Positions 1 to 64,000 of a DNA stretch of 64,000 bases are shown piece by piece; the first letter of the stretch is position 1; each line of letters starts with the position of its first letter. The position numbers were made by a program, and so were the translations under genes. The notes under the pieces were generated by a model. It did no database searches. It was not told the origin of the DNA and was given only the letters and a program-made list of their open reading frames with translations. The stretch is taken from contig NZ_CP045096.1 of the NCBI RefSeq assembly GCF_009184865.1, positions 4,402,001 to 4,466,000 on the forward strand. The letters are read 5' to 3'. Origin of the DNA: Streptomyces phaeolivaceus. Lineage in GTDB: Bacteria > Actinomycetota > Actinomycetes > Streptomycetales > Streptomycetaceae.

Positions 1-302
1 CCCCTGTATTCGCGTGCGGAAAGAGATGGTTCAGGGGAGGGCGGCCTCGCGTGGCCAGTGGGACTGCGACCGACCGTGCGCTTCACCGAAGCCCCCGCCC
101 TCTGTGAGACAGTCTGCCTCATAGCGGGGGTGTGAGTCAACTCGTCTCAGAAACTGCCCGGTGCGGGGAATGTGACGATGGGTCACACCAGCCAGGGGCG
201 GCTTCCCGCACTCCTCCCCCGACACCGCCCGGTGTCGGCCCGCGCGCGGGGTCTCACGAGAAGAGGGCGATCACGGCACCCAGCCGCCCTAGACTCCGAA
301 CC
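1..302. other. Upstream region of the Fic gene, no gene seen
   Basis: About 300 bases without a convincing gene. The open frame that leads into the Fic gene from position 132 has a Pro/Arg-rich translation unlike the Fic family and no ribosome site, so I exclude it. A small inverted repeat, TGTGAC-GATGG-GTCACA, lies at 171-187, about 115 bases before the Fic start. It resembles a CRP-type site but with a 7-base gap between TGTGA and TCACA, so its role is unknown. Confidence 0.4.
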
Positions 303-1790
303 ATGTCCGAGAAGCGCATTCCATGGCACCCCGTCGAGCCCGTCCCGCACCTCAACGGCGAGATCGCCACCCGGCTGGCCTCAGTGGACGCACTTCAGGT
401 TGCCTGGAAGGCGGTACAGGCATCCGCCTCGCCCGAAGAGGTCGAAGCCTCTCTCAAGCGACGGTTGCGGCGGCACGCCATCGAGACCGGCATCATCGAG
501 CGCCTGTACGACATGAGCTGGGGTGTCACGGAAGCGCTGGTAGCCGAAGGTCTGACCACCGAGGTCGCGTCGGCCGAGGGGGAGGTATCCGAGGCCACCC
601 TCTCCGTCGTCAAGGATCAGTTCGAAGCGCTTGCCTTCCTCGTCGAGTGGGCGCGAACCGATCAGGAACTCTCGATTCACTTCATCCGCGAGTTGCACAC
701 GCTGATCGTCCGGCATCAGCCGCACTACGAGGCTCGCGACCAGTTCGGCAGAACGGTACGCGTCCCCCTGGTTCCCGGCGCCTGGAAGACACTCGACAAC
801 ACGATCACGCGATCGGACGGTGCCGTAATCGAGTGCACCCCTCCGGTCCAGGTGGACAGCGAGATGCAGCGACTGGTGGCCCTGTACGCGGAGACGGCGG
901 GAGCGCACCCACTGATTCGTGCTGCCTGGCTGCACCATCGGTTCATCCAGATCCACCCGTTCCCCGACGGAAACGGCCGCGTCGCCCGCGCCTTGACACT
1001 CCTCGCGCTCCAGCGCGGTCAGTACGCGCCCATCGCCGTCGACCGCCTCCAGCGCACGGAGTACATCGCCGCCCTGGACGAAGCGAACGACGGCGACCTC
1101 CGCGCACTCGTACGGTTCTTCGCCCGCATCGAGGAGAAGGCGCTCCGCGCGGAACTGCAGGCGCCCCTCACCCCGGTGCCGGAGTCGGCGGGTGCGGTCG
1201 CCGTGGCCCGCGCCTACGCCTCCCGGCTGAAGGCACGTGAGGTGGAGAACCAGGAGCTCAAGGCGCAGAAGGCGACTGAGCTCGCCGGCGCTCTCCATAC
1301 CCGCCTCACCCACTTCATGGAGAACACCGCGCACCAAGTACAGGAAGCCTTCCGGGAGTTCGACTCCTCCGCGTTCGCGAACATCGACAACGCGACCCCG
1401 CCCAACCCGAGAGCGAAGTACTGGCACGGCCAACTGGTCCACGCCGCACGCCTCGCGGACTTCTACGCCAATCTCGGCGAAGGCTCCTGGTGGGTCCGCC
1501 TCCACCTGAGGCTGCGCGGGAACCTGCTGCGCTTCATCACCACCATCCAGAAGGTGGGACGTGGCGAGACCGGTGTACTGGCTCTGACCGTGTTCGCCGA
1601 GGTTCTCTCCTCCGACGCGGAGAACGGCCCGCCCACTCCTCTGTACCGTGTGTTCGAGCACCCGCACGTTCCCGACAGCGTGACGCTCATCTACACGGAC
1701 GACGCGGAGACCCGGTGGGAGGACATCCACCAGGTCGTGGACACGGCCCTGTCCACGGCGATCAGCCGCTTCTCGGAGGACCTTGCGTGA
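303..1790 (+). CDS. Fic domain protein (putative AMP transferase)
   Basis: Predicted Fic enzyme of about 495 residues; the family usually transfers AMP from ATP to a hydroxyl side chain of a target protein. The core motif HPFPDGNGRVAR fits HxFx(D/E)GNGRxxR completely, so the active site looks intact. The N-terminal half is helical, and a long helical C-terminal part carries a Lys/Glu-rich stretch. I chose ATG 303 because the protein becomes family-like there; the open frame upstream does not. I see no clear (S/T)xxxE(G/N) inhibitory helix motif, so the autoinhibition class is unknown. No Doc or antitoxin partner lies next to it. Target and cellular role cannot be told from sequence. Confidence 0.8.
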   Translation: MSEKRIPWHPVEPVPHLNGEIATRLASVDALQVAWKAVQASASPEEVEASLKRRLRRHAIETGIIERLYDMSWGVTEALVAEGLTTEVASAEGEVSEATLSVVKDQFEALAFLVEWARTDQELSIHFIRELHTLIVRHQPHYEARDQFGRTVRVPLVPGAWKTLDNTITRSDGAVIECTPPVQVDSEMQRLVALYAETAGAHPLIRAAWLHHRFIQIHPFPDGNGRVARALTLLALQRGQYAPIAVDRLQRTEYIAALDEANDGDLRALVRFFARIEEKALRAELQAPLTPVPESAGAVAVARAYASRLKAREVENQELKAQKATELAGALHTRLTHFMENTAHQVQEAFREFDSSAFANIDNATPPNPRAKYWHGQLVHAARLADFYANLGEGSWWVRLHLRLRGNLLRFITTIQKVGRGETGVLALTVFAEVLSSDAENGPPTPLYRVFEHPHVPDSVTLIYTDDAETRWEDIHQVVDTALSTAISRFSEDLA

Positions 1791-1835
1791 GCGCTCCGCC
1801 GTTCTTCCAGTTCCGGTGAGAGCTCAGCGCTCAGC

Positions 1836-2042
1836 TCACGCAGGCTGCCCGAACAGGCCTCCCTTGGCCCCGTCCAGGAAGGCACGCCAGCTGTCGGGGC
1901 CGAGTTCGAGGAGGGGGCGGTGGGGGTCCTTGCTGTCGCGGATGGCGCGGGCGCCGGTGGAGAGGGGGGCGACCTCGACGCAGTCGCCCTGCCCCCCGGA
2001 GTACGAGGATTTCCGGAAGTGGCCTATGAACTCAGAGGTCAC
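1836..2042 (-). CDS. DUF397 small protein
   Basis: A 68-residue protein with the DUF397 signature: FRKSSYSGGQGDCVEVA near the N-terminus, then a central IRDSKDP segment and an SWRAFL segment near the C-terminus. In Streptomyces such proteins pair with WhiJ-like XRE regulators and modulate them, and many copies exist per genome. It lies 12 bases downstream of the XRE gene on the same strand, so the two form an operon. Function in this copy is inferred from family and context only. Confidence 0.85.
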   Translation of the reverse strand: MTSEFIGHFRKSSYSGGQGDCVEVAPLSTGARAIRDSKDPHRPLLELGPDSWRAFLDGAKGGLFGQPA

Positions 2043-2054
2043 GGCGCATCGTCC

Positions 2055-2909
2055 TTAGCTTCTCTGTAGTGCACGCCGGATGAGTTGCGCGCTCGCATTC
2101 GGTGCCAGTGCCGCCGATCGTAGTTGGTCGAAGGCAAGGGTGTAAGCGGCAAGATCCTCGGGCGCCTCAAGGATCGAGGTGCCCCGCAGGTTCTCCAGCG
2201 TCACCGCTTCCACGATGGCCGCCTCGTCGAAGCTGAAGGACGCGAAGGCGGAGATCTCTCCGGCCATGGTGCCCGCGCTCAAGGGAAGAATCTGAATGGT
2301 CACGTTCGGCCTCTCCGCCACCTCAAGGATTCGTTCGAGCTGTGGCTGGTGGATCTCCGCAGGCACCAGAGAGTGGATGATCACGGGCTCCCAGAGAATG
2401 GCCGTGTACGCCGCGCCGCCCTCCTCGATCTTCGCCTGCCTCGCCTCGCGCACCTTGACCATCTGCCCTACGCGTTCCGGGGCAACGTAGCTCGGGCTGG
2501 ACCTGATGACGGACTCCGCATAGCCCGTCGTCTGCAACAAGCCCGGCACCAATGCCTGCGCCCACACCCGGATATGGGCCGCGTCGTCCTCCAACGAGAT
2601 GTGGTCGAGGTAGTCGGGCCGCAGCCGCTCGGCATGTTCGAGCCACCAGCCACGGCGGTTGGAGCGCTTCGCCAAGTCCTCCAGCTTGCGCAGGACTTCG
2701 GCGTCGCTCACACCGTACGCGTCCAGGAGCACGCGGATTTCCAGGATGCGCGCGGTCACGTGCCCACTCTCTATGCGGCTGACCCTCGCCTGATCCACGC
2801 CGAGCACACTCGCCGCGTGCGACTGGTCGATCTTGGCGGCCCTTCGGTACCGCTTGAGCGCGGCCCCAAGTCGCCTGCTGCGCACGGTCGGCCGTCCCCC
2901 TGCGGGCAT
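2055..2909 (-). CDS. XRE-family regulator with DUF5753 (WhiJ-like)
   Basis: DNA-binding regulator of about 284 residues. An N-terminal helix-turn-helix (roughly residues 10-65, containing DQSHAASVLGVDQARVSRIESG) is followed by a C-terminal DUF5753 domain with the typical ALVPGLLQTTGYAE and ERPNVTIQILPLSAG segments. The start is placed at ATG 2909 because GGAGAGGGGAAG precedes it closely; the longer open frame to 3044 reads through the promoter region. It is followed by a DUF397 gene and faces a HATPase gene, the classic Streptomyces whiJ/abaA-type trio. The regulated genes are unknown. Confidence 0.88.
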   Translation of the reverse strand: MPAGGRPTVRSRRLGAALKRYRRAAKIDQSHAASVLGVDQARVSRIESGHVTARILEIRVLLDAYGVSDAEVLRKLEDLAKRSNRRGWWLEHAERLRPDYLDHISLEDDAAHIRVWAQALVPGLLQTTGYAESVIRSSPSYVAPERVGQMVKVREARQAKIEEGGAAYTAILWEPVIIHSLVPAEIHQPQLERILEVAERPNVTIQILPLSAGTMAGEISAFASFSFDEAAIVEAVTLENLRGTSILEAPEDLAAYTLAFDQLRSAALAPNASAQLIRRALQRS

Positions 2910-3093
2910 CGCTTCCCCTCTCCTGCGAGAGCCGGTCTCGGCGTATCCCACTCTAGGGCGCGGCACCCCCAAGGAGGGAATCCGACATATATGAGGCCGT
3001 TCTACTTGTGGATACCAAGATTTGAGACGTAGCCTCATGAGCACGCGCCGCTACAGCGCGTGACTTGACTACGTGTCAGGGGGTCCCTTCGCC

Positions 3094-3540
3094 ATGCCCG
3101 CACTCAGCGCCCACAGCCGCACCCACCCACGCCGCGACTCCTTCCGCATCCCCAAGCGCAGACGACACGTCCCCGAAGCCCGCGCGGCGGTCCGGCGCAT
3201 CCTCAAGGACTGGGCCGTCGACCCCGAACTCGCCGACGACATCGCGACCGTGGCGACCGAACTCGTCACCAACGCCGTACGGCACTGCCGAGTCGCCCTC
3301 GCCGAGATCGAGGTGGTCGTGTCGATCCGGGGCTGCGGGCTGCTGCTGGAGGTGTCGGACCCGGACCGGACGCGGCTTCCGGCGCCGCACACGGGCAGCG
3401 ACCGGGAGGGCGCCGGCGGGCACGGCCTCGCACTCGTCGACGCGCTGTCGGAACGGTGGGGCCATGACGTACGGCCGTTCACCAAGTGCGTGTGGGCCTA
3501 CTTCGTGCTGGCCGGGGAGCAGTCACCGTGCGACAGCTGA
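3094..3540 (+). CDS. ATP-binding protein, RsbW/SpoIIAB-like HATPase
   Basis: About 148 residues with a GHKL ATPase fold. The N-box TELVTNAVRH, the LLLEVSDPD segment and the GGHGLALVDALSERWG lid are all visible. Members act as anti-sigma kinases or as partners of WhiJ/DUF397 proteins. I prefer ATG 3094, which has GGGGG upstream, over GTG 3073, which has no ribosome site. The gene diverges from the XRE gene, overlaps the next small gene, and so starts a three-gene string. Direct partner is unknown. Confidence 0.8.
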   Translation: MPALSAHSRTHPRRDSFRIPKRRRHVPEARAAVRRILKDWAVDPELADDIATVATELVTNAVRHCRVALAEIEVVVSIRGCGLLLEVSDPDRTRLPAPHTGSDREGAGGHGLALVDALSERWGHDVRPFTKCVWAYFVLAGEQSPCDS

Positions 3541-3773
3541 CGCTGCCCCGGCTCAACCCCGAACGGGCCCGGTGGCGCCGCTGGGCCGCCCGCGCGGAGC
3601 GGTACCGGGCCATGTACGGCCGGTGGTTGCCGCTGCTCCCCCGCGAACCCTGCTGGAATCCACCCCGTTCACACGTGAACCCACGCGCCGAGCATCCCGA
3701 GCACGCCGAACGGGACCTCGTACGGCCGTACGTGGCGGCCCACTTGGGAGAAAGGCCGCCGAAATGGGCCTGA
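3528..3773 (+). CDS. Small hypothetical protein, coupled to the HATPase gene
   Basis: An 81-residue Arg/Trp/Pro-rich protein starting at GTG 3528, with GGGGAG eight bases upstream. It overlaps the HATPase gene by 13 bases and ends overlapping the next start, which suggests translational coupling. I recognise no domain. Its existence rests on ribosome site, spacing and overlap; it could be a non-coding frame in a GC-rich stretch. Confidence 0.45.
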   Translation: MRQLTLPRLNPERARWRRWAARAERYRAMYGRWLPLLPREPCWNPPRSHVNPRAEHPEHAERDLVRPYVAAHLGERPPKWA

Positions 3774-3970
3774 ACGAAGCACATGCCCCGCCCCCGGGTC
3801 CGGCCCCGGTCAGAGCCACCTTCGACGCCTGGCTCGACCACGTCCTCGTCTGCGACGACTGCCGCCGCACCCCGGCCCGCCACTGCTACCACGCGACACG
3901 ACTGGACGACCGGCACCACGAGGCCATGGTGGCCGCGAGAGCCTCGCGCTCTCGGGGACAACGGCTCTGA
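3764..3970 (+). CDS. Small hypothetical protein with CDDC motif
   Basis: A 68-residue protein starting at ATG 3764, where GGGAGAAAGG lies upstream and the start overlaps the stop of the preceding small gene. The centre holds VCDDCRRTPARHCYHATR, with three cysteines and two histidines that could form a small metal-binding site. It ends the string begun by the HATPase gene. No family was recognised. Confidence 0.5.
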   Translation: MGLNEAHAPPPGPAPVRATFDAWLDHVLVCDDCRRTPARHCYHATRLDDRHHEAMVAARASRSRGQRL

Positions 3971-3977
3971 TCGCCCG

Positions 3978-4199
3978 GTGTCGACGTACGGCTTGCACAG
4001 GTGGACATCGCCCTTGAGCAAAGCCATGCGCGTCGCCGGTGGCGGTACCAAGAAGGACGTGGTCAACGCCGCCCTCCGCGAGTACGCGGAACGCCACGAG
4101 CGGGCGAGCCCCGTGGCCGAGCACTTCCGCGCCGCCCAGGAGTGGGACCACGAAGGCCGGCAGCGACGCCGCGCCGAGGACAAGCACGGTGGCATGTGA
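3978..4199 (+). pseudogene. VapB-type antitoxin relic, frameshifted and without toxin
   Basis: The translation ending at 4199 contains KAMRVAGGGTKKDVVNAALR and then EYAERHERA, the C-terminal two thirds of a VapB-like ribbon-helix-helix antitoxin, followed by WDHEGRQRRRAEDK as in the family tail. The expected N-terminal strand (VDIxDELL) appears as VDIALEQS in another frame over about 3999-4025, so a one-base frameshift near 4025 separates the two halves. No PIN-domain toxin follows; the next 90 bases lead straight into the convergent kinase gene. I read it as the remnant of a toxin-antitoxin pair that lost its toxin. Confidence 0.6.
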
Positions 4200-4290
4200 T
4201 CCAGTGTGATCCACTGCCTGCTCGGCTCTACGCCGCCCAGCGAGCCGAGTTCCGGCGCTCGGCTCGCAACACCGCCGACCACGGACGCCC

Positions 4291-6693
4291 CTACGACGTC
4301 CGCGCCGTCCCCGTCCCCTTCTCCGCGTCCAGCGCGTACACGCACCGGTCCTTGCTGCACGCGTACACGACGCCGTCCTTGACGACGGGGGAACCGGTGA
4401 TCTCGCCGCCCGTGGCGAGCTTCCAGCGGAGCCGGCCGTCGTCCGCCTTCAGCGTGTACAACAGGTGGTCCGTCGAGCCGAAGTGGATGCGGCCCTCGGC
4501 CACCGAGGGCGAGCCGACGATCTCGCCGCCCGCCTGGAAGCGCCACTTCGGCGTGCCCGTGACCGCGTCGAGGGTGTAGAGCCCCTTGCCGCTGCCGACG
4601 TGGACATGGCCCGCCGCCACCAGCACCGGTTCCAGGGAGGAGCGGGACTCCGTCGCGATGCGCCAGCGGTCGCGGCCGTCCGTCGCGTCGAGGGCGTAGA
4701 CCGTGCCGAGGTAGTCGGCCAGGTAGACGCCGCCGCCGGTGACCGCCGGGCCCGGCGCGAACGTCGGGGCGGACAGGAACACCGCCGGTGCCTCGAAGTG
4801 CCAGCGGACATGGCCGCCCGCGATGTCGATGGCGAGGACACGGCTGCCGGCGGAGACGTAGACGTATCCGTCCGAGGCCGGGGTCAGGCGGACCGGGACG
4901 CCGCCGCAGGAGGCCGCGTCGCCGATGGGGTACGACCAGCGCTCGTCACCCGTACGGGCCTCCAGCGCGCGCAGCCGGGCGTCCTTCCAGACGTAGACCG
5001 TGCCGTCCTGGACGACCGGCCCGGCCTCCGGGGACTCGAAGTCGGTCTGCGCGCCGGTCAGCTCCCAGAGCTTCTGCCCGTTGGACGCCTCCCAGCCCTG
5101 GACGCCGCCGCCCCGGGTCGCGGTGACGACCGTGCCCCGGTCGGCCCGCAGGGAGTACACCCAGGCCTCCGTGGACAGCCGCCACAGGTCGGCGCCCTCG
5201 CGGGCGTCGAGCGCGAAGAGGGTGGGGCCGTCGGAGGCGTGGATACGGCCGTCCGCGACCGCCATCGACCAGGCGACGTCCCGGGTCTTGAAACGCCGCC
5301 TGCCGGTGCCCACGTCCAGGGCGTGCACCTCGAAGGAGGTGACGTAGACGAGGTCGTCGGCGACGGACGGGGTGCCCCAGACATCGTTCGACATGCGGAA
5401 ACGCCAGGGGCGCCAGCCGGAGGCGGCCGGTTCGGGGGCGACGGGGGCGGTCACGGAGGGCGCGGGGTCGGCGCCGTTCACCCCGGCGCGCGGCCGGGAC
5501 CAGGAGGCGGCGAGGCCGGCCTCGGGAGGGGGCGCCTTCACGGCGGCGGCGCGGGCGTCGGCGACCCGCGGGCCGGGCCCGATGGGCACCTGGCCCCCGG
5601 CGAGCCGTACCGGCCCGGTGTCGGGGGCGCCGAGGGAGAGGGGCGCGGGATCGTACGAGGGCGGGGGCGGGAGCGGGAGCGCCGGTACGGGGGCGGGCGG
5701 GCGCACACCGGCACCCGCCCCGACGCCGACGCCGACACCGCCGCCGCCGCGCCCGCCGGAGGTCTGCTGGGGTTTGGGCGCCGGGCGCCCGCCGCGGCGG
5801 GTCTCGATCAGGCTGACCGCCTTCTCGGGCAGCCACGCCGACGCCGTACCGCTGTCGTCCGAGCCGGAGCCGAAGAGATGCGGCGCCAACTGGGCCTGGA
5901 GATCGGCCGGGTTGGGGCGCGCGGTCGGGTCCATCTGCATACAGGACTCGATGAGCGGGCGCAGATCGTCCGGGAGCCCGGAGAGGTCCGGTCCCTCCCG
6001 CAGCAGCATGAACACGGTCTCGACGGGGTTGGCCCCGTGGAACGGCGCGTGCCCGGTGGCCGCGAACACGAGCATCGAGCCGAGCGAGAAGACGTCGCTG
6101 GCGCCGGTGACGCTCCGCGAGTCCTTCGCCTGCTCGGGCGACATGTAGGCGGGCGTCCCGACGGCGACATTCGTCATCGTCAAACGCGTGTTCGATACGC
6201 CGGACGCGATACCGAAGTCGATCACGCGCGGCCCGTCCTCGACGACGAGCACGTTGGACGGCTTCAGGTCACGGTGGACCAGTCCGGCGCCGTGGATGGA
6301 CTGCAGGGCCTCGGCCACGCCCGCGGCGAACCAGCGGACGGCCTGGACCGGCATCGGTCCGCAGTCGTTCACTATCTCTTCGAGGGAGGGCGCGGGGACG
6401 TACGCGGTCGCCAGCCACGGCACGGCGGCCCGGGGGTCGGCGTCGACCACCGCCGCCGTGTAGAAGCCGGACACCGCGCGGGCCGCCTCGACCTCGCGTG
6501 TGAAACGGACCCGGAAGAGCTGGTCCTCCGCCAGTTCCGTGCGCACCGTCTTGATCGCCACCCGCCGGCCCGACGCCGAGCGCGCCAGATAGACCAGCCC
6601 CATGCCACCGGCACCCAGCCGTCCCAGCACCTCGAACGGCCCGATCCGCCGCGGATCGTGCTGCGTCAGCTGATCCACCACTTGCCCTGCCAC
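4291..6693 (-). CDS. Serine/threonine protein kinase with PQQ-like beta-propeller
   Basis: An 800-residue Hanks-type kinase. The N-terminal kinase domain shows the glycine loop GAGGMG, VAIK (Lys48), HRDLKPSN (140-147) and DFG (159-161), so it should be active. A Pro/Gly/Ala-rich linker (about 290-410) leads to a C-terminal propeller of repeated PQQ-type blades (for example [35 protein letters not shown]). I see no transmembrane helix, so it is probably cytosolic, with the propeller as sensor or scaffold. The start is unsure: GGGGAGG abuts GTG 6693, so GTG 6681 or 6678 may be used instead. It stands alone in its own transcription unit. Confidence 0.85.
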
Positions 6694-7030
6694 CTCCCCG
6701 TACGGACCGCGTCACCCACGTTGTGCGCGCGACCCCGTGCAGCGTCTCACCACCGCACCGCCATGGCGGCACGCACCCCGATTCTTCCTGTACCGGGGGC
6801 AGGTTGCGAACCCGGGGGCGGATCGGGGTGTCTCAGGACAAAACCACGTTGTCCGCCTCTCGGGAAGCGGGAGCCCGGATGGTGGGACAGCGCGGCGGGC
6901 CGCGTACCACCGGCGCACAACCCCGTACGTCTGCCCGCCCGACGCCCTCGTCACTCCCCCGTCACGCCCCCCGGAAGAAAACGGCCGGACCGACACCCCC
7001 GCCCCCGGCCACCCATGGCTTTCCCGCTGG
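6694..7030. other. Intergenic region upstream of the kinase, nothing recognised
   Basis: About 340 bases between the stop of the VOC gene and the start of the kinase gene, both read leftward. It should hold the kinase promoter, but I could not assign promoter elements, a terminator hairpin or a small gene here with confidence. Confidence 0.4.
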
Positions 7031-7933
7031 TCAGCCGTCGTCCTCCGCCCCGCGCGCCCCGCGTGCACCGGCGGCCGGGGCCTCGCTCTCCCCCTCCTCG
7101 TCCCGCTGCTCCCGCAACTCCTCCGGACGCTGTTCGGCCTGCTCCGTCTCCTGCGGCGCCTCCCGCCAGCCGTCTCCGTCCCTCCGTCGGAGCAGCGCGA
7201 ACGACGCCCCTTGATTGTCCGTGACGACCGCCACACTTCCGTACGACGTGTCGAACGGCGGCACCTGCACCCGGCCCCCCAGCCGGCTGACGGTGCCGAG
7301 CGCGGCCTCGCAGTCGTCCGTACCGAAGTGGACCAGGAAGTGCGGTGGCATCTCCGCCGGGAAGATGTCCGTGAGCGTGGCCCGGCCGAAGTCCGGGGCC
7401 GCGTCCGGGCCGAAGAGGGCGTCGTGGAAGAGGTGCGCGTAGAAGGAGTTGGCCGCCTTGGTGTCCCGCGTGTACAGCTCCGCCCATACGAACGTGCCGG
7501 ACTCGTGGCGCCGCGCGAACCCGTGGTGCGTATCGGCCTGCCAGAGGCCGAAGACGGCGTTCTCGGGGTCGGTGGCCAGCGCGGCCGTGCCGAGCGTGCC
7601 GACCGGGGTGGGCGGGGTGATCACCTGACCGCCGGCCGCGGTGATCCGGGCGGTCAGCGCGAACGCGTCCGGGGTCGCGAAGTGCACGGTCCACACCGTG
7701 GGAAGCCGGCCGTCGGGCTTGGGGGCCAGCGCGGCGACGGGGGCGCCCTCGATGTGGGCCCAGACCTCGTGCGCGCCGTCGCCGGGGGCGACCTTGAAGG
7801 TCCACCCGAAGAGTTCCCCGTAGAACCGCTTCCCCGCCTCCACGTCGGGCAACTGGGCATCCACCCAGCAGGGGACGCCCTCGGCATACACGGCGCCCCC
7901 CACCCCGCCGTCCGCTCCCGTCTCATCGGCCAT
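7031..7933 (-). CDS. VOC family protein with two glyoxalase-like domains
   Basis: A 300-residue protein with two vicinal-oxygen-chelate modules. The first (about 15-130) begins GVPCWVDAQLPDVEAGKRFYGELFGW; the second (about 140-255) begins GTFVWAELYTRDTKAANSFYAHLF and ends with GASFALLRR. This matches the hydroxylase-type double-VOC proteins common in Streptomyces, whose substrates are mostly unknown. The last 45 residues are a Glu/Gln/Ala-rich tail probably not part of the fold. No obvious ribosome site precedes ATG 7933. Confidence 0.85.
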   Translation of the reverse strand: MADETGADGGVGGAVYAEGVPCWVDAQLPDVEAGKRFYGELFGWTFKVAPGDGAHEVWAHIEGAPVAALAPKPDGRLPTVWTVHFATPDAFALTARITAAGGQVITPPTPVGTLGTAALATDPENAVFGLWQADTHHGFARRHESGTFVWAELYTRDTKAANSFYAHLFHDALFGPDAAPDFGRATLTDIFPAEMPPHFLVHFGTDDCEAALGTVSRLGGRVQVPPFDTSYGSVAVVTDNQGASFALLRRRDGDGWREAPQETEQAEQRPEELREQRDEEGESEAPAAGARGARGAEDDG

Positions 7934-7980
7934 AGGGCCAAGCTAAGGGGCGCCTCCGGGATGCGCGCGTCGGGGAGGGT

Positions 7981-8064
7981 GCGGGGGGTGCCGGGGGGGT
8001 GGGGGGGTGCCGGGGGGGTGGGGGGGTGCCGGGGGGGTGGGGGGGGTGCCGGGGGGGTGGGGGT
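7981..8064 (+). repeat. G-rich tandem repeat, four copies of about 20 bases
   Basis: A unit of the form GTGCC-G7-T-G6/8 is repeated four times just upstream of the VOC gene and before a repeat-family element. Runs of five to eight guanines on the plus strand could form G-quadruplex structures. Copy number probably varies between strains. Confidence 0.8.
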
Positions 8065-8065
8065 G

Positions 8066-8228
8066 CGTTGTCGGGTGCGGGTGCGTGGGGGTTGCTCGCG
8101 CAGTTCCCCGCGCCCCTGAAAAGCAGGGGCTGCGCCCCATGCTTTTCAGGCCCGCAGGGGCCTGATCTTTTAGGGGCGCGGGGAACTGCGCGAGAAGCCC
8201 CACCGGAGCCGCACCCGACAACGCACCC
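8066..8228. repeat. Intergenic repeat family, form A, inverted pair
   Basis: Two copies of a GC-rich element face each other: the left arm reads GCGCAGTTCCCCGCGCCCCT, the right arm AGGGGCGCGGGGAACTGCGC, with AAGCCCCACCGG on the outer side. Between them is a second hairpin with TGAAAAGC/GCTTTTCA arms. The pair sits between divergent genes (VOC and TetR), so here it is not a simple terminator. Related copies are listed at 32.8, 35.3, 37.4 and 52.6 kb. Confidence 0.8.
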
Positions 8229-8357
8229 ACCCAGAGCCCACCCCCGGCCGAAAGAATCTCGCCAAGCCATCCACCGGTCACCCCACGAACCCCTTGGTGA
8301 AGCCCCCACGCCCCATTTGCAGTCGGCCGAATCGCGCTCCGATCACCCCTCGGTAAG

Positions 8358-8372
8358 CTGACGGCATGACAG
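8358..8372. promoter_or_regulatory. Degenerate regulon operator over the TetR start codon
   Basis: CTGACGGCATGACAG covers the start ATG (8366) of the TetR gene. The left half equals the half-site CTGACG of the repeated regulon palindrome; the right half matches four of six bases. If bound, it would let the regulator control its own gene. Weaker than the other nine sites. Confidence 0.4.
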
Positions 8373-9013
8373 GACAAGTGCGTACCGTCGACGGCCGCGT
8401 GGCCGGCCGACGAGGGCAGGCGACCCGGCAGAAGCTGCTCGACTGCCTCAGCGAGATGCTCAGCTCGTCGCCCTACCGGGACGTCAAAGTCATTGATGTC
8501 GCCCGGAAGGCGGGCACTTCACCCGCGACCTTCTACCAGTACTTCCCGGACGTCGAAGGCGCCGTCCTGGAGATCGCCGACCAAATGGCCGCCGAGGGCG
8601 CCACCTTGACGAGCCTCCTCGAAGGCCGCTCCTGGGTCGGCAAGGCCGGCTGGCAGACCGCCCAGGAACTCGTCGACGGTTTTCTGGAGTTCTGGCGCAA
8701 GAACGACGCGATCCTCCGCGTCGTCGACCTCGGCGCGGCCGAGGGCGACAAACGCTTCTACAAGATCCGTATGAAGATCCTGAACTCGGTCACCAACTCC
8801 CTCTCGGAGACGGTCGCCGAACTCCAGGCCAAGGGCCGCGTCGACAAGGACGTGAACCCGGGGGCCGTCGCCGGTTCCCTCGTCGCCATGCTCGCCTCGG
8901 TCTCCGGACACCAGAAGGGTTTCCAGACCTGGGGCGTCAAGCAGGCCGAACTGAAGCCCAATCTGGCCCTGTTGGTCCACCTGGGCATCACCGGCAAGAA
9001 ACCCACGAAGTAG
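8366..9013 (+). CDS. TetR-family transcriptional regulator
   Basis: A 215-residue one-component repressor-type protein. The helix-turn-helix lies near residues 15-65 (ATRQKLLDCLSEMLSSSPYR, then VIDVARKAGTSPATFYQYFPD). The C-terminal ligand domain is alpha-helical and not assignable to a ligand class. It is the first gene of the catabolic region and the best candidate to bind the CTGACGnnnCGTCAG palindromes upstream of the following units, since a 15-base palindrome with a 3-base centre suits a TetR dimer. CoA thioesters are common ligands for TetR regulators of such pathways; this is inference. Confidence 0.88.
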   Translation: MTGQVRTVDGRVAGRRGQATRQKLLDCLSEMLSSSPYRDVKVIDVARKAGTSPATFYQYFPDVEGAVLEIADQMAAEGATLTSLLEGRSWVGKAGWQTAQELVDGFLEFWRKNDAILRVVDLGAAEGDKRFYKIRMKILNSVTNSLSETVAELQAKGRVDKDVNPGAVAGSLVAMLASVSGHQKGFQTWGVKQAELKPNLALLVHLGITGKKPTK

Positions 9014-9162
9014 CGCAGGAGCCCCCGGGCACGCCCCGGACGCGATTCCTGTCACGCAGACGGCACCCTCGACCGAGGCGTGCCGCCTGCCGCGTTCAGG
9101 GACTGGGGGACTTGGGGACTCGGGGGAGGCGAACGGGCTCGGGGCCGCCCGCACCGCACACC

Positions 9163-9651
9163 TCACCGCCGTACGATCCGGAACACCCGTATCTCCCGGT
9201 CCACCCGGCCCTGGTACGTCGAGTACGGCGGCCAGAACCGCAGCAACTCCTTCCACGCGGCGGCCCGTTCCTCGCCCGCCAGCAGATGCGCGGTCACCGG
9301 GATGTCCTGGCCCTTCCAGTTGATCTCGGCGTCGGGGTGGGCCAGCAGGTTGGCGCTCCAGGCGGGGTGCCCGGGGCGGCCGAAGTTCGACCCGACGAGC
9401 ACCCAACTGCCCTGCCCCTCCTCGGGCATACAGGCCAGCGGCGTACGCCGGGGCACCCCGCTCCGCGCGCCGGTCGCCGTCAGGACCACCCCGGGCAGCA
9501 GTTGCGCGCTGAGCAGCACGCGCCCCCGGGTGACCCGGTGCACGGCCCGGTCCAGCGCGGGAATGACATGCGGCGCGACCCGCGCGAACGCCGGAGCCGA
9601 CGACACCTTCTGCACCAGCCGCACACCCATGCGCTTCAGTCGCTCAACCAT
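9163..9651 (-). CDS. Nitroreductase/deazaflavin-dependent family protein
   Basis: A 162-residue protein of the small split-barrel family that includes the mycobacterial F420-dependent Ddn. Signatures are VVLTATGARSGVPRRTPL and the C-terminal WKGQDIPVTAHLLAGEERAAAW. Members reduce quinones or nitro compounds with F420H2, or have unknown redox roles. Its start overlaps the end of the acyl-CoA dehydrogenase gene by eight bases, so it is co-translated with it and falls under the operator at 11014. Cofactor choice is inferred from family. Confidence 0.8.
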   Translation of the reverse strand: MVERLKRMGVRLVQKVSSAPAFARVAPHVIPALDRAVHRVTRGRVLLSAQLLPGVVLTATGARSGVPRRTPLACMPEEGQGSWVLVGSNFGRPGHPAWSANLLAHPDAEINWKGQDIPVTAHLLAGEERAAAWKELLRFWPPYSTYQGRVDREIRVFRIVRR

Positions 9652-10966
9652 CGCCGCGCTCCCCACGCACGTCCCGTCGTCCGTCGCTGAAGATCCCCGC
9701 CGCGTCGGCCGCGCGCCCCCGCAGCCGGTGCACCGGCCCGAAGAGCGCCTCGTCGGCCGCCGCCCGCTTGAAGTAGAGCTGTGCCTCGTGCTCCCAGGTG
9801 AACCCGATCCCGCCGTGCAGCTGGATCGCCTCCCCGGCGGCCACCCGCAGGGCCTCCAGCGCCTGAGCGAGCGCCAGCCCACCGACCCGCTCACCGACCC
9901 GCTCACCACCGTCGGCGCCGTCCCCGGTGTCCCCGGTGTCCCCGCCGGACGCGGGGGCGGCAGCCGCCCAGGCCGCGTAGTACGCCGCCGACCGCGCCGC
10001 CCGCACCCCCACGTACACATCCGCGAGCCGGTGCTTCACCGCCTGGAACGACCCGATGGGCCGCCCGAACTGCTCCCGCTGCCGCGCGTACGCGACCGTC
10101 CGCTCCAGCGCCCGGTCGGCGGCGCCCACGGCCTCGGCGGCGAGTACGGCGGCGGCCAGATCCCCGACACGGGCGAGGGCGCCCACCGGGCCCACCGGGT
10201 CGACCGAGCCCACCTGGCCCACCTGGCCCACCCCGCCCGCCTGACCCTCCTTGCCCAGCAACTCCCCTTCCACATCCCGTAGTTGCACTCGGCCCACCGG
10301 CCGCGTCTCGTCGATGGAGGTCTGCCGTGCCCGTACGAGCCCCCGGCCGGCGCCCGCGTCCGCCCGCACCAGGAACAGCAGTGTCCGCGAGCGGGCGTAC
10401 CCTCCGGCGTGCGCGGCGACCAGCAGCAGCCCCGCACTGTGCCCGTCGAGGACCTGCGCGGCCTCCCCGTAGAGCCGCCACCCGTCCCCGACGCGGCGCG
10501 CCTGTACGCCCCCGGCACGGCCGCCGCCGGCCCACGCGCCGCCGTTGTCGCCGGTCAGGGCCAGCGCGGTGGCGAGGGCGGGGCCCGGTACGGCGAGGGC
10601 CGCGGTGAGCCGGCCAGAGGCGAGACGGGGCAGCAGGTCGGCCCGCTGCCGTTCGGTGCCGAGGGCGAGGATCAGGGGGGCGACGAGGACGGCGCTGGAC
10701 AGCAGCGGGGAGGGGGCGAGGGCACGCCCCAACTCCTCTCCCGCCAGGGCGAGTTCGGTCACCGAGCAACCGACGCCGCCGTATGCCTCGGGCAGCGCGA
10801 GCCCCGGCAGTCCGAGCTGTTCGGAGAGGGCGGCCCACAGCCCGCCGTCGTATCCCTCCCCGGTCCGCACGGCGGCCCGGACGTCCTCCGGACCGCAGCG
10901 CTTGACGAGCAACTCCCTGACCGTGCGCCGAATTACCTCCTGCTCGGCGGTGAAGCGGGCATCCAT
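9644..10966 (-). CDS. Acyl-CoA dehydrogenase
   Basis: A 440-residue FAD-dependent acyl-CoA dehydrogenase. The N-terminal helical domain has LPEAYGGVGCS, and the C-terminal domain shows QREQFGRPIGSFQAVKHRLAD and the QLHGGIGFTWEHEAQLYFKRA signature. The enzyme forms the alpha,beta double bond of a CoA thioester. Two low-complexity inserts, a Gly/Val stretch and a GDTGDTGDGADGG stretch, come from microsatellite-like DNA at about 10190-10250 and 9890-9960. ATG 10966 has GGGGGA nearby. The operator at 11014-11028 lies about 50 bases upstream. Confidence 0.88.
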   Translation of the reverse strand: MDARFTAEQEVIRRTVRELLVKRCGPEDVRAAVRTGEGYDGGLWAALSEQLGLPGLALPEAYGGVGCSVTELALAGEELGRALAPSPLLSSAVLVAPLILALGTERQRADLLPRLASGRLTAALAVPGPALATALALTGDNGGAWAGGGRAGGVQARRVGDGWRLYGEAAQVLDGHSAGLLLVAAHAGGYARSRTLLFLVRADAGAGRGLVRARQTSIDETRPVGRVQLRDVEGELLGKEGQAGGVGQVGQVGSVDPVGPVGALARVGDLAAAVLAAEAVGAADRALERTVAYARQREQFGRPIGSFQAVKHRLADVYVGVRAARSAAYYAAWAAAAPASGGDTGDTGDGADGGERVGERVGGLALAQALEALRVAAGEAIQLHGGIGFTWEHEAQLYFKRAAADEALFGPVHRLRGRAADAAGIFSDGRRDVRGERGDG

Positions 10967-11013
10967 GACCGGTCCCCCTTCTACTCCCCCAGCTACTCTC
11001 CCGATTCCGGGAT

Positions 11014-11028
11014 CTGACGGGTCGTCAT
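11014..11028. promoter_or_regulatory. Regulon operator CTGACGGGTCGTCAT
   Basis: Imperfect copy of CTGACGnnnCGTCAG (last base differs). It lies 48 bases upstream of the acyl-CoA dehydrogenase start at 10966 and controls the leftward dehydrogenase/deazaflavin-protein operon if the regulon model is right. Confidence 0.7.
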
Positions 11029-11061
11029 ATTAGGCAAGAAGCCACCGGAAGCACAGGGCTG

Positions 11062-11147
11062 CCGACCGGATGACCGACAGGGCGACCGACAGGGCGACCG
11101 ACAGGGCGACCGACAGGGCGACCGAGTGGGCGACCAACAGGGTTACC
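11062..11147. repeat. 12-base tandem repeat ACCGACAGGGCG between two operators
   Basis: Four exact copies of ACCGACAGGGCG are flanked by degenerate copies, together about seven units. The array fills the divergent promoter region between the operators at 11014 and 11159, so its length sets the spacing between them. Confidence 0.85.
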
Positions 11148-11158
11148 GGCAGCACTAT

Positions 11159-11173
11159 CTGATGTACCGTCAG
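11159..11173. promoter_or_regulatory. Regulon operator CTGATGTACCGTCAG
   Basis: One mismatch in the left half-site, perfect right half-site. It ends 22 bases before the GTG start of the thiolase-like gene and would overlap its promoter. Confidence 0.75.
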
Positions 11174-11195
11174 ATTCATGACTGGAGGCCGGAAG

Positions 11196-12359
11196 GTGGC
11201 GATCGTCGGAGCCGCGCTCTCCGACTGCGGCCGGGTGGACGACACGACCCCGTACTCGACCCCGTACGCGCTGCACGCGCAGGCCGCCCGCCGGGCGCTC
11301 GCCGACGCGGGGCTGGAGCGGACGGCGATCGACGGGCTGGCCTCCGCCGGGCTGGGCACGCTGGCGCCGGTCGAGGTGGCGGAGTATCTGGGCCTGCGGC
11401 CCACCTGGGTCGACTCGACGTCCGTCGGGGGCGCGACCTGGGAGGTCATGGCGGCGCACGCGGCGGACGCGATCGCCGCCGGGCACGCGAACGTCGTCCT
11501 GCTCGTCTACGGCTCCACGGCCCGCGCGGACATCAAGGCGGGCCGCCGCACCGGCAACCTCTCCTTCGGGGCGCGCGGCCCCCTGCAGTACGAGGTCCCC
11601 TACGGGCACACCCTGATCGCCAAGTACGCGATGGCCGCGCGCCGCCATATGCACGAGTACGGCACGACCCTGGAGCAGCTGGCCTCCGTCGCCGTACAGG
11701 CCCGCGCGAACGCGGCGGCGAACCCGGAGGCGATGTTCCGCACCCCGATCACCGTCGACGACGTGCTCTCCTCCCCGCCCATCGCCGACCCGTTCACCAA
11801 GCTGCACTGCTGCATCCGCTCCGACGGGGGCGCGGCGGTGCTGCTGGCGGCGGAGGAGTACGTACGGGACTGCCGCCCGGCCGTCCCCGTCTGGATCCTC
11901 GGCACCGGCGAGTACACCTCCCACACGACCATGTCCGAGTGGCCCGACTTCACGGTCTCCCCTGCGGCGGTCAGCGGCCGGCTGGCCTTCGAGCGCGCGG
12001 GGGTCACCCCGGCCGAGATCGACTTCGCCGAGATCTACGACGCCTTCACGTACATGACCCTGGTGACCCTGGAGGACCTCGGCTTCTGCGCGAAGGGCGA
12101 GGGCGGGGCCTTCGTGGAGAAGAACCGCCTGACCCTCACCGGCGACCTCCCCGTCAACACCGACGGCGGCGGCCTCTCCGCCCAACACCCCGGCATGCGC
12201 GGCCTCTTCCTCCTCGTGGAAGCCGTACGCCAACTACGCGGCGAGGCCGGCCCCCACCAACTCCACACCCCCACCGGCCACCTCCCCCGCCTGGCCGTCG
12301 CCTCAGGCACGGGCGGCTGGTTCTGCTCCTCGGGAACAGTGGTACTGGGCCGGGCCTGA
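11196..12359 (+). CDS. Thiolase-superfamily lipid-transfer/aldolase protein (Ltp2-like)
   Basis: A 387-residue thiolase-fold protein of the SCP-x/Ltp2 type. It starts VAIVGAALSDCGR and carries IADPFTKLHCCIRSDGGAA, EIYDAFTYMTLVTLEDLGFC and NTDGGGLSAQHPGMRG, segments typical of Ltp proteins that cleave side-chain hydroxyacyl-CoAs by retro-aldol reaction together with a DUF35 partner. A DUF35 gene (16031-16504) is under the same type of operator. I chose GTG 11196, with GGAGG seven bases upstream, over ATG 11178, which has no ribosome site and lies only five bases past the operator. Substrate unknown. Confidence 0.82.
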   Translation: MAIVGAALSDCGRVDDTTPYSTPYALHAQAARRALADAGLERTAIDGLASAGLGTLAPVEVAEYLGLRPTWVDSTSVGGATWEVMAAHAADAIAAGHANVVLLVYGSTARADIKAGRRTGNLSFGARGPLQYEVPYGHTLIAKYAMAARRHMHEYGTTLEQLASVAVQARANAAANPEAMFRTPITVDDVLSSPPIADPFTKLHCCIRSDGGAAVLLAAEEYVRDCRPAVPVWILGTGEYTSHTTMSEWPDFTVSPAAVSGRLAFERAGVTPAEIDFAEIYDAFTYMTLVTLEDLGFCAKGEGGAFVEKNRLTLTGDLPVNTDGGGLSAQHPGMRGLFLLVEAVRQLRGEAGPHQLHTPTGHLPRLAVASGTGGWFCSSGTVVLGRA

Positions 12360-12387
12360 GCCCCCGCCCGGCTACCCGTTCGGGTGA

Positions 12388-12430
12388 ATCAGGCCTGATC
12401 AGAGCCATCGAATTAATGCTTGCATTAATT
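12388..12430. promoter_or_regulatory. Two palindromes upstream of the F420-type oxidase gene
   Basis: ATCAGGCCTGAT at 12388-12399 is a perfect 12-base palindrome. AATTAATGCTTGCATTAATT at 12411-12430 is two perfect 9-base arms around TT and is strikingly AT-rich for this DNA. Both lie between the thiolase-like gene and the PPOX gene, about 130-170 bases before its start. The second looks like an operator for a MarR- or TetR-type dimer; which protein binds is unknown. Confidence 0.6.
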
Positions 12431-12561
12431 TCCTGCCATGGCTCAAGCGGAATACGGCGTGCGGAATACGGCGTGCGGGTGGCGCGCTGACCCCGTAGAG
12501 GTAGAGGCAATAGAGGTACAGGTGGACGAAGGCGGTCCCGAGGTATCCCGGAGGAAGTGGC

Positions 12562-12987
12562 ATGGCACTGTCCCGTAAGGAGCGCGAGGAGTTTCTGGCC
12601 GAGGCGCATGTGGCCGCGCTGGCGGTGGGCGCCGGAGAGGGAAGGGCGCCGCTGACGGTGCCGATCTGGTACCAGTACGCGCCTGGGGGCGACCTGTGGG
12701 TCATGACCGGGCTGGACAGCCGCAAGAACCGGTTGATCCAGGCCGCCGGCCGTTTCTCCCTGATGATCGACCGGGTCGAACCCACCATCCGGTACGTCTC
12801 CGTCGAGGGCCCGGTCACCGGCACGACCCCCGCCACCCTGGACGACCTCCGGGAGATCTCCGCCCGCTATCTCCCGGCCGAGAAGGTCGACGGTTACGTG
12901 GAGTTCGCGTCGAAGAACCACGGCGAGCAGGTCATCGTCCGGATGCGCCCCGAGAGGTGGGTCTCGTCCGATCTGGGCTCGGTGTGA
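12562..12987 (+). CDS. PPOX-class split-barrel protein, probably F420- or FMN-binding
   Basis: A 141-residue split-barrel flavin-type protein beginning MALSRKEREEFLAEAHVAALAVG, with VPIWYQYAPGGDLWVMTG and SRKNRLIQAAGRFSLMID segments typical of PPOX-class F420-dependent proteins. GGAGGAAG six bases before ATG 12562 gives a strong start. It follows the AT-rich palindrome and precedes a second split-barrel gene by only 13 bases. Reaction unknown; a reductase for a pathway intermediate is possible. Confidence 0.8.
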   Translation: MALSRKEREEFLAEAHVAALAVGAGEGRAPLTVPIWYQYAPGGDLWVMTGLDSRKNRLIQAAGRFSLMIDRVEPTIRYVSVEGPVTGTTPATLDDLREISARYLPAEKVDGYVEFASKNHGEQVIVRMRPERWVSSDLGSV

Positions 12988-13000
12988 GACCGTCCCACCC

Positions 13001-13741
13001 ATGATCGAGCGCCCCGCCCAGCCCCCGTCCCAGCCCCCGTCCCGGTCCTCTGCCCAGCCGTCCGAGCCCTCCTCCCAGCCGTCCGAGTTCGTCGAGGCCC
13101 TGCGCGGGCTGCGGGTCTGGGATCCGCGGGTCAGCGCGCTGCCGCTGTTCGACCCGGCGGCGGCCCCGGCCGAACCGGTGGCGCTGTTCGCCACCTGGTT
13201 CGGCGAGGTCGTGGCGGCCGGGGAGGTGGAGCCGCACACGATGTCGCTGGCCACGGCCGACGCGGAGGGCCGCCCGGACGTCCGTACGGTCATGCTGCAC
13301 GACGTGGACGCGCGCGGCTGGCACTTCGCCTCCCACTCCGGCAGCCGCAAGGGACGCCAGCTCGCGGCCCTCCCGTACGCGTCCCTCGGCTTCTACTGGC
13401 CCCTCCTCGGCCGCCAGGTCCGGGTACGCGGCCGGGTCACGGTCGAACCCGCCGAGGTCGCGCACGCCGACCTGCACACCCGCTCGACGGGAGCGCTGGC
13501 CGCCGCCCTCGTGGGACACCAGAGTGAAGTCCTCTCCTCCTACGAGGAGTTGGAGCGCGCTTCGGAGGCCGCCTGGGCACGGGCCGAGCGGGAGCCGGAT
13601 GTCGCCGTACCGTCCTGGACGGCGTACGTCGTGGAGCCGGACGAGGTGGAGTTCTTCCAGGGGGACGCGCGGCGACGGCATGTGCGGCTCGACTACCGGC
13701 GGGAGGACGGCCGTTGGGCCACGGAGCTGCTGTGGCCCTGA
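13001..13741 (+). CDS. Pyridoxamine 5'-phosphate oxidase-like FMN protein
   Basis: A 246-residue protein of the PNPOx family: PHTMSLATADAEGRPDVRTVMLHDVDARGWHFASHSGSRKGRQLA matches the FMN-binding N-terminal half, and QGDARRRHVRLDYRREDGRWATELLWP the C-terminal dimerisation part. The first 30 residues are a Pro/Ser/Gln repeat. No good ribosome site precedes ATG 13001, so a later start is possible. It may act on PNP/PMP or, like phenazine PhzG proteins, on another aromatic. The convergent DUF3500 relic runs into its 3' end. Confidence 0.75.
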   Translation: MIERPAQPPSQPPSRSSAQPSEPSSQPSEFVEALRGLRVWDPRVSALPLFDPAAAPAEPVALFATWFGEVVAAGEVEPHTMSLATADAEGRPDVRTVMLHDVDARGWHFASHSGSRKGRQLAALPYASLGFYWPLLGRQVRVRGRVTVEPAEVAHADLHTRSTGALAAALVGHQSEVLSSYEELERASEAAWARAEREPDVAVPSWTAYVVEPDEVEFFQGDARRRHVRLDYRREDGRWATELLWP

Positions 13742-14399
13742 CGGCGGTCCGGCGGCCGAGCGGGCCCGCCGCCATGTTGCCGACGTAGACACGGACGAGG
13801 GCGAGGAGCTTGTCGCGCTGGGCGTCGGTCCAGTCGGCGGCGAGGCCCTCGTAGGCGAGTTGCAGGTTGTCCTGACCGGCCCCGGCCTTCAGGTTGTCCC
13901 CGGCCTTCGACTCGGACGAGATCACCTTCTTCCGCTGGGCGTCGGTGAGGGCGCGCAGCACGGTCAGCCCGGCCTTGGTCTCCTTCCCGAACGTGGTGAT
14001 CTTCTCGCCGTCGTAGGTGGCGGAGGTCGGCTCGGAGCCCATGAAGGTCGGGGTCATCACGACCTGGTCGCCGAGGACGAAGTAGTCGATGGCCAGGTGG
14101 TGGCCCTCGTACTGGAAGCCCCAGGGCTCGCTGGTGGACGGCGTGCCCATGAAGGTGAAGAAGTAGGCGCCCTCGGTGACGGTGTCCCGGCCGCCGCCGC
14201 TGTACTCGCCGAGGAACGCGTTCAGCTTCATGAACCAGCGCCGGGTGCGCTGGGCCTCGGGCGTGCGGGGGCGGTGGCCGTGCGGGTGAGTGTGGCTGTG
14301 GGCGTGGTTGTGGCCGTGCGGGTGATCGTGCGGGTGCGGGTGATCGTGCGGGTGCGGGTGCGGGTGCGGGTGCGGGTGCGGGTGCGCGTTGTCAGTCAT
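13437..14399 (-). pseudogene. DUF3500 protein truncated at both ends, with His-rich leader
   Basis: From about 14230 to 13770 the translation is a good middle part of a DUF3500 protein (FTFMGTPSTSEPWGFQYEGHHL, DYFVLGDQVVMTPTFMGSEP, VYVGNMA). After GNMA the frame leaves the family and runs about 300 bases antisense through the PNPOx-like gene. At the front, the usual N-terminal third is replaced by a leader of about 45 residues made of His-Pro/His-Asp repeats, encoded by tandem GTGCGG hexamers. Either a decayed gene or a recently remodelled one that could still bind metal. ATG 14399 is the likely start; normal DUF3500 proteins are about 330 residues. Confidence 0.65.
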
Positions 14400-14477
14400 G
14401 GGCCCCAAGGTCGGGGGCGGAGCTGAAGGGTTTCTGAAGTGGGGCTGTGGGCGGGCTGTGCCGGGGGCCGCGCGGGG

Positions 14478-15416
14478 TCAGACCTTCTCCCACACGGACA
14501 CATGCTTGGTGCTGTCGTCGGTGAACGGCTCCCCCTTCCACCCCGCCCACCGGTCCCGCAGCCGCATCCCGGCCAGCCGGGCCATCAGATCCAGCTCGGC
14601 CGGCCAGACGTACCGGAACGGGATCGACCGGTACACCGGCCGCCCCTCGACGACCGTCAGATGGTGCGAGCGCAGCCCCTGCGTGGCCACCTCGTACGTG
14701 TCGAACCCCAGCCGCGTCGGCCCGACATGGAACGGCACCGCGTTCTGCCCCGGCGGCAGCCGCCGCAGGTCCGGCATCCCGACCTCGATCACGAAACGGC
14801 CGCCGGGCACGAGATGCGCGACGGCGTTGCGGAAGCAGTCCACCTGGGCGTCCTGCGTGGTCAGGTTGTTGATCGTGTTGAAGACGAGGTAGGCGACGGT
14901 GAAGGCGGGCCCGTCCACCCGGGTCGTGGCGAAGTCCCCGATGGTGACCCCGATGTCCGCGCCGCCCGGCTTGGCCCGCATCCGCTTCACCATGGCCCGC
15001 GACATGTCGATCCCGTGCACCGGCACACCCCGCCGGGCGAGCGGCAGGGCGATCCGCCCGGTCCCGACCCCGAACTCCAGCGCCCGCGCGCCCCCTTCGG
15101 CTCCGGGAACCCCGCCCGCGAGCCCGGCGATCAGCTCGACGGCGGGCTCCACGGCCGCCAGGCCGGACATGTCCTCGGAGGCGTCCGAGGAGGGGTCGTC
15201 GTAGTGCGCGGCGACGGCTTCCCCGAAGTACCCGTCGGGGTCGTCGACCTCCGCGTACCCGTCCACGTCCATGTACCCGTCCATGTACCCGCCCACGTAT
15301 GCGTCCTTCCGCCCGTCCTCGCGCCCGTCCACCCGCCTGTCCACCCGCCCGTCCACCCGCCCGTCCTCGTGTACGTCCTCGTGTACGTTCCGGTGGCCGT
15401 CCGTGTCCGTGCTCAT
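14478..15416 (-). CDS. Class I SAM-dependent methyltransferase
   Basis: A 312-residue methyltransferase. The SAM-binding loop is ALEFGVGTGRIALPLARRG, followed by VHGIDMSRAMVKRMR and YLVFNTINNLTTQDAQVDCFRNAVAHLVPGG. The first 60 residues are an unusual DGRVDGRVDRRVDGREDGRKD repeat, produced by microsatellite DNA at about 15250-15390, and are not part of the fold. The start at 15416 overlaps the stop of the upstream acetyltransferase gene (TGATG), so the two are co-translated. Substrate unknown. Confidence 0.82.
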   Translation of the reverse strand: MSTDTDGHRNVHEDVHEDGRVDGRVDRRVDGREDGRKDAYVGGYMDGYMDVDGYAEVDDPDGYFGEAVAAHYDDPSSDASEDMSGLAAVEPAVELIAGLAGGVPGAEGGARALEFGVGTGRIALPLARRGVPVHGIDMSRAMVKRMRAKPGGADIGVTIGDFATTRVDGPAFTVAYLVFNTINNLTTQDAQVDCFRNAVAHLVPGGRFVIEVGMPDLRRLPPGQNAVPFHVGPTRLGFDTYEVATQGLRSHHLTVVEGRPVYRSIPFRYVWPAELDLMARLAGMRLRDRWAGWKGEPFTDDSTKHVSVWEKV

Positions 15417-16006
15417 CAAATCCCTTCCGGGGCAGGGTCCGTGGCCAGCAGTGCGTGCAGATGGGCGTCCCGGAAGGCGTCGTGGCGCCCTTCGTCGAAG
15501 GCCGCCCCGCGCATGTTCCCCTCGTACGGGAACCCGCACAGCTCGGCGATACGGCAGGACGCGGCATGGCCGATGACGTGGTCCAGTTCGAGCCGGTGGA
15601 TGCCGGGTTCGGTGAAGGTCCAGCGGGCGGCGAGGTCGAGGGCGCGGGTGGCGACCCGGCGGCCACGGGCCTCGGGCAGCACCCAGTAGCCGACGACGGC
15701 CCGGCGCAGATGCGCGTCGATGCCGCTCAGCCCGACCTGCCCGAGCGTCGCCCCGCTCGCCGCGTCCGTGATCCGGAAGGAGACGGTCTTCCCCTCGGCG
15801 TCGGACTCGGTCCGCCGGCGCGGGGACTCCCGGGCGCCCTCGTAGCTCTCGTCCCAGAGCATGGGCGTGTTCCACCGCCGGAAGTCCGGATCGGTACGGC
15901 CCCGGAACCAGGCCTCGACATCCGCGTCGGACCCGGCGTCCCAGGCGCACAGCCGCAGCCCGTGCCCGTGCGGTTCGGCGGCGGCTCGCTCATCAGTACG
16001 GCTCAC
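15416..16006 (-). CDS. GNAT family N-acetyltransferase
   Basis: A 196-residue RimJ/RimL-like acetyltransferase: GQVGLSGIDAHLRRAVVGYWVLPEARGRRVATRALDLAARWTF carries the acetyl-CoA loop, followed by HRLELDHVIGHAASCRIAELCGFPYEG. Such enzymes acetylate protein N-termini or amino compounds. It forms a coupled pair with the methyltransferase. A 59-base stretch inside this gene (15595-15653) recurs inverted in the neighbouring DUF35 gene; see that entry. Confidence 0.85.
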   Translation of the reverse strand: MSRTDERAAAEPHGHGLRLCAWDAGSDADVEAWFRGRTDPDFRRWNTPMLWDESYEGARESPRRRTESDAEGKTVSFRITDAASGATLGQVGLSGIDAHLRRAVVGYWVLPEARGRRVATRALDLAARWTFTEPGIHRLELDHVIGHAASCRIAELCGFPYEGNMRGAAFDEGRHDAFRDAHLHALLATDPAPEGI

Positions 16007-16196
16007 GCCCCCATTGAAACGCGCACCCCCTCACGAACGCGCGCGAAATACGGGCACCACGAAGTCACCGCCGTCCCGGAAGACCACTTCAAGCCCCATC
16101 CCGACCCACAACTCCCCACGCCCACCTCCACCCCCGCCTTCGCCCTCGCCCTCGCCTTCACCGCCCGCTGGACCTTCACCGATCTCGGCATCCACC
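15595..16196. repeat. Inverted 59-base duplication joining GNAT and DUF35 genes
   Basis: The plus strand at 15595-15653 and the minus strand at 16196-16138 align over 59 bases with about nine mismatches; 22 bases are identical (15609-15630 against 16182-16161). The copy falls in the Gly/Glu-rich insert of the DUF35 gene, read antisense to its acetyltransferase frame. By-eye alignment. Confidence 0.75.
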
Positions 16197-16504
16197 ACCT
16201 CGGTCATCATCCGCGGCCCCTCGACGAGATCGACGACGGCGGCGACGTACGGCGTCCGCTCCCCGAAGGGCGGCAGGTCGTTGCGGTGGACGACGGACCA
16301 GGTGTAGAGCGTGGCGTGCCCGGAGGCCTCCTCCCAGCGCACGTCCTCGCTCCAGCAGTACGGACAGAACTCCCGCGGATAGTGGTGGGCCCGACCGCAG
16401 CCCGCGGCCCCGCAGCGCCGCACCAGCAACCGCCCCTCGGCGGCGGCCTCCCAGTACGTACGGCTGAGCCCGTCGACCTCCGGCAGGTCGAACCGCGCGC
16501 CCAT
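16031..16504 (-). CDS. DUF35 zinc-ribbon/OB-fold protein, Ltp partner
   Basis: A 157-residue DUF35 protein with the zinc ribbon CGAAGCGRAHHYPREFCPYC (four cysteines) and the OB-fold segment PPFGERTPYVAAVVDLVEGPRMMTEVVD. Such proteins bind acyl-CoA next to Ltp2/thiolase-fold aldolases in steroid side-chain degradation; the likely partner is the protein at 11196-12359. The start overlaps the DoxX stop (TGATG). Residues about 103-128 are a Gly/Glu-rich insert absent from usual family members. Part of it comes from DNA at 16138-16196 that is about 85 percent identical, in inverted orientation, to 15595-15653 in the acetyltransferase gene. Confidence 0.82.
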   Translation of the reverse strand: MGARFDLPEVDGLSRTYWEAAAEGRLLVRRCGAAGCGRAHHYPREFCPYCWSEDVRWEEASGHATLYTWSVVHRNDLPPFGERTPYVAAVVDLVEGPRMMTEVVDAEIGEGPAGGEGEGEGEGGGGGGRGELWVGMGLEVVFRDGGDFVVPVFRARS

Positions 16505-16959
16505 CAGAACAGCCCCAGCGCGCTGTCGACGGACCAGGTCTGCCAGGACATCCCGAACAGCGCGACCACCGAGATCAGCGCCATCATCGAGTTCTGCCCC
16601 TGCTCGGCCCAGTCGTGGATCATCAGGACGAGATAGAGCAGGTTGAGGACCAGGCCGCCCACGAGCGCGATCGGTGTCAGCACGCCGAGTATCAGGCCCA
16701 GCCCGAGGGCGAGTTCGGCGTACACGACGACATGGGCCATGACCTTCGGCCGGGGCCGGACGACGACGTCGAACCCGCTCCGCACCGCTGCCCACCGGTG
16801 CTTCTCCGCCACCCCCGCCGCCCAGGCGATCCCGGCCCCCTCCCGGAACCAGGCCTTCTTGTCCTTGTGCCGCCAACTCTCCAGCCACCACACCCCGAGC
16901 CCGATCCGCAGAACGGCCAGCCATTCGGCACCACCGAGCCAGACCGTGTCCATGGACAT
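16504..16959 (-). CDS. DoxX-family membrane protein
   Basis: A 151-residue membrane protein with about four hydrophobic segments, including AELALGLGLILGVLTPIALVGGLVLNLLYLVLMIHDW near residues 80-120, and an N-terminal ESWRHKDKKAWF segment. DoxX proteins are small membrane components often linked to redox or thiosulfate/quinone metabolism. ATG 16959 is chosen because GGAAGGG lies six bases before it. It is first in a coupled pair with DUF35, behind the operator at 17004. Confidence 0.75.
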   Translation of the reverse strand: MSMDTVWLGGAEWLAVLRIGLGVWWLESWRHKDKKAWFREGAGIAWAAGVAEKHRWAAVRSGFDVVVRPRPKVMAHVVVYAELALGLGLILGVLTPIALVGGLVLNLLYLVLMIHDWAEQGQNSMMALISVVALFGMSWQTWSVDSALGLF

Positions 16960-17003
16960 CGCCACCCTTCCGCGTCCACACGGGGTATCCGGGTACTGGG
17001 CAT

Positions 17004-17018
17004 CTGACGGAACGTCAG
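17004..17018. promoter_or_regulatory. Regulon operator CTGACGGAACGTCAG
   Basis: Perfect half-sites around GAA, 45 bases upstream of the DoxX start. It lies in the 100-base gap between the end of the NACHT gene and DoxX. Confidence 0.8.
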
Positions 17019-17062
17019 TTCAGCGGATGGGGGGTGGATACGCAAGGGGGTGCATGGAGGTA

Positions 17063-20000
17063 CTACGTCCAACTGATGCGGTCCACCGGGAAAGCGTCGA
17101 CGCCGCGGAGGCGGTCGTCGCCGGGTTCGAAGCCGAAGAGGCGGACCTTGAGTCGCGGTATGGAATCGAGGTGTGTCAGGTCGATGATCTGGCGGCTGTC
17201 CACGGACGCGTTGACGGTGAGTTCGGCCAGCGAAGGAAAAGCGGTCGACAGGTGGGCCAAGTCCAACTCCCAGGATTCACCGACACTGACTACCCCCACA
17301 TGTGTCACACCGGGGTGGGCGAGTTGCCGGGGTATCGCGTACTCGTGCGCCGACGCGACGAACAAGTGGGTCAGGGCAGGAAGATCGCCGAGTTCGGTCA
17401 TCCCGCACGCCGCCGCCCCGCCGACGAGACCCAGGTGAGTGAGACGCGTCCAACCCGCTGCCCCTAACGACCAGTTGTCCGGCATAGCAGAGAGAGTGAG
17501 GTCGATCACATTTGGCAACGCGGGTGTTGTGCAACGGACTTCGTTGTGACTCCGCGCCAATTCATGGAACGACGGGTCTTCGAAGTAGGAGCTGACCGCG
17601 CCCAGGACAGTGGTCCCAACAGCAAGGGCGGACAGTGCACTGAGGGTGGTGAGAACGGCGAGGGAGGCTCCACCCTGCGGAGCAGCACTCAGGACGAGAG
17701 CCTGTACCGAGTGTTCATCGGCGAAGGCAGCGACCGCGTCGATGGGTGCCGCCGTGCGGATCATGAGCGTGTTCACCCGGCCGAGGGCCTGTCCGTAGTC
17801 AAGTTGTTCAGCCGCGTCGATGCGCAGGACGCTCACTCGCAGTCCCGCGAGCACCTCATTGGCGTACTCCGCACCAGGAATGTTCGTCCACTCCTGCACG
17901 AGCAGATGCGACAGTGCCTGGCGCTTCTGCCCGCCCGGAATCCGCGCGAGAAATCGGATGGCTTCGGGACCGCCGACCACGCCCGCCAAGTTGACCCCGG
18001 CCACGGCGAGGAAGCCACTGTCCCAGTTGTAGTCCCGCTCGAGAACCGACAGAAGATCGGGCCCTGCCTCCGCAACCTGCTGCAACCAGACATGGCTGAC
18101 GAAATCCCTCTTCGCGACCGCACAGAAGACCTTCGCCACCCCCGAGGCCAGCGTCCTGCGATCCCTCTCCGCCATCTGCACCGCATACGGAATGCACTGC
18201 CCCGCCGCCAACCGCATACGCGTCCGCAGCTTCCGGTCCGTCACCAGCCGCAGCTTGCGCCGGAACTGCGCGACGAACTCCCCCGTGTCCGCCAGATTGC
18301 ACTGACTCATGGCGAACCGCAGGACATCGCCCCAGGTCTCGTCCCCCGCGTGACCAGCCAGTTGCCCGAAGGCGCGCTTGGCGACCATATCCGTGGCGGC
18401 CAGGTAGTCCTGAAATGTGCGGTGGCTGAAACGGAGGCTGTCCTCGCTCGGCGCGACGAGCAGACCGCTCCGCTTCCGCAGGGCCTCGCGTATCTCCTCG
18501 GCGGTGTAGGTGTCGGCGTCGCGGCCGAGGCTGCGGAGCCGTTCCTCCACCTTCTCGTCGAAGCGCTGGAGGGTGATCTCCCGTTCGCCCTCGGTCGTGA
18601 GGTACCCGGCGATCCAGGACAGGATCGCCCGCCGCTGGTCCACGTCAAGGTGGGGCAGCGGGTCGGGAACTTCCCGTTCCTCGTCGCGCAGTCCGAGCAT
18701 CATATTGATGGTGCGTGCATACAACTCCTGCCGGAAACGGGGGAGTCGGGCGCCGTGCACCTCATGCAGCTTGCACAGCACGGCACACAGCAGCGGCGTC
18801 GCGGCGAGCACGGCAAGGTCGCCGGAACCGTCGATGTGCCGGACAAGGGCGGTTTCCAGATCAGTCAGTCGGCTGATCCGGCGCTCGCGCTCCTCGTCGC
18901 CGAAGCGGGCGGAACGGACGCCGACCGCGGCCGCCTCGTGCCACTTACGGATCAGCTCGGCCCGTTGCGGCCCGTTCAGTTCCAGCAGTTTGAGCTCGGC
19001 GAACCCTAGGCGCTGCGGTGGCGGCCAGTCACGTACGGCCTCGGGGCGCCCGGTGACGATGATGTGCAACTGTGGGTGGTCCCGCAGGAGGCGGCTGATC
19101 CAGTCGATGACGCCGTCCCGGTGCGACTCCAACACCTCGTCCAAACCGTCGACGAGGAGCAGCGCCCGCTCCTGGGCGAGCATGCGGCGGGCCCAGCCGT
19201 CGGGTGGTACGAAACCGACCGCCATGCGGTTGAAGTCGAGGAACCGTTCGGGCTCCGGGGGGATCCCGTCCAGGCCCTCGACCTTCTTCCAACGCGGCGC
19301 GTACATGTCGCGCAGCCGCAGCAGAAAGGGAACTCGGTGGTTGAACGACCGCAGCGGGCCCCGACAGGAGCCGCGCGCCATGGAGACGGCCAGCCATTCG
19401 AGCAGCGTGGACTTGCCGGCACCGGGGTCGCCTCTGAGCAACAGCCGGGTGTTCTTCGGAATCAGATGCTCGACGGGGCGTGCCTGGTCGGGGGTCGTGC
19501 TTCCCGAGGAGAGCCAACCCGGCGCGGGCAGCCCGGCCCGCAGACTGACGTAGGCATGCTCGATACCGATCTCGTCGTCGAGCCCGCGCAGTCCGAGCCC
19601 GAACAGCTGGATGTGCCCATATCGCCGGACGACCTCCCTGCGGTACGCGTCCAGGAACACGGCGTCACGGGCGTCCGACTCGGTGACCAGCGGGGCGACC
19701 TGCCGGAGTGCCTGCTGTAACTCCTGCCGCGGGACCGGCTGCGCGACCCCGAACAGCGCGTCGAGTTCGGGCACCGCCTCGAAGAAGGCGCCGAGCGGCG
19801 CGGCCTCCAACCGTGCGTGCCCCCACCCGGCGGAGTCCCGCAGTACGACCCCCACCAGCCACCGCCCGGCGTGGAACACCGGCGCCCCCGACATCCCGCT
19901 CCAGGGCGCCGCTCCCTCGGGGGGATGGCCGACGAGTTCGAGCGACAGGTATCCGTGGCTCTCGGCGCTGTTGGACGCGATGTGGAACGACGGCTCCAGC

Positions 20001-20362
20001 AGTGTCACGCCCGCCGCGACCCTCGTCATCACGGCGGGCAGCCCGAGCGCAGCGCAGTCCTCGAAGCGGGCGTCGGCCGCCAGGGTGCTTATCTCCACGT
20101 CGCCCAGCTCGCCGGGGTCGGCGAGTTCTTCGGCCAGCAGCAAAAGGGCGACGTCCCCCTCGGTCCGCAGGACCCTGGCCGACGCACCACGCAGCGTCTG
20201 CATGCGGCAGACCCGCATCTCCCCGCCGCCGACAGCCGTCACCACATGGCCGGCGGTCAGCACGAGCCGACTGCCGAGCAGATAGCCGCTGCCCCGCACC
20301 TCGTCGTCCACCGTCGTGACGGCAACCAGATGCGCGCGGCTGGGATGACGGACGGTGCTCAC
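17063..20362 (-). CDS. Trypsin-like protease-NACHT NTPase with LRR-like C-terminus
   Basis: A 1099-residue multidomain protein. Residues 1-200 are a trypsin-like protease with intact triad: His39 in LTAGH, Asp70 in EGDVAL, Ser158 in GMSGAP. A NACHT/STAND NTPase follows: Walker A GDPGAGKST (311-319), Walker B LLLVDGLDE (401-409). A helical region and, from about residue 950, LRR-like strands (LTHLGLVGG, LTHLFVASA, LAELTVNAS) end the protein. It starts at GTG 20362, overlapping the Trypco2 stop. Bacterial NACHT proteins and protease-STAND proteins are known or predicted to act in phage defence, with LRRs as sensor and the protease as effector. Role here is inferred. Confidence 0.85.
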   Translation of the reverse strand: MSTVRHPSRAHLVAVTTVDDEVRGSGYLLGSRLVLTAGHVVTAVGGGEMRVCRMQTLRGASARVLRTEGDVALLLLAEELADPGELGDVEISTLAADARFEDCAALGLPAVMTRVAAGVTLLEPSFHIASNSAESHGYLSLELVGHPPEGAAPWSGMSGAPVFHAGRWLVGVVLRDSAGWGHARLEAAPLGAFFEAVPELDALFGVAQPVPRQELQQALRQVAPLVTESDARDAVFLDAYRREVVRRYGHIQLFGLGLRGLDDEIGIEHAYVSLRAGLPAPGWLSSGSTTPDQARPVEHLIPKNTRLLLRGDPGAGKSTLLEWLAVSMARGSCRGPLRSFNHRVPFLLRLRDMYAPRWKKVEGLDGIPPEPERFLDFNRMAVGFVPPDGWARRMLAQERALLLVDGLDEVLESHRDGVIDWISRLLRDHPQLHIIVTGRPEAVRDWPPPQRLGFAELKLLELNGPQRAELIRKWHEAAAVGVRSARFGDEERERRISRLTDLETALVRHIDGSGDLAVLAATPLLCAVLCKLHEVHGARLPRFRQELYARTINMMLGLRDEEREVPDPLPHLDVDQRRAILSWIAGYLTTEGEREITLQRFDEKVEERLRSLGRDADTYTAEEIREALRKRSGLLVAPSEDSLRFSHRTFQDYLAATDMVAKRAFGQLAGHAGDETWGDVLRFAMSQCNLADTGEFVAQFRRKLRLVTDRKLRTRMRLAAGQCIPYAVQMAERDRRTLASGVAKVFCAVAKRDFVSHVWLQQVAEAGPDLLSVLERDYNWDSGFLAVAGVNLAGVVGGPEAIRFLARIPGGQKRQALSHLLVQEWTNIPGAEYANEVLAGLRVSVLRIDAAEQLDYGQALGRVNTLMIRTAAPIDAVAAFADEHSVQALVLSAAPQGGASLAVLTTLSALSALAVGTTVLGAVSSYFEDPSFHELARSHNEVRCTTPALPNVIDLTLSAMPDNWSLGAAGWTRLTHLGLVGGAAACGMTELGDLPALTHLFVASAHEYAIPRQLAHPGVTHVGVVSVGESWELDLAHLSTAFPSLAELTVNASVDSRQIIDLTHLDSIPRLKVRLFGFEPGDDRLRGVDAFPVDRISWT

Positions 20363-20718
20363 CGGACGATGCGGTGGCCGGAGTCGGAGTTATTGATCTC
20401 GGGGCTCTCCCCGGTGGCCGCCGAGATCGGCGTCAGGTTGAGCGTCACCCGGTGCGTGTGCGCCGTGGACCGCTTGCCCTCGGCGTCGGCCGTGACGACC
20501 CACGCCTTCACGCCACCCTTGACACTCCGGTCACGGGTGAGGGCCACGGTGAACTCCAGCTCGATCGGCCCCACCTGGAACCGGATATCCGACTCGGGGT
20601 CGGTCGCGGCGGCCTCGGTGATCTGCGCACGAAGGGCTTTGACGGCCGAGACCAGATCGATCGGCACATGGTCAGAGCCGAGGCCGTCGTCGTCCGAAGT
20701 GTGCCTCATGTACGTCAA
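20359..20718 (-). CDS. Trypco2 domain protein
   Basis: A 119-residue protein whose core (VSAVKALRAQITEA, FQVGPIELEFTVAL, GGVKAWVVTADAEGK, THRVTLNLTP) fits the trypsin-co-occurring domain 2 defined by comparative genomics of NTP-dependent conflict systems. It precedes the protease-NACHT gene with a GTGA overlap, so the two are made together. Trypco proteins are proposed to bring the protease to its partner or signal. The start may be TTG 20718, with GGAGAG five bases upstream, or ATG 20709. About 280 bases separate it from the divergent flavoprotein gene. Confidence 0.8.
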   Translation of the reverse strand: MTYMRHTSDDDGLGSDHVPIDLVSAVKALRAQITEAAATDPESDIRFQVGPIELEFTVALTRDRSVKGGVKAWVVTADAEGKRSTAHTHRVTLNLTPISAATGESPEINNSDSGHRIVR

Positions 20719-20997
20719 CCGATCTCTCCACAGGGGAAGTTGTCACCCACATGATGATGCAGCGAACGCCCCCGCATTCGGAAGATCCTGACATTCACCC
20801 AAAAAGGCCCACGGCCCTTCCACCCGCACCCGCATGTACAGCCGGGCCCGCTCCCACCACCACCCCACTCACGCCGGAGGCCTCACCGCCTCCTCACATA
20901 CCAGGAGACCTACGCCACAGACCCCACCCACCTCTCCTACAGCCGTGATCAATCCGCAACCAATTCCGGGCTTGACCGAGACCCAACAAGTGAGGGC

Positions 20998-22239
20998 GTG
21001 AATACGCTCGGGCACATGGCCGACTCCAGAGCATCCGCGGGATCCACCACCCCTGCCCCCTCCGACCACCCCGTCTACGTGATCGGCGGCGGCCCCGGCG
21101 GGCTGGCCGTCGCGTACGCGTTGCGGGCCCAGGGGGTACGGGCCGTGGTGCTGGAGAAGGCGGACGGGGTCGGGGCGTCCTGGCGGCGGCACTACGACCG
21201 GCTGCACCTGCACACGACCCGGCGGCTGTCGGGCCTGCCCGGTCTGCCCATGCCGCGCCGCTTCGGCCGGTGGGTGTCGCGGGACAACGTGGTGCGCTAT
21301 CTGGAGAAGTACGCCGAGGTGCACGAGCTGGAGATCGTGACCGGCGTCGAGGTCTCCCGGGTCGAGCGCGGCGCCGACGGCACCGGCTGGCTGCTGCGCG
21401 CCACCGGCGGCCGTGAGCTGACCGGCAGCGCGGTCGTCGTCGCCACCGGCTACAACCACACGCCCCACATCCCCGACTGGCCCGGCCGGGACTCCTACAC
21501 CGGCGGTCTCGTGCACGCCTCCGAGTACCGCAACCCCGAGCCCTACGCCGGCCGTGACGTCCTCGTCGTCGGCATCGGCAACACCGGCGCCGAGATAGCC
21601 GTCGACCTCGTCGAGGGCGGCGCCCGGCGCGTCCGGCTCGCGGTGCGGACGGCCCCGCACATCGTGCGCCGGTCGACCGCCGGTTGGGCCGCCCAGTACA
21701 CGGGCGTCCTCGTACGACGGCTGCCCGTCGCCGTCGTGGACCGGCTCGCCAGACCGATGGCGAAGCTCAGCGTGCCGGACCTGTCCGAGCACGGCCTGTC
21801 CCGCCCCGACACCGGCCTCTACTCCCGGGTGAACGAGGGCTCCATCCCCGTGCAGGACGTCGGCCTCATCGACGCCGTACGGAAGGGGAAGGTCGAGATC
21901 GTCGGCCCGGTCGAGGGCTTCCAGGACGGCAAGGTCGCCCTCGGCGACGGCGGCCGGATCGAGACGGACGCCGTGATCGCCGCCACCGGCTACCGGCGCG
22001 CCCTGGAGGGGCTCGTCGGCCATCTCGACGTCCTCGACGGACGCGGCAAGCCGGTCGTGCACGGCGCCCGCTCCCCCCAGAACGCCCCGGGCCTCTACTT
22101 CACCGGCTTCACCAACCCCATCAGCGGCATGTTCCGTGAACTCGCCCTGGACGCCGAGAAGATCGCCAAGGCCGTCGCGAGAACGGGCGGCGTCGCCACC
22201 CGCGACGCGGTCACCGTCCGCATCCGCACCACCCCCTGA
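20998..22239 (+). CDS. FMO-like NAD(P)/FAD-dependent monooxygenase
   Basis: A flavoprotein of about 413 residues with two dinucleotide-binding motifs: YVIGGGPGGLA near residue 30 for FAD and VVGIGNTGAE near residue 190 for NADPH. Between them YTGGLVHASEY resembles the FMO/Baeyer-Villiger fingerprint. VIAATGYRRALE and TGFTNPISGMFRE lie in the C-terminal part. It probably oxidises a pathway substrate or acts as a related oxidoreductase. The start is unsure: GTG 20998 has GAGGG too close, ATG 21016 lacks a clear site. No regulon operator precedes it directly, but it lies inside the catabolic block. Confidence 0.8.
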   Translation: MNTLGHMADSRASAGSTTPAPSDHPVYVIGGGPGGLAVAYALRAQGVRAVVLEKADGVGASWRRHYDRLHLHTTRRLSGLPGLPMPRRFGRWVSRDNVVRYLEKYAEVHELEIVTGVEVSRVERGADGTGWLLRATGGRELTGSAVVVATGYNHTPHIPDWPGRDSYTGGLVHASEYRNPEPYAGRDVLVVGIGNTGAEIAVDLVEGGARRVRLAVRTAPHIVRRSTAGWAAQYTGVLVRRLPVAVVDRLARPMAKLSVPDLSEHGLSRPDTGLYSRVNEGSIPVQDVGLIDAVRKGKVEIVGPVEGFQDGKVALGDGGRIETDAVIAATGYRRALEGLVGHLDVLDGRGKPVVHGARSPQNAPGLYFTGFTNPISGMFRELALDAEKIAKAVARTGGVATRDAVTVRIRTTP

Positions 22240-22374
22240 GCCGCCCCGATCGGCCCGATCGCCCCCGATCGGGCCCCAGACCGACCCCGTCGTACACGTC
22301 TGACCCGCGCCCCGCGCGGGTACAACCCCCTCGAACGCCCTTACCGCCGCGTAACTTTGCTCGCACACCCATTC

Positions 22375-22389
22375 CTGACACAGCGTCAG
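22375..22389. promoter_or_regulatory. Regulon operator CTGACACAGCGTCAG
   Basis: One mismatch in the left half-site. First of two sites in front of the acyl-CoA synthetase gene; its centre lies 31 bases, about three helix turns, from the next site, so both would sit on the same DNA face. Confidence 0.75.
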
Positions 22390-22405
22390 TTCAGTAGTCT
22401 GAAAT

Positions 22406-22420
22406 CTGACGTGTCGTCAG
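22406..22420. promoter_or_regulatory. Regulon operator CTGACGTGTCGTCAG
   Basis: Perfect half-sites around TGT, 68 bases upstream of the acyl-CoA synthetase start at 22488. It pairs with the site at 22375. Confidence 0.8.
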
Positions 22421-22487
22421 AAACGTGCACGCGTCACGTCGCTCGTCACGTCACTGAATTGGCTGTCACACAGGAGCGGGCGGACCG

Positions 22488-24794
22488 ATGCTTGGATCAA
22501 CCCACGGCACCCTCACCACCGACTCCCGCCGGGCCCGGACCGTCGCGTGCGGCGAGCACCCCGCGCAGGTCGTGCACGGCAGGCCCGCCGAGGTCGGCGA
22601 CCTGGACGTCAGCGGGCGCCCGCTGCATGCCGAGGTCCCCGATCTGGACCGATTCTTCCGGCCGGAATCCGTCGCCGTCGTCGGCGCCTCGGACGCGGAG
22701 GGCCGGCCGAACACCGGGATCACCCGGCAGCTGCTCGCCTGGTCCGAGCGGGTCGGCGCCCGGCTCCACCCCGTGCACCCCACCCGCGAGTCGGTCTTCG
22801 GCATCCCCTGCGCCCCTTCCGTGGCCGCCCTGCCCGGACAGGTCGACCTCGCCGTCCTGCTCGTCTCCGACCCCCTCCCCGTGATCGACGAACTGGCCGC
22901 CGCCAAGGTGCGGTTCGCCGTCGCCTTCGCCTCCGGTTTCGCCGAGACCGGCGCGGAGGGCGCCGCCGCGCAGGAACGGCTGGCCGCCGCCGTGGCCCGC
23001 GCCGACGGACTGCGCCTGCTCGGCCCCAACACCAACCTCAACGCCTTCGAGCGGTTCAGGGAGGACCTCGACGGTCCGGCCATCGCGCTCATCACCCAGT
23101 CCGGCCACCAGGGCCGCCCCGTCTTCTCCCTCCAGGAACTCGGCATCCGCCTCTCCCACTGGGCCCCCACCGGCAACGAGGCCGATCTGGAGACCGCCGA
23201 CTTCATCTCCTACTTCGCCGAACGCCCCGAGGTCGGCGCCATCGCCGCCTATGTCGAGGGCCTCAAGGACGGCCGCGCCTTCCTCCTGGCCGCCGACCGG
23301 GCCGCCCGGCGCGGTGTCCCCGTCGTCGCCGTCAAGGTCGGCCGCACCGAGACCGGGGCCCGCACCGCCGCCTCCCACACCGGCAAGCTGACCGGCGCGG
23401 ACGCGGTCGTCGACGCGGCGATGCGGCAGTACGGCGTGATCCGCGTCGACGGCCTCGACGAACTCCAGGACACCGCCACCCTGTTGGCGCGGGCACGCCG
23501 CCCTCGCACCCCGGGCACGACCGGGACAACGGGCATGATCGGGACCACCGGTACTACCGTCCCGGGCTCAGCCGCCGACCCCCTGCCCGAGGGCGTCGTC
23601 GTCTATTCGATCTCGGGCGGCACGGGCGCGCACTTCGCCGACCTGGCCACCGAGGCCGGACTGCCCCTGCCCACCCTCTCCGAGGCCAAGCAGGCCGAGC
23701 TGCACCAGTGGATCCCCGACTATCTGAGCGTGGCCAACCCCGTGGACAACGGCGGTCACCCGGTGGGCGACCGGCGCGGCCCCCGCATCCTCGACGCGAT
23801 CCTCGACGACCCGGCGGTGGGGGTGCTGATCTGTCCCATCACCGGCCCCTTCCCGCCCATGAGCGACAAGCTCGCCCAGGACCTGGTGGCCGCCGCGGAG
23901 CGCACGGACAAGCTGGTGTGCGTGGTGTGGGGGTCGCCGGTGGGCACCGAGGCCGCTTACCGCGAGACCCTGCTCGGGTCGTCCCGGGTGACGACCTTCC
24001 GTACCTTCGCCAACTGCATCACGGCCGTCCGCGCCCACCTCGACCACACCCGCTTCACCAGCGCCTACCGCTCCCCCTTCGACGAGGCACCCCGCTCCCC
24101 CTCGCCCTCCTTCCGCAAGGCCAAGGCGCTGATGCGGCCGGGGCAGCAGCTGAGCGAGCACGCGGCCAAGCAGCTGCTGCGCGCGTACGGGATACGGGTG
24201 CCGCGCGAGCAGTTGGTGACCAGCGCGGCGGCGGCCGTCCGCGCGGCGGGCCTCGTCGGCTACCCGGTGGTGATGAAGGCGTCCGGCGCCCGCATCGCCC
24301 ACAAGACGGAACTCGGCCTGGTGAAGATCGGCCTGACCTCCGCGAGCCAGATCCGGGACGCCTATCGCGAACTCACCGACATCGCCCGCTACGAGGACGT
24401 CTCCCTCGACGGGGTGCTGGTGTGCCAGATGGTCGAGCGGGGGGTGGAGATGGTCGTGGGCGTCACCCACGACGACCTCTTCGGGCCCACGGTCACGGTC
24501 GGTCTCGGCGGTGTCCTCGTGGAGGTCCTGCGCGACTCCGCCGTACGCGTGCCCCCGTTCGCCGAGGACCAGGCCCACGCCATGCTCGCCGAACTGCGCG
24601 GGCGGGCCCTGCTGGACGGGGTGCGCGGGGCTCCCCCGGCCGACGTGGACGCCCTCGTGGAGGTCGTGCTCCGGGTGCAGCGCATGGCGCTCGAACTCGG
24701 GGACGACATCGCGGAGCTGGACATCAACCCGCTGATGGTGCTGCCGAGGGGGCAGGGGGCGGTCGCCCTGGACGCGCTGGCGGTGTGCCGCTGA
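22488..24794 (+). CDS. ADP-forming acetyl/acyl-CoA synthetase family protein
   Basis: A 768-residue single-chain NDP-forming CoA ligase. After about 50 extra residues come the CoA-binding domain (FFRPESVAVVGASDAEGRPN), the ligase domain with ALITQSGHQGRPVF, VKVGRTETGARTAASHTGKLTGADA and a further CoA-ligase part, and a C-terminal ATP-grasp domain (PVVMKASGARIAHKTELGLVKIGL, ELDINPLMV). The family activates organic acids to CoA thioesters or runs in reverse. A TGTTGMIGTTGTT linker near residue 345 is a microsatellite product. GGAG precedes ATG 22488. It is first in an operon with the enoyl-CoA hydratase. Confidence 0.87.
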   Translation: MLGSTHGTLTTDSRRARTVACGEHPAQVVHGRPAEVGDLDVSGRPLHAEVPDLDRFFRPESVAVVGASDAEGRPNTGITRQLLAWSERVGARLHPVHPTRESVFGIPCAPSVAALPGQVDLAVLLVSDPLPVIDELAAAKVRFAVAFASGFAETGAEGAAAQERLAAAVARADGLRLLGPNTNLNAFERFREDLDGPAIALITQSGHQGRPVFSLQELGIRLSHWAPTGNEADLETADFISYFAERPEVGAIAAYVEGLKDGRAFLLAADRAARRGVPVVAVKVGRTETGARTAASHTGKLTGADAVVDAAMRQYGVIRVDGLDELQDTATLLARARRPRTPGTTGTTGMIGTTGTTVPGSAADPLPEGVVVYSISGGTGAHFADLATEAGLPLPTLSEAKQAELHQWIPDYLSVANPVDNGGHPVGDRRGPRILDAILDDPAVGVLICPITGPFPPMSDKLAQDLVAAAERTDKLVCVVWGSPVGTEAAYRETLLGSSRVTTFRTFANCITAVRAHLDHTRFTSAYRSPFDEAPRSPSPSFRKAKALMRPGQQLSEHAAKQLLRAYGIRVPREQLVTSAAAAVRAAGLVGYPVVMKASGARIAHKTELGLVKIGLTSASQIRDAYRELTDIARYEDVSLDGVLVCQMVERGVEMVVGVTHDDLFGPTVTVGLGGVLVEVLRDSAVRVPPFAEDQAHAMLAELRGRALLDGVRGAPPADVDALVEVVLRVQRMALELGDDIAELDINPLMVLPRGQGAVALDALAVCR

Positions 24795-24849
24795 GCGCGA
24801 CCACACGCCCAGCAGCCGCGCCACTCCCTGTAGGAACAGGAGCACCCAC

Positions 24850-25734
24850 ATGTCCACTTCCCCCCTCGAACAGCCGGAACAGACCAATAGGCATGAACAG
24901 CCGGAAAAATCCCGCGACTCGCGTGACTCATTGATACTGCACGCCACTGACAACGCCGTCTCGTGGATCACTCTCAACCGCCCCGAGGCGATGAACGCGA
25001 TCACCCCCGACCAGCGGGAACGTCTCATCGGCCTCCTCTCCGACGCCTCCGCCGACCCCGCCGTACGCGCCGTCGTCCTCACCGCGACGGGCCGCGGCTT
25101 CTGCGCGGGAGCGGACCTGCGGGGCGCGGCGACAGTCGGCGGGGCACGGGTGCCCGGCGGCGGGGAGCGAGTGTCGGGAGACGTGGCGCGCGTCATCCGG
25201 CTCGGCGCCCAGCGCCTCGTCGCGGCCGTCCTCGACTGCGAGAAGCCGGTGATCGCGGCGGTCAACGGCACCGCCGCCGGTATCGGCGCGCACCTCGCCC
25301 TCGCCTGCGACCTGGTCCTGGCGGCCGAGGGGGCCCGTTTCATCGAGGTGTTCGTACGGCGCGGCCTGGTCCCCGACGGCGGCGGCGCCTATCTCCTCCC
25401 CCGCCTCGTCGGCCCCCACCGGGCGAAGGAGCTGATGTTCTTCGGCGACGCCCTGTCCGCCGCCGACGCGGAGCGCCTCGGGCTCGTCAACCGTGTCGTC
25501 CCGGCCGAGGACCTGGAGAAGACGGCCCGTGAGTGGGCGGAACGGCTGGCCGCCGGGCCGACCCGCGCCCTGGCGGCTACCAAACACTTGGTCAACACCT
25601 CCCTCGACACCGACCGCGCCACCGCGTTCGCCGCCGAGGCCGCCGCCCAGGAGATCAACATGACGACGGCGGACGCCCAGGAGGGCGTGGCGAGCTTCGC
25701 GGAACGACGAACCCCACGCTTCGAGGGCCGCTGA
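24850..25734 (+). CDS. Enoyl-CoA hydratase/isomerase family protein
   Basis: A 294-residue crotonase. WITLNRPEAMNAITPDQRERL, the oxyanion loop GRGFCAGADLRG, NGTAAGIGAHLALACDLVLAAEGARF and GLVPDGGGAYLLPRLVG are visible. The glutamate usual in hydratases at the second active-site segment is not obvious (VPDGGG), so isomerase or other crotonase chemistry is possible. An AGGAGC site lies near ATG 24850, and the gene follows the acyl-CoA synthetase by 55 bases in the same operon. The first 25 residues are Gln/Glu-rich and probably disordered. Confidence 0.87.
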   Translation: MSTSPLEQPEQTNRHEQPEKSRDSRDSLILHATDNAVSWITLNRPEAMNAITPDQRERLIGLLSDASADPAVRAVVLTATGRGFCAGADLRGAATVGGARVPGGGERVSGDVARVIRLGAQRLVAAVLDCEKPVIAAVNGTAAGIGAHLALACDLVLAAEGARFIEVFVRRGLVPDGGGAYLLPRLVGPHRAKELMFFGDALSAADAERLGLVNRVVPAEDLEKTAREWAERLAAGPTRALAATKHLVNTSLDTDRATAFAAEAAAQEINMTTADAQEGVASFAERRTPRFEGR

Positions 25735-25822
25735 CCGTCACCGCAAGCGGCCCGTCGCCGTCGGCCTCGCCGAAAGGCCGTCGCCGATGGCCAACGAGCG
25801 GCCCGAGCACGGCGCTTCACTT

Positions 25823-25837
25823 CTGACGGACCGTCAG
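25823..25837. promoter_or_regulatory. Regulon operator CTGACGGACCGTCAG
   Basis: Perfect palindromic half-sites around GAC, ending five bases before the first possible start (ATG 25843) of the flavin reductase gene. Confidence 0.8.
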
Positions 25838-25842
25838 GTTCA

Positions 25843-26565
25843 ATGGGCGGTGTGATGGGACACGCGGGAATGGCAGCCGCCGCCGTCCGCTACCTGAGAG
25901 CGGACCCGGCCCGCGGGAGCCGTAGGACGACGAACACACCACCAATCCTCGACGCCCTGCCCCGCCCCGAGCTGCGCTGCGTCGGCGAGAACGAACGCGC
26001 CCCGGTCGAGCAGGCCGAATTCCGCCGCGTCCTGGGCAACTTCGCGACCGGCGTCACGGTGATCACCGCCCCGGCACCACCCCCGCTGGCCGACGGCCGT
26101 ACCACCGACCACCCCGCCGACCACCCCGCCGACCACCCCGCCGGCTTCGCCTGCCAGTCCTTCTCCGCGCTCTCCCTCGACCCGCCCCTCGTCGTCTTCA
26201 TGGTCGGCCGTACGTCGACGACCTGGCCCCGTATCGCGCGCGCGGGCGTCTTCTGTGTGAACGTACTCGGCGCGGACCAGGGCGAGTTGTGCCGTCGCTT
26301 CGCGGCGAGCGGCACGGACAAGTTCGCCGGTGTCACCCACACCCCCGCCCCCACCACCGGCTCCCCCCGCCTCACCGGCACCACCGCCTGGATCGACTGC
26401 ACGATCCACGCCGTCCACACGGGCGGCGACCACCTGATCGTGGTGGGCCGGGTGGAGTCCCTGGGCACGGGCGACGAGGACGGGACCGGGGCCGGGGCCG
26501 GGGCCGGGGAGGGCGCGCCGCTGCTGTTCCACCGGGGCCGGTTCGGCGGGTTCACGACCGGCTGA
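25843..26565 (+). CDS. Flavin reductase family protein
   Basis: A 240-residue FMN-binding split-barrel protein: FRRVLGNFATGVTVITA, FACQSFSALSLDPPLVVFMVGRTSTTWPRIARAGVFCVNVL and a C-terminal PLLFHRGRFGGF are family landmarks (HpaC/TftC type). It would supply reduced flavin to a two-component monooxygenase. Two in-frame repeats, DHPADHPADHPAG and GAGAGAGEG, are inserted. Start could be ATG 25843, GTG 25852 or ATG 25855; none has a strong ribosome site, and with the operator just upstream a leaderless or short-leader mRNA is possible. A start-less hydrolase frame follows its stop in the same frame. Confidence 0.83.
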   Translation: MGGVMGHAGMAAAAVRYLRADPARGSRRTTNTPPILDALPRPELRCVGENERAPVEQAEFRRVLGNFATGVTVITAPAPPPLADGRTTDHPADHPADHPAGFACQSFSALSLDPPLVVFMVGRTSTTWPRIARAGVFCVNVLGADQGELCRRFAASGTDKFAGVTHTPAPTTGSPRLTGTTAWIDCTIHAVHTGGDHLIVVGRVESLGTGDEDGTGAGAGAGEGAPLLFHRGRFGGFTTG

Positions 26566-27291
26566 GCGGCGAGGGGGTGGCCCCACCACGCGCGTCTTCC
26601 CGCCGTCGTCCTGGACGCGGGTGGGGGCCTGGACTCCTCGTACTGGAAGGACCTCGTTCCGAGACTCGCGGCGGCCACCGGATCGAAGATCATCACATAC
26701 GACCGCTCCGGGCTCGGCGACAGCGACGAGGTGCCCGGTCCCTGGAAGGTGGAGAACGCCGTCAGCGATCTGGAGGCCGGTCTGCGGGAACTCGGCGTCA
26801 CCCGGGACGTGATCCTGGTGTCGCACTCCCAGGCGGGCGAGGTCGCGACCTACTTCACCCGCGCGCACCGGGAGACGGTCTCCGGCACGGTACTGGTCGA
26901 CGCGAACCTGCCGCAGCTCTACACCGACGGGACGATCGCCCGTCTCATGGCCCTGAGCACACCGCAGGTCGAGGCCGCGAAGGCGGATCCCTCGACGAAG
27001 GAGAACCGTCGACTGGTCGCCACCGCGGCGAACTACGTGCCGGCGCACCGGGCGTACCACCGGGTCTCCTGGCCCGACAGCGTCCCCGCCACCGTCATCG
27101 TGTCGGGGAAGACCCCGTTCGAAGGGTCGCCCGAGGACGCCCGGCTCTGGCGGGAGGCCGCCGCCGCGTTCGTGGAGGCCGGCCCCGACCGGACCCTCGT
27201 CACGGCCGAAGGCAGCTCGCACGACGTACCGGTGGACCGTCCCGACCTGGTGCTCGGCGAGATCGAGAAGATGATCGCCGCGCGCGGTTGA
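26566..27291 (+). pseudogene. Alpha/beta hydrolase lacking its start, in frame after flavin reductase
   Basis: Directly after the flavin reductase stop and in the same frame, the translation reads HHARLPAVVLDAGGGLDSSYW, TYDRSGLGDSD, then VILVSHSQAGEVATYF (nucleophile segment, Ser in place of the first Gly of GxSxG) and GSSHDVPVDRPD (catalytic His). This is an alpha/beta hydrolase without its first strand and start codon; the first in-frame GTG is at 26731, after the first core strands. Only one TGA (26563-26565) separates it from the flavin reductase, so it is either a 5'-truncated pseudogene or could be made as a readthrough product. Codon use is still normal. Confidence 0.65.
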
Positions 27292-27308
27292 CGCGTACGA
27301 CCGCTCGG

Positions 27309-27857
27309 CTACCCGCCCCCGGCCACCGTCACCACCCCGCCCACGACCACCACGCACAGCACGGCCAGCGCGCCCCAGGTGAGGATCGCCGCGCAGGGCT
27401 GGACGGGACGGCCCATGTCGGCGCGGGCCAGGGTGTGGTGGGCGGCCAGGGCCGGGGGCAGGGCCGTCGCGTAGACGGCGAGGGCGGGAAGGTGCAAGGA
27501 CGGGACGGCCAGGGCGGGCAGTACCCAAAGGGTGCAGGCGGGCGGGACCCACCACCAGGCGGTACGGCCGGTCAGCTGCCGGGCGGTCCAGTGGGCGAGC
27601 GCGACGGCCGGGAGGACGTACGCGACGGTCAGTACGGTGGCGGCGAAGAGGACGAGCACGAGCAGCAGCGGGGCGACGGCGAAGGCCGTGGCGGACTCTC
27701 CGCCCCCGGGCCCCGACGACGCGCCGAGCCCCAGCAGGAACAGCACCGCGCACAGCAGCGCGCCCTCCACGCCCAGCACCGCCATCGCCACCGCCGACGG
27801 CGCGGCCCCTTTCCGGACCGCGCCCTCGTCCGTCACCCCAGCCGTTGCCATGCACAT
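27309..27857 (-). CDS. Hypothetical integral membrane protein
   Basis: A 182-residue protein with about five hydrophobic stretches, for example AVLGVEGALLCAVLFLLGLG, PLLLVLVLFAATVLTVAYVL and AILTWGALAVLCVVVVGGVV. No family was recognised. ATG 27857 has GGGAGGG nine bases upstream. It lies between the hydrolase remnant (convergent) and the MFS gene (same strand, 85 bases further upstream). Confidence 0.65.
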   Translation of the reverse strand: MCMATAGVTDEGAVRKGAAPSAVAMAVLGVEGALLCAVLFLLGLGASSGPGGGESATAFAVAPLLLVLVLFAATVLTVAYVLPAVALAHWTARQLTGRTAWWWVPPACTLWVLPALAVPSLHLPALAVYATALPPALAAHHTLARADMGRPVQPCAAILTWGALAVLCVVVVGGVVTVAGGG

Positions 27858-27942
27858 CGCCAGAATCCCTCCCCGCCCAGAGGGAGTGTGCCCCGGCCGA
27901 AACGGTTGCCCCACACGGGGTCCCGGCCGAAGGCGGGCGGAC

Positions 27943-29373
27943 TCAGGCCGTCGCCACCGCTCCCGCCGTCCCGCCCGTCTTCCCCACCGGTCGCCGCCGG
28001 ATCACCAGCGCCATCAGTGCCGCCGCCGCGCACAGCGCGCCCGAGGCGTACCAGACGACGTCGTACGAGCCGAAGGTGTCGCGGGCGAGGCCGCCGAGGA
28101 AGGCGACGAGGGCGGCGCCGACCTGGTGGGAGGCGAGCACCCAGCCGAAGACGATGGCGCTGTCCTCGCCGTAGTGCTCCCGGCACAGGGCCATGGTGGG
28201 CGGGACGGTGGCGACCCAGTCGAGGCCGTAGAAGACGATGAAGAAGACCATCGGGAGATGCACGGAGGGCGCGAGCAGCATCGGGAGGAAGAGGAGCGAG
28301 ACACCCCGGAACGCGTAGTACACCGCCAGCAGCCGCCGTGAGTCGAAGCGGTCCGTGAACCAGCCCGAGGCGATCGTGCCGAGGACGTCGAAGACGCCGA
28401 TGACCGCCAGCAGCGAGGCCGCCGCCGTGATGGGCATGCCGTGGTCGTGGGCGGCGGGAACGAAGTGGGTCTGGATGAGACCGTTGGTGGAGGCGCCGCA
28501 GATCGCGAACGTCCCGGCCAGCAGCCAGAACGGCCCGGTCCGCATCGCCGAGAACAGCACCGTCACCGCCCGCCGCGCCGCGCCCCGCACCGGCCCCGGC
28601 TTCGGCACGAACTCCTTCGCCCCGTACGGCTTCAGCCCCACCTCCGCCGGGTGGTCGCGCAGCAGCAGCCAGACGAAGGGGACGACGGCCAGCGCGGCGA
28701 GGGCCACGGTGACGGAGGCCGGCCGCCAGCCGTGCTCCGAGACGATCCACGACAGCAGCGGCAGGAAGATCAGCTGCCCGGACGCCGAGGCGGCGGTCAG
28801 GATGCCCGAGACCAGGCCGCGCCGCTCGGTGAACCAGCGGTCGGTGACGGTCGCCGCGAACGCCAGCGCCATCGAACCGGAGCCCAGCCCCACCAGCAGG
28901 CCCCAGCAGAGCATCAGCTGCCAGGCCGAGGTCATCCACACCGTCGAACCGGCGCCGACCGCGATCACCGTCAACGCCACCGCGACGACCCGGCGGATAC
29001 CGAAGCGGTCCATCAGCGCGGCGGCGAAGGGGGCCGTCAGCCCGTACAGCGCGAGGTTGATCGAGACCGCCGACGCGATCGTGCCGCGCGACCAGTCGAA
29101 CTCCTCGTGCAGCGGATCGATCAACAGCCCCGGCAGCGAACGGAAGGCCGCCGCCCCGATGATCGTCACGAAGGTGACGGCGGCGACGAACCAGGCGCGG
29201 TGGATACGGCCCCGGCCGCGCCCCCGGCCATGACCCCGATCACGGCCGGGGCGAGGGCGGGCGTCCTCGGGGCCCGGGTGGACGCCGGTGGGGAGGGAGT
29301 CGGCGGCGGCACTACGGGAGTCGGCGGTACCGGCGGTACCGCCGATCGACGCGTCGTCGGCTGTCTGGGTCAT
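27943..29373 (-). CDS. MFS transporter, monocarboxylate/oxalate-formate type
   Basis: A 476-residue major facilitator with about twelve hydrophobic segments and the typical LIDPLHEEFDWSRGTIASAVSINL start of the OFA/MCT-like group, followed by FGIRRVVAVAL and WFTERRGLVSGILTAASASGQ. About 60 residues at the N-terminus are polar, with a GRDRGHGRGRGRGR repeat. The likely job is import of the acid degraded by the region. ATG 29373 has GGAAG nine bases upstream. It faces an AraC-type regulator with a 70-base shared gap. Confidence 0.85.
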   Translation of the reverse strand: MTQTADDASIGGTAGTADSRSAAADSLPTGVHPGPEDARPRPGRDRGHGRGRGRGRIHRAWFVAAVTFVTIIGAAAFRSLPGLLIDPLHEEFDWSRGTIASAVSINLALYGLTAPFAAALMDRFGIRRVVAVALTVIAVGAGSTVWMTSAWQLMLCWGLLVGLGSGSMALAFAATVTDRWFTERRGLVSGILTAASASGQLIFLPLLSWIVSEHGWRPASVTVALAALAVVPFVWLLLRDHPAEVGLKPYGAKEFVPKPGPVRGAARRAVTVLFSAMRTGPFWLLAGTFAICGASTNGLIQTHFVPAAHDHGMPITAAASLLAVIGVFDVLGTIASGWFTDRFDSRRLLAVYYAFRGVSLLFLPMLLAPSVHLPMVFFIVFYGLDWVATVPPTMALCREHYGEDSAIVFGWVLASHQVGAALVAFLGGLARDTFGSYDVVWYASGALCAAAALMALVIRRRPVGKTGGTAGAVATA

Positions 29374-29444
29374 GACGTCAAGCTTCCGACCTGCGGTCAT
29401 CCCGGACGAGTGGCCGAAGGGACAGCATTCGCTAGGATCGGGCC

Positions 29445-30470
29445 ATGACCGTCGAGCCGACCACCGAGCCGACCACCGGGCCGACCACCGGGCTCACCCC
29501 CCGCCACCGCGTCGTCGTACTCGCCCTCGACGGACTGCTCCCCTTCGAACTCGGCATCCCGCAGCGCATCTTCGGCAAGGCGCGGGACGCGGCGGGGCGG
29601 TCGCTGTACGACATCGTCACCTGCTCGATCCGGCCGCCCGGCCCGGTGGAGACGGACGCCGACTTCGAGATCCTCGTCGCGAACGGCCCGGAGACCCTCG
29701 CCACCGCCGACACCGTCGTGGTCCCCGCCTCGTACGAGCTGGGCCCGGTCTACGAGGAGGGCGTCCTCACCCCCGAACTGGCCGCCGCCCTCGCCCACAT
29801 CCGCCCCGGCACCCGGCTGGTCTCCATCTGCACCGGCGGCTACGTCCTGGCCGCGGCCGGCTGTCTCGACGGCCGCCCGGCGACCACCCACTGGTACCAC
29901 GCCGAGCACTTCCAGCGGCTCTTCCCGAAGGTACGGGTCGACGCGGACGTCCTCTTCGTGGACGACGGCGACGTCCTCACCTCGGCGGGCGTCGCGTCCG
30001 GGATCGACCTGTGCCTGCATCTCGTACGCCGCGACCACGGCACCGGCGTCGCCAACGACGTGGCCCGGCGCACGGTCGTACCCCCGCACCGGGACGGCGG
30101 CCAGGCCCAGTACGTCAAGCGCCCCCTGCCCGAGCCGCAGGCACCGACCACGACCGCCGCGCGCGCGTGGGCGCTGGCCCGCCTCCACGAGCCGATCCAG
30201 CTCCGTGACATGGCCGCACAGGAGTCCATGTCCGTGCGCACCTTCACCCGCCGCTTCCGCGAGGAGGCCGGCATCAGCCCCGGCCAGTGGCTCACCCGGC
30301 AACGCGTCGAACGCGCCCGCCACCTCCTGGAATCCACCGACCTCACCATCGACCAGATCGCCCAGGACGCGGGCTTCGGCACGGCCCAGTCCATGCGCCA
30401 GCACTTGCAGGGCGCACTGGGGGTGACCCCGACGACCTACCGCCGCACTTTCCGCCACAGCCGTACGTGA
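29445..30470 (+). CDS. GlxA-family AraC-type regulator
   Basis: A 341-residue regulator with an N-terminal DJ-1/PfpI-like domain (VVLALDGLLPFELGIPQRIF, the nucleophile-elbow SICTGGYVLAAAG, THWYHAEHFQRLFP) and a C-terminal AraC double helix-turn-helix (MAAQESMSVRTFTRRFREEAG, RARHLLESTDLTIDQIAQDAGFGTAQSMRQHL). Such proteins usually activate nearby transport or catabolic genes. It diverges from the MFS gene, which is its most likely target. The inducer is unknown. Confidence 0.88.
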   Translation: MTVEPTTEPTTGPTTGLTPRHRVVVLALDGLLPFELGIPQRIFGKARDAAGRSLYDIVTCSIRPPGPVETDADFEILVANGPETLATADTVVVPASYELGPVYEEGVLTPELAAALAHIRPGTRLVSICTGGYVLAAAGCLDGRPATTHWYHAEHFQRLFPKVRVDADVLFVDDGDVLTSAGVASGIDLCLHLVRRDHGTGVANDVARRTVVPPHRDGGQAQYVKRPLPEPQAPTTTAARAWALARLHEPIQLRDMAAQESMSVRTFTRRFREEAGISPGQWLTRQRVERARHLLESTDLTIDQIAQDAGFGTAQSMRQHLQGALGVTPTTYRRTFRHSRT

Positions 30471-30492
30471 GTATCCGGCTCCCGCCCCACCC

Positions 30493-31542
30493 TCAGAACG
30501 TGAGCACCGCCCGCGCCACCCGCCCCTCCCCCGCGTCCTCGGCCGCCTTCGTGAAGTCCTCGATCGGATAGGTGGCGGTGACCAGTTCGTCCAGTAACAG
30601 TCGCCCCTCACGGTAGAGGTCGGCGTACAGCGCGATGTCCCGCTGTGGCCGGGCCGAGCCGTAGCGGCAGCCCAGGATGGACTTGTCCAGGTAGAGGGAG
30701 GAGACGAGGAAGGACGCCTCGGCGGTGGCGGCCGGGACGCCGAGCAGGATCGCCTGCCCGTGCCGGTCGAGGAGGTCGATCGCCTGGCGGATGAGTTCGA
30801 CCCGGCCGACGCACTCGAACGCGTGGTCCGCGCCGGTGGGCAGGATGTCCCGCACCCCGGCCACGGAGGTGAGGAAGTGCGTGGCACCGAACCGCCGTGC
30901 CACCCCCTCCTTCTCCGGATTGGCGTCCACGGCGACGATCCGCGTCGCCCCCGCGATCCGCGCCCCCTGCACCACATTGAGCCCGATCCCCCCGGCCCCG
31001 ATCACGACGACGCTCTCCCCCCGGTCGACACGCGCCCGGTTGAGCACCGCCCCCACCCCGGTCAGCACCCCGCACCCGATCAGCGCGGCGGAGGTCAGCG
31101 GGATGTCGTCCGGTATCCGTACCGCCTGCACGGCCTTGACCACCGTCCGCTCCGCGAAGGCGGAGTTCGCGGCGAACTGGAACACCTCCCGCCCGCCCCG
31201 CGTGAACGGCCGGGTGGGCCGCCCGACGGCCCGCCGGCACATGGTCGGCCGGCCCCGGTCGCAGTCGGCGCAGGCCCCGCAGTTGGCGAGGGTGGACAGG
31301 GCGACATGGTCCCCGGGGCGGACGTGCCGGACCCCCGCGCCCACCTCCTCGACGACCCCCGCGCCCTCGTGCCCGAGCACCACGGGGACCGGGAAGGGGA
31401 TGGTCCCGTCCACCACCGACAGATCGCTGTGGCAGAGCCCGGCGGCCGAGACCGCCACCAGCACCTCACCGGGGCCCGGCCGCCGTACGTCCAGGTCGTC
31501 GACGACCTCGGCCCGTTTCCCGTCGAACACCACTCCGCGCAT
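30493..31542 (-). CDS. Zinc-dependent alcohol dehydrogenase (class III-like)
   Basis: A 349-residue MDR dehydrogenase. Catalytic zinc ligands appear in GLCHSDL and GHEGAG, structural zinc cysteines in CGACADCDRGRPTMC, and the NAD-binding site in VVVIGAGGIGLNVVQGARIAGA, with Asp in VAVDANPEK favouring NAD. It probably oxidises a hydroxyl formed during degradation, or an aldehyde released by the aldolase. It is the last gene of the leftward SDR-dehydrogenase-alcohol dehydrogenase operon, 20 bases after the acyl-CoA dehydrogenase gene. Confidence 0.87.
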   Translation of the reverse strand: MRGVVFDGKRAEVVDDLDVRRPGPGEVLVAVSAAGLCHSDLSVVDGTIPFPVPVVLGHEGAGVVEEVGAGVRHVRPGDHVALSTLANCGACADCDRGRPTMCRRAVGRPTRPFTRGGREVFQFAANSAFAERTVVKAVQAVRIPDDIPLTSAALIGCGVLTGVGAVLNRARVDRGESVVVIGAGGIGLNVVQGARIAGATRIVAVDANPEKEGVARRFGATHFLTSVAGVRDILPTGADHAFECVGRVELIRQAIDLLDRHGQAILLGVPAATAEASFLVSSLYLDKSILGCRYGSARPQRDIALYADLYREGRLLLDELVTATYPIEDFTKAAEDAGEGRVARAVLTF

Positions 31543-31562
31543 GGCTCCCGCCCCTCGGCGTC

Positions 31563-32717
31563 TCAGCCTCTCGGCTCCCTCGGCAGACCGAGCACCCGCT
31601 CGGCGATGATCGTGCGCTGCACCTCGTCCGAACCGCCGTAGATCGTGTCGGCCCGACTGAACAGAAACAGGTACTGGAACGGATCGAGCACGTACGACTC
31701 CGCCGACCACTCCCGGGGCCCGACCGCCGCCCCCGCGCCCCGCGCCTCCATCGCCAGCTCCCCGAGCCGCCGGTGCCACCGTCCCCACAGCAACTTGGCC
31801 ACGCTCGGCGCGCCCGGCTCCGCGCCCCCTGCCGCCCCGCCGAGCGTCCGCAGGGCGTTCCACCGCATGACCTTCAGCTCCGCCCACTGCCGTACGAGCC
31901 GGTCCCGTACGACGAGGTCGTCCACGGCCCCGCTGTCCACGGCGGCCCGTACGACATCCCCCAACTCCGCCTCGAACCCGATCTGTTGCGCGAGGGTCGA
32001 CACCCCGCGCTCGAAGCCGAGCAGCCCCATGGCCACCCGCCAGCCGTTGCCGTCGCCCCCGACGACATGCTCCGCGCGGGCGTGCGCCCCGTCGAAGAAC
32101 ACCTCGTTGAACTCGCTGGTCCCGGTCAGCTGCCGGATCGGCCGCACCTCGATCCGCCCCGGCTGGTCCATCGGCACGAGCAGCAACGACAGTCCGTGGT
32201 GGCGGGCGGACCCGGCCTCGGTACGGGCCAGCACGAAGCACCAGTCGGCCTCATGGGCGAGCGAGGTCCAGATCTTCTGCCCGGTGATCCGGTACGACGC
32301 CCCGTCCTCCGCCCGTTCCGCCCTGGTCCGTACGCCGGCGAGGTCCGACCCGGCACCGGGTTCGCTGTATCCCTGGCACCACAGTTCGTCGCCGCGCGCG
32401 ATGGCCGGCAGGAACCGCCGCTTCTGCTCCTCGCTCCCGAACGCGATCAGCGTCGGCGCGAGCAGCTTCTCGCCGATGTGGCCCGACCGGGCGGGTACGT
32501 CGGCCCGTGCGTACTCCTCCGCCCATACGACCTGCTGGGTGAGCGTGGCCGTCCGGTTGCCGTACCCGTCCTCCTCCCACCCGAGCCCGATCCACCCGGC
32601 GGCGCCGAGCGTCCGCTCCCACGCGCGCCGCTCCGCGCGCGCCCCGGCGTGCGCCCCCAGCCAGGCCCTGACCTCCGCCCGGAACGCCTCGTCCTCTTCC
32701 CCGAACCCGAAGTCCAT
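31563..32717 (-). CDS. Acyl-CoA dehydrogenase
   Basis: A 384-residue acyl-CoA dehydrogenase: GYGNRTATLTQQVVWAEEYAR, WCQGYSEPGAGSDLAGVRTRAER (FAD/substrate segment), ITGQKIWTSLAHEADW and the C-terminal YGGSDEVQRTIIAERVLGLPREP. This is the larger-chain type seen with steroid and other polycyclic substrates. TTGGAGG precedes ATG 32717 by four bases. It follows the SDR gene after a gap of about 190 bases filled by a form A repeat pair, and lies 20 bases before the alcohol dehydrogenase. Confidence 0.88.
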   Translation of the reverse strand: MDFGFGEEDEAFRAEVRAWLGAHAGARAERRAWERTLGAAGWIGLGWEEDGYGNRTATLTQQVVWAEEYARADVPARSGHIGEKLLAPTLIAFGSEEQKRRFLPAIARGDELWCQGYSEPGAGSDLAGVRTRAERAEDGASYRITGQKIWTSLAHEADWCFVLARTEAGSARHHGLSLLLVPMDQPGRIEVRPIRQLTGTSEFNEVFFDGAHARAEHVVGGDGNGWRVAMGLLGFERGVSTLAQQIGFEAELGDVVRAAVDSGAVDDLVVRDRLVRQWAELKVMRWNALRTLGGAAGGAEPGAPSVAKLLWGRWHRRLGELAMEARGAGAAVGPREWSAESYVLDPFQYLFLFSRADTIYGGSDEVQRTIIAERVLGLPREPRG

Positions 32718-32765
32718 GCCACCTCCAAGTCGACCGCCGCGCCATATGAGGGAACGCGGGTGTTC

Positions 32766-32895
32766 GGCTGCGGGTGCGTGGGGCTTCTCGCGCAGTTCCC
32801 CGCGCCCCTCAAAGGCATGGGGTGAGCCCGGGTTACCAAGGGGCGCGGGGAACTGCGCGACCAGCCCCCACCGGACCCGCACCCGCCAACGAACC
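32766..32895. repeat. Intergenic repeat family, form A, inverted pair
   Basis: Facing copies GCGCAGTTCCCCGCGCCCCT and AGGGGCGCGGGGAACTGCGC with CCAGCCCCCACCGGACCCGC on the outer side. Located inside an operon, between the SDR and acyl-CoA dehydrogenase genes, where the hairpin could lower downstream expression or stabilise the upstream message. Confidence 0.8.
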
Positions 32896-32909
32896 GCACC
32901 CCCACCCCC

Positions 32910-33821
32910 TCACGCGTTAGGCCGCTCCCCCGCCGCCGCAGCCCGAGCCATCCCCTCCACCCGCTCCAGCATCGGCATCGGATCCACCCCCACAGAACCC
33001 GGCAGCACCTCCGCGATCCTCTCCGGCGTCCACCCCTCCTCCGCGTAGGCCGAGCGCAGCTCACCCGGCTGGGCCCACACCGCGATCTTCGGCCCGGCCA
33101 CCGTGTACACCTGCCCCGTGATCCGCTCCTCCCGAGCCCGGTCGGACAGCAGATACACCACGAACGCGGCTACATCCTCCGGTTCACCGATCTCGGTCAG
33201 CTCCATCGGCACCCCGGCGGACATCCGCGTACGCGCGACCGGCGCCACCGCGTTCGCGGTCACCCCGTACCGGTGCAGTCCGAGCGCCGCGCTCCGCACG
33301 AGCGAGATGATCCCGCCCTTGGCCGCGCTGTAGTTGGCCTGGGAGACGGACCCCTGGTGGTTGCCGCTGGTGAACCCGATCAACGTCCCGGCCCGCTGCT
33401 GCCGCATGACGGCGGACGCGGCCCGGAACACCGTGAACGTGCCCTTGAGATGGGTGGCGATCACCGGATCCCACTCCTCCTCGGCCATGTTGAACAGCAT
33501 CCGCTCCCGCAGGATCCCGGCGACGCACACGACCCCGTCGATCCGCCCGTACGTCTGGACCGCCGTGTCCACGACCCGCTGTCCCCCGGCCATCGTGGAG
33601 ACGTCGTCGGCGACGGCGACCGCCTCGCCCCCGGCCGCCTCGATCTCCTTGACGACGGTGTCGGCGACGGAACTGGTGGGATCCGAGCCGTCGACGGAGA
33701 CGCCGTAGTCGTTGACGACGACCCGCGCGCCCTCGGCGGCGGCGCCGACGGCGACCGCCCGGCCGATCCCCCGCCCCGCGCCCGTGACGGCGACGACCTT
33801 GCCTGCCAAGAAGTTCCCCAC
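32910..33821 (-). CDS. Short-chain dehydrogenase, multifunctional-enzyme-2-like
   Basis: A 303-residue SDR with the NAD motif VTGAGRGIGRA, VCVAGILRERMLFNM, the active-site serine region GFTSGNHQGSVSQ and YSAAKGG. Its long C-terminus (EELRSAYAEEGW... region) is typical of hydroxyacyl-CoA dehydrogenases of the peroxisomal MFE-2/HSD17B4 type. It would oxidise the 3-hydroxyacyl-CoA after hydration. GTG 33821 has AAGGGG upstream. First gene of its operon, 41 bases after the operator at 33862. Confidence 0.87.
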   Translation of the reverse strand: MGNFLAGKVVAVTGAGRGIGRAVAVGAAAEGARVVVNDYGVSVDGSDPTSSVADTVVKEIEAAGGEAVAVADDVSTMAGGQRVVDTAVQTYGRIDGVVCVAGILRERMLFNMAEEEWDPVIATHLKGTFTVFRAASAVMRQQRAGTLIGFTSGNHQGSVSQANYSAAKGGIISLVRSAALGLHRYGVTANAVAPVARTRMSAGVPMELTEIGEPEDVAAFVVYLLSDRAREERITGQVYTVAGPKIAVWAQPGELRSAYAEEGWTPERIAEVLPGSVGVDPMPMLERVEGMARAAAAGERPNA

Positions 33822-33861
33822 CCCGGCCCCTTCCCCTCACCACGGTTTCTGACGACAGTTT

Positions 33862-33876
33862 CTGACGGACCGTTAG
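33862..33876. promoter_or_regulatory. Regulon operator CTGACGGACCGTTAG
   Basis: One mismatch in the right half-site. It lies in the divergent gap between the SDR operon (leftward) and the cyclase gene (rightward) and could control both. Confidence 0.78.
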
Positions 33877-33938
33877 ATTCACTCACGGCGATTCTACGAC
33901 CCGTCGGACACACCACCACAAGCCCCGGGGAGGGCCCG

Positions 33939-34880
33939 ATGTCATCGCCCACGGAGTTCGCCGCGTTCACCGAGATCGCCAAGCGCGTGAACAACTGGGG
34001 CCGTTGGGGGCCGGACGACGAGATCGGCACCCTCAACCTGATCACCGACGAGGTCGTACGGGAGGCCGCCGCCTCGGTCCGTTCCGGGCGCCGTGTGCCG
34101 CTGGCGCTGCCCCTGCAACAGGACGGTGTGCAGACGGGGATGATGCCGGGCCGGGTGAACCCGCTGCACGCGATGGTGCAGATCAACCAGGAGATCTTCG
34201 GTCCGGGCACGGTGGCGTGCAGCGACGACGCGGTGACCATGGGGCTCCAGTCGGCGACCCACTGGGACGCGCTCACCCATGTCTCGCACTCGGGCCGGAT
34301 CTACAACGGCCGCCCGGCGGACACCATCACCCCGCACGGCGGCGCGGCCTTCGCCGGTATCGACAAGGCCCGGCACATCGTCTCGCGCGGGGTGCTCCTG
34401 GACATCCCGCGCGCCCTGGGCCTGGCCGACGACCGGCTGCCCGGCAGCCATGCCGTCACCCCCGAAGACCTGGACGCGGCCGAGGAGTTGGCGGGCACCC
34501 GGGTCCGGGCGGGCGACATCGTCCTGGTCCGCACCGGGCAGATCCGGGCGTACCTGGCCGGGGACAAGCACGCGTACGCGTTCCCGTCGCCGGGGCTTTC
34601 GCTGCGTACGCCGGAGTGGTTCCACGCGCGGGATGTCGCGGCGGTCGCCAATGACACCCTGACGTTCGAGATCTTCCCGCCGGAGGTCGAGGATCTGTGG
34701 CTGCCGGTGCACGCGCTCGATCTGGTCGAGATGGGGATGCCGCAGGGGCAGAACTGGAATCTCGAAGAGTTGTCCACAGCCTGTGGACAAGCTGGGCGGT
34801 ACGACTTCCTGCTCTCGGCGATGCCCGAGCCGTTCGTCGGCGCGACGGGCACGCCGGTGGCGCCGATCGCCGTCCTGTAG
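33939..34880 (+). CDS. Cyclase family protein (kynurenine formamidase-like hydrolase)
   Basis: A 313-residue metal-dependent hydrolase of the cyclase/KynB fold: NNWGRWGPDDEIGTLNLIT at the start, the metal-site region SATHWDALTHVSHSGRIYNG (HxDxxxH), RAGDIVLVRTGQ and the C-terminal EMGMPQGQNWNLEEL. This large actinobacterial subgroup often sits in catabolic clusters and may open a lactone, amide or ring. GGGGAGGG lies four bases before ATG 33939. Expressed divergently from the SDR operon. Confidence 0.85.
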   Translation: MSSPTEFAAFTEIAKRVNNWGRWGPDDEIGTLNLITDEVVREAAASVRSGRRVPLALPLQQDGVQTGMMPGRVNPLHAMVQINQEIFGPGTVACSDDAVTMGLQSATHWDALTHVSHSGRIYNGRPADTITPHGGAAFAGIDKARHIVSRGVLLDIPRALGLADDRLPGSHAVTPEDLDAAEELAGTRVRAGDIVLVRTGQIRAYLAGDKHAYAFPSPGLSLRTPEWFHARDVAAVANDTLTFEIFPPEVEDLWLPVHALDLVEMGMPQGQNWNLEELSTACGQAGRYDFLLSAMPEPFVGATGTPVAPIAVL

Positions 34881-35356
34881 CCCCCGGCCGGCCGGCGGCG
34901 CGCCGTTGCCCGCCCCGAGCACGGCACCGCGCGCCACCGTCCGACTTCGACGTACCCGCCCCGCCCACCCCCGGGCCCTGTCGGGAGCCGACGCCGAAAC
35001 GCGACCCGCGCTCGTCGAGGGCCTCCGTCACCGAGACCCTCGTCGTCCCCTCGCGGCGAATCGCTGAACACAAGCGTGATCAAACGGACACGCCACGTCA
35101 ACACCCGTTCGGGGATCAGCCACGCGAAACCGGCGTCGCGGCGGTGCGTACGGAAGCACGTCCCGGCGCACGATGTGGCCGCCACCGGGCAACCGCCCAA
35201 CACCGTGCGCTCACGCGCAGGCGTGTGCGGCGCGCGTCTCGACGACCGAGTGCGCCTGATAGCTCGGGGGTGCGCGCCACAGGGCGACCGCAGGCCGTAC
35301 GTGGCCGATCGCGCAGTTCCCCGTACCCCTCAAGGGGCACGGTCGCAGGCCCCGCC
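34881..35356. other. Intergenic region with a degenerate form A repeat
   Basis: About 475 bases between the cyclase gene and the convergent HATPase gene. No coding frame looks real. At 35307-35342 a weak copy of the repeat family is seen (GCGCAGTTCCCCGTACCCCTCAAGGGG in part), where the complementary arm has decayed. Confidence 0.5.
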
Positions 35357-35926
35357 CTACACCACCTCGTACGCCAACCCCTCGCGCACGGCCAACCCCT
35401 CCCGGGTCACCGCCGCGACGCCCGTCACCGCGCTGCACGCCGGGTAGACCGCGGGAGTCACGACCCCGCCGCCGCCCCTCCCCGAGGCACCGACACCGCT
35501 CGCCGCCCCCGAAGACCCCGGCACCACCCGGTCCAGCTCGCACCAGATCCGTTTGCCGACGCCCTCGTAGGACCAGCCCCAGCGATCCGCGAGGACCTCG
35601 ACGAGGGCGAGACCCCGCCCGCCCGTCTCGTCGCCGTCGGCACAGCGCGGCGCCGGCGGACACGCACTGGTGTCGGCGACCTCCAGGCGGACCTTCCCGA
35701 TCACCCCGTCCCGCAGCCCGGACAGCAACAGCCGCAGCACGGCGGGCCGGCCGGTGTGCACGACCGCGTTGGTGACCAGCTCGGAGACGAGGAGGATCAG
35801 CGTCTCGGCGAGCGGCTCGTCGCCCCCTATCCCGGACCCGGCGAGCCGTGAACGGGCCCATCTCCGTGCACGACCCACCTCTGCGGGGTCGGGCCGGATC
35901 TCCAGCTGCACTTGAAGCACCTGCAC
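35357..35926 (-). CDS. ATP-binding protein, RsbW-like HATPase
   Basis: A 189-residue GHKL ATPase domain protein: SELVTNAVVHTG (N-box), VRLEVADTSA and GGRGLALVEVLADRWG. The first 150 residues are the domain; the last 40 are Gly/Ala-rich. Like the copy at 3094 it belongs to the large Streptomyces set of anti-sigma-like ATPases whose partners are mostly unknown. GTG 35926 is the likely start, but the ribosome site is weak. No DUF397 or XRE gene lies beside it. Confidence 0.75.
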   Translation of the reverse strand: MQVLQVQLEIRPDPAEVGRARRWARSRLAGSGIGGDEPLAETLILLVSELVTNAVVHTGRPAVLRLLLSGLRDGVIGKVRLEVADTSACPPAPRCADGDETGGRGLALVEVLADRWGWSYEGVGKRIWCELDRVVPGSSGAASGVGASGRGGGGVVTPAVYPACSAVTGVAAVTREGLAVREGLAYEVV

Positions 35927-36440
35927 CGCTCACACCATCCGAACCGGCGGACACATCGCCGCACGCCCCTCAGGGGCCACGATCGTGGTCATCTGCTGCC
36001 TGGCCGACGCCACCGCCATCGACACCATCGGCACCGGGATCACGGAACGTGATCCCCTTACAGGACAGCATGGTTGACGTACAGTCACCCCAACAAGCGC
36101 TTCGGGCATATTCCAGCGCGAAGGAGTACGCATACGGCATACTGTGCGACGCTCATCGCGGGGAGTCGAACAGACCGGGGCGTCGAGACTCCGGCCCACT
36201 TCACGAGCGCCGCGCACCGCCGCTCCCGGGGCCGCCACAGGGGCAACACCGACTCGGCTCGACCTCGGAACCACTCGCATCCACCAGAAGGTACCGGAGC
36301 GGAACTCCGACTCCAGGCCGTGACAAGTCACACCTAGGACACAACACGGTATCAACGCTCGGTAATTCCGGCATGCCACGTTCCGCGACATTCGGCCGAT
36401 CCGCTGCCACAGAATTCCGTTCCCGCGCTGGTCAGCGCGG
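35927..36440. other. Intergenic region, possible small gene at 35930-36133
   Basis: About 510 bases without a recognisable gene. A 67-residue frame on the minus strand (ATG 36133 to 35930, beginning MRTPSRWNMPEALVG) ends four bases before the HATPase start and could be a small upstream gene, but it lacks a ribosome site and a known family. TTGACGTACAGTCAC at about 36074 resembles the regulon palindrome at nine of twelve positions; it is not upstream of a pathway gene, so I do not count it. Confidence 0.35.
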
Positions 36441-37328
36441 TCAACACGCCTCGACCAGCAGTTCCCCCGCCAACAACTCCTCACTCTCCGTAAGCGATCC
36501 GCCACGTTCCGCCCGTACCCACGCCCGCTTCAGACACAGGTGTACGTCGGCCTCCCAGGTGAACCCCATGCCGCCGTGCACCTGGAGACAGTCGCGGGCC
36601 CCGCGCACCGCCGCCTCGTCGGCGAGGAGCCGGGCCGCCGCGATGTCGACCGGATCGAGGGTCACGGCCGCCGCGTACACCGCCGCCCGCGCCACCTCCA
36701 CCCGCACCAGCAGTTCGGCGCAGAGATGCTTGACCGCCTGGAACGCCCCGACCGGCCGCCCGAACTGCTCCCGGGTCCGCGCGTGTTGCACCGCCGCCTC
36801 ACAGGCCCGAACAGCCGTCCCCAACTGCTCGGCGGCGGTGAGCAGTACGAACAGATCATCAGGACGGCCGGGGGAGTCCGCCTCCGGCACCCGGTGCAAC
36901 GGCGTCAACGGATCCACCGACCGCAGCGGCAGGGCCCCGGCCGCGTCCCCGGTCACCACGTCCGCCTCCGCCAGCCACTCCACCAACCCCCCGCCCCCGA
37001 CGGCGGTCACGACGACCTCCCCGCTCGCCGCCCCCGGCACCACCCCCGCCGCGAGATGCGTGGCCACCAGCGGCCCCGGCAGCAGCACCCGCCCCGCCTC
37101 CTCGAACACCAACACCGCCTCCGGCACCCCGAGTCCGACCCCACCCTCGGCCTCCGGCACCCGCAGCGAGAAGAACCCCGCCGCCCCCAACTCCCGCCAC
37201 AGCCCCCGATCCAGCCCACCGCCCCCCTCAACGGCGCCCCACAACTCCTCCCGCCCGAAAACCCGCCCCAACACCTCCCGCACACCACTCCGCAACGCCA
37301 GTTGGTCATCCGTGAGCCGAAACCGCAC
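36441..37328 (-). CDS. Acyl-CoA dehydrogenase, short subunit type
   Basis: A 295-residue acyl-CoA dehydrogenase-like protein: FRLTDDQLALRSGVREVLGRVF at the start, TREQFGRPVGAFQAVKHLCAELL and LQVHGGMGFTWEADVHLCLKRAW near the end. It is clearly shorter than the usual 380 residues, mainly in the middle beta domain. It follows another acyl-CoA dehydrogenase gene in the same operon; adjacent pairs of this kind form heterotetramers in actinobacterial steroid side-chain degradation, so the two may make one enzyme. GTG 37328 is the likely start; the open frame upstream reads through a repeat element. Confidence 0.82.
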   Translation of the reverse strand: MRFRLTDDQLALRSGVREVLGRVFGREELWGAVEGGGGLDRGLWRELGAAGFFSLRVPEAEGGVGLGVPEAVLVFEEAGRVLLPGPLVATHLAAGVVPGAASGEVVVTAVGGGGLVEWLAEADVVTGDAAGALPLRSVDPLTPLHRVPEADSPGRPDDLFVLLTAAEQLGTAVRACEAAVQHARTREQFGRPVGAFQAVKHLCAELLVRVEVARAAVYAAAVTLDPVDIAAARLLADEAAVRGARDCLQVHGGMGFTWEADVHLCLKRAWVRAERGGSLTESEELLAGELLVEAC

Positions 37329-37352
37329 CAGCCACCAGCCCCTTAGCTTTTG

Positions 37353-37410
37353 AGGGGCGCGGGGAACTGCGCGAGAAGCCCCACCGAACCCGCACCCGCC
37401 AACGCACCCG
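37353..37410. repeat. Intergenic repeat family, form A, single copy
   Basis: AGGGGCGCGGGGAACTGCGC followed by GAGAAGCCCCACCGAACCCGC. Only one arm is present here, between the two acyl-CoA dehydrogenase genes of one operon. Confidence 0.75.
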
Positions 37411-37456
37411 CCGACGCACCCGAACCCCCGAGCCACTAGGCGCCCAAACCCCCGGA

Positions 37457-38587
37457 TCACCCCTTCGGCAACCCCAGAATCCGCTCCCCCACAATGTTCC
37501 GCTGAATCTCCGACGTCCCCGCAGCGATCGTGTACGACAACGAACTCAGCCGGTCGAGAACCCACGGCCGCCCCAGATCGAGCGCCCCCACCCCCAACAC
37601 CTCCGCGGCCACCTCGTACAACTCCTGCCGCACCCGCGAATACCGCAGCTTGAAAACCGACCCGCCCACCCCCGGCACCCCTCCGGACGCCTCCCCCTCA
37701 CTCACATTCCACTGCGTGAGCCGCCACAGCGCCCGGAACTCCGCGTTCAGCCGCCCGAGCCGCCGCCGCACACCGGAGTCGTCCCAGCGCCCGTTCGCCC
37801 GTGCCTCCCGCGCGATCTCCGCCAACACCCGCCGACAGGCGACCACTTCACCCACGAACGCGGTCCCCCGCTCGAACGACAGCGTCACCATCGTCACGCG
37901 CCACCCGTCGTTCTCGTCCCCCACCCGGTTGGCGACCGGCACCCGCACCTCGTCGAGGAAGACCTCGGCGAACTCCGTGGAGCCGGCGAGCGTCCGCAGC
38001 GGCCGTACGGTCACGCCGGGCGCGTCCATCGGCATCGCCAGCCAGGAGATGCCCCGATGCTTCGGCGCGTCCCCGTCCGTGCGCACCAACAGCTCGCACC
38101 AGTCGGCGACTTCGGCGTGCGAGGTCCAGATCTTGGACCCGCTCACCACGTACTCGTCACCGTCCCGGCGCGCGCGGGTGCGCAGCGACGCGAGGTCGGA
38201 GCCGGCGTCCGGCTCGCTGAACCCCTGGCACCAGACCTCCTCGCCGCGCAGGATCGGCGGCAGCCAGCGGGCCCGCTGCCCGGCCGTCCCCTCGGCGGCG
38301 ATGGTGGGCCCGGCGTGCAGCAGCCCGACGAACCCGGCGCCCACGTACGGGGCGCCCGCCTTCTCCGTCTCCTCCAGGAAGATCAGCCGCGTGGTCGGCG
38401 AGGCGTCCCAGTGGACGTCGGCGTACCCGGCGTCGTACAGCGTCCGCTGCCAGCCGAGGTCGTACGCGCGCCGCCCCGGCCAGTCGTCCGGGGACGGCTT
38501 GGGCGGCAGCGCGGGCAGCGCCTTCGCCAGCCACTCCCGCAGCCGCGCCCGGAACTCCTCCTCCTGCGGGCTGTACGCCAACTCCAT
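37457..38587 (-). CDS. Acyl-CoA dehydrogenase
   Basis: A 376-residue acyl-CoA dehydrogenase with WCQGFSEPDAGSDLASLRTRARR, VSGSKIWTSHAEVADWCELLVRT and the C-terminal IAAGTSEIQRNIVGERILGLPKG. It lies between the amidohydrolase (11 bases upstream) and the short dehydrogenase subunit (about 130 bases downstream), all read leftward from the operator at 39816. ATG 38587 starts the family-like part. Probable partner of the short subunit. Confidence 0.87.
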   Translation of the reverse strand: MELAYSPQEEEFRARLREWLAKALPALPPKPSPDDWPGRRAYDLGWQRTLYDAGYADVHWDASPTTRLIFLEETEKAGAPYVGAGFVGLLHAGPTIAAEGTAGQRARWLPPILRGEEVWCQGFSEPDAGSDLASLRTRARRDGDEYVVSGSKIWTSHAEVADWCELLVRTDGDAPKHRGISWLAMPMDAPGVTVRPLRTLAGSTEFAEVFLDEVRVPVANRVGDENDGWRVTMVTLSFERGTAFVGEVVACRRVLAEIAREARANGRWDDSGVRRRLGRLNAEFRALWRLTQWNVSEGEASGGVPGVGGSVFKLRYSRVRQELYEVAAEVLGVGALDLGRPWVLDRLSSLSYTIAAGTSEIQRNIVGERILGLPKG

Positions 38588-38598
38588 CGCCCGGGGCC

Positions 38599-39792
38599 CT
38601 ACTTGTCGAAGTCCAGGTCGAGCATGCGGATCGCGTTGCCGCGCATCAGCTTGTAGACCGTCTCGTCGTCGAGGCCCTTCACATGGTCGAGGGCGACCTC
38701 CTCGGTGTGCGGGAAGGTCGAGTCGACATGCGGATAGTCGGTCTCGAAGGTCGCGTTGTCCCGCCCCACGACGTCCAGCGAGGCGACGCCGTGCTTGTCG
38801 CGGAAGAAGCAGCAGAACATCTGCCGGTAGTAGTACGTCGACGGCGGCTCGGGGATCAGGTCCCGTACGCCGCCCCACGCCCGGTGCTCCTCCCAGACGT
38901 CGTCGGCGCGTTCCAGGGCGTACGGGATCCAGCCCATCTGCCCCTCGCTGTAGGCGAGTTTGAGGGTCGGGAACTTCACCAGGACGCCGCTGAAGAGGAA
39001 GTCCATCATCGAGGCCATCGCGTTGTTGAAGGAGAGCGAGGCCTGTACGGCGGGCGGCGCGTCCGGGGAGGCGGCGGGCATCTGGGAGCTGGAGCCGATG
39101 TGCATGTTGACGACCGTGCCGGTCTCCTGGCAGACCGCGAAGAAGGGGTCCCAGTAGCCGGAGTGGATGGAGGGCAGGCCGAGGTAGGTGGGGATCTCGG
39201 AGAAGGTGACGGCCCGTACGCCCCGGGCGGCGTTCCGCCGGATCTCCTCCACCGCGAGGTCGATGTCCCACAGCGGGATCAGACAGAGCGGGATCAGCCG
39301 GCCGCCGCTGTCGCCGCACCACTCCTCGACCATCCAGTCGTTGTAGGCGCGTACGCAGGCCAGGGCGACCTCCTTGTCGTGCGCCTCGGCGAAGGTCTGT
39401 CCGCAGAAGCGCGGGAAGGTCGGGAAGCAGAGCGAGGCCTCGACGTGGTTGAGGTCCATGTCCGCGAGCCGTGCCTTCGGGTCCCAGCAGCCGCGCCGCA
39501 TCTGCTCGCGGGTGATGCCCTCCAGCGTCATCTCGTCCCGGTCGAAGCCGACGGCCGCGATGTTCCGCTTGTACGGGAACTTCAGGTCCTCGTAGATCCA
39601 CCAGTCCGTCTGCTGCCCGTCCGGGTCCATCGTGATCTGGTACTTCCCGGCGACGTACGCCAGCTCGCCGATCCCGGCGGTGAGGGGCTTCGGGCCCCGG
39701 TCGCGGTACTTCTCCGGCAGCCAGGTGTCGAAGAGGTGCGCGGGCTCGATCACATGGTCGTCGACGCTGATGATGCGGGGCAGTTCGGTCAT
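38599..39792 (-). CDS. Amidohydrolase 2 family protein (ACMSD-like TIM barrel)
   Basis: A 397-residue metal-dependent hydrolase/decarboxylase-fold protein. It starts MTELPRIISVDDHVIEPAHLF, a form in which the usual HxH is replaced by DDH, and continues with FPTFPRFCGQTF, VNMHIGSSSQMP, KLAYSEGQMGWIPYALERAD and the C-terminal FETDYPHVDSTFPH. This group is frequent next to acyl-CoA dehydrogenases and cytochromes P450 in mycobacteria; reactions are mostly unknown. GGTGGAGGGGA precedes ATG 39792; the frame to 39834 overlaps the operator and is not used. First gene of a three-gene operon. Confidence 0.85.
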   Translation of the reverse strand: MTELPRIISVDDHVIEPAHLFDTWLPEKYRDRGPKPLTAGIGELAYVAGKYQITMDPDGQQTDWWIYEDLKFPYKRNIAAVGFDRDEMTLEGITREQMRRGCWDPKARLADMDLNHVEASLCFPTFPRFCGQTFAEAHDKEVALACVRAYNDWMVEEWCGDSGGRLIPLCLIPLWDIDLAVEEIRRNAARGVRAVTFSEIPTYLGLPSIHSGYWDPFFAVCQETGTVVNMHIGSSSQMPAASPDAPPAVQASLSFNNAMASMMDFLFSGVLVKFPTLKLAYSEGQMGWIPYALERADDVWEEHRAWGGVRDLIPEPPSTYYYRQMFCCFFRDKHGVASLDVVGRDNATFETDYPHVDSTFPHTEEVALDHVKGLDDETVYKLMRGNAIRMLDLDFDK

Positions 39793-39815
39793 GGGTCCCC
39801 TCCACCGAGCCGGAT

Positions 39816-39830
39816 CTGACGGACCGTCAG
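39816..39830. promoter_or_regulatory. Regulon operator CTGACGGACCGTCAG
   Basis: Perfect palindrome identical to the site at 25823, 24 bases before the amidohydrolase start. The site at 39905 serves the divergent CoA ligase gene. Confidence 0.82.
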
Positions 39831-39904
39831 ACATCTACTCCCCAGCAGGCTAGTGGCGCACCCCTGGACCGACAAGGCGCCCGGCCCTACGCTCTGCCCA
39901 CGAT

Positions 39905-39919
39905 CTGACACCTCGTCAG
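39905..39919. promoter_or_regulatory. Regulon operator CTGACACCTCGTCAG
   Basis: One mismatch in the left half-site, 26 bases before the CoA ligase start at GTG 39945. Confidence 0.76.
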
Positions 39920-39944
39920 CTCTTCAGGCCAGGGGGTACCAGCC

Positions 39945-41456
39945 GTGAACGACATGGCCCACGCGCTCGGCGAGTCCCGCACCCTCTGGGAGCTGCTGGC
40001 CCGTCGCGCCGATCTCACCCCCGACCGGCCGGTCCTGCTCCAGGACGACCGGACCCTGAGCTTCGGCGAGTTGCGCTCCCGCGCCGAGCGCGTGGCGGCC
40101 GGGCTGTACGACCGGGGCGTACGCCCCGGCACGGTCGTCGCCTGGCAGCTGCCCACCCGGATCGAGACGGTCCTGCTCTCCTTCGCGCTGGCCCGCCTCG
40201 GTGCCGTCCAGTCCCCGGTCATCCCCTTCTACCGCGACCGCGAGGTCGGCTTCGCGCTCCGGGAGTCCGAGGCCGCGTTCTTCGCCGTACCCGGCGAGTG
40301 GCGGGGCTTCGACCACACGGAGATGGCACGGCGGCTGGCGGCGCGGGGCGTCTTCGAGGCGTACGACCGCCTCCCGGACGGCGACCCCGCCGTGCTCCCG
40401 GCCCCGCCCGGCGACGGCACCTCCGTCCGCTGGATCTACTGGACCTCGGGCACCACCTCCGACCCCAAGGGCGTGCTGCACACGGACCGTTCACTGATCG
40501 CGGGCGGCTCCTGCCTCGCCCACGCGCTCCGGCTCACGCAGGACGACGTCGGCTCGATCGCCTTCCCGTACGCGCACATCGGCGGCCCCGACTACATGGT
40601 GATGCTGCTGCTGTACGGCTTCCCGGCGGTGCTGTTCGAGCACTTCGCGCTGCCGGCCGCGCTGGAGGGCTACCGCAAGCACGGGGTGACGGTGGCGGGC
40701 GGGTCGACGGCGTTCTACTCGATGTTCCTCGCCGAGCAGCGCGAGCGGCCGGACGTGCCGGTGATCCCCACCCTCCGGCTGCTCGCGGGCGGCGGGGCGC
40801 CGAAGCCGCCCGAGGTGTACCACGCGGTCGTACGGGAGATGGGCGTGCAGCTCACCCATGGGTACGGCATGACGGAGGTGCCGATGATCACGATGGGGGC
40901 GCCGGACGACAGCGTGGAGAACCTGGCGACGACGGAGGGACGGCCACCGGAGGGGATGGAGATCCGGATCGCGGAGGGCGGGGAGGTGCGATTGCGCGGG
41001 GAGGCCGTCTGCCAGGGGTATCTGGATCAGGCGCAGTCGGCGGCGGCCTTCGACGGGGACGGGTTCTTCCTCACCGGCGACCTCGGGCGGCTCACGGACA
41101 GCGGCCATCTGGTGCTGACCGGCCGCCTCAAGGACGTCATCATCCGCAAGGGCGAGAACATCTCGGCGAAGGAGATCGAGGATCTGCTGCACCGGCATCC
41201 GGCCGTCCAGGACGTGGCGGTCGTCGGGCTGCCGGACGCGGAGCGCGGCGAACGGGTCTGCGCGGTGGTCGAACAGCCGCCGGGGGCAGGGCCGTTGACG
41301 CTGACGGACGTCACCGACTGGCTGCGCGCGGAAGGGCTGTCCGTCCACAAACTGCCGGAGCGGCTGGAGGTGGTGGAGGCCCTTCCGCGCAACGAGACCC
41401 TGCGCAAGGTGCTCAAGTACAAGCTGCGGGAACGCTATTCGGGCACGGTGAAGTAG
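39945..41456 (+). CDS. AMP-dependent acyl-CoA ligase
   Basis: A 503-residue adenylate-forming CoA ligase. The P-loop-like motif reads IYWTSGTTSDPKGVLHT, followed by LTHGYGMTEVPM, FFLTGDLGRLTDSGHLVLTGRLKDVIIRKGENISAKEIE and the final catalytic lysine region LPRNETLRKVLKYKL. It would start the pathway by activating a carboxylic acid to its CoA thioester. GTG 39945 has AGGGGG upstream. Its end overlaps the convergent EF-hand gene by 22 bases. Confidence 0.9.
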   Translation: MNDMAHALGESRTLWELLARRADLTPDRPVLLQDDRTLSFGELRSRAERVAAGLYDRGVRPGTVVAWQLPTRIETVLLSFALARLGAVQSPVIPFYRDREVGFALRESEAAFFAVPGEWRGFDHTEMARRLAARGVFEAYDRLPDGDPAVLPAPPGDGTSVRWIYWTSGTTSDPKGVLHTDRSLIAGGSCLAHALRLTQDDVGSIAFPYAHIGGPDYMVMLLLYGFPAVLFEHFALPAALEGYRKHGVTVAGGSTAFYSMFLAEQRERPDVPVIPTLRLLAGGGAPKPPEVYHAVVREMGVQLTHGYGMTEVPMITMGAPDDSVENLATTEGRPPEGMEIRIAEGGEVRLRGEAVCQGYLDQAQSAAAFDGDGFFLTGDLGRLTDSGHLVLTGRLKDVIIRKGENISAKEIEDLLHRHPAVQDVAVVGLPDAERGERVCAVVEQPPGAGPLTLTDVTDWLRAEGLSVHKLPERLEVVEALPRNETLRKVLKYKLRERYSGTVK

Positions 41457-41947
41457 CGCGCGAACGCGTTCACGACCTCCGCCTCGTCCACCTTGCCGTC
41501 GGCGTCGGTGTCGAGGGTGGCCGCCGCCGCGGTGGCGACCTCCTCGGGGGCGCCGAGGGCCTTGAGGACCCGGGCGGTCGCCTCGACCGTGGCCTTTCCG
41601 TCCCCGTCGGTGTCCGCGACGGCGAGGGCCGCGTGCAGGAAGGGACGGGCGATCTCGGCGAAACGGTCGGGGTTGTCGCGCAGCCGCTTGACCGCGCCGT
41701 TCACGAACTCGTCCCGGGTGATGCGCTGATCGCCGTCCCGGTCCGCTATGCCGGCCATCCCCTGCCAGAACGCCTCGGCACCGCCGTACAGGGCCTGGCC
41801 CTTGTCCGAACGGGCGGTGGTGCCGAACTCGTTGAGCACCGCCTTGCTCGCCGCGCTGAAGTCCTCGCGGTCGATCCAGCCGTTGCCGTCCTGGTCGAAG
41901 GTGGCGAACCGGGCGGCGATCCGGCGCTCGTACTCGCTGCTGACCAT
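41435..41947 (-). CDS. EF-hand calcium-binding protein (calerythrin-like)
   Basis: A 170-residue protein with four EF-hand loops: DQDGNGWIDRED, DRDGDQRITRDE, DTDGDGKATVEA and DTDADGKVDEAE. The third ends in Ala at the usual Glu position and may bind weakly. Arrangement and length match actinomycete calerythrin/CabC-like calcium buffers or sensors. GAGGAG lies close before ATG 41947. It begins the conserved chromosomal segment to the right of the catabolic block. Confidence 0.9.
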   Translation of the reverse strand: MVSSEYERRIAARFATFDQDGNGWIDREDFSAASKAVLNEFGTTARSDKGQALYGGAEAFWQGMAGIADRDGDQRITRDEFVNGAVKRLRDNPDRFAEIARPFLHAALAVADTDGDGKATVEATARVLKALGAPEEVATAAAATLDTDADGKVDEAEVVNAFARYFTVPE

Positions 41948-42113
41948 GTCTCCTCGGGCCCGCCTTACGTGATGTGGGGTGCTTCAGTTCCTACAGGTGC
42001 TTCAGGTGCTGCTCGGACGGAGCGTACGACGTCAGCGGCCCGGACGGAGCGGGAAAGCGACCCTTGTACCAAGACTGCGGGAATTCCGGGACAACTGTGT
42101 GAGGTGCGGGAGG

Positions 42114-42524
42114 TCAGGCCGAGAGGGGGCCGGCCTCGGCGTCGGGCTCCGGGGCGACCGCCGAGCGGACGTCCGGGTGGACGTCGAAGAGGCGGCGGAC
42201 ACCGAGCGCGGCGAGGACACGGCTGACGTGCGCGCCCTCGGCCGGGCCGCCGCCCGCGTGGCCGTCGGCGGGGAGGATCAGCCGCAGCCGTCCCCGGCAG
42301 GACCGCATCAGACGGCGGGTGGCGACCAGCACACCCACGCCGCTGGAGTCGCAGAAGACGACGCCGGAGAGGTCGAGGACGAGACTTCGGCGGCCGTCGG
42401 CCACCGCGTCGTGCACTCGCTGGCGGAGCACGGGCGAGGTGACGAGGTCCATCTCCCCGGACACGTGCAGCACGGCCCACTCACCGTGCCCGTCCTGCTC
42501 GTCGTCGGTCACTTCGAACGCCAC
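42114..42524 (-). CDS. STAS domain anti-sigma factor antagonist
   Basis: A 136-residue SpoIIAA/RsbV-like protein: AVLHVSGEMDLVTSPVLRQRVHDA, then SLVLDLSGVVFCDSSGVGVLVATRR, in which the second Ser of CDSSG is the usual phosphorylation site. The last 35 residues are polar. I chose GTG 42524, with GAGAGG seven bases upstream; the long frame further upstream has no family similarity. It probably regulates a sigma factor through an RsbW-type kinase; the ECF sigma gene that follows is transcribed divergently. Confidence 0.83.
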   Translation of the reverse strand: MAFEVTDDEQDGHGEWAVLHVSGEMDLVTSPVLRQRVHDAVADGRRSLVLDLSGVVFCDSSGVGVLVATRRLMRSCRGRLRLILPADGHAGGGPAEGAHVSRVLAALGVRRLFDVHPDVRSAVAPEPDAEAGPLSA

Positions 42525-43015
42525 CGCGATGCCTCTCAGTCGCCGAACCGGAAGCCAATACACCGCTTCCTGCTTGCGCGGCTGCCCCGCCGTCGTTCCA
42601 TGAAACACCCGTGGCCCACCGAAGGCGCGTGGTAAGCGAGCCATTTCAGGGGCCTTTTCGGTGCGATTTCCATCGAGTACGGTCACATGTGATCGATTAT
42701 TGATCGCGAATGGATCGGAGACGGACTCAAGGAGACACCAAGCGATCGAATTCTTGCAGTTCAGACGCCGTACGGGGTCGTACAGGCATCCGAAAGGCGG
42801 GCAGACGCCCACGTGGGCGGCGTGGAAACGGCTTACCCGGGTGGTGCATACCACCTCCGGCCCGGCGAGGGGCGCACATTGCCATAAAGGGGCGTGCGCG
42901 GTCAGCGGTGCCGACTACATTCGGGACGGCAGTGCGCACAGGCTGGAAACGGGCCGGAACCGGACCGACCCGGTCAGCGGGAACGGCGCAGGTACGAGCA
43001 GGGTGAGGGGGCCGT
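42525..43015. other. Divergent intergenic region between STAS and sigma genes
   Basis: About 490 bases. Around 42685-42715 there is an unusually AT-rich stretch containing GATCGATTATTGATC, an imperfect inverted repeat that may belong to the STAS promoter. I see no gene and no clear -35/-10 pair. Confidence 0.4.
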
Positions 43016-43594
43016 ATGGCGAAGGACGCACCGCCCCGCTGGGACCGCAAGATGCAGCAGCGGCTGGCGCGCGGCGAGGCGGCGGCGCTCGGTGAGCTGT
43101 ACGACCGGTTCGCGTCCCTCGTGCACGGTCTCGCCCACCGCGTCCTCGGCGACGAGGGAGCGGCCGACTCCCTCACCCGCGAGGTGTTCCTCCAGCTCTG
43201 GGAGGACCCCGAGGCGTACGACCCCAAGCAGGGCCCGCTGCGCTCCTGGGTGGCGGCGCTCACCCACCGCCTGGCCGTGCAGCGGCTGCGGGCCACCGAG
43301 ACCGCCGCGCTCGCCCGGGGCGGCGGAGGCACGGCGGAGGATCTGGAACGCAAGGTGCACCACGCCTCGGTCGCGGCCCGCGCCGACTACATAGTGCAGG
43401 CGATGCCGACGCCGCTGCGGGCCGCGCTGGAGCTGGCCTACTTCCAGCGCCGCGACTACCGGCAGACCGCCACGGATCTCGGAGTCACCGCGGACGAGGC
43501 CCGTCGCCGCCTCCGCCTCGGCCTCCAGCTCCTCTCCACCGCCCACGACACCCGCCCCTCCGGTACCCCGCCCGAACCCGGGCTCACGACATGA
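43016..43594 (+). CDS. ECF-type RNA polymerase sigma factor
   Basis: A 192-residue sigma factor. Region 2 is seen in GELYDRFASLVHGLAHRVLGDEGAADSLTREVFLQLWEDPEAYDPKQGPLRSWVAALTHRLAVQRLR. Region 4 covers PTPLRAALELAYFQRRDYRQTATDLGVTADEARRRLRLGLQLL. GAGGGGG lies four bases before ATG 43016. It overlaps the next gene by ATGA; that gene encodes a zinc-finger protein that should be its anti-sigma factor. The promoters it recognises are unknown. Confidence 0.88.
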   Translation: MAKDAPPRWDRKMQQRLARGEAAALGELYDRFASLVHGLAHRVLGDEGAADSLTREVFLQLWEDPEAYDPKQGPLRSWVAALTHRLAVQRLRATETAALARGGGGTAEDLERKVHHASVAARADYIVQAMPTPLRAALELAYFQRRDYRQTATDLGVTADEARRRLRLGLQLLSTAHDTRPSGTPPEPGLTT

Positions 43595-45171
43595 CCGGCG
43601 AACCGACCCCGTCCGACGCGTACGACGACGAGCCGGAGAGCCGGGCACCGGGCGTCGGCCGGGTACCGGCGGCCAGGGGCCCACTGGACGACGAGGGCTC
43701 GGGCGAGAACGGGCGGCACGACGGGGCCGGCGGGCCCGGCGACGGCGGCGCACTCGGTGACGGGGACACCCCCGGCGGGAGCGGCCCAAAGGAGCCGGGT
43801 GGCCGCGGCAACGGCTCGGGTGGACCGCCCGGCTCCGGACCCGACGACCCCCACGACGGGGACGGCGACGGCGACGAGCCTGTCGGGCCGCCGCGGATAC
43901 CGCTGCCGCGTACCTCCGTGGAGGACACCGGCTTGCCGCTGCCGGACCCCCAGCTACCACCAGCACCCCCGACCCCCGCCCCTCCCGTGCTGGAGCACCG
44001 CGTGCTGAAGGCGTTGCTCGGGGCGTGGGCGTTGGCCGCCTGCTCGGCGGAGGAGGCGTTGGCCGTGGAGGAGCATCTCGGGGTGTGCGGGGCGTGCGCG
44101 GACGAGGCGCGGCGGCTGCGGGAGGCCGTGGGCCTGCTGCATCCGCCGGAGAGCCTCGACCTGGACCCGGCCCTGCGCACCCAGGTGCTCGACCTCTGCC
44201 TGGGCCGCCGCCCACCCCGCATCCCCGTACCGCGCTGGGCCGCCCCGTACGACGCGGAGACGGCCCGCCTCGACGCGCTGCTCCAGGACATCGGCACCGC
44301 CGACTGGCACGCGCCCGTCCGGCTGCGCTGGTTCGAGGGCGACGGTCCGGTGAGCCGCCGTACGACCGTGGCCGGGGTCATCGCCCACCTGCTCACCGTC
44401 GACGGGCTCGTCGCGTCCGCGCTCGGCCTGGACGACCCGCTCGCCCGGCTGCGGCCGGAGCCGGAGCCGACACCGGGAGCGGGACCGGGAGTGGGTCCGG
44501 GACCGGGACCGGACGACGGTTCGCCCGCGGCGCGCACCGAGGCGTACTGGAAGGCGTCGCACTTCCCGCCCACCCGCGCCCTGCGCGCGCCCTGGCGGCA
44601 GCAGAGTCACGACATCGTCCGTACGACGTCGTTCACGGGCGGCGGCGGCTCGGACGACTCCGACCGGTCGGGCCGTCTGGCGGTCTCGTACGGCGGCTTC
44701 GCGCTGCCGCTGCGGGACGCGATGCTCGACCGGGCGTTCGAGTGCTGGATCCATGCGGAGGACATCGCGGAGGCCGTGGACTATCCGTACGAGCCGCCCT
44801 CGGGCCGTCATCTGCACGGCATGATCGACCTGGCGGCCCGGATGTTGCCCCTCTCGCTGGCCGAGCGCCGCCGGACCGGGCTCGCGTCGCCGCCGTCCGG
44901 CCGTCACCTCGTACCGGCCGGCACGCCCGGCCGCAGCCTCCGTCTGGAGATCGAGGGCTCCGGCGGCGGTGAGTGGCTCATCCCCCTCGACTCCCCCGCG
45001 GCCCTCGGCTCCGCCGACCACGAGGTGGCCCACGTGGCCCTGGACGGCGTCGAATTCTGCCGCCTCACCGCCGGTCACGTCCCCCCGGAGGAGGCCGCGG
45101 CGGGCCAGGGCGGCGACCGCGAGGCGATCAGGGACGTACTGTTCGCGGCAGCCGCGCTGAGCCGCATGTAA
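43591..45171 (+). CDS. Zinc-finger anti-sigma/MDMPI domain protein
   Basis: A 526-residue protein. Residues 1-130 are Gly/Asp/Pro-rich. Then a ZAS-type motif EEHLGVCGACADEARRLREA (HxxxCxxC) fits zinc anti-sigma factors. From about residue 215 an MDMPI-like domain follows: RLDALLQDIGTADWHAPV, TTVAGVIAHLLTVDGLVA and, later, FECWIHAEDIAEAVDYPYEPPS, a region usually carrying the metal histidines. It overlaps the sigma gene and is co-translated with it. The mycothiol-linked domain suggests a thiol-responsive control of the sigma factor; that is inference. No transmembrane helix was seen. Confidence 0.82.
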   Translation: MTGEPTPSDAYDDEPESRAPGVGRVPAARGPLDDEGSGENGRHDGAGGPGDGGALGDGDTPGGSGPKEPGGRGNGSGGPPGSGPDDPHDGDGDGDEPVGPPRIPLPRTSVEDTGLPLPDPQLPPAPPTPAPPVLEHRVLKALLGAWALAACSAEEALAVEEHLGVCGACADEARRLREAVGLLHPPESLDLDPALRTQVLDLCLGRRPPRIPVPRWAAPYDAETARLDALLQDIGTADWHAPVRLRWFEGDGPVSRRTTVAGVIAHLLTVDGLVASALGLDDPLARLRPEPEPTPGAGPGVGPGPGPDDGSPAARTEAYWKASHFPPTRALRAPWRQQSHDIVRTTSFTGGGGSDDSDRSGRLAVSYGGFALPLRDAMLDRAFECWIHAEDIAEAVDYPYEPPSGRHLHGMIDLAARMLPLSLAERRRTGLASPPSGRHLVPAGTPGRSLRLEIEGSGGGEWLIPLDSPAALGSADHEVAHVALDGVEFCRLTAGHVPPEEAAAGQGGDREAIRDVLFAAAALSRM

Positions 45172-45245
45172 GGGGCGCGGGGCTGCGTCAATTTGCGGCT
45201 CCGCCGCGTGGGCGCGACCAGCCACAACAAACCCGCAGCCGCCAA
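45171..45245. repeat. Intergenic repeat family, form B
   Basis: AGGGGCGCGGGGCTGCGTCA, then TTTGCGGCTCCGCCGCGTGG and GCGCGACCAGCC, between the convergent MDMPI and purU genes. Same outer sequence as form A but with about 30 extra bases containing a GCGGC-TCC-GCCGC hairpin. Confidence 0.75.
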
Positions 45246-45293
45246 ACACACGGACGCCCCCGAGCTATGAGGCGCCCCAGCCCGGCGGAGCCC

Positions 45294-46175
45294 CTACGCG
45301 AAAACGACCGTCCGCCGCCCGTTCATCAGAATCCGCCGCTCCGCATGCCACTTCACGGCCCGCGCCAGCGCCTGGCACTCCACGTCCCGCCCGACCGCGA
45401 CCAGTCCCTCGGGCGTCACCCCGTGCCCCACCCGCTCGACCTCCTGCTCGATGATCGGCCCCTCGTCGAGGTCGGCGGTGACATAGTGCGCCGTCGCCCC
45501 GATCAGCTTCACACCGCGCGCGTGCGCCTGGTGATACGGCTTCGCGCCCTTGAAGCTCGGCAGGAACGAGTGGTGGATGTTGATGATGCGGCCGTTGAGC
45601 TGCTTGCAGAGGTCGTCGGAGAGGACCTGCATATAGCGGGCCAGCACCACCAGCTCGACCTTCTCCTCGCGCACGATCTCCAGCACCCGCGCCTCGGCCT
45701 CGGCCTTGGTCTCCTTGGTCACCGGGATGTGGTGGAAGGGGATGTCGTACGACCCCACCAGCTCGGCGAAGTCGGTGTGGTTGGAGACCACGGCCGCCAC
45801 CTCCACCGGCAGCGCCCCGATGCTCGCGCGGAACAGCAGATCGTTCAGGCAGTGCCCGAACCTGCTGACCATGAGGACGATGCGCATCTTCTCGTCGGCC
45901 CGGTTGATCTGCCAGTCCATGCGGAAGGAGTCACCGATCGCCGCGAAGCTGGCCCGCAGCTTCTCCACGTTCACCGGCGCCTCGGCCGAGAAGTGGACGC
46001 GCATGAAGAACAGTCCCGTGTCGTGGTCGCCGAACTGCTGGCTGTCCTCGATGTTGCCGCCGGTCATGAAGAGGTAGCTCGACACGGCGTGCACGATGCC
46101 CGGCTTGTCCGGGCAGGCGAGGGTGAGGACGTACTGGTCGGCGGGCGCCGCGGCTCGGGTGGACTGCTCGTTCAT
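45294..46175 (-). CDS. purU: Formyltetrahydrofolate deformylase
   Basis: A 293-residue PurU that hydrolyses 10-formyl-THF to formate and THF, balancing one-carbon units. An N-terminal ACT domain (YVLTLACPDKPGIVHAVSSYLF) is followed by the formyltransferase-like domain with VSRFGHCLNDLLFR, ARYMQVLSDDLCKQLNGRIINIHHSFLPSFKGAKPYHQAHARGVKLIGATAHYVT. The conserved HHSFLP and the later DEGPIIEQEV are intact. ATG 46175 is chosen; the frame upstream is a Gly/Pro repeat. Confidence 0.95.
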   Translation of the reverse strand: MNEQSTRAAAPADQYVLTLACPDKPGIVHAVSSYLFMTGGNIEDSQQFGDHDTGLFFMRVHFSAEAPVNVEKLRASFAAIGDSFRMDWQINRADEKMRIVLMVSRFGHCLNDLLFRASIGALPVEVAAVVSNHTDFAELVGSYDIPFHHIPVTKETKAEAEARVLEIVREEKVELVVLARYMQVLSDDLCKQLNGRIINIHHSFLPSFKGAKPYHQAHARGVKLIGATAHYVTADLDEGPIIEQEVERVGHGVTPEGLVAVGRDVECQALARAVKWHAERRILMNGRRTVVFA

Positions 46176-46295
46176 GCCCGACAGGGTCCCATATGGCGTA
46201 CCCATGTCGGCAATCGTCCCGAAGCCCGGACCACCCGGCCCGGACCACCCGGCCCGGACCACCCGGCCCGCCGCTCCGCCCCACCCTCCGCCGCC

Positions 46296-46796
46296 CTACG
46301 CCGCCCTGGTCATGATCCGCAGCACCTCCAGCGTGCGCGGCGGGGTGTCCGGGTCCTCCCCGTCGCTCGTCGAGAGGCGTACGTGGGCCTCGCGGGCGGC
46401 GCGGACGGCCTCGGGCCAGGCCTCGTGGTCGAGGTACGCGGAGACGGGCGCGTCCGGGCCGACCTGGTGCATGATCCGCAGGACGCGCAGCACGGCGGTG
46501 TCGACGAGGGCCGCCTCCTGGGCGTCACGGAAGATCGTGCCGACGTACTTCTCGGCGGACCAGTTGTCCAGCCAGGTGTCCTCGACCAGTCGGTACACGG
46601 CGTCGGTGACGTCCCCGTACCCGTCGACACCGGCCAGCCAGACGTTCTGCTGGAACGCGGGGTCGGAGAGCATGTGCAGCGCGGAGCGCACATTGCTGCG
46701 CCAGCGCCACCACGGCATGTCGTTCAGTGGCATGCCGCCCATGGTGGATGAGCGACGCCCGCGACGGGAAGGGGTCTCCGGACCTTGGACGGTCAT
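46296..46796 (-). CDS. Conserved hypothetical protein (SCO4402-type)
   Basis: A 166-residue soluble protein with a conserved-looking core: MPLNDMPWWRWRSNVRSALHMLSDPAFQQNVWLAG, then YRLVEDTWLDNWSAEKYVGTIFRD and VLRVLRIMHQVG. From memory this family is widespread next to purU in Streptomyces; no function is known. ATG 46796 has AGAGGA upstream; ATG 46733, which begins MPLNDM, is an alternative start. It lies 120 bases upstream of purU on the same strand. Confidence 0.7.
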   Translation of the reverse strand: MTVQGPETPSRRGRRSSTMGGMPLNDMPWWRWRSNVRSALHMLSDPAFQQNVWLAGVDGYGDVTDAVYRLVEDTWLDNWSAEKYVGTIFRDAQEAALVDTAVLRVLRIMHQVGPDAPVSAYLDHEAWPEAVRAAREAHVRLSTSDGEDPDTPPRTLEVLRIMTRAA

Positions 46797-46924
46797 CGAT
46801 CGTGCGTTCCTCTCTGAAACCGCTCGAAAATGCGATCGTAGCTCTTTGCAATTCACCTCCCGGTCACCTCACGTTGACCACCCGTCACGCCCGGGTTGGT
46901 GATGTGGCGGAATCGTGCGGAGCC

Positions 46925-48238
46925 ATGACTGGCTTCCAGGCACGACGGACCGCTCCGACCACAAGCCTTGCCACCTTTGCCAGGGACCGCGCCAAAAGCC
47001 TGGTCAGAGCCACCACGCTGGCGGCGTGTGCCTCACTCGTCGCCGGGTGCGGGGTCATCCCTGGGACCACGGGGGGTTCCGGGGAGGGCCCCGTCACCAT
47101 CATGACCTGGGCGCCGGAGAAGACGGCCGCCACCAACAAGCCCGGCATGCCCGCCATGGCGAAGGCGTACGCGCGCTGGGTCAACGCCAATGGTGGCATC
47201 AACGGCCACGAGCTGAAGATCCTCACCTGCAACGACCGCAACCAGACCGTGAGCGCCGCGAAGTGCGCCCGGCGCGCCGCCGACGAGAACGTCGTCGCGG
47301 TCGTCGGGTCCTACAGCCAGCACGGCCGGTCCTTCCTCGCCCCGCTGGAGTCCGCGGGCATCCCCTACATCGGCGGCTACGGCGTCACCGACGACGAGTT
47401 CGCCAGCGCGCTGTCCTACCCGGTCAACGGCGGCCAGGCCTCCCTGATGGCGGGCCTCGGCGAACAGCTCGCCAAGGCCTGCGGGCCGGTCGCCCTCGTC
47501 CGGCCCGACTCGATAGCCGGCGACCAGCTGCCGCTGCTGCTGGACTCGGGGCTGGCGTCCGGAGGGCACGGCGGGTCCGAGGACCAGCTGGCGGCCGAGG
47601 ACGCGACCGAGTACGGGGGGCACGCCCGGGAGGCGCTGCGGCGGGCCAGCACCGATCCGGTCGCGGAGGGCTGTGTGGTGCCCGCGCTGGGCGACCGCAC
47701 CTTCACCTTCATGGACTCCTTCCGCCGGGACCGCGAGGACTACCCGAACGTGCGCACCGGGACCGTCCTCGGCAGCGTCGACCAGACGGTGATCGACGCG
47801 ACCGGCGGCAAGTCGGGGCCGTACGAGGGGGCGTACGTCACCGGCTGGTACCCGGTGGAGAAGGACAAGCGGTGGGATCGGATGAAGCAGGTGATCCGTG
47901 AGCACGCGTTCGACGACAACCGGATCGACCCGGCGGATCCGGGTGTGCAGACCACCTGGATCGCGTACACCGTGCTGAAGGCCGCGATCGAGAGGATCGG
48001 CGACGGCGAGGTCACCTCCCAGGCGGTCCGCCGTGTCCTCGACGACGGTCTGAAGGTGAACACGGGCGGTCTCACCCCGCCCCTCAGCTGGCGCTTCGAG
48101 GACCTCATCGCCTCCGCCGGCTTCCCCCGCCTCATCAACCCCGAGGTCACCTTCCAGGTCGTCCGCAAGGGCCAACTCGTCGCCGCCCGCCGGGGATTCG
48201 TCGACGTGGAGAAGACTCTGGTGGAGGCGGAAAGCTGA
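46925..48238 (+). CDS. ABC-type branched-chain ligand-binding lipoprotein (orphan)
   Basis: A 437-residue periplasmic-binding-protein-like lipoprotein. The signal peptide ends in a lipobox LVAGC near residue 42 (TLAACASLVAGC). The mature part has AMAKAYARWVNANGGINGHELKILTCNDRNQ and VVAVVGSYSQHGRSFLAPLESAGIPYIGGYG, as in Leu/Ile/Val-binding proteins. No permease or ATPase gene is adjacent, so it may serve as a sensor or share a transporter. ATG 46925 lies just after GCGGAG. Confidence 0.85.
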   Translation: MTGFQARRTAPTTSLATFARDRAKSLVRATTLAACASLVAGCGVIPGTTGGSGEGPVTIMTWAPEKTAATNKPGMPAMAKAYARWVNANGGINGHELKILTCNDRNQTVSAAKCARRAADENVVAVVGSYSQHGRSFLAPLESAGIPYIGGYGVTDDEFASALSYPVNGGQASLMAGLGEQLAKACGPVALVRPDSIAGDQLPLLLDSGLASGGHGGSEDQLAAEDATEYGGHAREALRRASTDPVAEGCVVPALGDRTFTFMDSFRRDREDYPNVRTGTVLGSVDQTVIDATGGKSGPYEGAYVTGWYPVEKDKRWDRMKQVIREHAFDDNRIDPADPGVQTTWIAYTVLKAAIERIGDGEVTSQAVRRVLDDGLKVNTGGLTPPLSWRFEDLIASAGFPRLINPEVTFQVVRKGQLVAARRGFVDVEKTLVEAES

Positions 48239-48250
48239 CCGCGGGCCCCT

Positions 48251-48280
48251 TGAAGACAGGCCCGCAGGGCCGCGTCTTCA
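48251..48280. terminator. Bidirectional terminator-like hairpin
   Basis: TGAAGAC and GTCTTCA arms enclose an inner GGCCC-GCA-GGGCC stem between two convergent genes (stops at 48238 and 48362). It runs directly into a form B repeat. Confidence 0.65.
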
Positions 48281-48345
48281 GGGGCGCGGGGCTGTATCAG
48301 TATGCGGCTCCGCCGCGCGCGCGAGAAGCCCCACCGGACCCGCGG
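48280..48345. repeat. Intergenic repeat family, form B
   Basis: AGGGGCGCGGGGCTGTATCA, TATGCGGCTCCGCCGCGC and GCGAGAAGCCCCACCGGACCCGC in order, directly after a hairpin. Same arrangement as the copy at 50036. Confidence 0.8.
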
Positions 48346-48361
48346 ACGTCCGACAAGGCCC

Positions 48362-49927
48362 CTACAGCTGAACCGCCTGCCGCTCGGTGAGGCCGTACGT
48401 CTTGGCGATCGCGTTCCAGAGCTTCGCGGCCTTGTTCTTCTCGGCGCTCGCGGTGCCGCTGGCCTGGTTGCCGGCCTGGGTCTGGCCGGTGGAACGGGCC
48501 TGGCCCTTCCGGCAGCCCTTCTTCCCGGCGGTCTGGTCGGCCCACGCCGCGTAGTGGTTGTCGGCGGAGGCGGAGGCCTCCCAGGCCTTGGTGAGCGACG
48601 TCGTCAGGGCCTCGTGGTCGGGCAACTGGTCGACGGACAGCCCGCCGAGCCGGGTGACCAGGTCGTTGCGCTGCTTCGCCGCGTCCCGCAGATCGGTGGC
48701 GGCCTGCCCCAGCCCGGTGCACGTCCTGATGTTCGCGACCGCCTTGATCACACTGCTCCGGCTGTCACCGCTGTCCGCCAGCAGCTTGTCCAGCGCGACC
48801 GCCTGCTCCTTCGCCGGGTCCGCCGACGCGGACACCGACTCCTCGGGGCCCCCGGTCGCCGCCACGGGCTTGTTGTCGCTCGGCGCCGTCTCGTCCCCCG
48901 ACCCGGCCATCAGGGCGCCCGCCCCGATCCCGAGCACGGCGATCCCCACACCGACGAGCGCGATGAGCGGCACCCGCGATCTCGTACGACCGCCTCCTCG
49001 GCCCCCGTTCCCGCTGTCCCGTCTCGCGGAAGCCCGACCGCCGCCATGACCCCCATGGCCACCGTGGCCACCGTGGCTCGCGTGGCCACCGTGCGCGGCG
49101 GGCCCGGCGGGGCTCTGCGGCGGCTGCGGGGCGTGGCCGTGGTCGATCTTCGGCATCTGCTGTGTGGCCCCGGAGACGCCCGCGGCCCCCGCGTCGTTCC
49201 GGAAGAGGCTGTCGAACACGTCCGGCTGCTGCTGCGGCGCCTGCGCACCGTACGGCCGGCGCTGCTGCTGGGGCCGCGCCTGCGCGGCCACCGGCGGTAT
49301 GTACTGCGTGGCCTGCGCGTCCGGGTCCCCGGCGGGCGCCCCGGGCATGGGCGGTACGGGGTTCGCGGTCGGCGGCAGCGGTCCGGCGCCGTGGTCCGGC
49401 ACCCGGCCCAGATACGTCGTCGCGTCCGCCGAGGCCTCCGGCGGCAGCGCGCCCGGCCCGACCGGCGGCAGGAACTGTGTGGCGGCCTCGGCGACGGGCG
49501 CCTCCGCGACCACCGGCGGTATGTACTGTGTCGCGCCCTCGTCCACCGGCATGGCCCCGGCGGCCGGCACATACGGGATGTACTGGGTGGCCCCCTCGTC
49601 CATCGGCGGCAGCGGCGCGCCCTGCGACGGCTGCGCGCCCTCCGGCGGCAAGGGCATCCCGCCCTGGGTGCCGTACGCGTCGTACGTCCCCTGGCCGCCC
49701 CACTCCGGCGCGTGCGACACGTACGGCGCGCTGTTCCACTGGTCGGCGGGTGGCTGGGCGTTCTCGGAGCCCCACTGCCGCTGCTGGTCCCACGGCTGGA
49801 CCGGGGCCGGCGGCAGCGGCGCCGGCGGCAGATCGCTCGGATGGAGCGGCGCCCCACCGTCCGAGGGCAGCACGATGCCTTCGCGCGCTTGCCGCGAGGG
49901 CTCCTCGCCCTGTCCACTCTGCGTCAC
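48362..49927 (-). CDS. Pro/Gln-rich single-pass membrane protein with ATQYIP repeats
   Basis: A 521-residue protein. The first 300 residues are Pro/Gln/Gly-rich and contain the repeated motif GATQYIP or ATQYIPPV three times plus ATQFLPPV and ATTYL variants. A His/Gly-rich stretch and a basic GRTRSR segment precede one transmembrane helix (VPLIALVGVGIAVLGIGAGALMAG, about residues 320-345). The outer domain is helical with two cysteines. This looks like a signalling or cell-envelope protein whose cytoplasmic threonines could be kinase targets read by FHA domains; inference only. GTG 49927 has GGAG seven bases upstream. No family name recognised. Confidence 0.72.
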   Translation of the reverse strand: MTQSGQGEEPSRQAREGIVLPSDGGAPLHPSDLPPAPLPPAPVQPWDQQRQWGSENAQPPADQWNSAPYVSHAPEWGGQGTYDAYGTQGGMPLPPEGAQPSQGAPLPPMDEGATQYIPYVPAAGAMPVDEGATQYIPPVVAEAPVAEAATQFLPPVGPGALPPEASADATTYLGRVPDHGAGPLPPTANPVPPMPGAPAGDPDAQATQYIPPVAAQARPQQQRRPYGAQAPQQQPDVFDSLFRNDAGAAGVSGATQQMPKIDHGHAPQPPQSPAGPAAHGGHASHGGHGGHGGHGGGRASARRDSGNGGRGGGRTRSRVPLIALVGVGIAVLGIGAGALMAGSGDETAPSDNKPVAATGGPEESVSASADPAKEQAVALDKLLADSGDSRSSVIKAVANIRTCTGLGQAATDLRDAAKQRNDLVTRLGGLSVDQLPDHEALTTSLTKAWEASASADNHYAAWADQTAGKKGCRKGQARSTGQTQAGNQASGTASAEKNKAAKLWNAIAKTYGLTERQAVQL

Positions 49928-50157
49928 CGAGACTCCTACGAATGGGGGACTTGTGGAATCGTCGGCTCACGCTACCGGGTCCCCATGAACTCCCGAGCAC
50001 CACCCGCGCCCTGATGAGGGGGGCGAAGCCCCCTCAGGGGCGCGGGGCTGTATCAATATGCGGCTCCGCCGCGTGGGCGCGAGAAGCCCCACCGGCCCGC
50101 AGCCGCGAGACGACCGGAGTACCCCACCCGAAGCGCCCTACGCCCCCGCGCGAAGCG
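49928..50157. repeat. Hairpin and form B repeat downstream of the NsdA-like gene
   Basis: A TGAGGGGG/CCCCCTCA hairpin (50015-50036) is followed by a form B copy (50036-50109: AGGGGCGCGGGGCTGTATCA, ATATGCGGCTCCGCCGCG, GAGAAGCCCCACCGG). It lies downstream of the leftward NsdA-like gene and upstream of the membrane protein gene, so it probably ends the former transcript. Confidence 0.75.
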
Positions 50158-51540
50158 CTACGCCGCCTGCAAGTCCATCCGCGCCCCGAACTCCCGGACC
50201 ACCGCCTCCTCCCGGAACGGTTCCAACCGCTGCTGGAAGTCCTCCAGATAGTCGGCCCCCCGGTTCGACCGCAGCGACCCCAGCAGCTCCACCGCCTTCG
50301 TCCCCGTGTGGCAGGCCTGCTCGATCTCCCGCTGCTGCACCTGCGCCGTGGCGAGCAGTACATACCCGATCGCCCGCCGCCGCGCCCGCGACTCCGGGTG
50401 CTTGGCGAGCGACTCCTCGGCCCGCCGGGCCGCCGCCTCCGCCTGCCCCAGATCCCGGTGGCAGTGCGCCAACTCGTCCGCGAGATAGGCCTCGTCGAAG
50501 TGCTTGATCCACGCCGGGTCGTCCCCGGAGGACGGATCCGCCGCCTCCAGCGCCTCCACGGCCCGCCCGGCCGCCGTCTGCGCGGCGCGCGCGTCGCCCA
50601 TCAGCGCGTGCCCGCGCGCCTCCGCCGCGTGGAACATCGACTCCGCCCGGGGTGTGGACCGCCCGCGCGCCCCTTCCTGCGCGGCGCGCGCCAACTGCGC
50701 GATCTCCCGCGGGTTTCCGAGCTGTGCGGCGAGGTGGCTCATGGACGCGGCGAGGACGTATCCGCCGTAGGCGCGGTCGCCCGCGGCCTGGGCGAGGCGC
50801 AGCGCCTGGATGTAGTACCGCTGGGCGAGGCCGGGCTGCCCGGTGTCGACGGCCATGTATCCGGCGAGTTCGGTCAGCCGGGCGACCGCGGCGAACAACT
50901 CCCGCCCCACCGCCTCCCGGTAGGAGCCGGCGAGCAGCCCCGAGACCACGCTGTTGAGGTAGTGCACGACGACCGGCCGTACATGCCCGCTGCCGTACTG
51001 GTGGTCGAGGTCGACGAGGGCCTGGGTCATCGCGCGCACGGCGTCCACGTCGGCGAGCCCCACCCGGGGTCCCGCCGAGCGGGCCACCTGGGAGTCCGGC
51101 GCGGAGATCAGCCAGTCGCGGCTGGGCTCGACCAGCGCGGAGGCGGCCACGGACGACCCGGAGAGGAAGTCGCGCCGGCCCACGTCGCTGCGCCACAGCT
51201 CACAGACCTGCTCGATGGCGCCGAGGACCGTCGGAGAGAACTGCAGACCGACACCGGACGCCAGGTTCTTGCCGTTGGCCATGCCGATCTCGTCGATCGT
51301 GACCGTACGGCCCAGCTTGCGGCCGAGGGCCTCGGCGATGATGGCGGGCGCCCGGCCCCGGGGCTGCTGTCCCCGCAGCCAGCGCGCGACGGACGTCTTG
51401 TCGTAGCGCAGGTCGAGTCCGTGCTCCGCGCCGCACATGTTGACCCGCCGGGCCAGTCCCGCGTTGGAACAGCCCGCTTCCTGGATGAGCGCCTGCAGTC
51501 GTTCGTTCGGCTGCCTGGCGACGAGCGGCCTTGCGGCCAT
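50158..51540 (-). CDS. NsdA/NsdB-like TPR regulatory protein
   Basis: A 460-residue regulator. The N-terminal 85 residues form a helix-turn-helix-like region (NERLQALIQEAGCSNAGLARRVN, then YDKTSVARWLRGQQPRGRAPAIIAEALGRKLGR). The rest is helical with TPR-like repeats (YIQALRLAQAAGDRAYGGYVLAAS, AAGRAVEALEAADPS, AEAAARRAEESLAKHPES). This is the architecture of NsdA and NsdB, negative regulators of sporulation and antibiotic production in S. coelicolor. Which paralogue this is cannot be settled here. AGGGGG lies close before ATG 51540. Confidence 0.75.
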   Translation of the reverse strand: MAARPLVARQPNERLQALIQEAGCSNAGLARRVNMCGAEHGLDLRYDKTSVARWLRGQQPRGRAPAIIAEALGRKLGRTVTIDEIGMANGKNLASGVGLQFSPTVLGAIEQVCELWRSDVGRRDFLSGSSVAASALVEPSRDWLISAPDSQVARSAGPRVGLADVDAVRAMTQALVDLDHQYGSGHVRPVVVHYLNSVVSGLLAGSYREAVGRELFAAVARLTELAGYMAVDTGQPGLAQRYYIQALRLAQAAGDRAYGGYVLAASMSHLAAQLGNPREIAQLARAAQEGARGRSTPRAESMFHAAEARGHALMGDARAAQTAAGRAVEALEAADPSSGDDPAWIKHFDEAYLADELAHCHRDLGQAEAAARRAEESLAKHPESRARRRAIGYVLLATAQVQQREIEQACHTGTKAVELLGSLRSNRGADYLEDFQQRLEPFREEAVVREFGARMDLQAA

Positions 51541-51869
51541 TGCGTACCCCCTGTGGCTGTGGTGCCTTGCCCACGCACCGAGTTGACGTGTCTTCAGCGA
51601 CCGGATCGCCTTCGCATACGTGTACCCATGTATCGAAAGGATCCGGCCTCGAAGATCAATGCCCCGCCGACATACCGAAGATGCGAGACATGCCAGGATT
51701 GCCGGGGTAAACACGGATGCCGTACCCCACACGTGGCTACCCGGGTCACTCCGTGATCCCTCCCGCGCGCCCCCGGCCGTGCACCCATGCGCCCCGGCCC
51801 CGTTGACGATGCTCTCCCCCGCGCATGTGACTTCCGTAACCCCTGATGACCGCTAGAGTTGTGTTCATC
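51541..51869. promoter_or_regulatory. Divergent promoter region, -10 TAGAGT before the Prim-Pol gene
   Basis: About 330 bases between divergent genes. TAGAGT at 51854-51859 fits a Streptomyces -10 box and lies ten bases before GTG 51870, which suggests a leaderless mRNA for the Prim-Pol gene. No clear -35 box at the normal distance; TGACTT lies about 20 bases upstream. Confidence 0.5.
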
Positions 51870-52529
51870 GTGGAAGAGACCATCGCGGGCCCTGAAGCTG
51901 CCCAAATCCCGAAGCAGCGTGGTGAATCGCTGCTGGACACCGCCGTTCGATACGCCGAAGAGCGCCACTGGGACGTGTTCCCCGGCACTTGGCTGGAAGC
52001 CGTCGACGGGGTGCAGATCTGCTCCTGCGGCAACGCAGCGTGCGCCACCCCCGGCGCGCACCCGGCGCGCGAGGACTGGGCGACCCAGGCGACAGGCAGT
52101 GCGACCGTCGCACGCCGTCTGTGGTCGAAGCAGCCGAGCGCGTCGATCCTGCTGCCGACCGGCCGTACGTTCGACACGATCGACGTTCCCGAGACCTCGG
52201 GGCTCCTCGCCCTCGCCCGGATGGAGCGCATGGAGCTGACGCTCGGTCCGGTGACCTGGACGCCGGACCGCCGTATGCAGTTCTTCGTGCTGCCGGGCGC
52301 CTCGGCCAAGGTCCCCGATCTCGTACGGAAGTTGGGCTGGTCGCCGCTCGCGCTCGACCTCAAGGCGCTGGGTGAGGGCGAGTACGTGGCGGCTCCGCCG
52401 ACGCGGTACGGGTCGCGGGGGGCCGTGCAGTGGGCCCGGCGGCCCACGCCCGCGAATCGGTGGCTGCCGGATGCGGAGGAACTGATCTCGCCGCTCGCCT
52501 ATGCGTGCGGTAGGGACGGGCGGCGGTAG
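51870..52529 (+). CDS. Bifunctional DNA primase/polymerase (Prim-Pol) domain protein
   Basis: A 219-residue protein with an N-terminal AEP-type Prim-Pol fold: LLDTAVRYAEERHWDVFPGTWLE, a CSCGNAACATPGAHPAREDW segment, ILLPTGRTFDTIDVPETSG (DxD-like acidic pair) and WTPDRRMQFFVLPG. Stand-alone Prim-Pol proteins are frequent on Streptomyces chromosomes, their role unclear; others belong to integrative elements, but no integrase or att site is visible here. I prefer GTG 51870 (VEETIAGPEA) over ATG 51846 because a -10 box lies between the two. Confidence 0.8.
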   Translation: MEETIAGPEAAQIPKQRGESLLDTAVRYAEERHWDVFPGTWLEAVDGVQICSCGNAACATPGAHPAREDWATQATGSATVARRLWSKQPSASILLPTGRTFDTIDVPETSGLLALARMERMELTLGPVTWTPDRRMQFFVLPGASAKVPDLVRKLGWSPLALDLKALGEGEYVAAPPTRYGSRGAVQWARRPTPANRWLPDAEELISPLAYACGRDGRR

Positions 52530-52578
52530 CGCTCCGGTCAGCGGTAACGCTCCGGGCGGGGGCTGCGGGTCGGTTCCG

Positions 52579-52627
52579 CGGCTGCGGGTAGGTCGTGGTT
52601 GCTCGCGCAGTTCCCCGCGCCCCTGAA
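52579..52627. repeat. Intergenic repeat family, form A, single reversed copy
   Basis: GCTCGCGCAGTTCCCCGCGC and CCCTGAA, the reverse complement of the form A core, between the Prim-Pol and ABC ATPase genes. Confidence 0.75.
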
Positions 52628-52663
52628 CAATCGGGGGAGCCGTCTACCGGAAGGAGCACCGGT

Positions 52664-53437
52664 GTGACTGACGCCGTCGCTGTTCGTGTCCAGGGGCTCT
52701 GGAAGCGGTTCGGGGCGCAGGTCGCCGTCGGCGGGATCGATCTGGAGTTGCCCGGCGGGCGGTTCATCGGGCTGGTCGGGCCGAACGGCGCCGGGAAGAC
52801 CACCACCCTGTCGATGGTCACCGGACTGCTCCGCCCCGACCAGGGGTCCGTGGAGGTCGCCGGGCACGACGTGTGGCGGGACCCGGTCGAGGTGAAGGCC
52901 CGGATCGGGGTCCTGCCGGAGGGGCTACGGCTCTTCGACCGCCTCACCGGGCGTGAACTCCTCTCCTACACAGGCCGGTTGCGCGGACTGCCCGGCGCCG
53001 AGGTCGACAAGCGGGCCACGCAACTGCTGGACGTCCTCGATCTCGCGGGCGCCCAGCACAAGCTCGTCGTCGACTACTCGACCGGCATGCGCAAGAAGAC
53101 CGGCCTCGCCGCGGCCCTCCTCCACAACCCCGAAGTCCTTTTCCTGGACGAGCCGTTCGAGGGCGTCGACCCCGTCTCCGCCCAGACCATCCGGGGTGTC
53201 CTGGAGCGCTACACCGCCTCCGGCGCCACCGTCGTCTTCTCCTCCCACGTCATGGAGCTGGTCGAGTCCCTCTGCGACTGGGTGGCCGTCCTGGTCGCCG
53301 GCCGTATCCGCGCGCACGGCACCCTCGCCGACGTACGCGGTGACGCGCCCTCGCTGCAACGGGCGTTCCTGGAGCTGGTGGGCGCGGGCGACCGGACCAC
53401 CGGCTCGGACCTGGACTGGCTGGGCGGCGGGCGATGA
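52664..53437 (+). CDS. ABC transporter ATP-binding protein
   Basis: A 257-residue ABC ATPase: Walker A GPNGAGKTTT, signature YSTGMRKKTGLAAALLHNPEVLFLDEP (STGMRK in place of LSGGQ, as in several ABC-2 exporters), and H-loop VFSSHVMEL. GTG 52664 follows AGGAGC. It overlaps the permease gene by ATGA, so together they form an export-type ABC system with no substrate-binding protein. The substrate is unknown. Confidence 0.9.
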   Translation: MTDAVAVRVQGLWKRFGAQVAVGGIDLELPGGRFIGLVGPNGAGKTTTLSMVTGLLRPDQGSVEVAGHDVWRDPVEVKARIGVLPEGLRLFDRLTGRELLSYTGRLRGLPGAEVDKRATQLLDVLDLAGAQHKLVVDYSTGMRKKTGLAAALLHNPEVLFLDEPFEGVDPVSAQTIRGVLERYTASGATVVFSSHVMELVESLCDWVAVLVAGRIRAHGTLADVRGDAPSLQRAFLELVGAGDRTTGSDLDWLGGGR

Positions 53438-55053
53438 GCACGCGAGGCCCCGCCGGTGCGACGGGTGCCGCGTCGGTGACCTCCGTCGTCGTACGGCTGA
53501 AGCTGTGCCTGCTGCGCAACGGGCTGCGGCAGTCCGCCGGGCGGCGGGCCGCGTACGTCTTCTCGATCGTCGTCGTGCTGCTGTTCACGGCGCTCCAGAT
53601 GCTCGGGCTGATCGCGCTGCGGGGCGACGAGCACGCGGCGGCGGTGGCCGTGCCGCTGGTGGCGCTGCTGGCGCTCGGCTGGGCGGTGATGCCGCTGTTC
53701 TTCCCCACCGGGGACGAGACGCTGGACCCGACCCGGCTGGTCATGCTGCCGCTGCGCCCGCGCCCGCTCGTCCGGGCGCTGCTCGCGGCCTCACTGGTCG
53801 GCATCGGCCCGCTGTTCACGCTGTGCGTGCTCGTCGGGACGGTGATCGCGGTGGCGCGGAGCACGGCCGCGTACGTCACCGCCGTGGCCGCCGTCCCGCT
53901 CGCCCTCCTGTGCTGTGTCGCGCTCGCCCGCGCGGTGGCCGCCGCCAACACCGGTCTGCTGAGCAGCCGTCGGGGCCGTGACCTCGCCGTCCTCAGCGGG
54001 CTGCTGATCGCGGTCGGCGCCCAGCTCGTCAACTTCGGCGCCCAGCGCCTCAGTTCGTCCGGCCTCGGCGAGCTGGAGCCGGTGGCGGACGTACTGAGCT
54101 GGGTGCCGCCGTCGTCCGCGATCGGCGCGATCCGGGCGGCGGACGAGGGATCGTACGGCCTCGCGCTGGCGCAACTCGCCGTGACGGCACTGGCGTTGAC
54201 GCTGCTGCTGCGGCTGTGGGCCGGGACCCTCACCCGGCTGATGACCTCCCCGGACGGCTCGACCCTCCAGTCCGCCGGGACGGGCCGGGCCCGGACGCGC
54301 TCCAGCGGCCTGAGCCGCCTCCTGCCCGCCGGCCGCACCGGCACGATCATGGAACGCGGGCTGCGGTACATCTGGCGGGACCCCAAGACCAAGGCCGCGT
54401 GGGTGACCTCGCTCGCCATCGGTCTGATCGTGCCCGTCTTCAACGCCCTGCAAGGCACCGGCTCGGTCTACTTCGCCTGCTTCGCGGCGGGGATGCTCGG
54501 CATCCTGATGTACAACCAGTTCGGCCAGGACGCGTCGGCGTTCTGGACGGTCGCGATGACGATCTCCTCGACGCGGGACGCGTACGTCGAACTGCGCGGC
54601 CGGGCACTGGCGTTGCTGACCGTCGCCCTGCCGTACGCCGCCTTCGTCACCGTCCTGACCACCGCGGTCCTCGGCGACTGGCGCACCCTCCCCGAGGCCC
54701 TCGGCCTCTCCTTCGCCCTCCTCGGCGCGCTGCTCGCCACCGGCGCCTGGTCCTCCGCCCGCTACCCCTACTCCATCCCCTCGGAGGGCTACAAGGGCGC
54801 CGCCCCGGGCCAGGCCGGCATCGTCTGGCTCTCCCTCATCGGCGGCATGGTCGCCGCCGTGCTCCTCTGCCTCCCGGTCCTCGGCCTCACCATCTGGCTC
54901 CACATCTCGGCGAACGGCGACTCCTGGACCTGGCTCCTGCTCCCCGTGGGCACGGCGTACGGGGCGGGCATCACAGAACTGGGACTGCGCCTGTCGGCCC
55001 CCAGCACGGCCGGACGCCTGCCGGAGATCCTCACGGCGGTGAGCAAGGCGTAG
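53434..55053 (+). CDS. ABC transporter permease (ABC-2-like)
   Basis: A 539-residue membrane protein with about a dozen hydrophobic segments, for example VFSIVVVLLFTALQMLGLIAL, AVAVPLVALLALGWAVMPLFF and SLIGGMVAAVLLCLPVLGLTIW. It begins at ATG 53434 over the stop of the ATPase gene. The duplicated-looking two halves suggest a full-length ABC-2 permease. It probably exports a lipid, peptide or drug together with the ATPase; substrate unknown. Confidence 0.85.
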   Translation: MSTRGPAGATGAASVTSVVVRLKLCLLRNGLRQSAGRRAAYVFSIVVVLLFTALQMLGLIALRGDEHAAAVAVPLVALLALGWAVMPLFFPTGDETLDPTRLVMLPLRPRPLVRALLAASLVGIGPLFTLCVLVGTVIAVARSTAAYVTAVAAVPLALLCCVALARAVAAANTGLLSSRRGRDLAVLSGLLIAVGAQLVNFGAQRLSSSGLGELEPVADVLSWVPPSSAIGAIRAADEGSYGLALAQLAVTALALTLLLRLWAGTLTRLMTSPDGSTLQSAGTGRARTRSSGLSRLLPAGRTGTIMERGLRYIWRDPKTKAAWVTSLAIGLIVPVFNALQGTGSVYFACFAAGMLGILMYNQFGQDASAFWTVAMTISSTRDAYVELRGRALALLTVALPYAAFVTVLTTAVLGDWRTLPEALGLSFALLGALLATGAWSSARYPYSIPSEGYKGAAPGQAGIVWLSLIGGMVAAVLLCLPVLGLTIWLHISANGDSWTWLLLPVGTAYGAGITELGLRLSAPSTAGRLPEILTAVSKA

Positions 55054-55193
55054 CGGTGCCCTCGGCGCGCGTCGACCTCGAACACCCGGGCCTGGACAGG
55101 ACCAGGAGCACCAGCGTCCAGGCCGTGACGACCTACCGGGACACCGGCACCGGCTCCGGACTGCCCGTCGGCCTGCTCTCCGGCATCGTTCGC

Positions 55194-56051
55194 TCAGTCC
55201 GAGAAGCTGTCGAGGAACGGCTCTATCGCCGCGCGCCACGCGTCCGGCTGGTCGTAGTGGACGAGGTGGCCGGCGTCGGCGACCTCGGCGTACTGGCCGT
55301 GCGGCAGGACGCGGACCATCTCCTGGGACTCGGCGCGGCCCAGCTCGCCGTCGAGGCCACGGACGACGAGGGCGGGGCAGCGGACCTGGGTCAGCTCCTC
55401 CCAGTGCGCGTCGTACACCCAGGTCTCGCGGGTCTTCAGCATCTGCTCGGGGTCGAAGACGGGCCGCCAGCCGTCGGGGCCCTCGTGCATGACCTCGGCG
55501 TAGAACTCGCCGCGCGACGGGCTCGGGCGCTCCACCCAGGGGTCGTCCTCGCCGAACCACTTGCGGACGTCGGCGAGCGTGGCGAACGGCAGCGGCCAGG
55601 CCTTGAACCAGCTCTCCCACTCGCGCTGCGAGGCGGCGCCGAGCGCGGAGGCCCGCATGTCGCAGACGATCAGACCGCGCACCAGGTCGGGGCGGCGGGC
55701 GGCCAGTTGCCAGGCGGTCAGCGCGCCCATGGCGTGGCCTATGAGGACGACCGGGGCGAGGCCCAGCTGTTCGACGGCGGCCTCGGCGTCCTCGACGTAG
55801 GCCTCACGGGTGTACGCGGCCTGCTCGGGCTTGGCGCTCTGGCCGTGGCCGCGCTGGTCCAGGGCGACGGCGCGGTGTCGTTCGGAGAGCCAGCGGGCTG
55901 TGGGTGCCCAGTGGGAGGCGCGGCCCATGAGGCCGTGCAGTAACAGCACCCCGGGCCGGGGCTCGTGCTCGCCGGTCTTGGGCGGGTCGTCGAACTCCCA
56001 GGCGGCGAGACTCAGACCGCCCGCTCCCGTCACGTCGATGCGCCGCACCAT
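55194..56051 (-). CDS. Alpha/beta hydrolase-fold protein with Ala at the nucleophile
   Basis: A 285-residue alpha/beta hydrolase fold: GVLLLHGLMGRASHWAPTARWLSERHRAVALDQRGHGQSA, then VVLIGHAMGALTAWQLA and the C-terminal VADAGHLVHYDQPDAW with the catalytic-type histidine. The elbow reads GHAMG, where active enzymes have GHSMG; the codon is GCC, so this is a real Ala. It may be a non-catalytic binder or use another mechanism, as some cofactor-free dioxygenases of this fold do. GGGGGT lies directly before ATG 56051. Confidence 0.83.
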   Translation of the reverse strand: MVRRIDVTGAGGLSLAAWEFDDPPKTGEHEPRPGVLLLHGLMGRASHWAPTARWLSERHRAVALDQRGHGQSAKPEQAAYTREAYVEDAEAAVEQLGLAPVVLIGHAMGALTAWQLAARRPDLVRGLIVCDMRASALGAASQREWESWFKAWPLPFATLADVRKWFGEDDPWVERPSPSRGEFYAEVMHEGPDGWRPVFDPEQMLKTRETWVYDAHWEELTQVRCPALVVRGLDGELGRAESQEMVRVLPHGQYAEVADAGHLVHYDQPDAWRAAIEPFLDSFSD

Positions 56052-57038
56052 TGGCACCCCCCAGACTCCCGCCCGGACCGCTCGCTCCCGCCTCTCGCTC
56101 CCGCTTCGAGCCGGCCGGTCCACTCGTCCCAACTGCTGTCGTACCGCTGTCGTGCTGCTGCTCCTGCGCCGCATCCGCTGTCGCTTCCGCCGTGGCTCCT
56201 GCGTTGCTTCCGCGTGGCGTCCGCCGGTGCTCCGGCCGCCGTCGCCGCCGTGCGCGCCGCTCGGACGGCGAGCACTTGTGTTACAGCGTGCATATCGGGT
56301 GACACGTTACGTGTGGGGTGCGCGCGTCAGTCAGGGTACGGGGCACGCGACGCCACGCCGCACACGCTATCGAATACACATTCGAAGATGTCGCTCTTGG
56401 CGGCAACACCCCTCATTCGAGTGACCTCCCTCAAGGATTGCCCGCCGCCGCCGAGGGGAGATCTTCCACGGGAGGCGGACCGCTCGGGGAAAACGGTCCG
56501 AGGGAAATGACCCTGGGAGCTCGGGGCTCCGGGTCAGCACAGGGGAGGACAGGCCCCGGCGCCGCACGGCGCCGGGGCCCTCCTCATGCTCACGGCACAT
56601 CCGCCCCGCCCCCTCCCCTGCCACCGGAGATCGCCGTCTCGGGCGGCCAAGAGCCCCTCAGGTCATATGCCTCACGCGCAAGCCTCGCACGCGAACGGCC
56701 CGCGCGCTGCGATTCGGCGCACTGAATCTTCGATTGGCCGGGATCCCGGACAGGGACCCCAATAGGTCACAACTTCCCCTCCCGCACCGGGAGTTGGCGG
56801 GCGATACGGACATCCCTCGACCATCCCTCGACACGCGTCGACCAGCTGCCGACAGCGGGTGGCACGGGCTGTCACCGGGTGGTCGGATTCGGTCGACGGA
56901 CAGAGGATTCGACTGGCGGACAGGGGATAGGGGACAGGGGATTCGACCGGCGGACCGGTGTCGCCGCCCGGTGTCGCGGAGCGGTGTCGCGGAGCGGTGT
57001 CGCGGAGCGGTGTCGCGGAGCGGTGTCGCGGAGCGGTG
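56052..57038. other. Long gap with terminator, small ORF candidate and repeats
   Basis: Almost 1 kb without a recognised gene. A 13-base-pair hairpin (GGCCCCGGCGCCG-CA-CGGCGCCGGGGCC, 56552-56579) looks like a strong terminator. Upstream of it a 40-codon frame (ATG 56388 to 56510, starting MSLLAATPLIRVTSLKDC) follows the palindrome CGAATACACATTCG (56371-56384); it may be a small gene, with only GAAG as ribosome site. From about 56890 direct repeats around GGATTCGACNGGCGGAC lead to the 13-base array next to dmdR1. Confidence 0.45.
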
Positions 57039-57040
57039 TC
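56971..57040. repeat. 13-base tandem array GTGTCGCGGAGCG at the end of dmdR1
   Basis: About five copies of GTGTCGCGGAGCG run directly up to the stop codon of dmdR1 (57039), so the last units lie at the very 3' end of the gene's transcript. Array length probably varies between strains. Confidence 0.85.
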
Positions 57041-57731
57041 AGCGCTTGGCGACGAAGACGTGGGAGGCGACGTCCGCCTCCAGCTCCGCCGCCTCGCCGC
57101 CGCTGCCCACCAGGACCCCGCCGGCCGCCTCCGTCACGCTCACCACGGAACCGGGCCGCACACCCGCGCGGCGCAGCGTGTACATCAGCTGGGCGTCCGT
57201 CTGGATGGGCTCCCCGATACGGCGTACGACGACGGTCTTGCCCTCCGTGCCCGGGTCGAGGTCCGCGAGCGACACCATGCCCTCGTCCAGGAAGGGGTCG
57301 GCGCCGTCCTTCTCGCCCAGCTCCTCCAGGCCCGGGATCGGGTTGCCGTACGGCGACTCGGTGGGGTGGCGCAGCAGCTCCAGGACGCGGCGCTCGACCG
57401 CCTCGCTCATCACGTGCTCCCAGCGGCACGCCTCCGCGTGGACCTGTTCCCACTCCAGGCCGATCACGTCGACGAGCAGACACTCCGCGAGGCGGTGCTT
57501 GCGCATCACGCGCGTCGCCAGCCGACGGCCCTCCTCGGTCAGCTCCAGGTGGCGGTCCGCGGCGACGGACACCAGGCCGTCACGCTCCATACGGGCGACC
57601 GTCTGGCTCACCGTGGGGCCGCTCTGGTCGAGCCGCTCGGCGATCCGGGCGCGCATGGGGACCACACCTTCCTCCTCCAGCTCGAGGATGGTGCGGAGAT
57701 ACATCTCCGTCGTATCGATCAGTCCGGACAT
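57039..57731 (-). CDS. dmdR1: DtxR-family iron-dependent repressor DmdR1
   Basis: A 230-residue iron-activated repressor that binds iron boxes in front of siderophore and iron-uptake genes. The helix-turn-helix (ARIAERLDQSGPTVSQTVARMERDGLV), metal-site region (EEGRRLATRVMRKHRLAECLLVDVIGLEWEQVHAEACRWEHVMSEAVERRV) and C-terminal SH3-like domain are complete. ATG 57731 follows GAGGGG. The match to DmdR1 of S. coelicolor is from memory. No iron box of the TTAGGTTAGGCTAACCTAA type is visible in front of it. Confidence 0.92.
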   Translation of the reverse strand: MSGLIDTTEMYLRTILELEEEGVVPMRARIAERLDQSGPTVSQTVARMERDGLVSVAADRHLELTEEGRRLATRVMRKHRLAECLLVDVIGLEWEQVHAEACRWEHVMSEAVERRVLELLRHPTESPYGNPIPGLEELGEKDGADPFLDEGMVSLADLDPGTEGKTVVVRRIGEPIQTDAQLMYTLRRAGVRPGSVVSVTEAAGGVLVGSGGEAAELEADVASHVFVAKR

Positions 57732-57968
57732 ACGTGCCCCTCGATGAGATTCAGCCGGAGGCTTCGAGGCCGTACCGGCTTGTTTCGGCTTGCCTCGGCT
57801 TACCGCGGCTTGCTGCGCTGGCCCTGGACTCAATTCTTACGCATCCGGCTGACAACCGGGTGGTGCCGGGGGACCGACGGCGACATGACTCCGGTCCGGT
57901 GGCCGATTTATGACCTTGCGCACCTTTCCTGACATCGCGCTGCCGAGTGCGGGTGAGTGGGGGCCATA

Positions 57969-57999
57969 TTGACACCCCACTGGTCCAGACCACTAACGT
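57969..57999 (+). promoter_or_regulatory. Promoter with DasR-type dre operator in front of the SIS gene
   Basis: ACTGGTCCAGACCACT (57979-57994) differs at one base from the DasR consensus ACTGGTCTAGACCACT. It fills the spacer between TTGACA (57969-57974) and TAACGT (57994-57999), so a bound DasR should block RNA polymerase. DasR is released by GlcN-6-P, linking the gene to aminosugar supply. The 19-base spacer is slightly long. Confidence 0.75.
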
Positions 58000-58037
58000 G
58001 ACCGGAGTCACTCAGGACTCGGTGAAGGGGTCGGCGG

Positions 58038-58799
58038 ATGGGGCTGGACGGCGGTACGGCGGGCGGACGGTTTCTCGACGCGGCGATCGGGCTGCTGGAG
58101 CGCGTGCGGGACGAGGAGGCGGAGGCCGTCGCCGCCGCCGGGGAGCTGATCGCGGAGACGGTCGCCGACGGCGGCCGGCTGTTCGCGTTCGGGGCCGGCC
58201 ACTCCTCGCTCGCCGCCCAGGACCTCGTCTACCGCGCCGGCGGCCTCGCCCTGATGAACCTGCTGGCCGTCCCCGGCGCGGTCGGCGTCGACGTCCTCCC
58301 CGCCACCCTCGGCTCCGCCCTGGAACGGGTCGACGGCCTGGCCACCGCCGTCCTCGACACCAGCCCCCTGCGCGCCGGGGACCTGCTCGTAATCATCTCG
58401 CTCTCCGGCCGCAACGCCCTGCCCGTCGAGATGGCCGCACACGCGCGCGAGCTGGGCGTGAAGGTCGTCGGCGTCACCTCGGTCGCGTACGCCGCGCAGA
58501 CCGAATCCCGCCACTCCTCCGGCACCTTCCTCAAGGACCACTGCGATCTCGTCCTCGACTCGAAGATCGCGGTCGGCGACGCGGAACTCACCCTCGACAC
58601 CATCCCCGCCCCCTTCGCCCCGGCCTCCACCGTCGTCACCTCCGCGATCCTCCAGTCGGTCATGGCCACCGCCGCCGCCCGCCTCGCCGCCCGCGGCATC
58701 GAGCCGCCGCTGCTCCGCTCCGGCAACGTCGACGGCGGGCTCGCCTGGAACGACCGGGTCATGCGGGAGTACGGAGATCGGATCTTCTACCTGCGCTGA
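58038..58799 (+). CDS. SIS-domain phosphosugar-binding protein
   Basis: A 253-residue protein with a SIS domain: GGRLFAFGAGHSSLAAQDLVYRAGG, VIISLSGRNALPVEMAAHARELGVKVVGVTSVAY and later APASTVVTSAILQSVMATAAARLAARG. It probably binds or isomerises an amino sugar phosphate, like the GlcNAc-6-P-related members. The DasR-type site in its promoter supports a link to chitin and GlcNAc metabolism. It diverges from dmdR1 with a 306-base gap that holds the promoter described. Confidence 0.86.
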   Translation: MGLDGGTAGGRFLDAAIGLLERVRDEEAEAVAAAGELIAETVADGGRLFAFGAGHSSLAAQDLVYRAGGLALMNLLAVPGAVGVDVLPATLGSALERVDGLATAVLDTSPLRAGDLLVIISLSGRNALPVEMAAHARELGVKVVGVTSVAYAAQTESRHSSGTFLKDHCDLVLDSKIAVGDAELTLDTIPAPFAPASTVVTSAILQSVMATAAARLAARGIEPPLLRSGNVDGGLAWNDRVMREYGDRIFYLR

Positions 58800-58998
58800 C
58801 CGAGCTCCCGGAGACGTGGGAACGTTGAGAAGGGTGAGGAAAGGTGAGGAGGAAATCCGGCGTACAACGATTTCGTCCAAATCTTGCGTGAACCAGATGT
58901 GGGCTGGGTCACGTTCGAGTTGAATGATGGCCAGTGAGCGAACCGACGCGCCGTGCATGCCGTACACGCGGACGCAACGCAGCCTGGAGGGGGTTCAG

Positions 58999-60507
58999 GT
59001 GAGTGCTTCCCGGCGTGGTGGGGCCACCGACGAGCTCGGGCCCGACAAGCCCGAGCGGGACGGTCCGAAGAACATGGGTACCGAGAACACCGAGGACACC
59101 GAGAACATCGAGGACATCGAGGGCGCGGTGAACACCGAGGACGCCGAAGGCACCGAGGACTCCATGGACTCCGCGGACTCCGGCGGCTCGGATCTGCTCG
59201 CCGCCCTCCTCGACGGGATGGACGCGGCCCTGTGCGCCTTCGACGCCGACGGCGTCGTCACCCACTGGAACCGCGAGGCCGAACGCATCCTCGGCTGGAA
59301 CGCGGAGGAGGCCGTGGGCCGCCGCGGCTTCGCCGGCTGGGCCGTACGCACCGCCGACGCCGAGGAGGTCGAGGGGCGGCTGATGGCCGCCATGCACGCC
59401 ACCGGCCGCCAGGTGCACGAGTTCGCCCTGGTCACCAAGGACGGCGGCCGGGTCCTCGTGCGCACCCAGTCCGCCGCCGTACGCGGACCCGACGGCAAGC
59501 CCGCCGGGCTGTACTGCGCCTTCAGCGAGGTCCACGCGCAGATCGACCTCGAACGCTCCATCGCCCTCAGCGAGGCCCTCTTCGAGGACGCGTCCTGGGG
59601 CGTCGTCCTCGTCGACGCCGACCTGCGCCCCGCCGTCGTCAACGCGCACGCCGCCCGCGCCCTCGGCATCGGCCGTACGGCGGTCCTCGGGCGCCCCCTC
59701 GGCGAACTGCTCGCCCAGGGCGTCGAGGAGCTGGAGAGCGCCCTCACCCATGTCCTCGCCGAGGGCGCGCCGCCCGCGCCCGCCGAGATCTGGGTCGGCG
59801 TCCGCACCCCCGACGGCGACCGGCGGCGCTGCTGGCGCAGCGGCTTCCTCCGCCTCGCCTCCCCGCTCGCCGAGGAACCGGTACCGCTCGGTGTCGGCTG
59901 GCTCTTCCAGGACATCACCGAGTCCAAACAGACCGAGCAGGAGGCGGCCCAGCTCCGCTTCCGCGTCAACCAGCTGCACCGGGCCGCGCGGGCCGCCGCC
60001 GAGTGCGAGGACCCCGGCGAGGCCGCCACGGTCCACCTCGACTTCGCCCTCGCCGGCTTCGCCGACCACGCCCTCATCGACCGTGTCGCCGGTGGCTCCC
60101 TCACCGACGGCGAGGGCCCCGCCCGGCTCGTACGGGCCGCCGCGACGCCCTCCGGGCAGCCCGGCCCCAGCCATCTCGCCGGGCACGCCGGCATCCCCGT
60201 CCGCTACGGCACCGGCCATCCCGCCCTGCAGTGCGTGGAACGGGCGGGCTCGGTCCGCGCCAGCGCCGGTACGGCCGCGGCGGAGGCGGCCCGCGACTGG
60301 GCCGCCGGGCGGCAGTGGCCCCCGGACACCGTCCACGCCCTCTGCGCGGTCCTGCGCAGCCGGGGCCGCACCCTCGGCGTCGTCACCTTCCTCCGCACCG
60401 CCGGCCGCACCCCCTTCGAACGCTCCGACGCGACCTACGCCGAGGGCGTCGCCCTGCGCATCGCCTCGGCGCTGGATCTGGAGGCGCTGGAGAGGTCGTC
60501 GGAGTAA
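58999..60507 (+). CDS. PAS/GAF-domain sensory protein
   Basis: About 502 residues. After a Glu/Asp/Thr repeat leader (TENTEDTENIEDIEG) come PAS-type domains: LLDGMDAALCAFDADGVVTHWNREAERILGWNAEEAVGRR, and a second around LFEDASWGVVLVDADLRPAVVNAHAARALGI. The last 200 residues look like a GAF domain (HALCAVLRSRGRTLGVVTFLRTAGRTPFERSD). In Streptomyces this pattern often heads SpoIIE-type phosphatases, but no phosphatase domain follows, so it may be a truncated or partner-dependent sensor. GTG 58999 with GGAGGGGG six bases upstream is preferred over ATG 58924/58927. Confidence 0.8.
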   Translation: MSASRRGGATDELGPDKPERDGPKNMGTENTEDTENIEDIEGAVNTEDAEGTEDSMDSADSGGSDLLAALLDGMDAALCAFDADGVVTHWNREAERILGWNAEEAVGRRGFAGWAVRTADAEEVEGRLMAAMHATGRQVHEFALVTKDGGRVLVRTQSAAVRGPDGKPAGLYCAFSEVHAQIDLERSIALSEALFEDASWGVVLVDADLRPAVVNAHAARALGIGRTAVLGRPLGELLAQGVEELESALTHVLAEGAPPAPAEIWVGVRTPDGDRRRCWRSGFLRLASPLAEEPVPLGVGWLFQDITESKQTEQEAAQLRFRVNQLHRAARAAAECEDPGEAATVHLDFALAGFADHALIDRVAGGSLTDGEGPARLVRAAATPSGQPGPSHLAGHAGIPVRYGTGHPALQCVERAGSVRASAGTAAAEAARDWAAGRQWPPDTVHALCAVLRSRGRTLGVVTFLRTAGRTPFERSDATYAEGVALRIASALDLEALERSSE

Positions 60508-60621
60508 GGGGAGCGGGGGGCAGGGGCGCCTGTGCAACAGCCTCGCGCCACTTACGGGTCGTAGGCCCGTCGGGAAAGCAAAGGTTGGCGTCCGCTCGGC
60601 GGTCCGGCGGAGAATCCCGGC

Positions 60622-60768
60622 ATGGCGATCATCCACCGCACCACCCTCACGCCCACCAAGCTCGAACTCCTCACCGCCTGGCTGCCCGGACGCCCCTGGT
60701 ACACCGGTGGCCCGGACGCCCCGGTGCTGACCAAGGCCGGTGGCTTCCGGCTCGACGATCCGGAGCGC
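60622..60768 (+). pseudogene. Truncated maltokinase N-terminal cap-like gene
   Basis: The first 49 codons, MAIIHRTTLTPTKLELLTAW to GGFRLDDPE, match the start of the Streptomyces maltokinase cap-like domain proteins, which should run on for about 200 residues. After GGFRLDDPE the frame continues without a stop into IscB-like sequence (RAVIVRRGLISVESQHRG), so the rest of the gene has been lost at about 60768. The fused frame ends at 61053. Confidence 0.65.
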
Positions 60769-61731
60769 GCCGTCATCGTCAGGCGTGGCCTGATCTCTGT
60801 CGAGTCGCAGCACCGGGGTGATCAGATCCACAAGTCCATGCGACAGCGCGCTGGTTACCGACACCGGCGGCGTTCCGCCAACTGCCGTTACCGGGCACGC
60901 CGTTCACAAAACCGCACCGCAGCCCAAGGCTGGCTGCTCCATCCCTGCGGCACCGCGTCGACACCACTCTCTCCATCACTACCCGCATGTGCCGCTACGC
61001 GCCCGTCACCGAGATTCACGTGGAGAGCGTCGCCTTCGACACCCACTCCATGAGCGCGGGCAGGGCGCTGAGGAGCATCGAGTATCGTCACGGCCCGCTC
61101 GCGGACACCGATGCCCGCGCCTACTTCATGCGAAGTGGGGCAACGCATGTTCCTACTGTGACGCCACTGGCGTATCCCTGAACATCGATCATCTGCGGCC
61201 CCGCAGTCGAGGAGGTTCGGACCGTATCTCCAACTGGCCGCTCTGAAGGCTGCGGGGAGACCCGTCCACGTTTGGCCAGGCACCCTGACCAAGCAGAACC
61301 GTACTTCCGCCAGGCTGCACAAGACACACACCCTCGATGCTCTCTGTGTCGGAGCGCTGAATCACGAAGGCGGGGATGCCATCGTCCGGGTTGCGGGACC
61401 CGTCCTTGTCTCCAGGGCCACCGGGCGCGGCTCGTACGCTCGCACCACACCCGATCGGTTCGGGTTCCCCCGGCTGAGGCGCTCTCGGACAAAGGAGCAC
61501 TTCGGGTACGTGACGGGGGATCTCGTACGGGCCATCGTGCCTTCCGGAAGATGGAGAGGCACCTGGACAGGGCACATCTCTGTGCGAACCACAGGGCAGC
61601 ACAGCCCCACCACACCGCAAGGACGGTTCAACGTCCGGCACCGCAATCTGCGGCTGCCGCGGCGGAGCGACGGGTACAGCTACGCCAGGCGCGAAGACAT
61701 CGCCGGGCATCCTCCTCGAAAAACCGCTTGA
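60769..61731 (+). pseudogene. Decayed IscB-type RNA-guided nuclease gene
   Basis: Translation in three consecutive frames gives the parts of an IscB protein in order. Frame one: SQHRGDQIHKSMRQRAGYRHRRRSANCRYRARRSQNR (RR-rich bridge region) and GWL. After a shift near 60936: PSLRHRVDTTLS, RYAPVTEIHVESVAFDTHSM, LADTDARAYF. After a second shift near 61130: KWGNACSYCDATGVSLNIDHLRPRSRGGSDRISN (front of HNH). After a deletion near 61235: GRPVHVWPG, KTHTLDALCVG (RuvC-III), VLVSRATGRGSYARTTPDRFGFPR, GDLVRAIVPSG and a complete C-terminal domain. The N-terminal PLMP/RuvC-I part is missing. GC content looks lower than around. No omega-RNA or transposase was found. Confidence 0.75.
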
Positions 61732-62144
61732 GTGCCTCCCGGTCGGTTCCTAGGGTAGGTGCCACGTGAGAGAGGAGGTGACCGGTTACATGTATGGAAC
61801 CCGGACGCGCGAGGTGGCTGCGGGCTAGCGGCCCGCCACCACACGCTGTGCGGTGCCGGACCTACACGTGAGTGTGAACGTGCAGGCGGCCCAATCCAAC
61901 GCAGTCACCCGACCCGCAGGCTCGCCGGTACGTCCGGCCGGCTTCTTCGTCCTCTGGGGCGGAGGGACCACGAGCCTGCGGGTCGTCTGCGTTTCGTAGG
62001 GCGCAGTATGCTTTCACCATGCTTCCGATACTCGTTCGACGCCGGCACGTGGATTTCGTGCGCGTCACGAGCATGGGCTGTCGGCTTTCCGTGTGACCTC
62101 GGAGCCCGGCCCAGTACTTCCTCTCTCACCTTCGGACGCGTCCC
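61732..62144. other. Unusual leader region before the oxygenase gene
   Basis: About 410 bases. A perfect Shine-Dalgarno-like GGAGGTGA (61775-61782) precedes two overlapping ATGs (61790, 61794) that open only 12 and 26 codons. A GCGGGC/GCCCGC stem-loop follows. A 43-residue frame (GTG 61868 to 61999, containing RPAGSPVRPAGFFVLWGGG) is open in the same frame as the 12-codon one after its TAG. Then a 25-residue leader peptide begins at 62019. The layout suggests a regulated leader; I do not know a named element of this shape. Confidence 0.45.
62019..62096 (+). CDS. Short leader peptide with RRRHVDFVRV and Cys
   Basis: A 25-residue peptide MLPILVRRRHVDFVRVTSMG then CRLSV. The core RRxHVDxxRVxSxxCR is the pattern of actinomycete putative leader peptides, often found before sulfur and cysteine metabolism genes, where ribosome stalling at the Cys codon is suspected to control the downstream gene. 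It ends 48 bases before the 2OG-Fe(II) oxygenase start. Confidence 0.65.
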   Translation: MLPILVRRRHVDFVRVTSMGCRLSV

Positions 62145-63172
62145 ATGACGAACTCAGCGACGGCATCGTCGTATCCGCAGTTGCCCCTCATCGATCTCTC
62201 GGCCGCCGATCGCGGGCCCGAGGCACGGAAGCTGTTGCACGCGCAGTTGCACAGTGCCGCGCATGACGTGGGGTTCTTCCAGCTCGTCGGGCATGGGGTG
62301 GGTGAGGAGGAGACCCGGCGGCTCACCTCGGCCATGCGGGAGTTCTTCGCGCTTCCCGAGGCCGAGCGGCTGGCCATCGACAACATCAACTCGCCGCGTT
62401 TCCGGGGGTACACGCGGACCGGGGACGAGCGGACCGGTGGCAGCCGGGACTGGCGGGATCAGCTGGATGTCGGGGCCGAGCGGGCGGCCCGGACACCGGG
62501 GGCAGGTGAGCCCGCGTACTGGTGGCTGGAGGGGCCGAACCAGTGGCCCGGCTCGCTGCCGGGGCTGCGGACCGCCGCCCTCGCGTGGATCGACCGGCTC
62601 AGCGCCGTGGCGCAGCGGTTGCTGCGTGAGCTGCTGGTGTCCATCGGGGCGCCCGCCGACTTCTACGACCCGATCTTCGGGGAGCGGGCGCATCCTCATC
62701 TGAAGCTGGTGCGGTATCCCGGGAGTGCGGGCGACGGGGGCGACCAGGGGGTCGGGCCCACAAGGACTACGGGTTCCTGACCCTGCTGTTGCAGGACGCG
62801 GTCGGTGGGCTTCAGGTGGAGCGGGCGGACGGGGTGTTCCATGACGTGCCGCCGATCCCGGGGGCGTTCGTGGTCAACCTCGGGGAGCTGCTGGAGGTGG
62901 CGACGAACGGGTATCTGCTCGCCACCCGGCACCGGGTGGTCAGCCCGCCCGGGGCCACCGAGCGGTTCTCCGTGCCCTTCTTCTACAACCCCCGGCTGGA
63001 CGCCCGGGTCGAGCCGCTGGCCTTCCCGTACGCCTCCACCGCGCCCGGTGTCACCGACGATCCGGGGAATCCGCTGTTCGCGGAGTACGGGTTCAATGAG
63101 CTGAAGGGCAAGCTGCGGGCGCATCCGCTGGTCGCCGAGCGGTATCACGCGGGGCTCCTCAGCCCCGCGTGA
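62145..63172 (+). pseudogene. Isopenicillin N synthase-like 2OG-Fe(II) oxygenase, frameshifted
   Basis: The first frame (62145-62780) gives the N-terminal DIOX_N-like part, PQLPLIDLSAADRGPEARKLL through RAHPHLKLVRYPG. The second (to 63172) gives the catalytic half: DYGFLTLLLQDAVGGLQVE, FVVNLGELLEVATNGYLLATRHRVV and FFYNPRLDARVEPL. The iron motif HKD falls exactly at the break: one C is missing in the CCC run at 62757-62759, and adding it restores GVGPHKDYGF. So either a single-base deletion inactivated the gene or the base call is wrong. The intact protein would be about 342 residues. Substrate unknown. Confidence 0.8.
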
Positions 63173-63200
63173 CGCGGAGGACGACCGATTGCGGAACTGA

Positions 63201-64000
63201 CTACGACTGGCTCGCGATGTCCGCGTAGCCCTCGATCTCCTGGGGGCCCCGGGTGCTCGGGCCCACGTAGCGGGCGGAGGGGCGGACCAGGCGGCCGGTG
63301 CGCTTCTGTTCGAGGATGTGCGCGGACCAGCCGGCCGTGCGGGCGCAGGTGAACATCGAGGTGAACATGTGCGCGGGGACCTCGGCGAAGTCGAGGACGA
63401 TGGCCGCCCAGAACTCGACGTTGGTGGCGAGGACGCGGTCGGGGCGGCGGGCGTGGAGCTCCGCGAGGGCCGCCTTCTCCAGGGCCTCGGCGACCTCGAA
63501 GCGGGGGGCGCCGAGGTCGCGGGCGGTGCGGCGCAGGACGCGGGCGCGGGGGTCCTCGGCGCGGTAGACGCGGTGGCCGAAGCCCATGAGGCGTTCGCCC
63601 TTGTCGAGGGCCTGTTTGACGTAGGCGTCCGCGTCGCCCGTGCGTTCGATTTCCTCGATCATGCCGAGGACTCGGGAGGGGGCGCCGCCGTGCAGGGGGC
63701 CGGACATGGCTCCCACCGCGCCTGAGAGGGCCGCCGCCACGTCCGCGCCGGTGGACGCGATGACGCGTGCCGTGAAGGTGGAGGCGTTCATGCCGTGCTC
63801 GGCCGCCGAGGTCCAGTACGCGTCCACGGCCGCCACATGCTTGGGGTCGGGCTCGCCGCGCCAGCGGATCATGAAGCGTTCGACGACGGACTGGGCCTTG
63901 TCGATCTCGCGCTGCGGGACCATGGGCAGGCCCTGGCCACGGGCGGACTGGGCGACGTAGGAGAGGGCCATCACGGCGGCGCGGGCGAGGTCGGCGCGGG
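63201..64000 (-). CDS. Citrate synthase family protein, partial at the right edge
   Basis: The C-terminal 266 residues of a citrate synthase; the start lies beyond the window. Catalytic-type segments are seen: AAEHGMNASTFTARVIASTGADVAAALSGAVGAMSGPLHGGAP (both histidine regions), GERLMGFGHRVYRAEDPRARVL and the Arg region near HILEQKRTGRLVRPSARYVGP. It condenses acetyl-CoA, or possibly propionyl-CoA, with oxaloacetate. It is convergent with the oxygenase gene, 28 bases apart. Confidence 0.9.
   Translation of the reverse strand, partial: RADLARAAVMALSYVAQSARGQGLPMVPQREIDKAQSVVERFMIRWRGEPDPKHVAAVDAYWTSAAEHGMNASTFTARVIASTGADVAAALSGAVGAMSGPLHGGAPSRVLGMIEEIERTGDADAYVKQALDKGERLMGFGHRVYRAEDPRARVLRRTARDLGAPRFEVAEALEKAALAELHARRPDRVLATNVEFWAAIVLDFAEVPAHMFTSMFTCARTAGWSAHILEQKRTGRLVRPSARYVGPSTRGPQEIEGYADIASQS

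Follow-up and report, generated by a model that had tools for sequence, protein, structure and literature searches.

The palindrome that recurs before catabolic genes in the window (the whole 64-kb stretch of DNA analysed) is best read as the operator for the TetR-type product of the gene at 8366-9013, which would repress a set of dispersed catabolic operons as well as itself; judging from sequence, we put the probability of this at roughly 0.85. Without ligand, a dimer of the regulator would occupy ATCTGACGnnnCGTCAGAT, which overlaps the -10 element in several of the targets, and transcription would then be blocked. The repressed set would comprise acyl-CoA ligases, acyl-CoA dehydrogenases, thiolases, hydratases, ChsH2-type proteins, F420/flavin oxidoreductases, and amidohydrolases. 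A pathway intermediate, most likely an acyl-CoA of the substrate, would release the regulator, which would also act on its own gene via an operator at the start codon. Binding, repression rather than activation, ligand and substrate are all points that we infer; the substrate may be a carboxylic acid, cyclic or branched, that is broken down in a manner resembling steroid-side-chain degradation.

A scan of the window gave nine sites with at most one mismatch to the 15-mer, four exact and five with one mismatch, at every coordinate listed in the preliminary description. Shuffled sequences held 0.56 such sites on average and three at most, and none of 100 shuffles reached nine; a chance origin of these sites was rejected on this ground. 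At up to two mismatches 13 matches were found against 7.9 expected, and the signal is therefore carried only by the close matches. The sequences flanking the sites vary from target to target. The sites are listed below, with gene starts taken from a simple in-house gene caller and not from annotation.

11014-11028, operator 48 bp before the acyl-CoA dehydrogenase gene (10966, minus strand), overlapping a -10-like TAATAT (11032-11027, minus strand)
11159-11173, operator ending 4 bp before the thiolase ATG at 11178 and containing a -10-like TACCGT (11165-11170), 7 nt before that ATG
17004-17018, operator, exact 15-mer, 39 bp before the DoxX-like gene (16965, minus strand)
22375-22389, operator, upstream member of a pair before the ADP-forming acyl-CoA synthetase gene (22488)
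22406-22420, operator, downstream member of the pair, exact
25823-25837, operator, exact, preceding the flavin reductase gene
33862-33876, operator between the divergent genes for a short-chain dehydrogenase (33821, minus strand) and a cyclase (33939, plus strand)
39816-39830, operator, exact, also as a 17-mer, 24 bp before the amidohydrolase gene (39792, minus strand)
39905-39919, operator 26 bp before the AMP-dependent ligase gene (39945, plus strand)

The genes that these sites would control are the following.

9644-10966, minus strand, acyl-CoA dehydrogenase, target of 11014 (Pfam PF00441, PF02771)
11178-12359, plus strand, thiolase-like protein of the SCP-x/lipid-transfer type, target of 11159 (Pfam PF22691; NCBIfam thiolase subfamilies below their cut-offs)
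16504-16965, minus strand, DoxX-like small membrane protein, first gene after 17004 (named by eye; no Pfam match)
16031-16504, minus strand, ChsH2-type zinc-ribbon/OB-fold protein, in the same operon as the DoxX-like gene (Pfam PF01796, PF12172)
22488-24794, plus strand, ADP-forming acyl-CoA synthetase, target of the 22375/22406 pair (Pfam PF13549, PF13607, PF13380)
24850-25734, plus strand, enoyl-CoA hydratase/isomerase, probably in the operon of the synthetase at 22488 (Pfam PF00378)
25870-26565, plus strand, flavin reductase-like protein, target of 25823 (Pfam PF01613; start codon uncertain, 25843 or 25870)
32910-33821, minus strand, short-chain dehydrogenase, target of 33862
31563-32717 and 30493-31542, acyl-CoA dehydrogenase and alcohol dehydrogenase, next after the short-chain dehydrogenase
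33939-34880, plus strand, putative cyclase, divergent target of 33862 (PF04199)
38599-39792, minus strand, amidohydrolase, target of 39816 (PF04909), followed by an acyl-CoA dehydrogenase at 37457-38587
39945-41456, plus strand, AMP-dependent acyl-CoA ligase, target of 39905 (named by eye from sequence)

The claim that a CoA-type gene lies downstream of every site holds for the targets as a set, but not for the lead genes at 17004 (DoxX-like) and 25823 (flavin reductase). A homolog of the amidohydrolase, 62.5% identical, is found 28 bp behind a site in the f6 genome G183.

The interval 8358-39919, given at the outset as the extent of the regulon, proved too short. The nine sites form the downstream portion of a patchwork cluster of 88 kb, which begins 48 kb before the window, with upstream sites at genome positions 4354254, 4384622, 4384684, 4385510, 4390546, 4393025, and 4399132 (window -47746 to -2868), and single sites occur elsewhere. 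When the 10.2-Mb genome was searched with TCTGACGnnnCGTCAGA at up to one mismatch, 21 sites were found against one for the reversed-pattern control; 13 of the 21 are inside the cluster, and five of the eight outside it have no clear catabolic partner. The bare 15-mer gave 152 matches at the same threshold, eight of its 16 exact matches lying off the cluster and several of these before unrelated genes, and it was rejected as a definition of the regulon. Because of this scatter the flanking T/A is required, and the useful consensus, ATCTGACGnnnCGTCAGAT, is longer than the first 15-mer. The scattering of equally good matches over the genome before unrelated genes, named beforehand as the outcome that would speak against a regulon, is thus partly seen with the bare 15-mer, and to a far smaller extent when the flanking bases are included.

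Aligned sites have the form GAC-N5-GTC, where positions 4-6 are G, A, and C in 100, 100, and 89% (n=84). Of 231 sites in the 204-kb region and at the 80 named TetR loci, 224 have a gene start facing them at a distance of -15 to 200 bp, compared with 17% of 4050 random positions. In the 80 loci (1.43 Mb) 96 matches were counted when one mismatch was allowed and 216 when two were, against 0 for the reversed-pattern control. A TANNNT ending on motif position 3 is present in 25 of 84 oriented sites versus two when mirrored; these are the distinct sites facing one gene (85 before duplicate removal), and 139 sites facing two genes and seven facing none were excluded.

Among Streptomyces relatives the site is kept in 207 of 223 ortholog promoters of six target genes, a count in which shared promoters enter twice and in which, as in the co-occurrence counts below, related genomes are not independent. 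The figures are 45/47 for the acyl-CoA dehydrogenase at 11014, 49/51 for the thiolase at 11159, 20/20 for 17004, 15/23 for the target of the 22375/22406 pair, and 39/41 for each of the other two. Ortholog promoters of six interspersed non-target genes had no site in 189 cases (0/60, 0/38, 0/53, 0/14, 0/9, and 0/15). Two further control genes have sites in some relatives, a flavin monooxygenase (FMO) gene at 20998 in 4/20 and an OB-fold gene inside a target operon in 6/28. Across 150 Streptomyces genomes the site counts track a target gene. The view that the palindrome marks a catabolic regulon is supported by this pattern of conservation and absence.

The proposed regulator and the operator copy at its start are as follows.

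8366-9013, plus strand, TetR-type regulator, proposed repressor (TetR_N PF00440 and TetR_C_38 PF19352)
8358-8372, degenerate operator, proposed to serve autoregulation, over the tetR -10 (TAAGCT) and start codon

The protein scores 26.6 bits for TetR_N (cut-off 24) and 241.7 bits for TetR_C_38 (cut-off 23.9), the latter domain being matched also by all eight homologs scanned from other loci, and its fold is all-helical, as in the TetR family. It had been described as the only TetR protein of the block, and indeed no other was found across 88 kb among the 150 of 343 candidates scored. Other regulators in the region are of the LuxR, BTAD-NB-ARC, and AraC types. Two S. coelicolor proteins were rejected as the ortholog by features other than sequence comparison: SCO1712, given as 205 aa (PMC3603650), by its length, and SCO1718, placed next to ABC transporter genes (PMC11272600), by its neighbours; no S. 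coelicolor locus tag for the ortholog was found.

A degenerate copy does span the tetR start codon, as first reported. It has two mismatches to the 15-mer and four to the 17-mer, lies partly within codons, and stands in Streptomyces in the conserved context TAAGCTGACGGC-ATGACAG. Own-promoter operators with at most two mismatches are found at all seven Frankia-type loci and at five Frankiales loci, where their place relative to the -10 and the start codon varies. Taking the Frankia-type, Frankiales, and f14 loci together, 12 of 14 copies have at most two mismatches and two have three (one f14, one Frankiales); weaker operator sequences occur in the Actinomadura and f3 lineages, and inspection by eye showed none at the start of tetR in L125 (f21), L124 (f6), and L200. 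That the start-codon copy is merely the -10 of a leaderless gene was rejected, since other lineages carry the operator on one side or the other of the start. A putative operator in the regulator's own promoter is what would be expected for autoregulation.

Outside Streptomyces, and with the f15 genomes set aside, three or more sites were found in 15 of 17 TetR-positive genomes but in only 5 of 243 TetR-negative ones. The five f15 genomes were left out of the Fisher test before counting, and their inclusion would have helped the association. Within f16 there are 11-20 sites in TetR-positive and 0-1 in TetR-negative genomes, and within f18 3-9 and 0-5, respectively. A control TetR displayed no such link (three or more sites in 4/49 positive versus 16/211 other genomes). 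Exact TCTGAC-N5-GTCAGA sites number 7, 8, 3, 9, 9, 8, and 0 in seven TetR-bearing f3 genomes (reversed control 0); the genome with 0, G020, has a TetR of 56% identity, and in five of the seven the sites cluster around the TetR gene. In G014, also of f3, the TetR gene lies among site-bearing catabolic genes and its Streptomyces neighbours are absent. Few sites were found in f14 (2), f21 (1), and the f6 genome G183 (3). The f15 genomes have 51-177 sites of a similar dispersed palindrome, which is not explained by the TetR-operator model; as only 6 of the 21 sites sampled have a gene start facing them, a giant regulon was rejected.

Within Streptomyces the TetR was found in 149 of 150 genomes, whether these have 0 sites or 32, and its presence is therefore no predictor of sites in the genus. 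Only 0-4 sites remain in 38 of the 150 genomes, and in the aligned site-poor species the helix-turn-helix is nearly unchanged. Either the protein must keep another role in Streptomyces, or the sites were lost recently. It could also be that the palindrome is bound by a different regulator with its gene elsewhere, and that the TetR at 8366 is a conserved neighbour with a job of its own, a reading consistent with this retention, with the weak own-promoter copy in Streptomyces, and with the number of other candidates, namely at least 100 TetR_N matches in the genome (150 of 343 candidates scored) and the other regulators of the region. We regard it as unlikely, because the TetR and the motif co-occur outside the genus and the control TetR does not follow the motif, because operators are found at the promoter of this very TetR in Frankia-type and Frankiales loci and more weakly in Actinomadura and f3, and because in G014 the gene is inside a catabolic cluster without its Streptomyces neighbours. 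The earlier idea that the TetR is unrelated, since Streptomyces keep it without sites, is overturned by the same co-occurrence and own-promoter operators. The proposal that the TetR at 8366 acts on the palindrome is supported on all these counts, and it is very probably the repressor of the regulon.

Some TetR proteins activate, and the sites do lie at promoters of many genes, but it is very improbable that the TetR is mainly an activator or that a sigma factor reads the motif as a promoter element. The motif is a dyad with information in each arm, unlike a sigma-factor promoter, and some of the sites overlap -10-like hexamers and start codons, which is where a repressor would sit. The 152 matches of the bare 15-mer and the f15 palindromes might suggest compositional clustering or a mobile repeat; this can practically be dismissed given the shuffles, the differing flanks, and the site-free promoters of the six interspersed non-targets, which already contradict it.

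By sequence, the regulator at 8366 appears to work like KstR, with another operator; many KstR targets lie in one large cluster. KstR (Rv3574/MSMEG_6042) is a TetR repressor of cholesterol catabolism in mycobacteria, for which 16 further motif instances were reported in Mycobacterium tuberculosis and 31 in M. smegmatis, with 74 and 83 genes (PMC1995591). Many of these instances lie between divergent genes, and the motif partly overlaps the -10 in the promoter of KstR itself, which is autoregulated (PMC1995591). Both systems combine a TetR-type protein with one palindrome that stands before many lipid- or CoA-type genes of catabolism and in part overlaps the -10. The operator here is TCTGACGnnnCGTCAGA (GAC-N5-GTC), while that of KstR is TnnAACnnGTTnnA (AAC-N2-GTT) (PMC1995591); the aligned sites do not have the latter form, and the motif is thus distinct from that of KstR, as first supposed. 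The present system further differs in its TetR_C_38 domain, in its target set and substrate, in its hosts (Streptomyces, Catenulispora-like bacteria, Actinomadura, and the Frankia group), and in that the regulator is kept in site-poor Streptomyces. No chain labelled KstR was among 36 solved sequences at E 1e-3, which is not a direct orthology comparison, and the names KstR and KstR2 are absent among the 50 fold matches listed. The KstR2 operator has a CAAG-N2-CTTG core and differs from the present one, a comparison by operator alone and not by protein. KstR2 (Rv3557c) is likewise a TetR regulator of cholesterol metabolism (PMC3388012). The M. tuberculosis TetR repressor EthR is 20% identical to the present TetR. 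It controls one neighbouring monooxygenase gene and not a large catabolic regulon, and the acyl-CoA-sensing TetR proteins DesT, FadR-type, and FasR have other operators and targets. A description of the present regulon was not found in searches of an open-access literature library.

A wider reading, rather less likely than not, would make the TetR a second KstR: a master repressor that practically every Streptomyces has kept and that is common to Catenulispora-like, Actinomadura, and Frankia-group bacteria. It would govern one coherent, unrecognised pathway by which a cyclic compound common in the environment is degraded. Roughly one in four Streptomyces species (the 38 of 150 with 0-4 sites) would then have shed most of the pathway and kept the repressor, its DNA-binding domain unchanged, for a further task, for instance the flavin monooxygenase beside it.

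A short palindrome that precedes many breakdown genes of Streptomyces and of some soil bacteria related to it is thus most likely the binding site of one shared repressor, and the substrate of these genes can now be searched for directly. The analysis supplies an operator, its probable regulator, and a list of targets for a large uncharacterised catabolic block in the most studied antibiotic producers, and a case of a repressor that is retained where most of its regulon is gone.

The palindromic sites form a real, conserved regulon, and its repressor is very probably the TetR_N/TetR_C_38 regulator encoded at window 8366..9013 (+), hereafter the TetR. All nine palindromes of the preliminary description are present as given, with at most one mismatch; 0.56 would be expected, and no more than three occurred in any of 100 shuffles. 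When one mismatch is allowed, the 10.18-Mb genome of the source strain, of which the window is C2:4402001-4466000, has 152 matches to the 15-mer and 23 to its reversed pattern, while TCTGACGnnnCGTCAGA, which adds one base per side, gives 21 at the same tolerance and a single reversed-pattern match. The proposed catabolic regulon stands, but not its limits: 13 of the 21 17-mer sites fall in 88 kb (4354254-4441831), a cluster that starts 48 kb upstream of the window, and the other eight lie outside it, five of them lacking a clear catabolic partner.

Sites outside the cluster (contig coordinates)
421197, upstream of a nitronate monooxygenase/acyl-CoA ligase operon
4926106, upstream of a MaoC/OB-fold operon
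1300069, between isochorismatase and PPOX genes
84146, 2519390, 3713172, 4014390 and 6777794, no clear catabolic partner
410727, an extra exact TCTGAC-N5-GTCAGA between enoyl-CoA-hydratase-like and acyl-CoA-ligase-like proteins, both named from sequence by eye

Conservation was followed in the 67 TetR loci of Streptomyces that come from named records, counting sites with at most two mismatches between -200 and +20. Ortholog promoters carry a site for the acyl-CoA dehydrogenase (45/47), the thiolase (49/51) and thiolase-2 (39/41), both with shared promoters, the DoxX-like gene (20/20), the AMP ligase (39/41) and the ADP-forming ligase (15/23). Seven interspersed genes have none at their promoters (0/60, 0/38, 0/53, 0/14, 0/9, 0/15 and 0/2), but the flavin-containing monooxygenase (FMO) gene has one in four of 20 orthologs, and an OB-fold gene internal to the DoxX-led target operon in six of 28. 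When 80 named loci and a 204-kb region are taken together, 224 of 231 sites are within 200 bp of a facing gene start, compared with 17% of random positions. The oriented consensus is ATCTGACGnnnCGTCAGAT, with about 28 bits across 21 positions, an upper figure since the sequences are related.

Among 84 oriented sites, a TANNNT hexamer ends exactly at motif position 3 in 25 and on the mirrored side in two; a second class has TACCGT within the motif (e.g. 11165-11170), 23 versus 3. Both -10-like classes seem to be dominated by orthologs of a few promoters. The sites sit where a repressor competing with RNA polymerase would bind. In the spacer that separates the divergent operators 11014 and 11159 the 12-base unit GACCGACAGGGC is repeated at 11072-11143, exactly in four copies and with variation in two; the spacer differs in relatives, where it is sometimes repetitive.

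The association of TetR and sites is clearer outside Streptomyces than within. From a class sample of 296 genomes, 31 Streptomyces and five of family f15 were set aside, leaving 260, with the TetR called present at E 1e-30. At least three sites occur in 15 of the 17 genomes that encode it and in five of the 243 that do not (Fisher p 2e-18, kinship of genomes uncorrected). A control TetR (G000:4467160) is found in 49 of the 260, only four of which have at least three sites. Site counts in family f16 are 16, 20, 15, 18 and 11 with the TetR and 0, 0 and 1 without, and in f18, whose site sequences seem to be shared with Pseudofrankia and Parafrankia, 3-9 in nine genomes with it and 0-2 in 20 without, save one with five. 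In this last genome (G282, genus g57) no TetR was found at E 1e-30, while seven other sampled g57 genomes have it; an assembly gap is possible, given 93% completeness. The TetR-bearing f3 genomes G014-G020 have 7, 8, 3, 9, 9, 8 and 0 exact TCTGAC-N5-GTCAGA sites, the zero being G020.

The f15 genomes (G169, G187, G201, G213, G225; e.g. G169:C1, L136-L150) contain 51-177 copies of the same palindrome each, counted as 17-mers with one mismatch allowed, whereas the reversed control gives 0; in G169 they are scattered over the chromosome. Most are not upstream of genes (six of 21 sampled are), three lie near DUF222/HNH-like proteins (by eye), and the f15 homolog of the TetR shares only 37-51% identity with the window's protein. 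This looks like a dispersed palindromic signal of another kind.

The tetR starts speak for the proposed autoregulation, the -10 and leaderless assignments being our reading from sequence alone: all seven Frankia-type loci have the operator directly 5' of a TACGCT hexamer and GTG start. Loci from Frankiales MAGs have it 5' of the -10 (L118) or directly 3' of a start read as leaderless (L120, L122, L123, L153); L131, also a Frankiales MAG, and L121 (f14) have a copy with three mismatches. The degenerate copy noted earlier over the Streptomyces start codon has its counterpart in Actinomadura, Yinghuangia and f3, where, as in Streptomyces, a TAAnCTGAC-N5-GnCAG-like sequence spans -10 and start and the codons after ATG differ. 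No own-promoter operator was seen by eye in L125 (f21), L124 (f6) or L200. Coding does not readily account for a sequence that is conserved yet shifts relative to the start codon.

Of 150 Streptomyces genomes, 149 encode the TetR, and the one in which it was not found, G147, is a 1010-contig assembly. Sites number 0-4 in 38 genomes, 5-9 in 10 and at least 10 in 102. The median is 17 in the 104 with the amidohydrolase target and 2.5 in the 46 without; fewer than seven sites occur in five and 35 of these, respectively, and 11 genomes lacking the target have 7-21. Most of the site-poor species examined lack the catabolic genes in the 3-20 kb inspected on the two sides of the TetR but keep other neighbours; G044 retains the genes with weaker sites. 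The helix-turn-helix is almost identical in these species. In three of 16 site-poor loci (G128, G129, G045) one extra base separates the arms of the copy over the start codon (8358..8372 in the window). In seven of 16 site-poor loci the nearest matched neighbour of the TetR is a homolog of the FMO gene 20998-22239. This gene, with a site in four of 20 ortholog upstream regions of the 67 loci, is a candidate for the TetR's remaining role. Homologs of a 981-aa BTAD/NB-ARC/TPR regulator in the cluster (G000:C2:4393407-4396352; L029:11407-14352) have stayed close to the TetR in several site-poor species. In L079 (G129:C5:52001-71702) the TetR neighbourhood is duplicated inverted, head to head, both copies having the same match values, either an assembly artefact or a recent duplication.

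The regulatory logic is like that of KstR, the mycobacterial repressor of cholesterol catabolism, whereas the operator is not KstR's, in agreement with the preliminary description. Searches of an open-access library found no description of the regulon, which to that extent is new. Upstream of the window, sites face an SDR gene with a 287-aa protein (no Pfam match), LLM-type oxidoreductases, another SDR, an amidohydrolase, an AMP ligase, and a thiolase gene that has ChsH2-type OB-fold and enoyl-CoA hydratase genes behind it. The site at 4393025 is within the called start of this amidohydrolase gene, whose true start is probably further into the gene. The target set suggests ring or branched-acid degradation that proceeds via CoA thioesters and includes a side-chain step of ChsH2/thiolase type.
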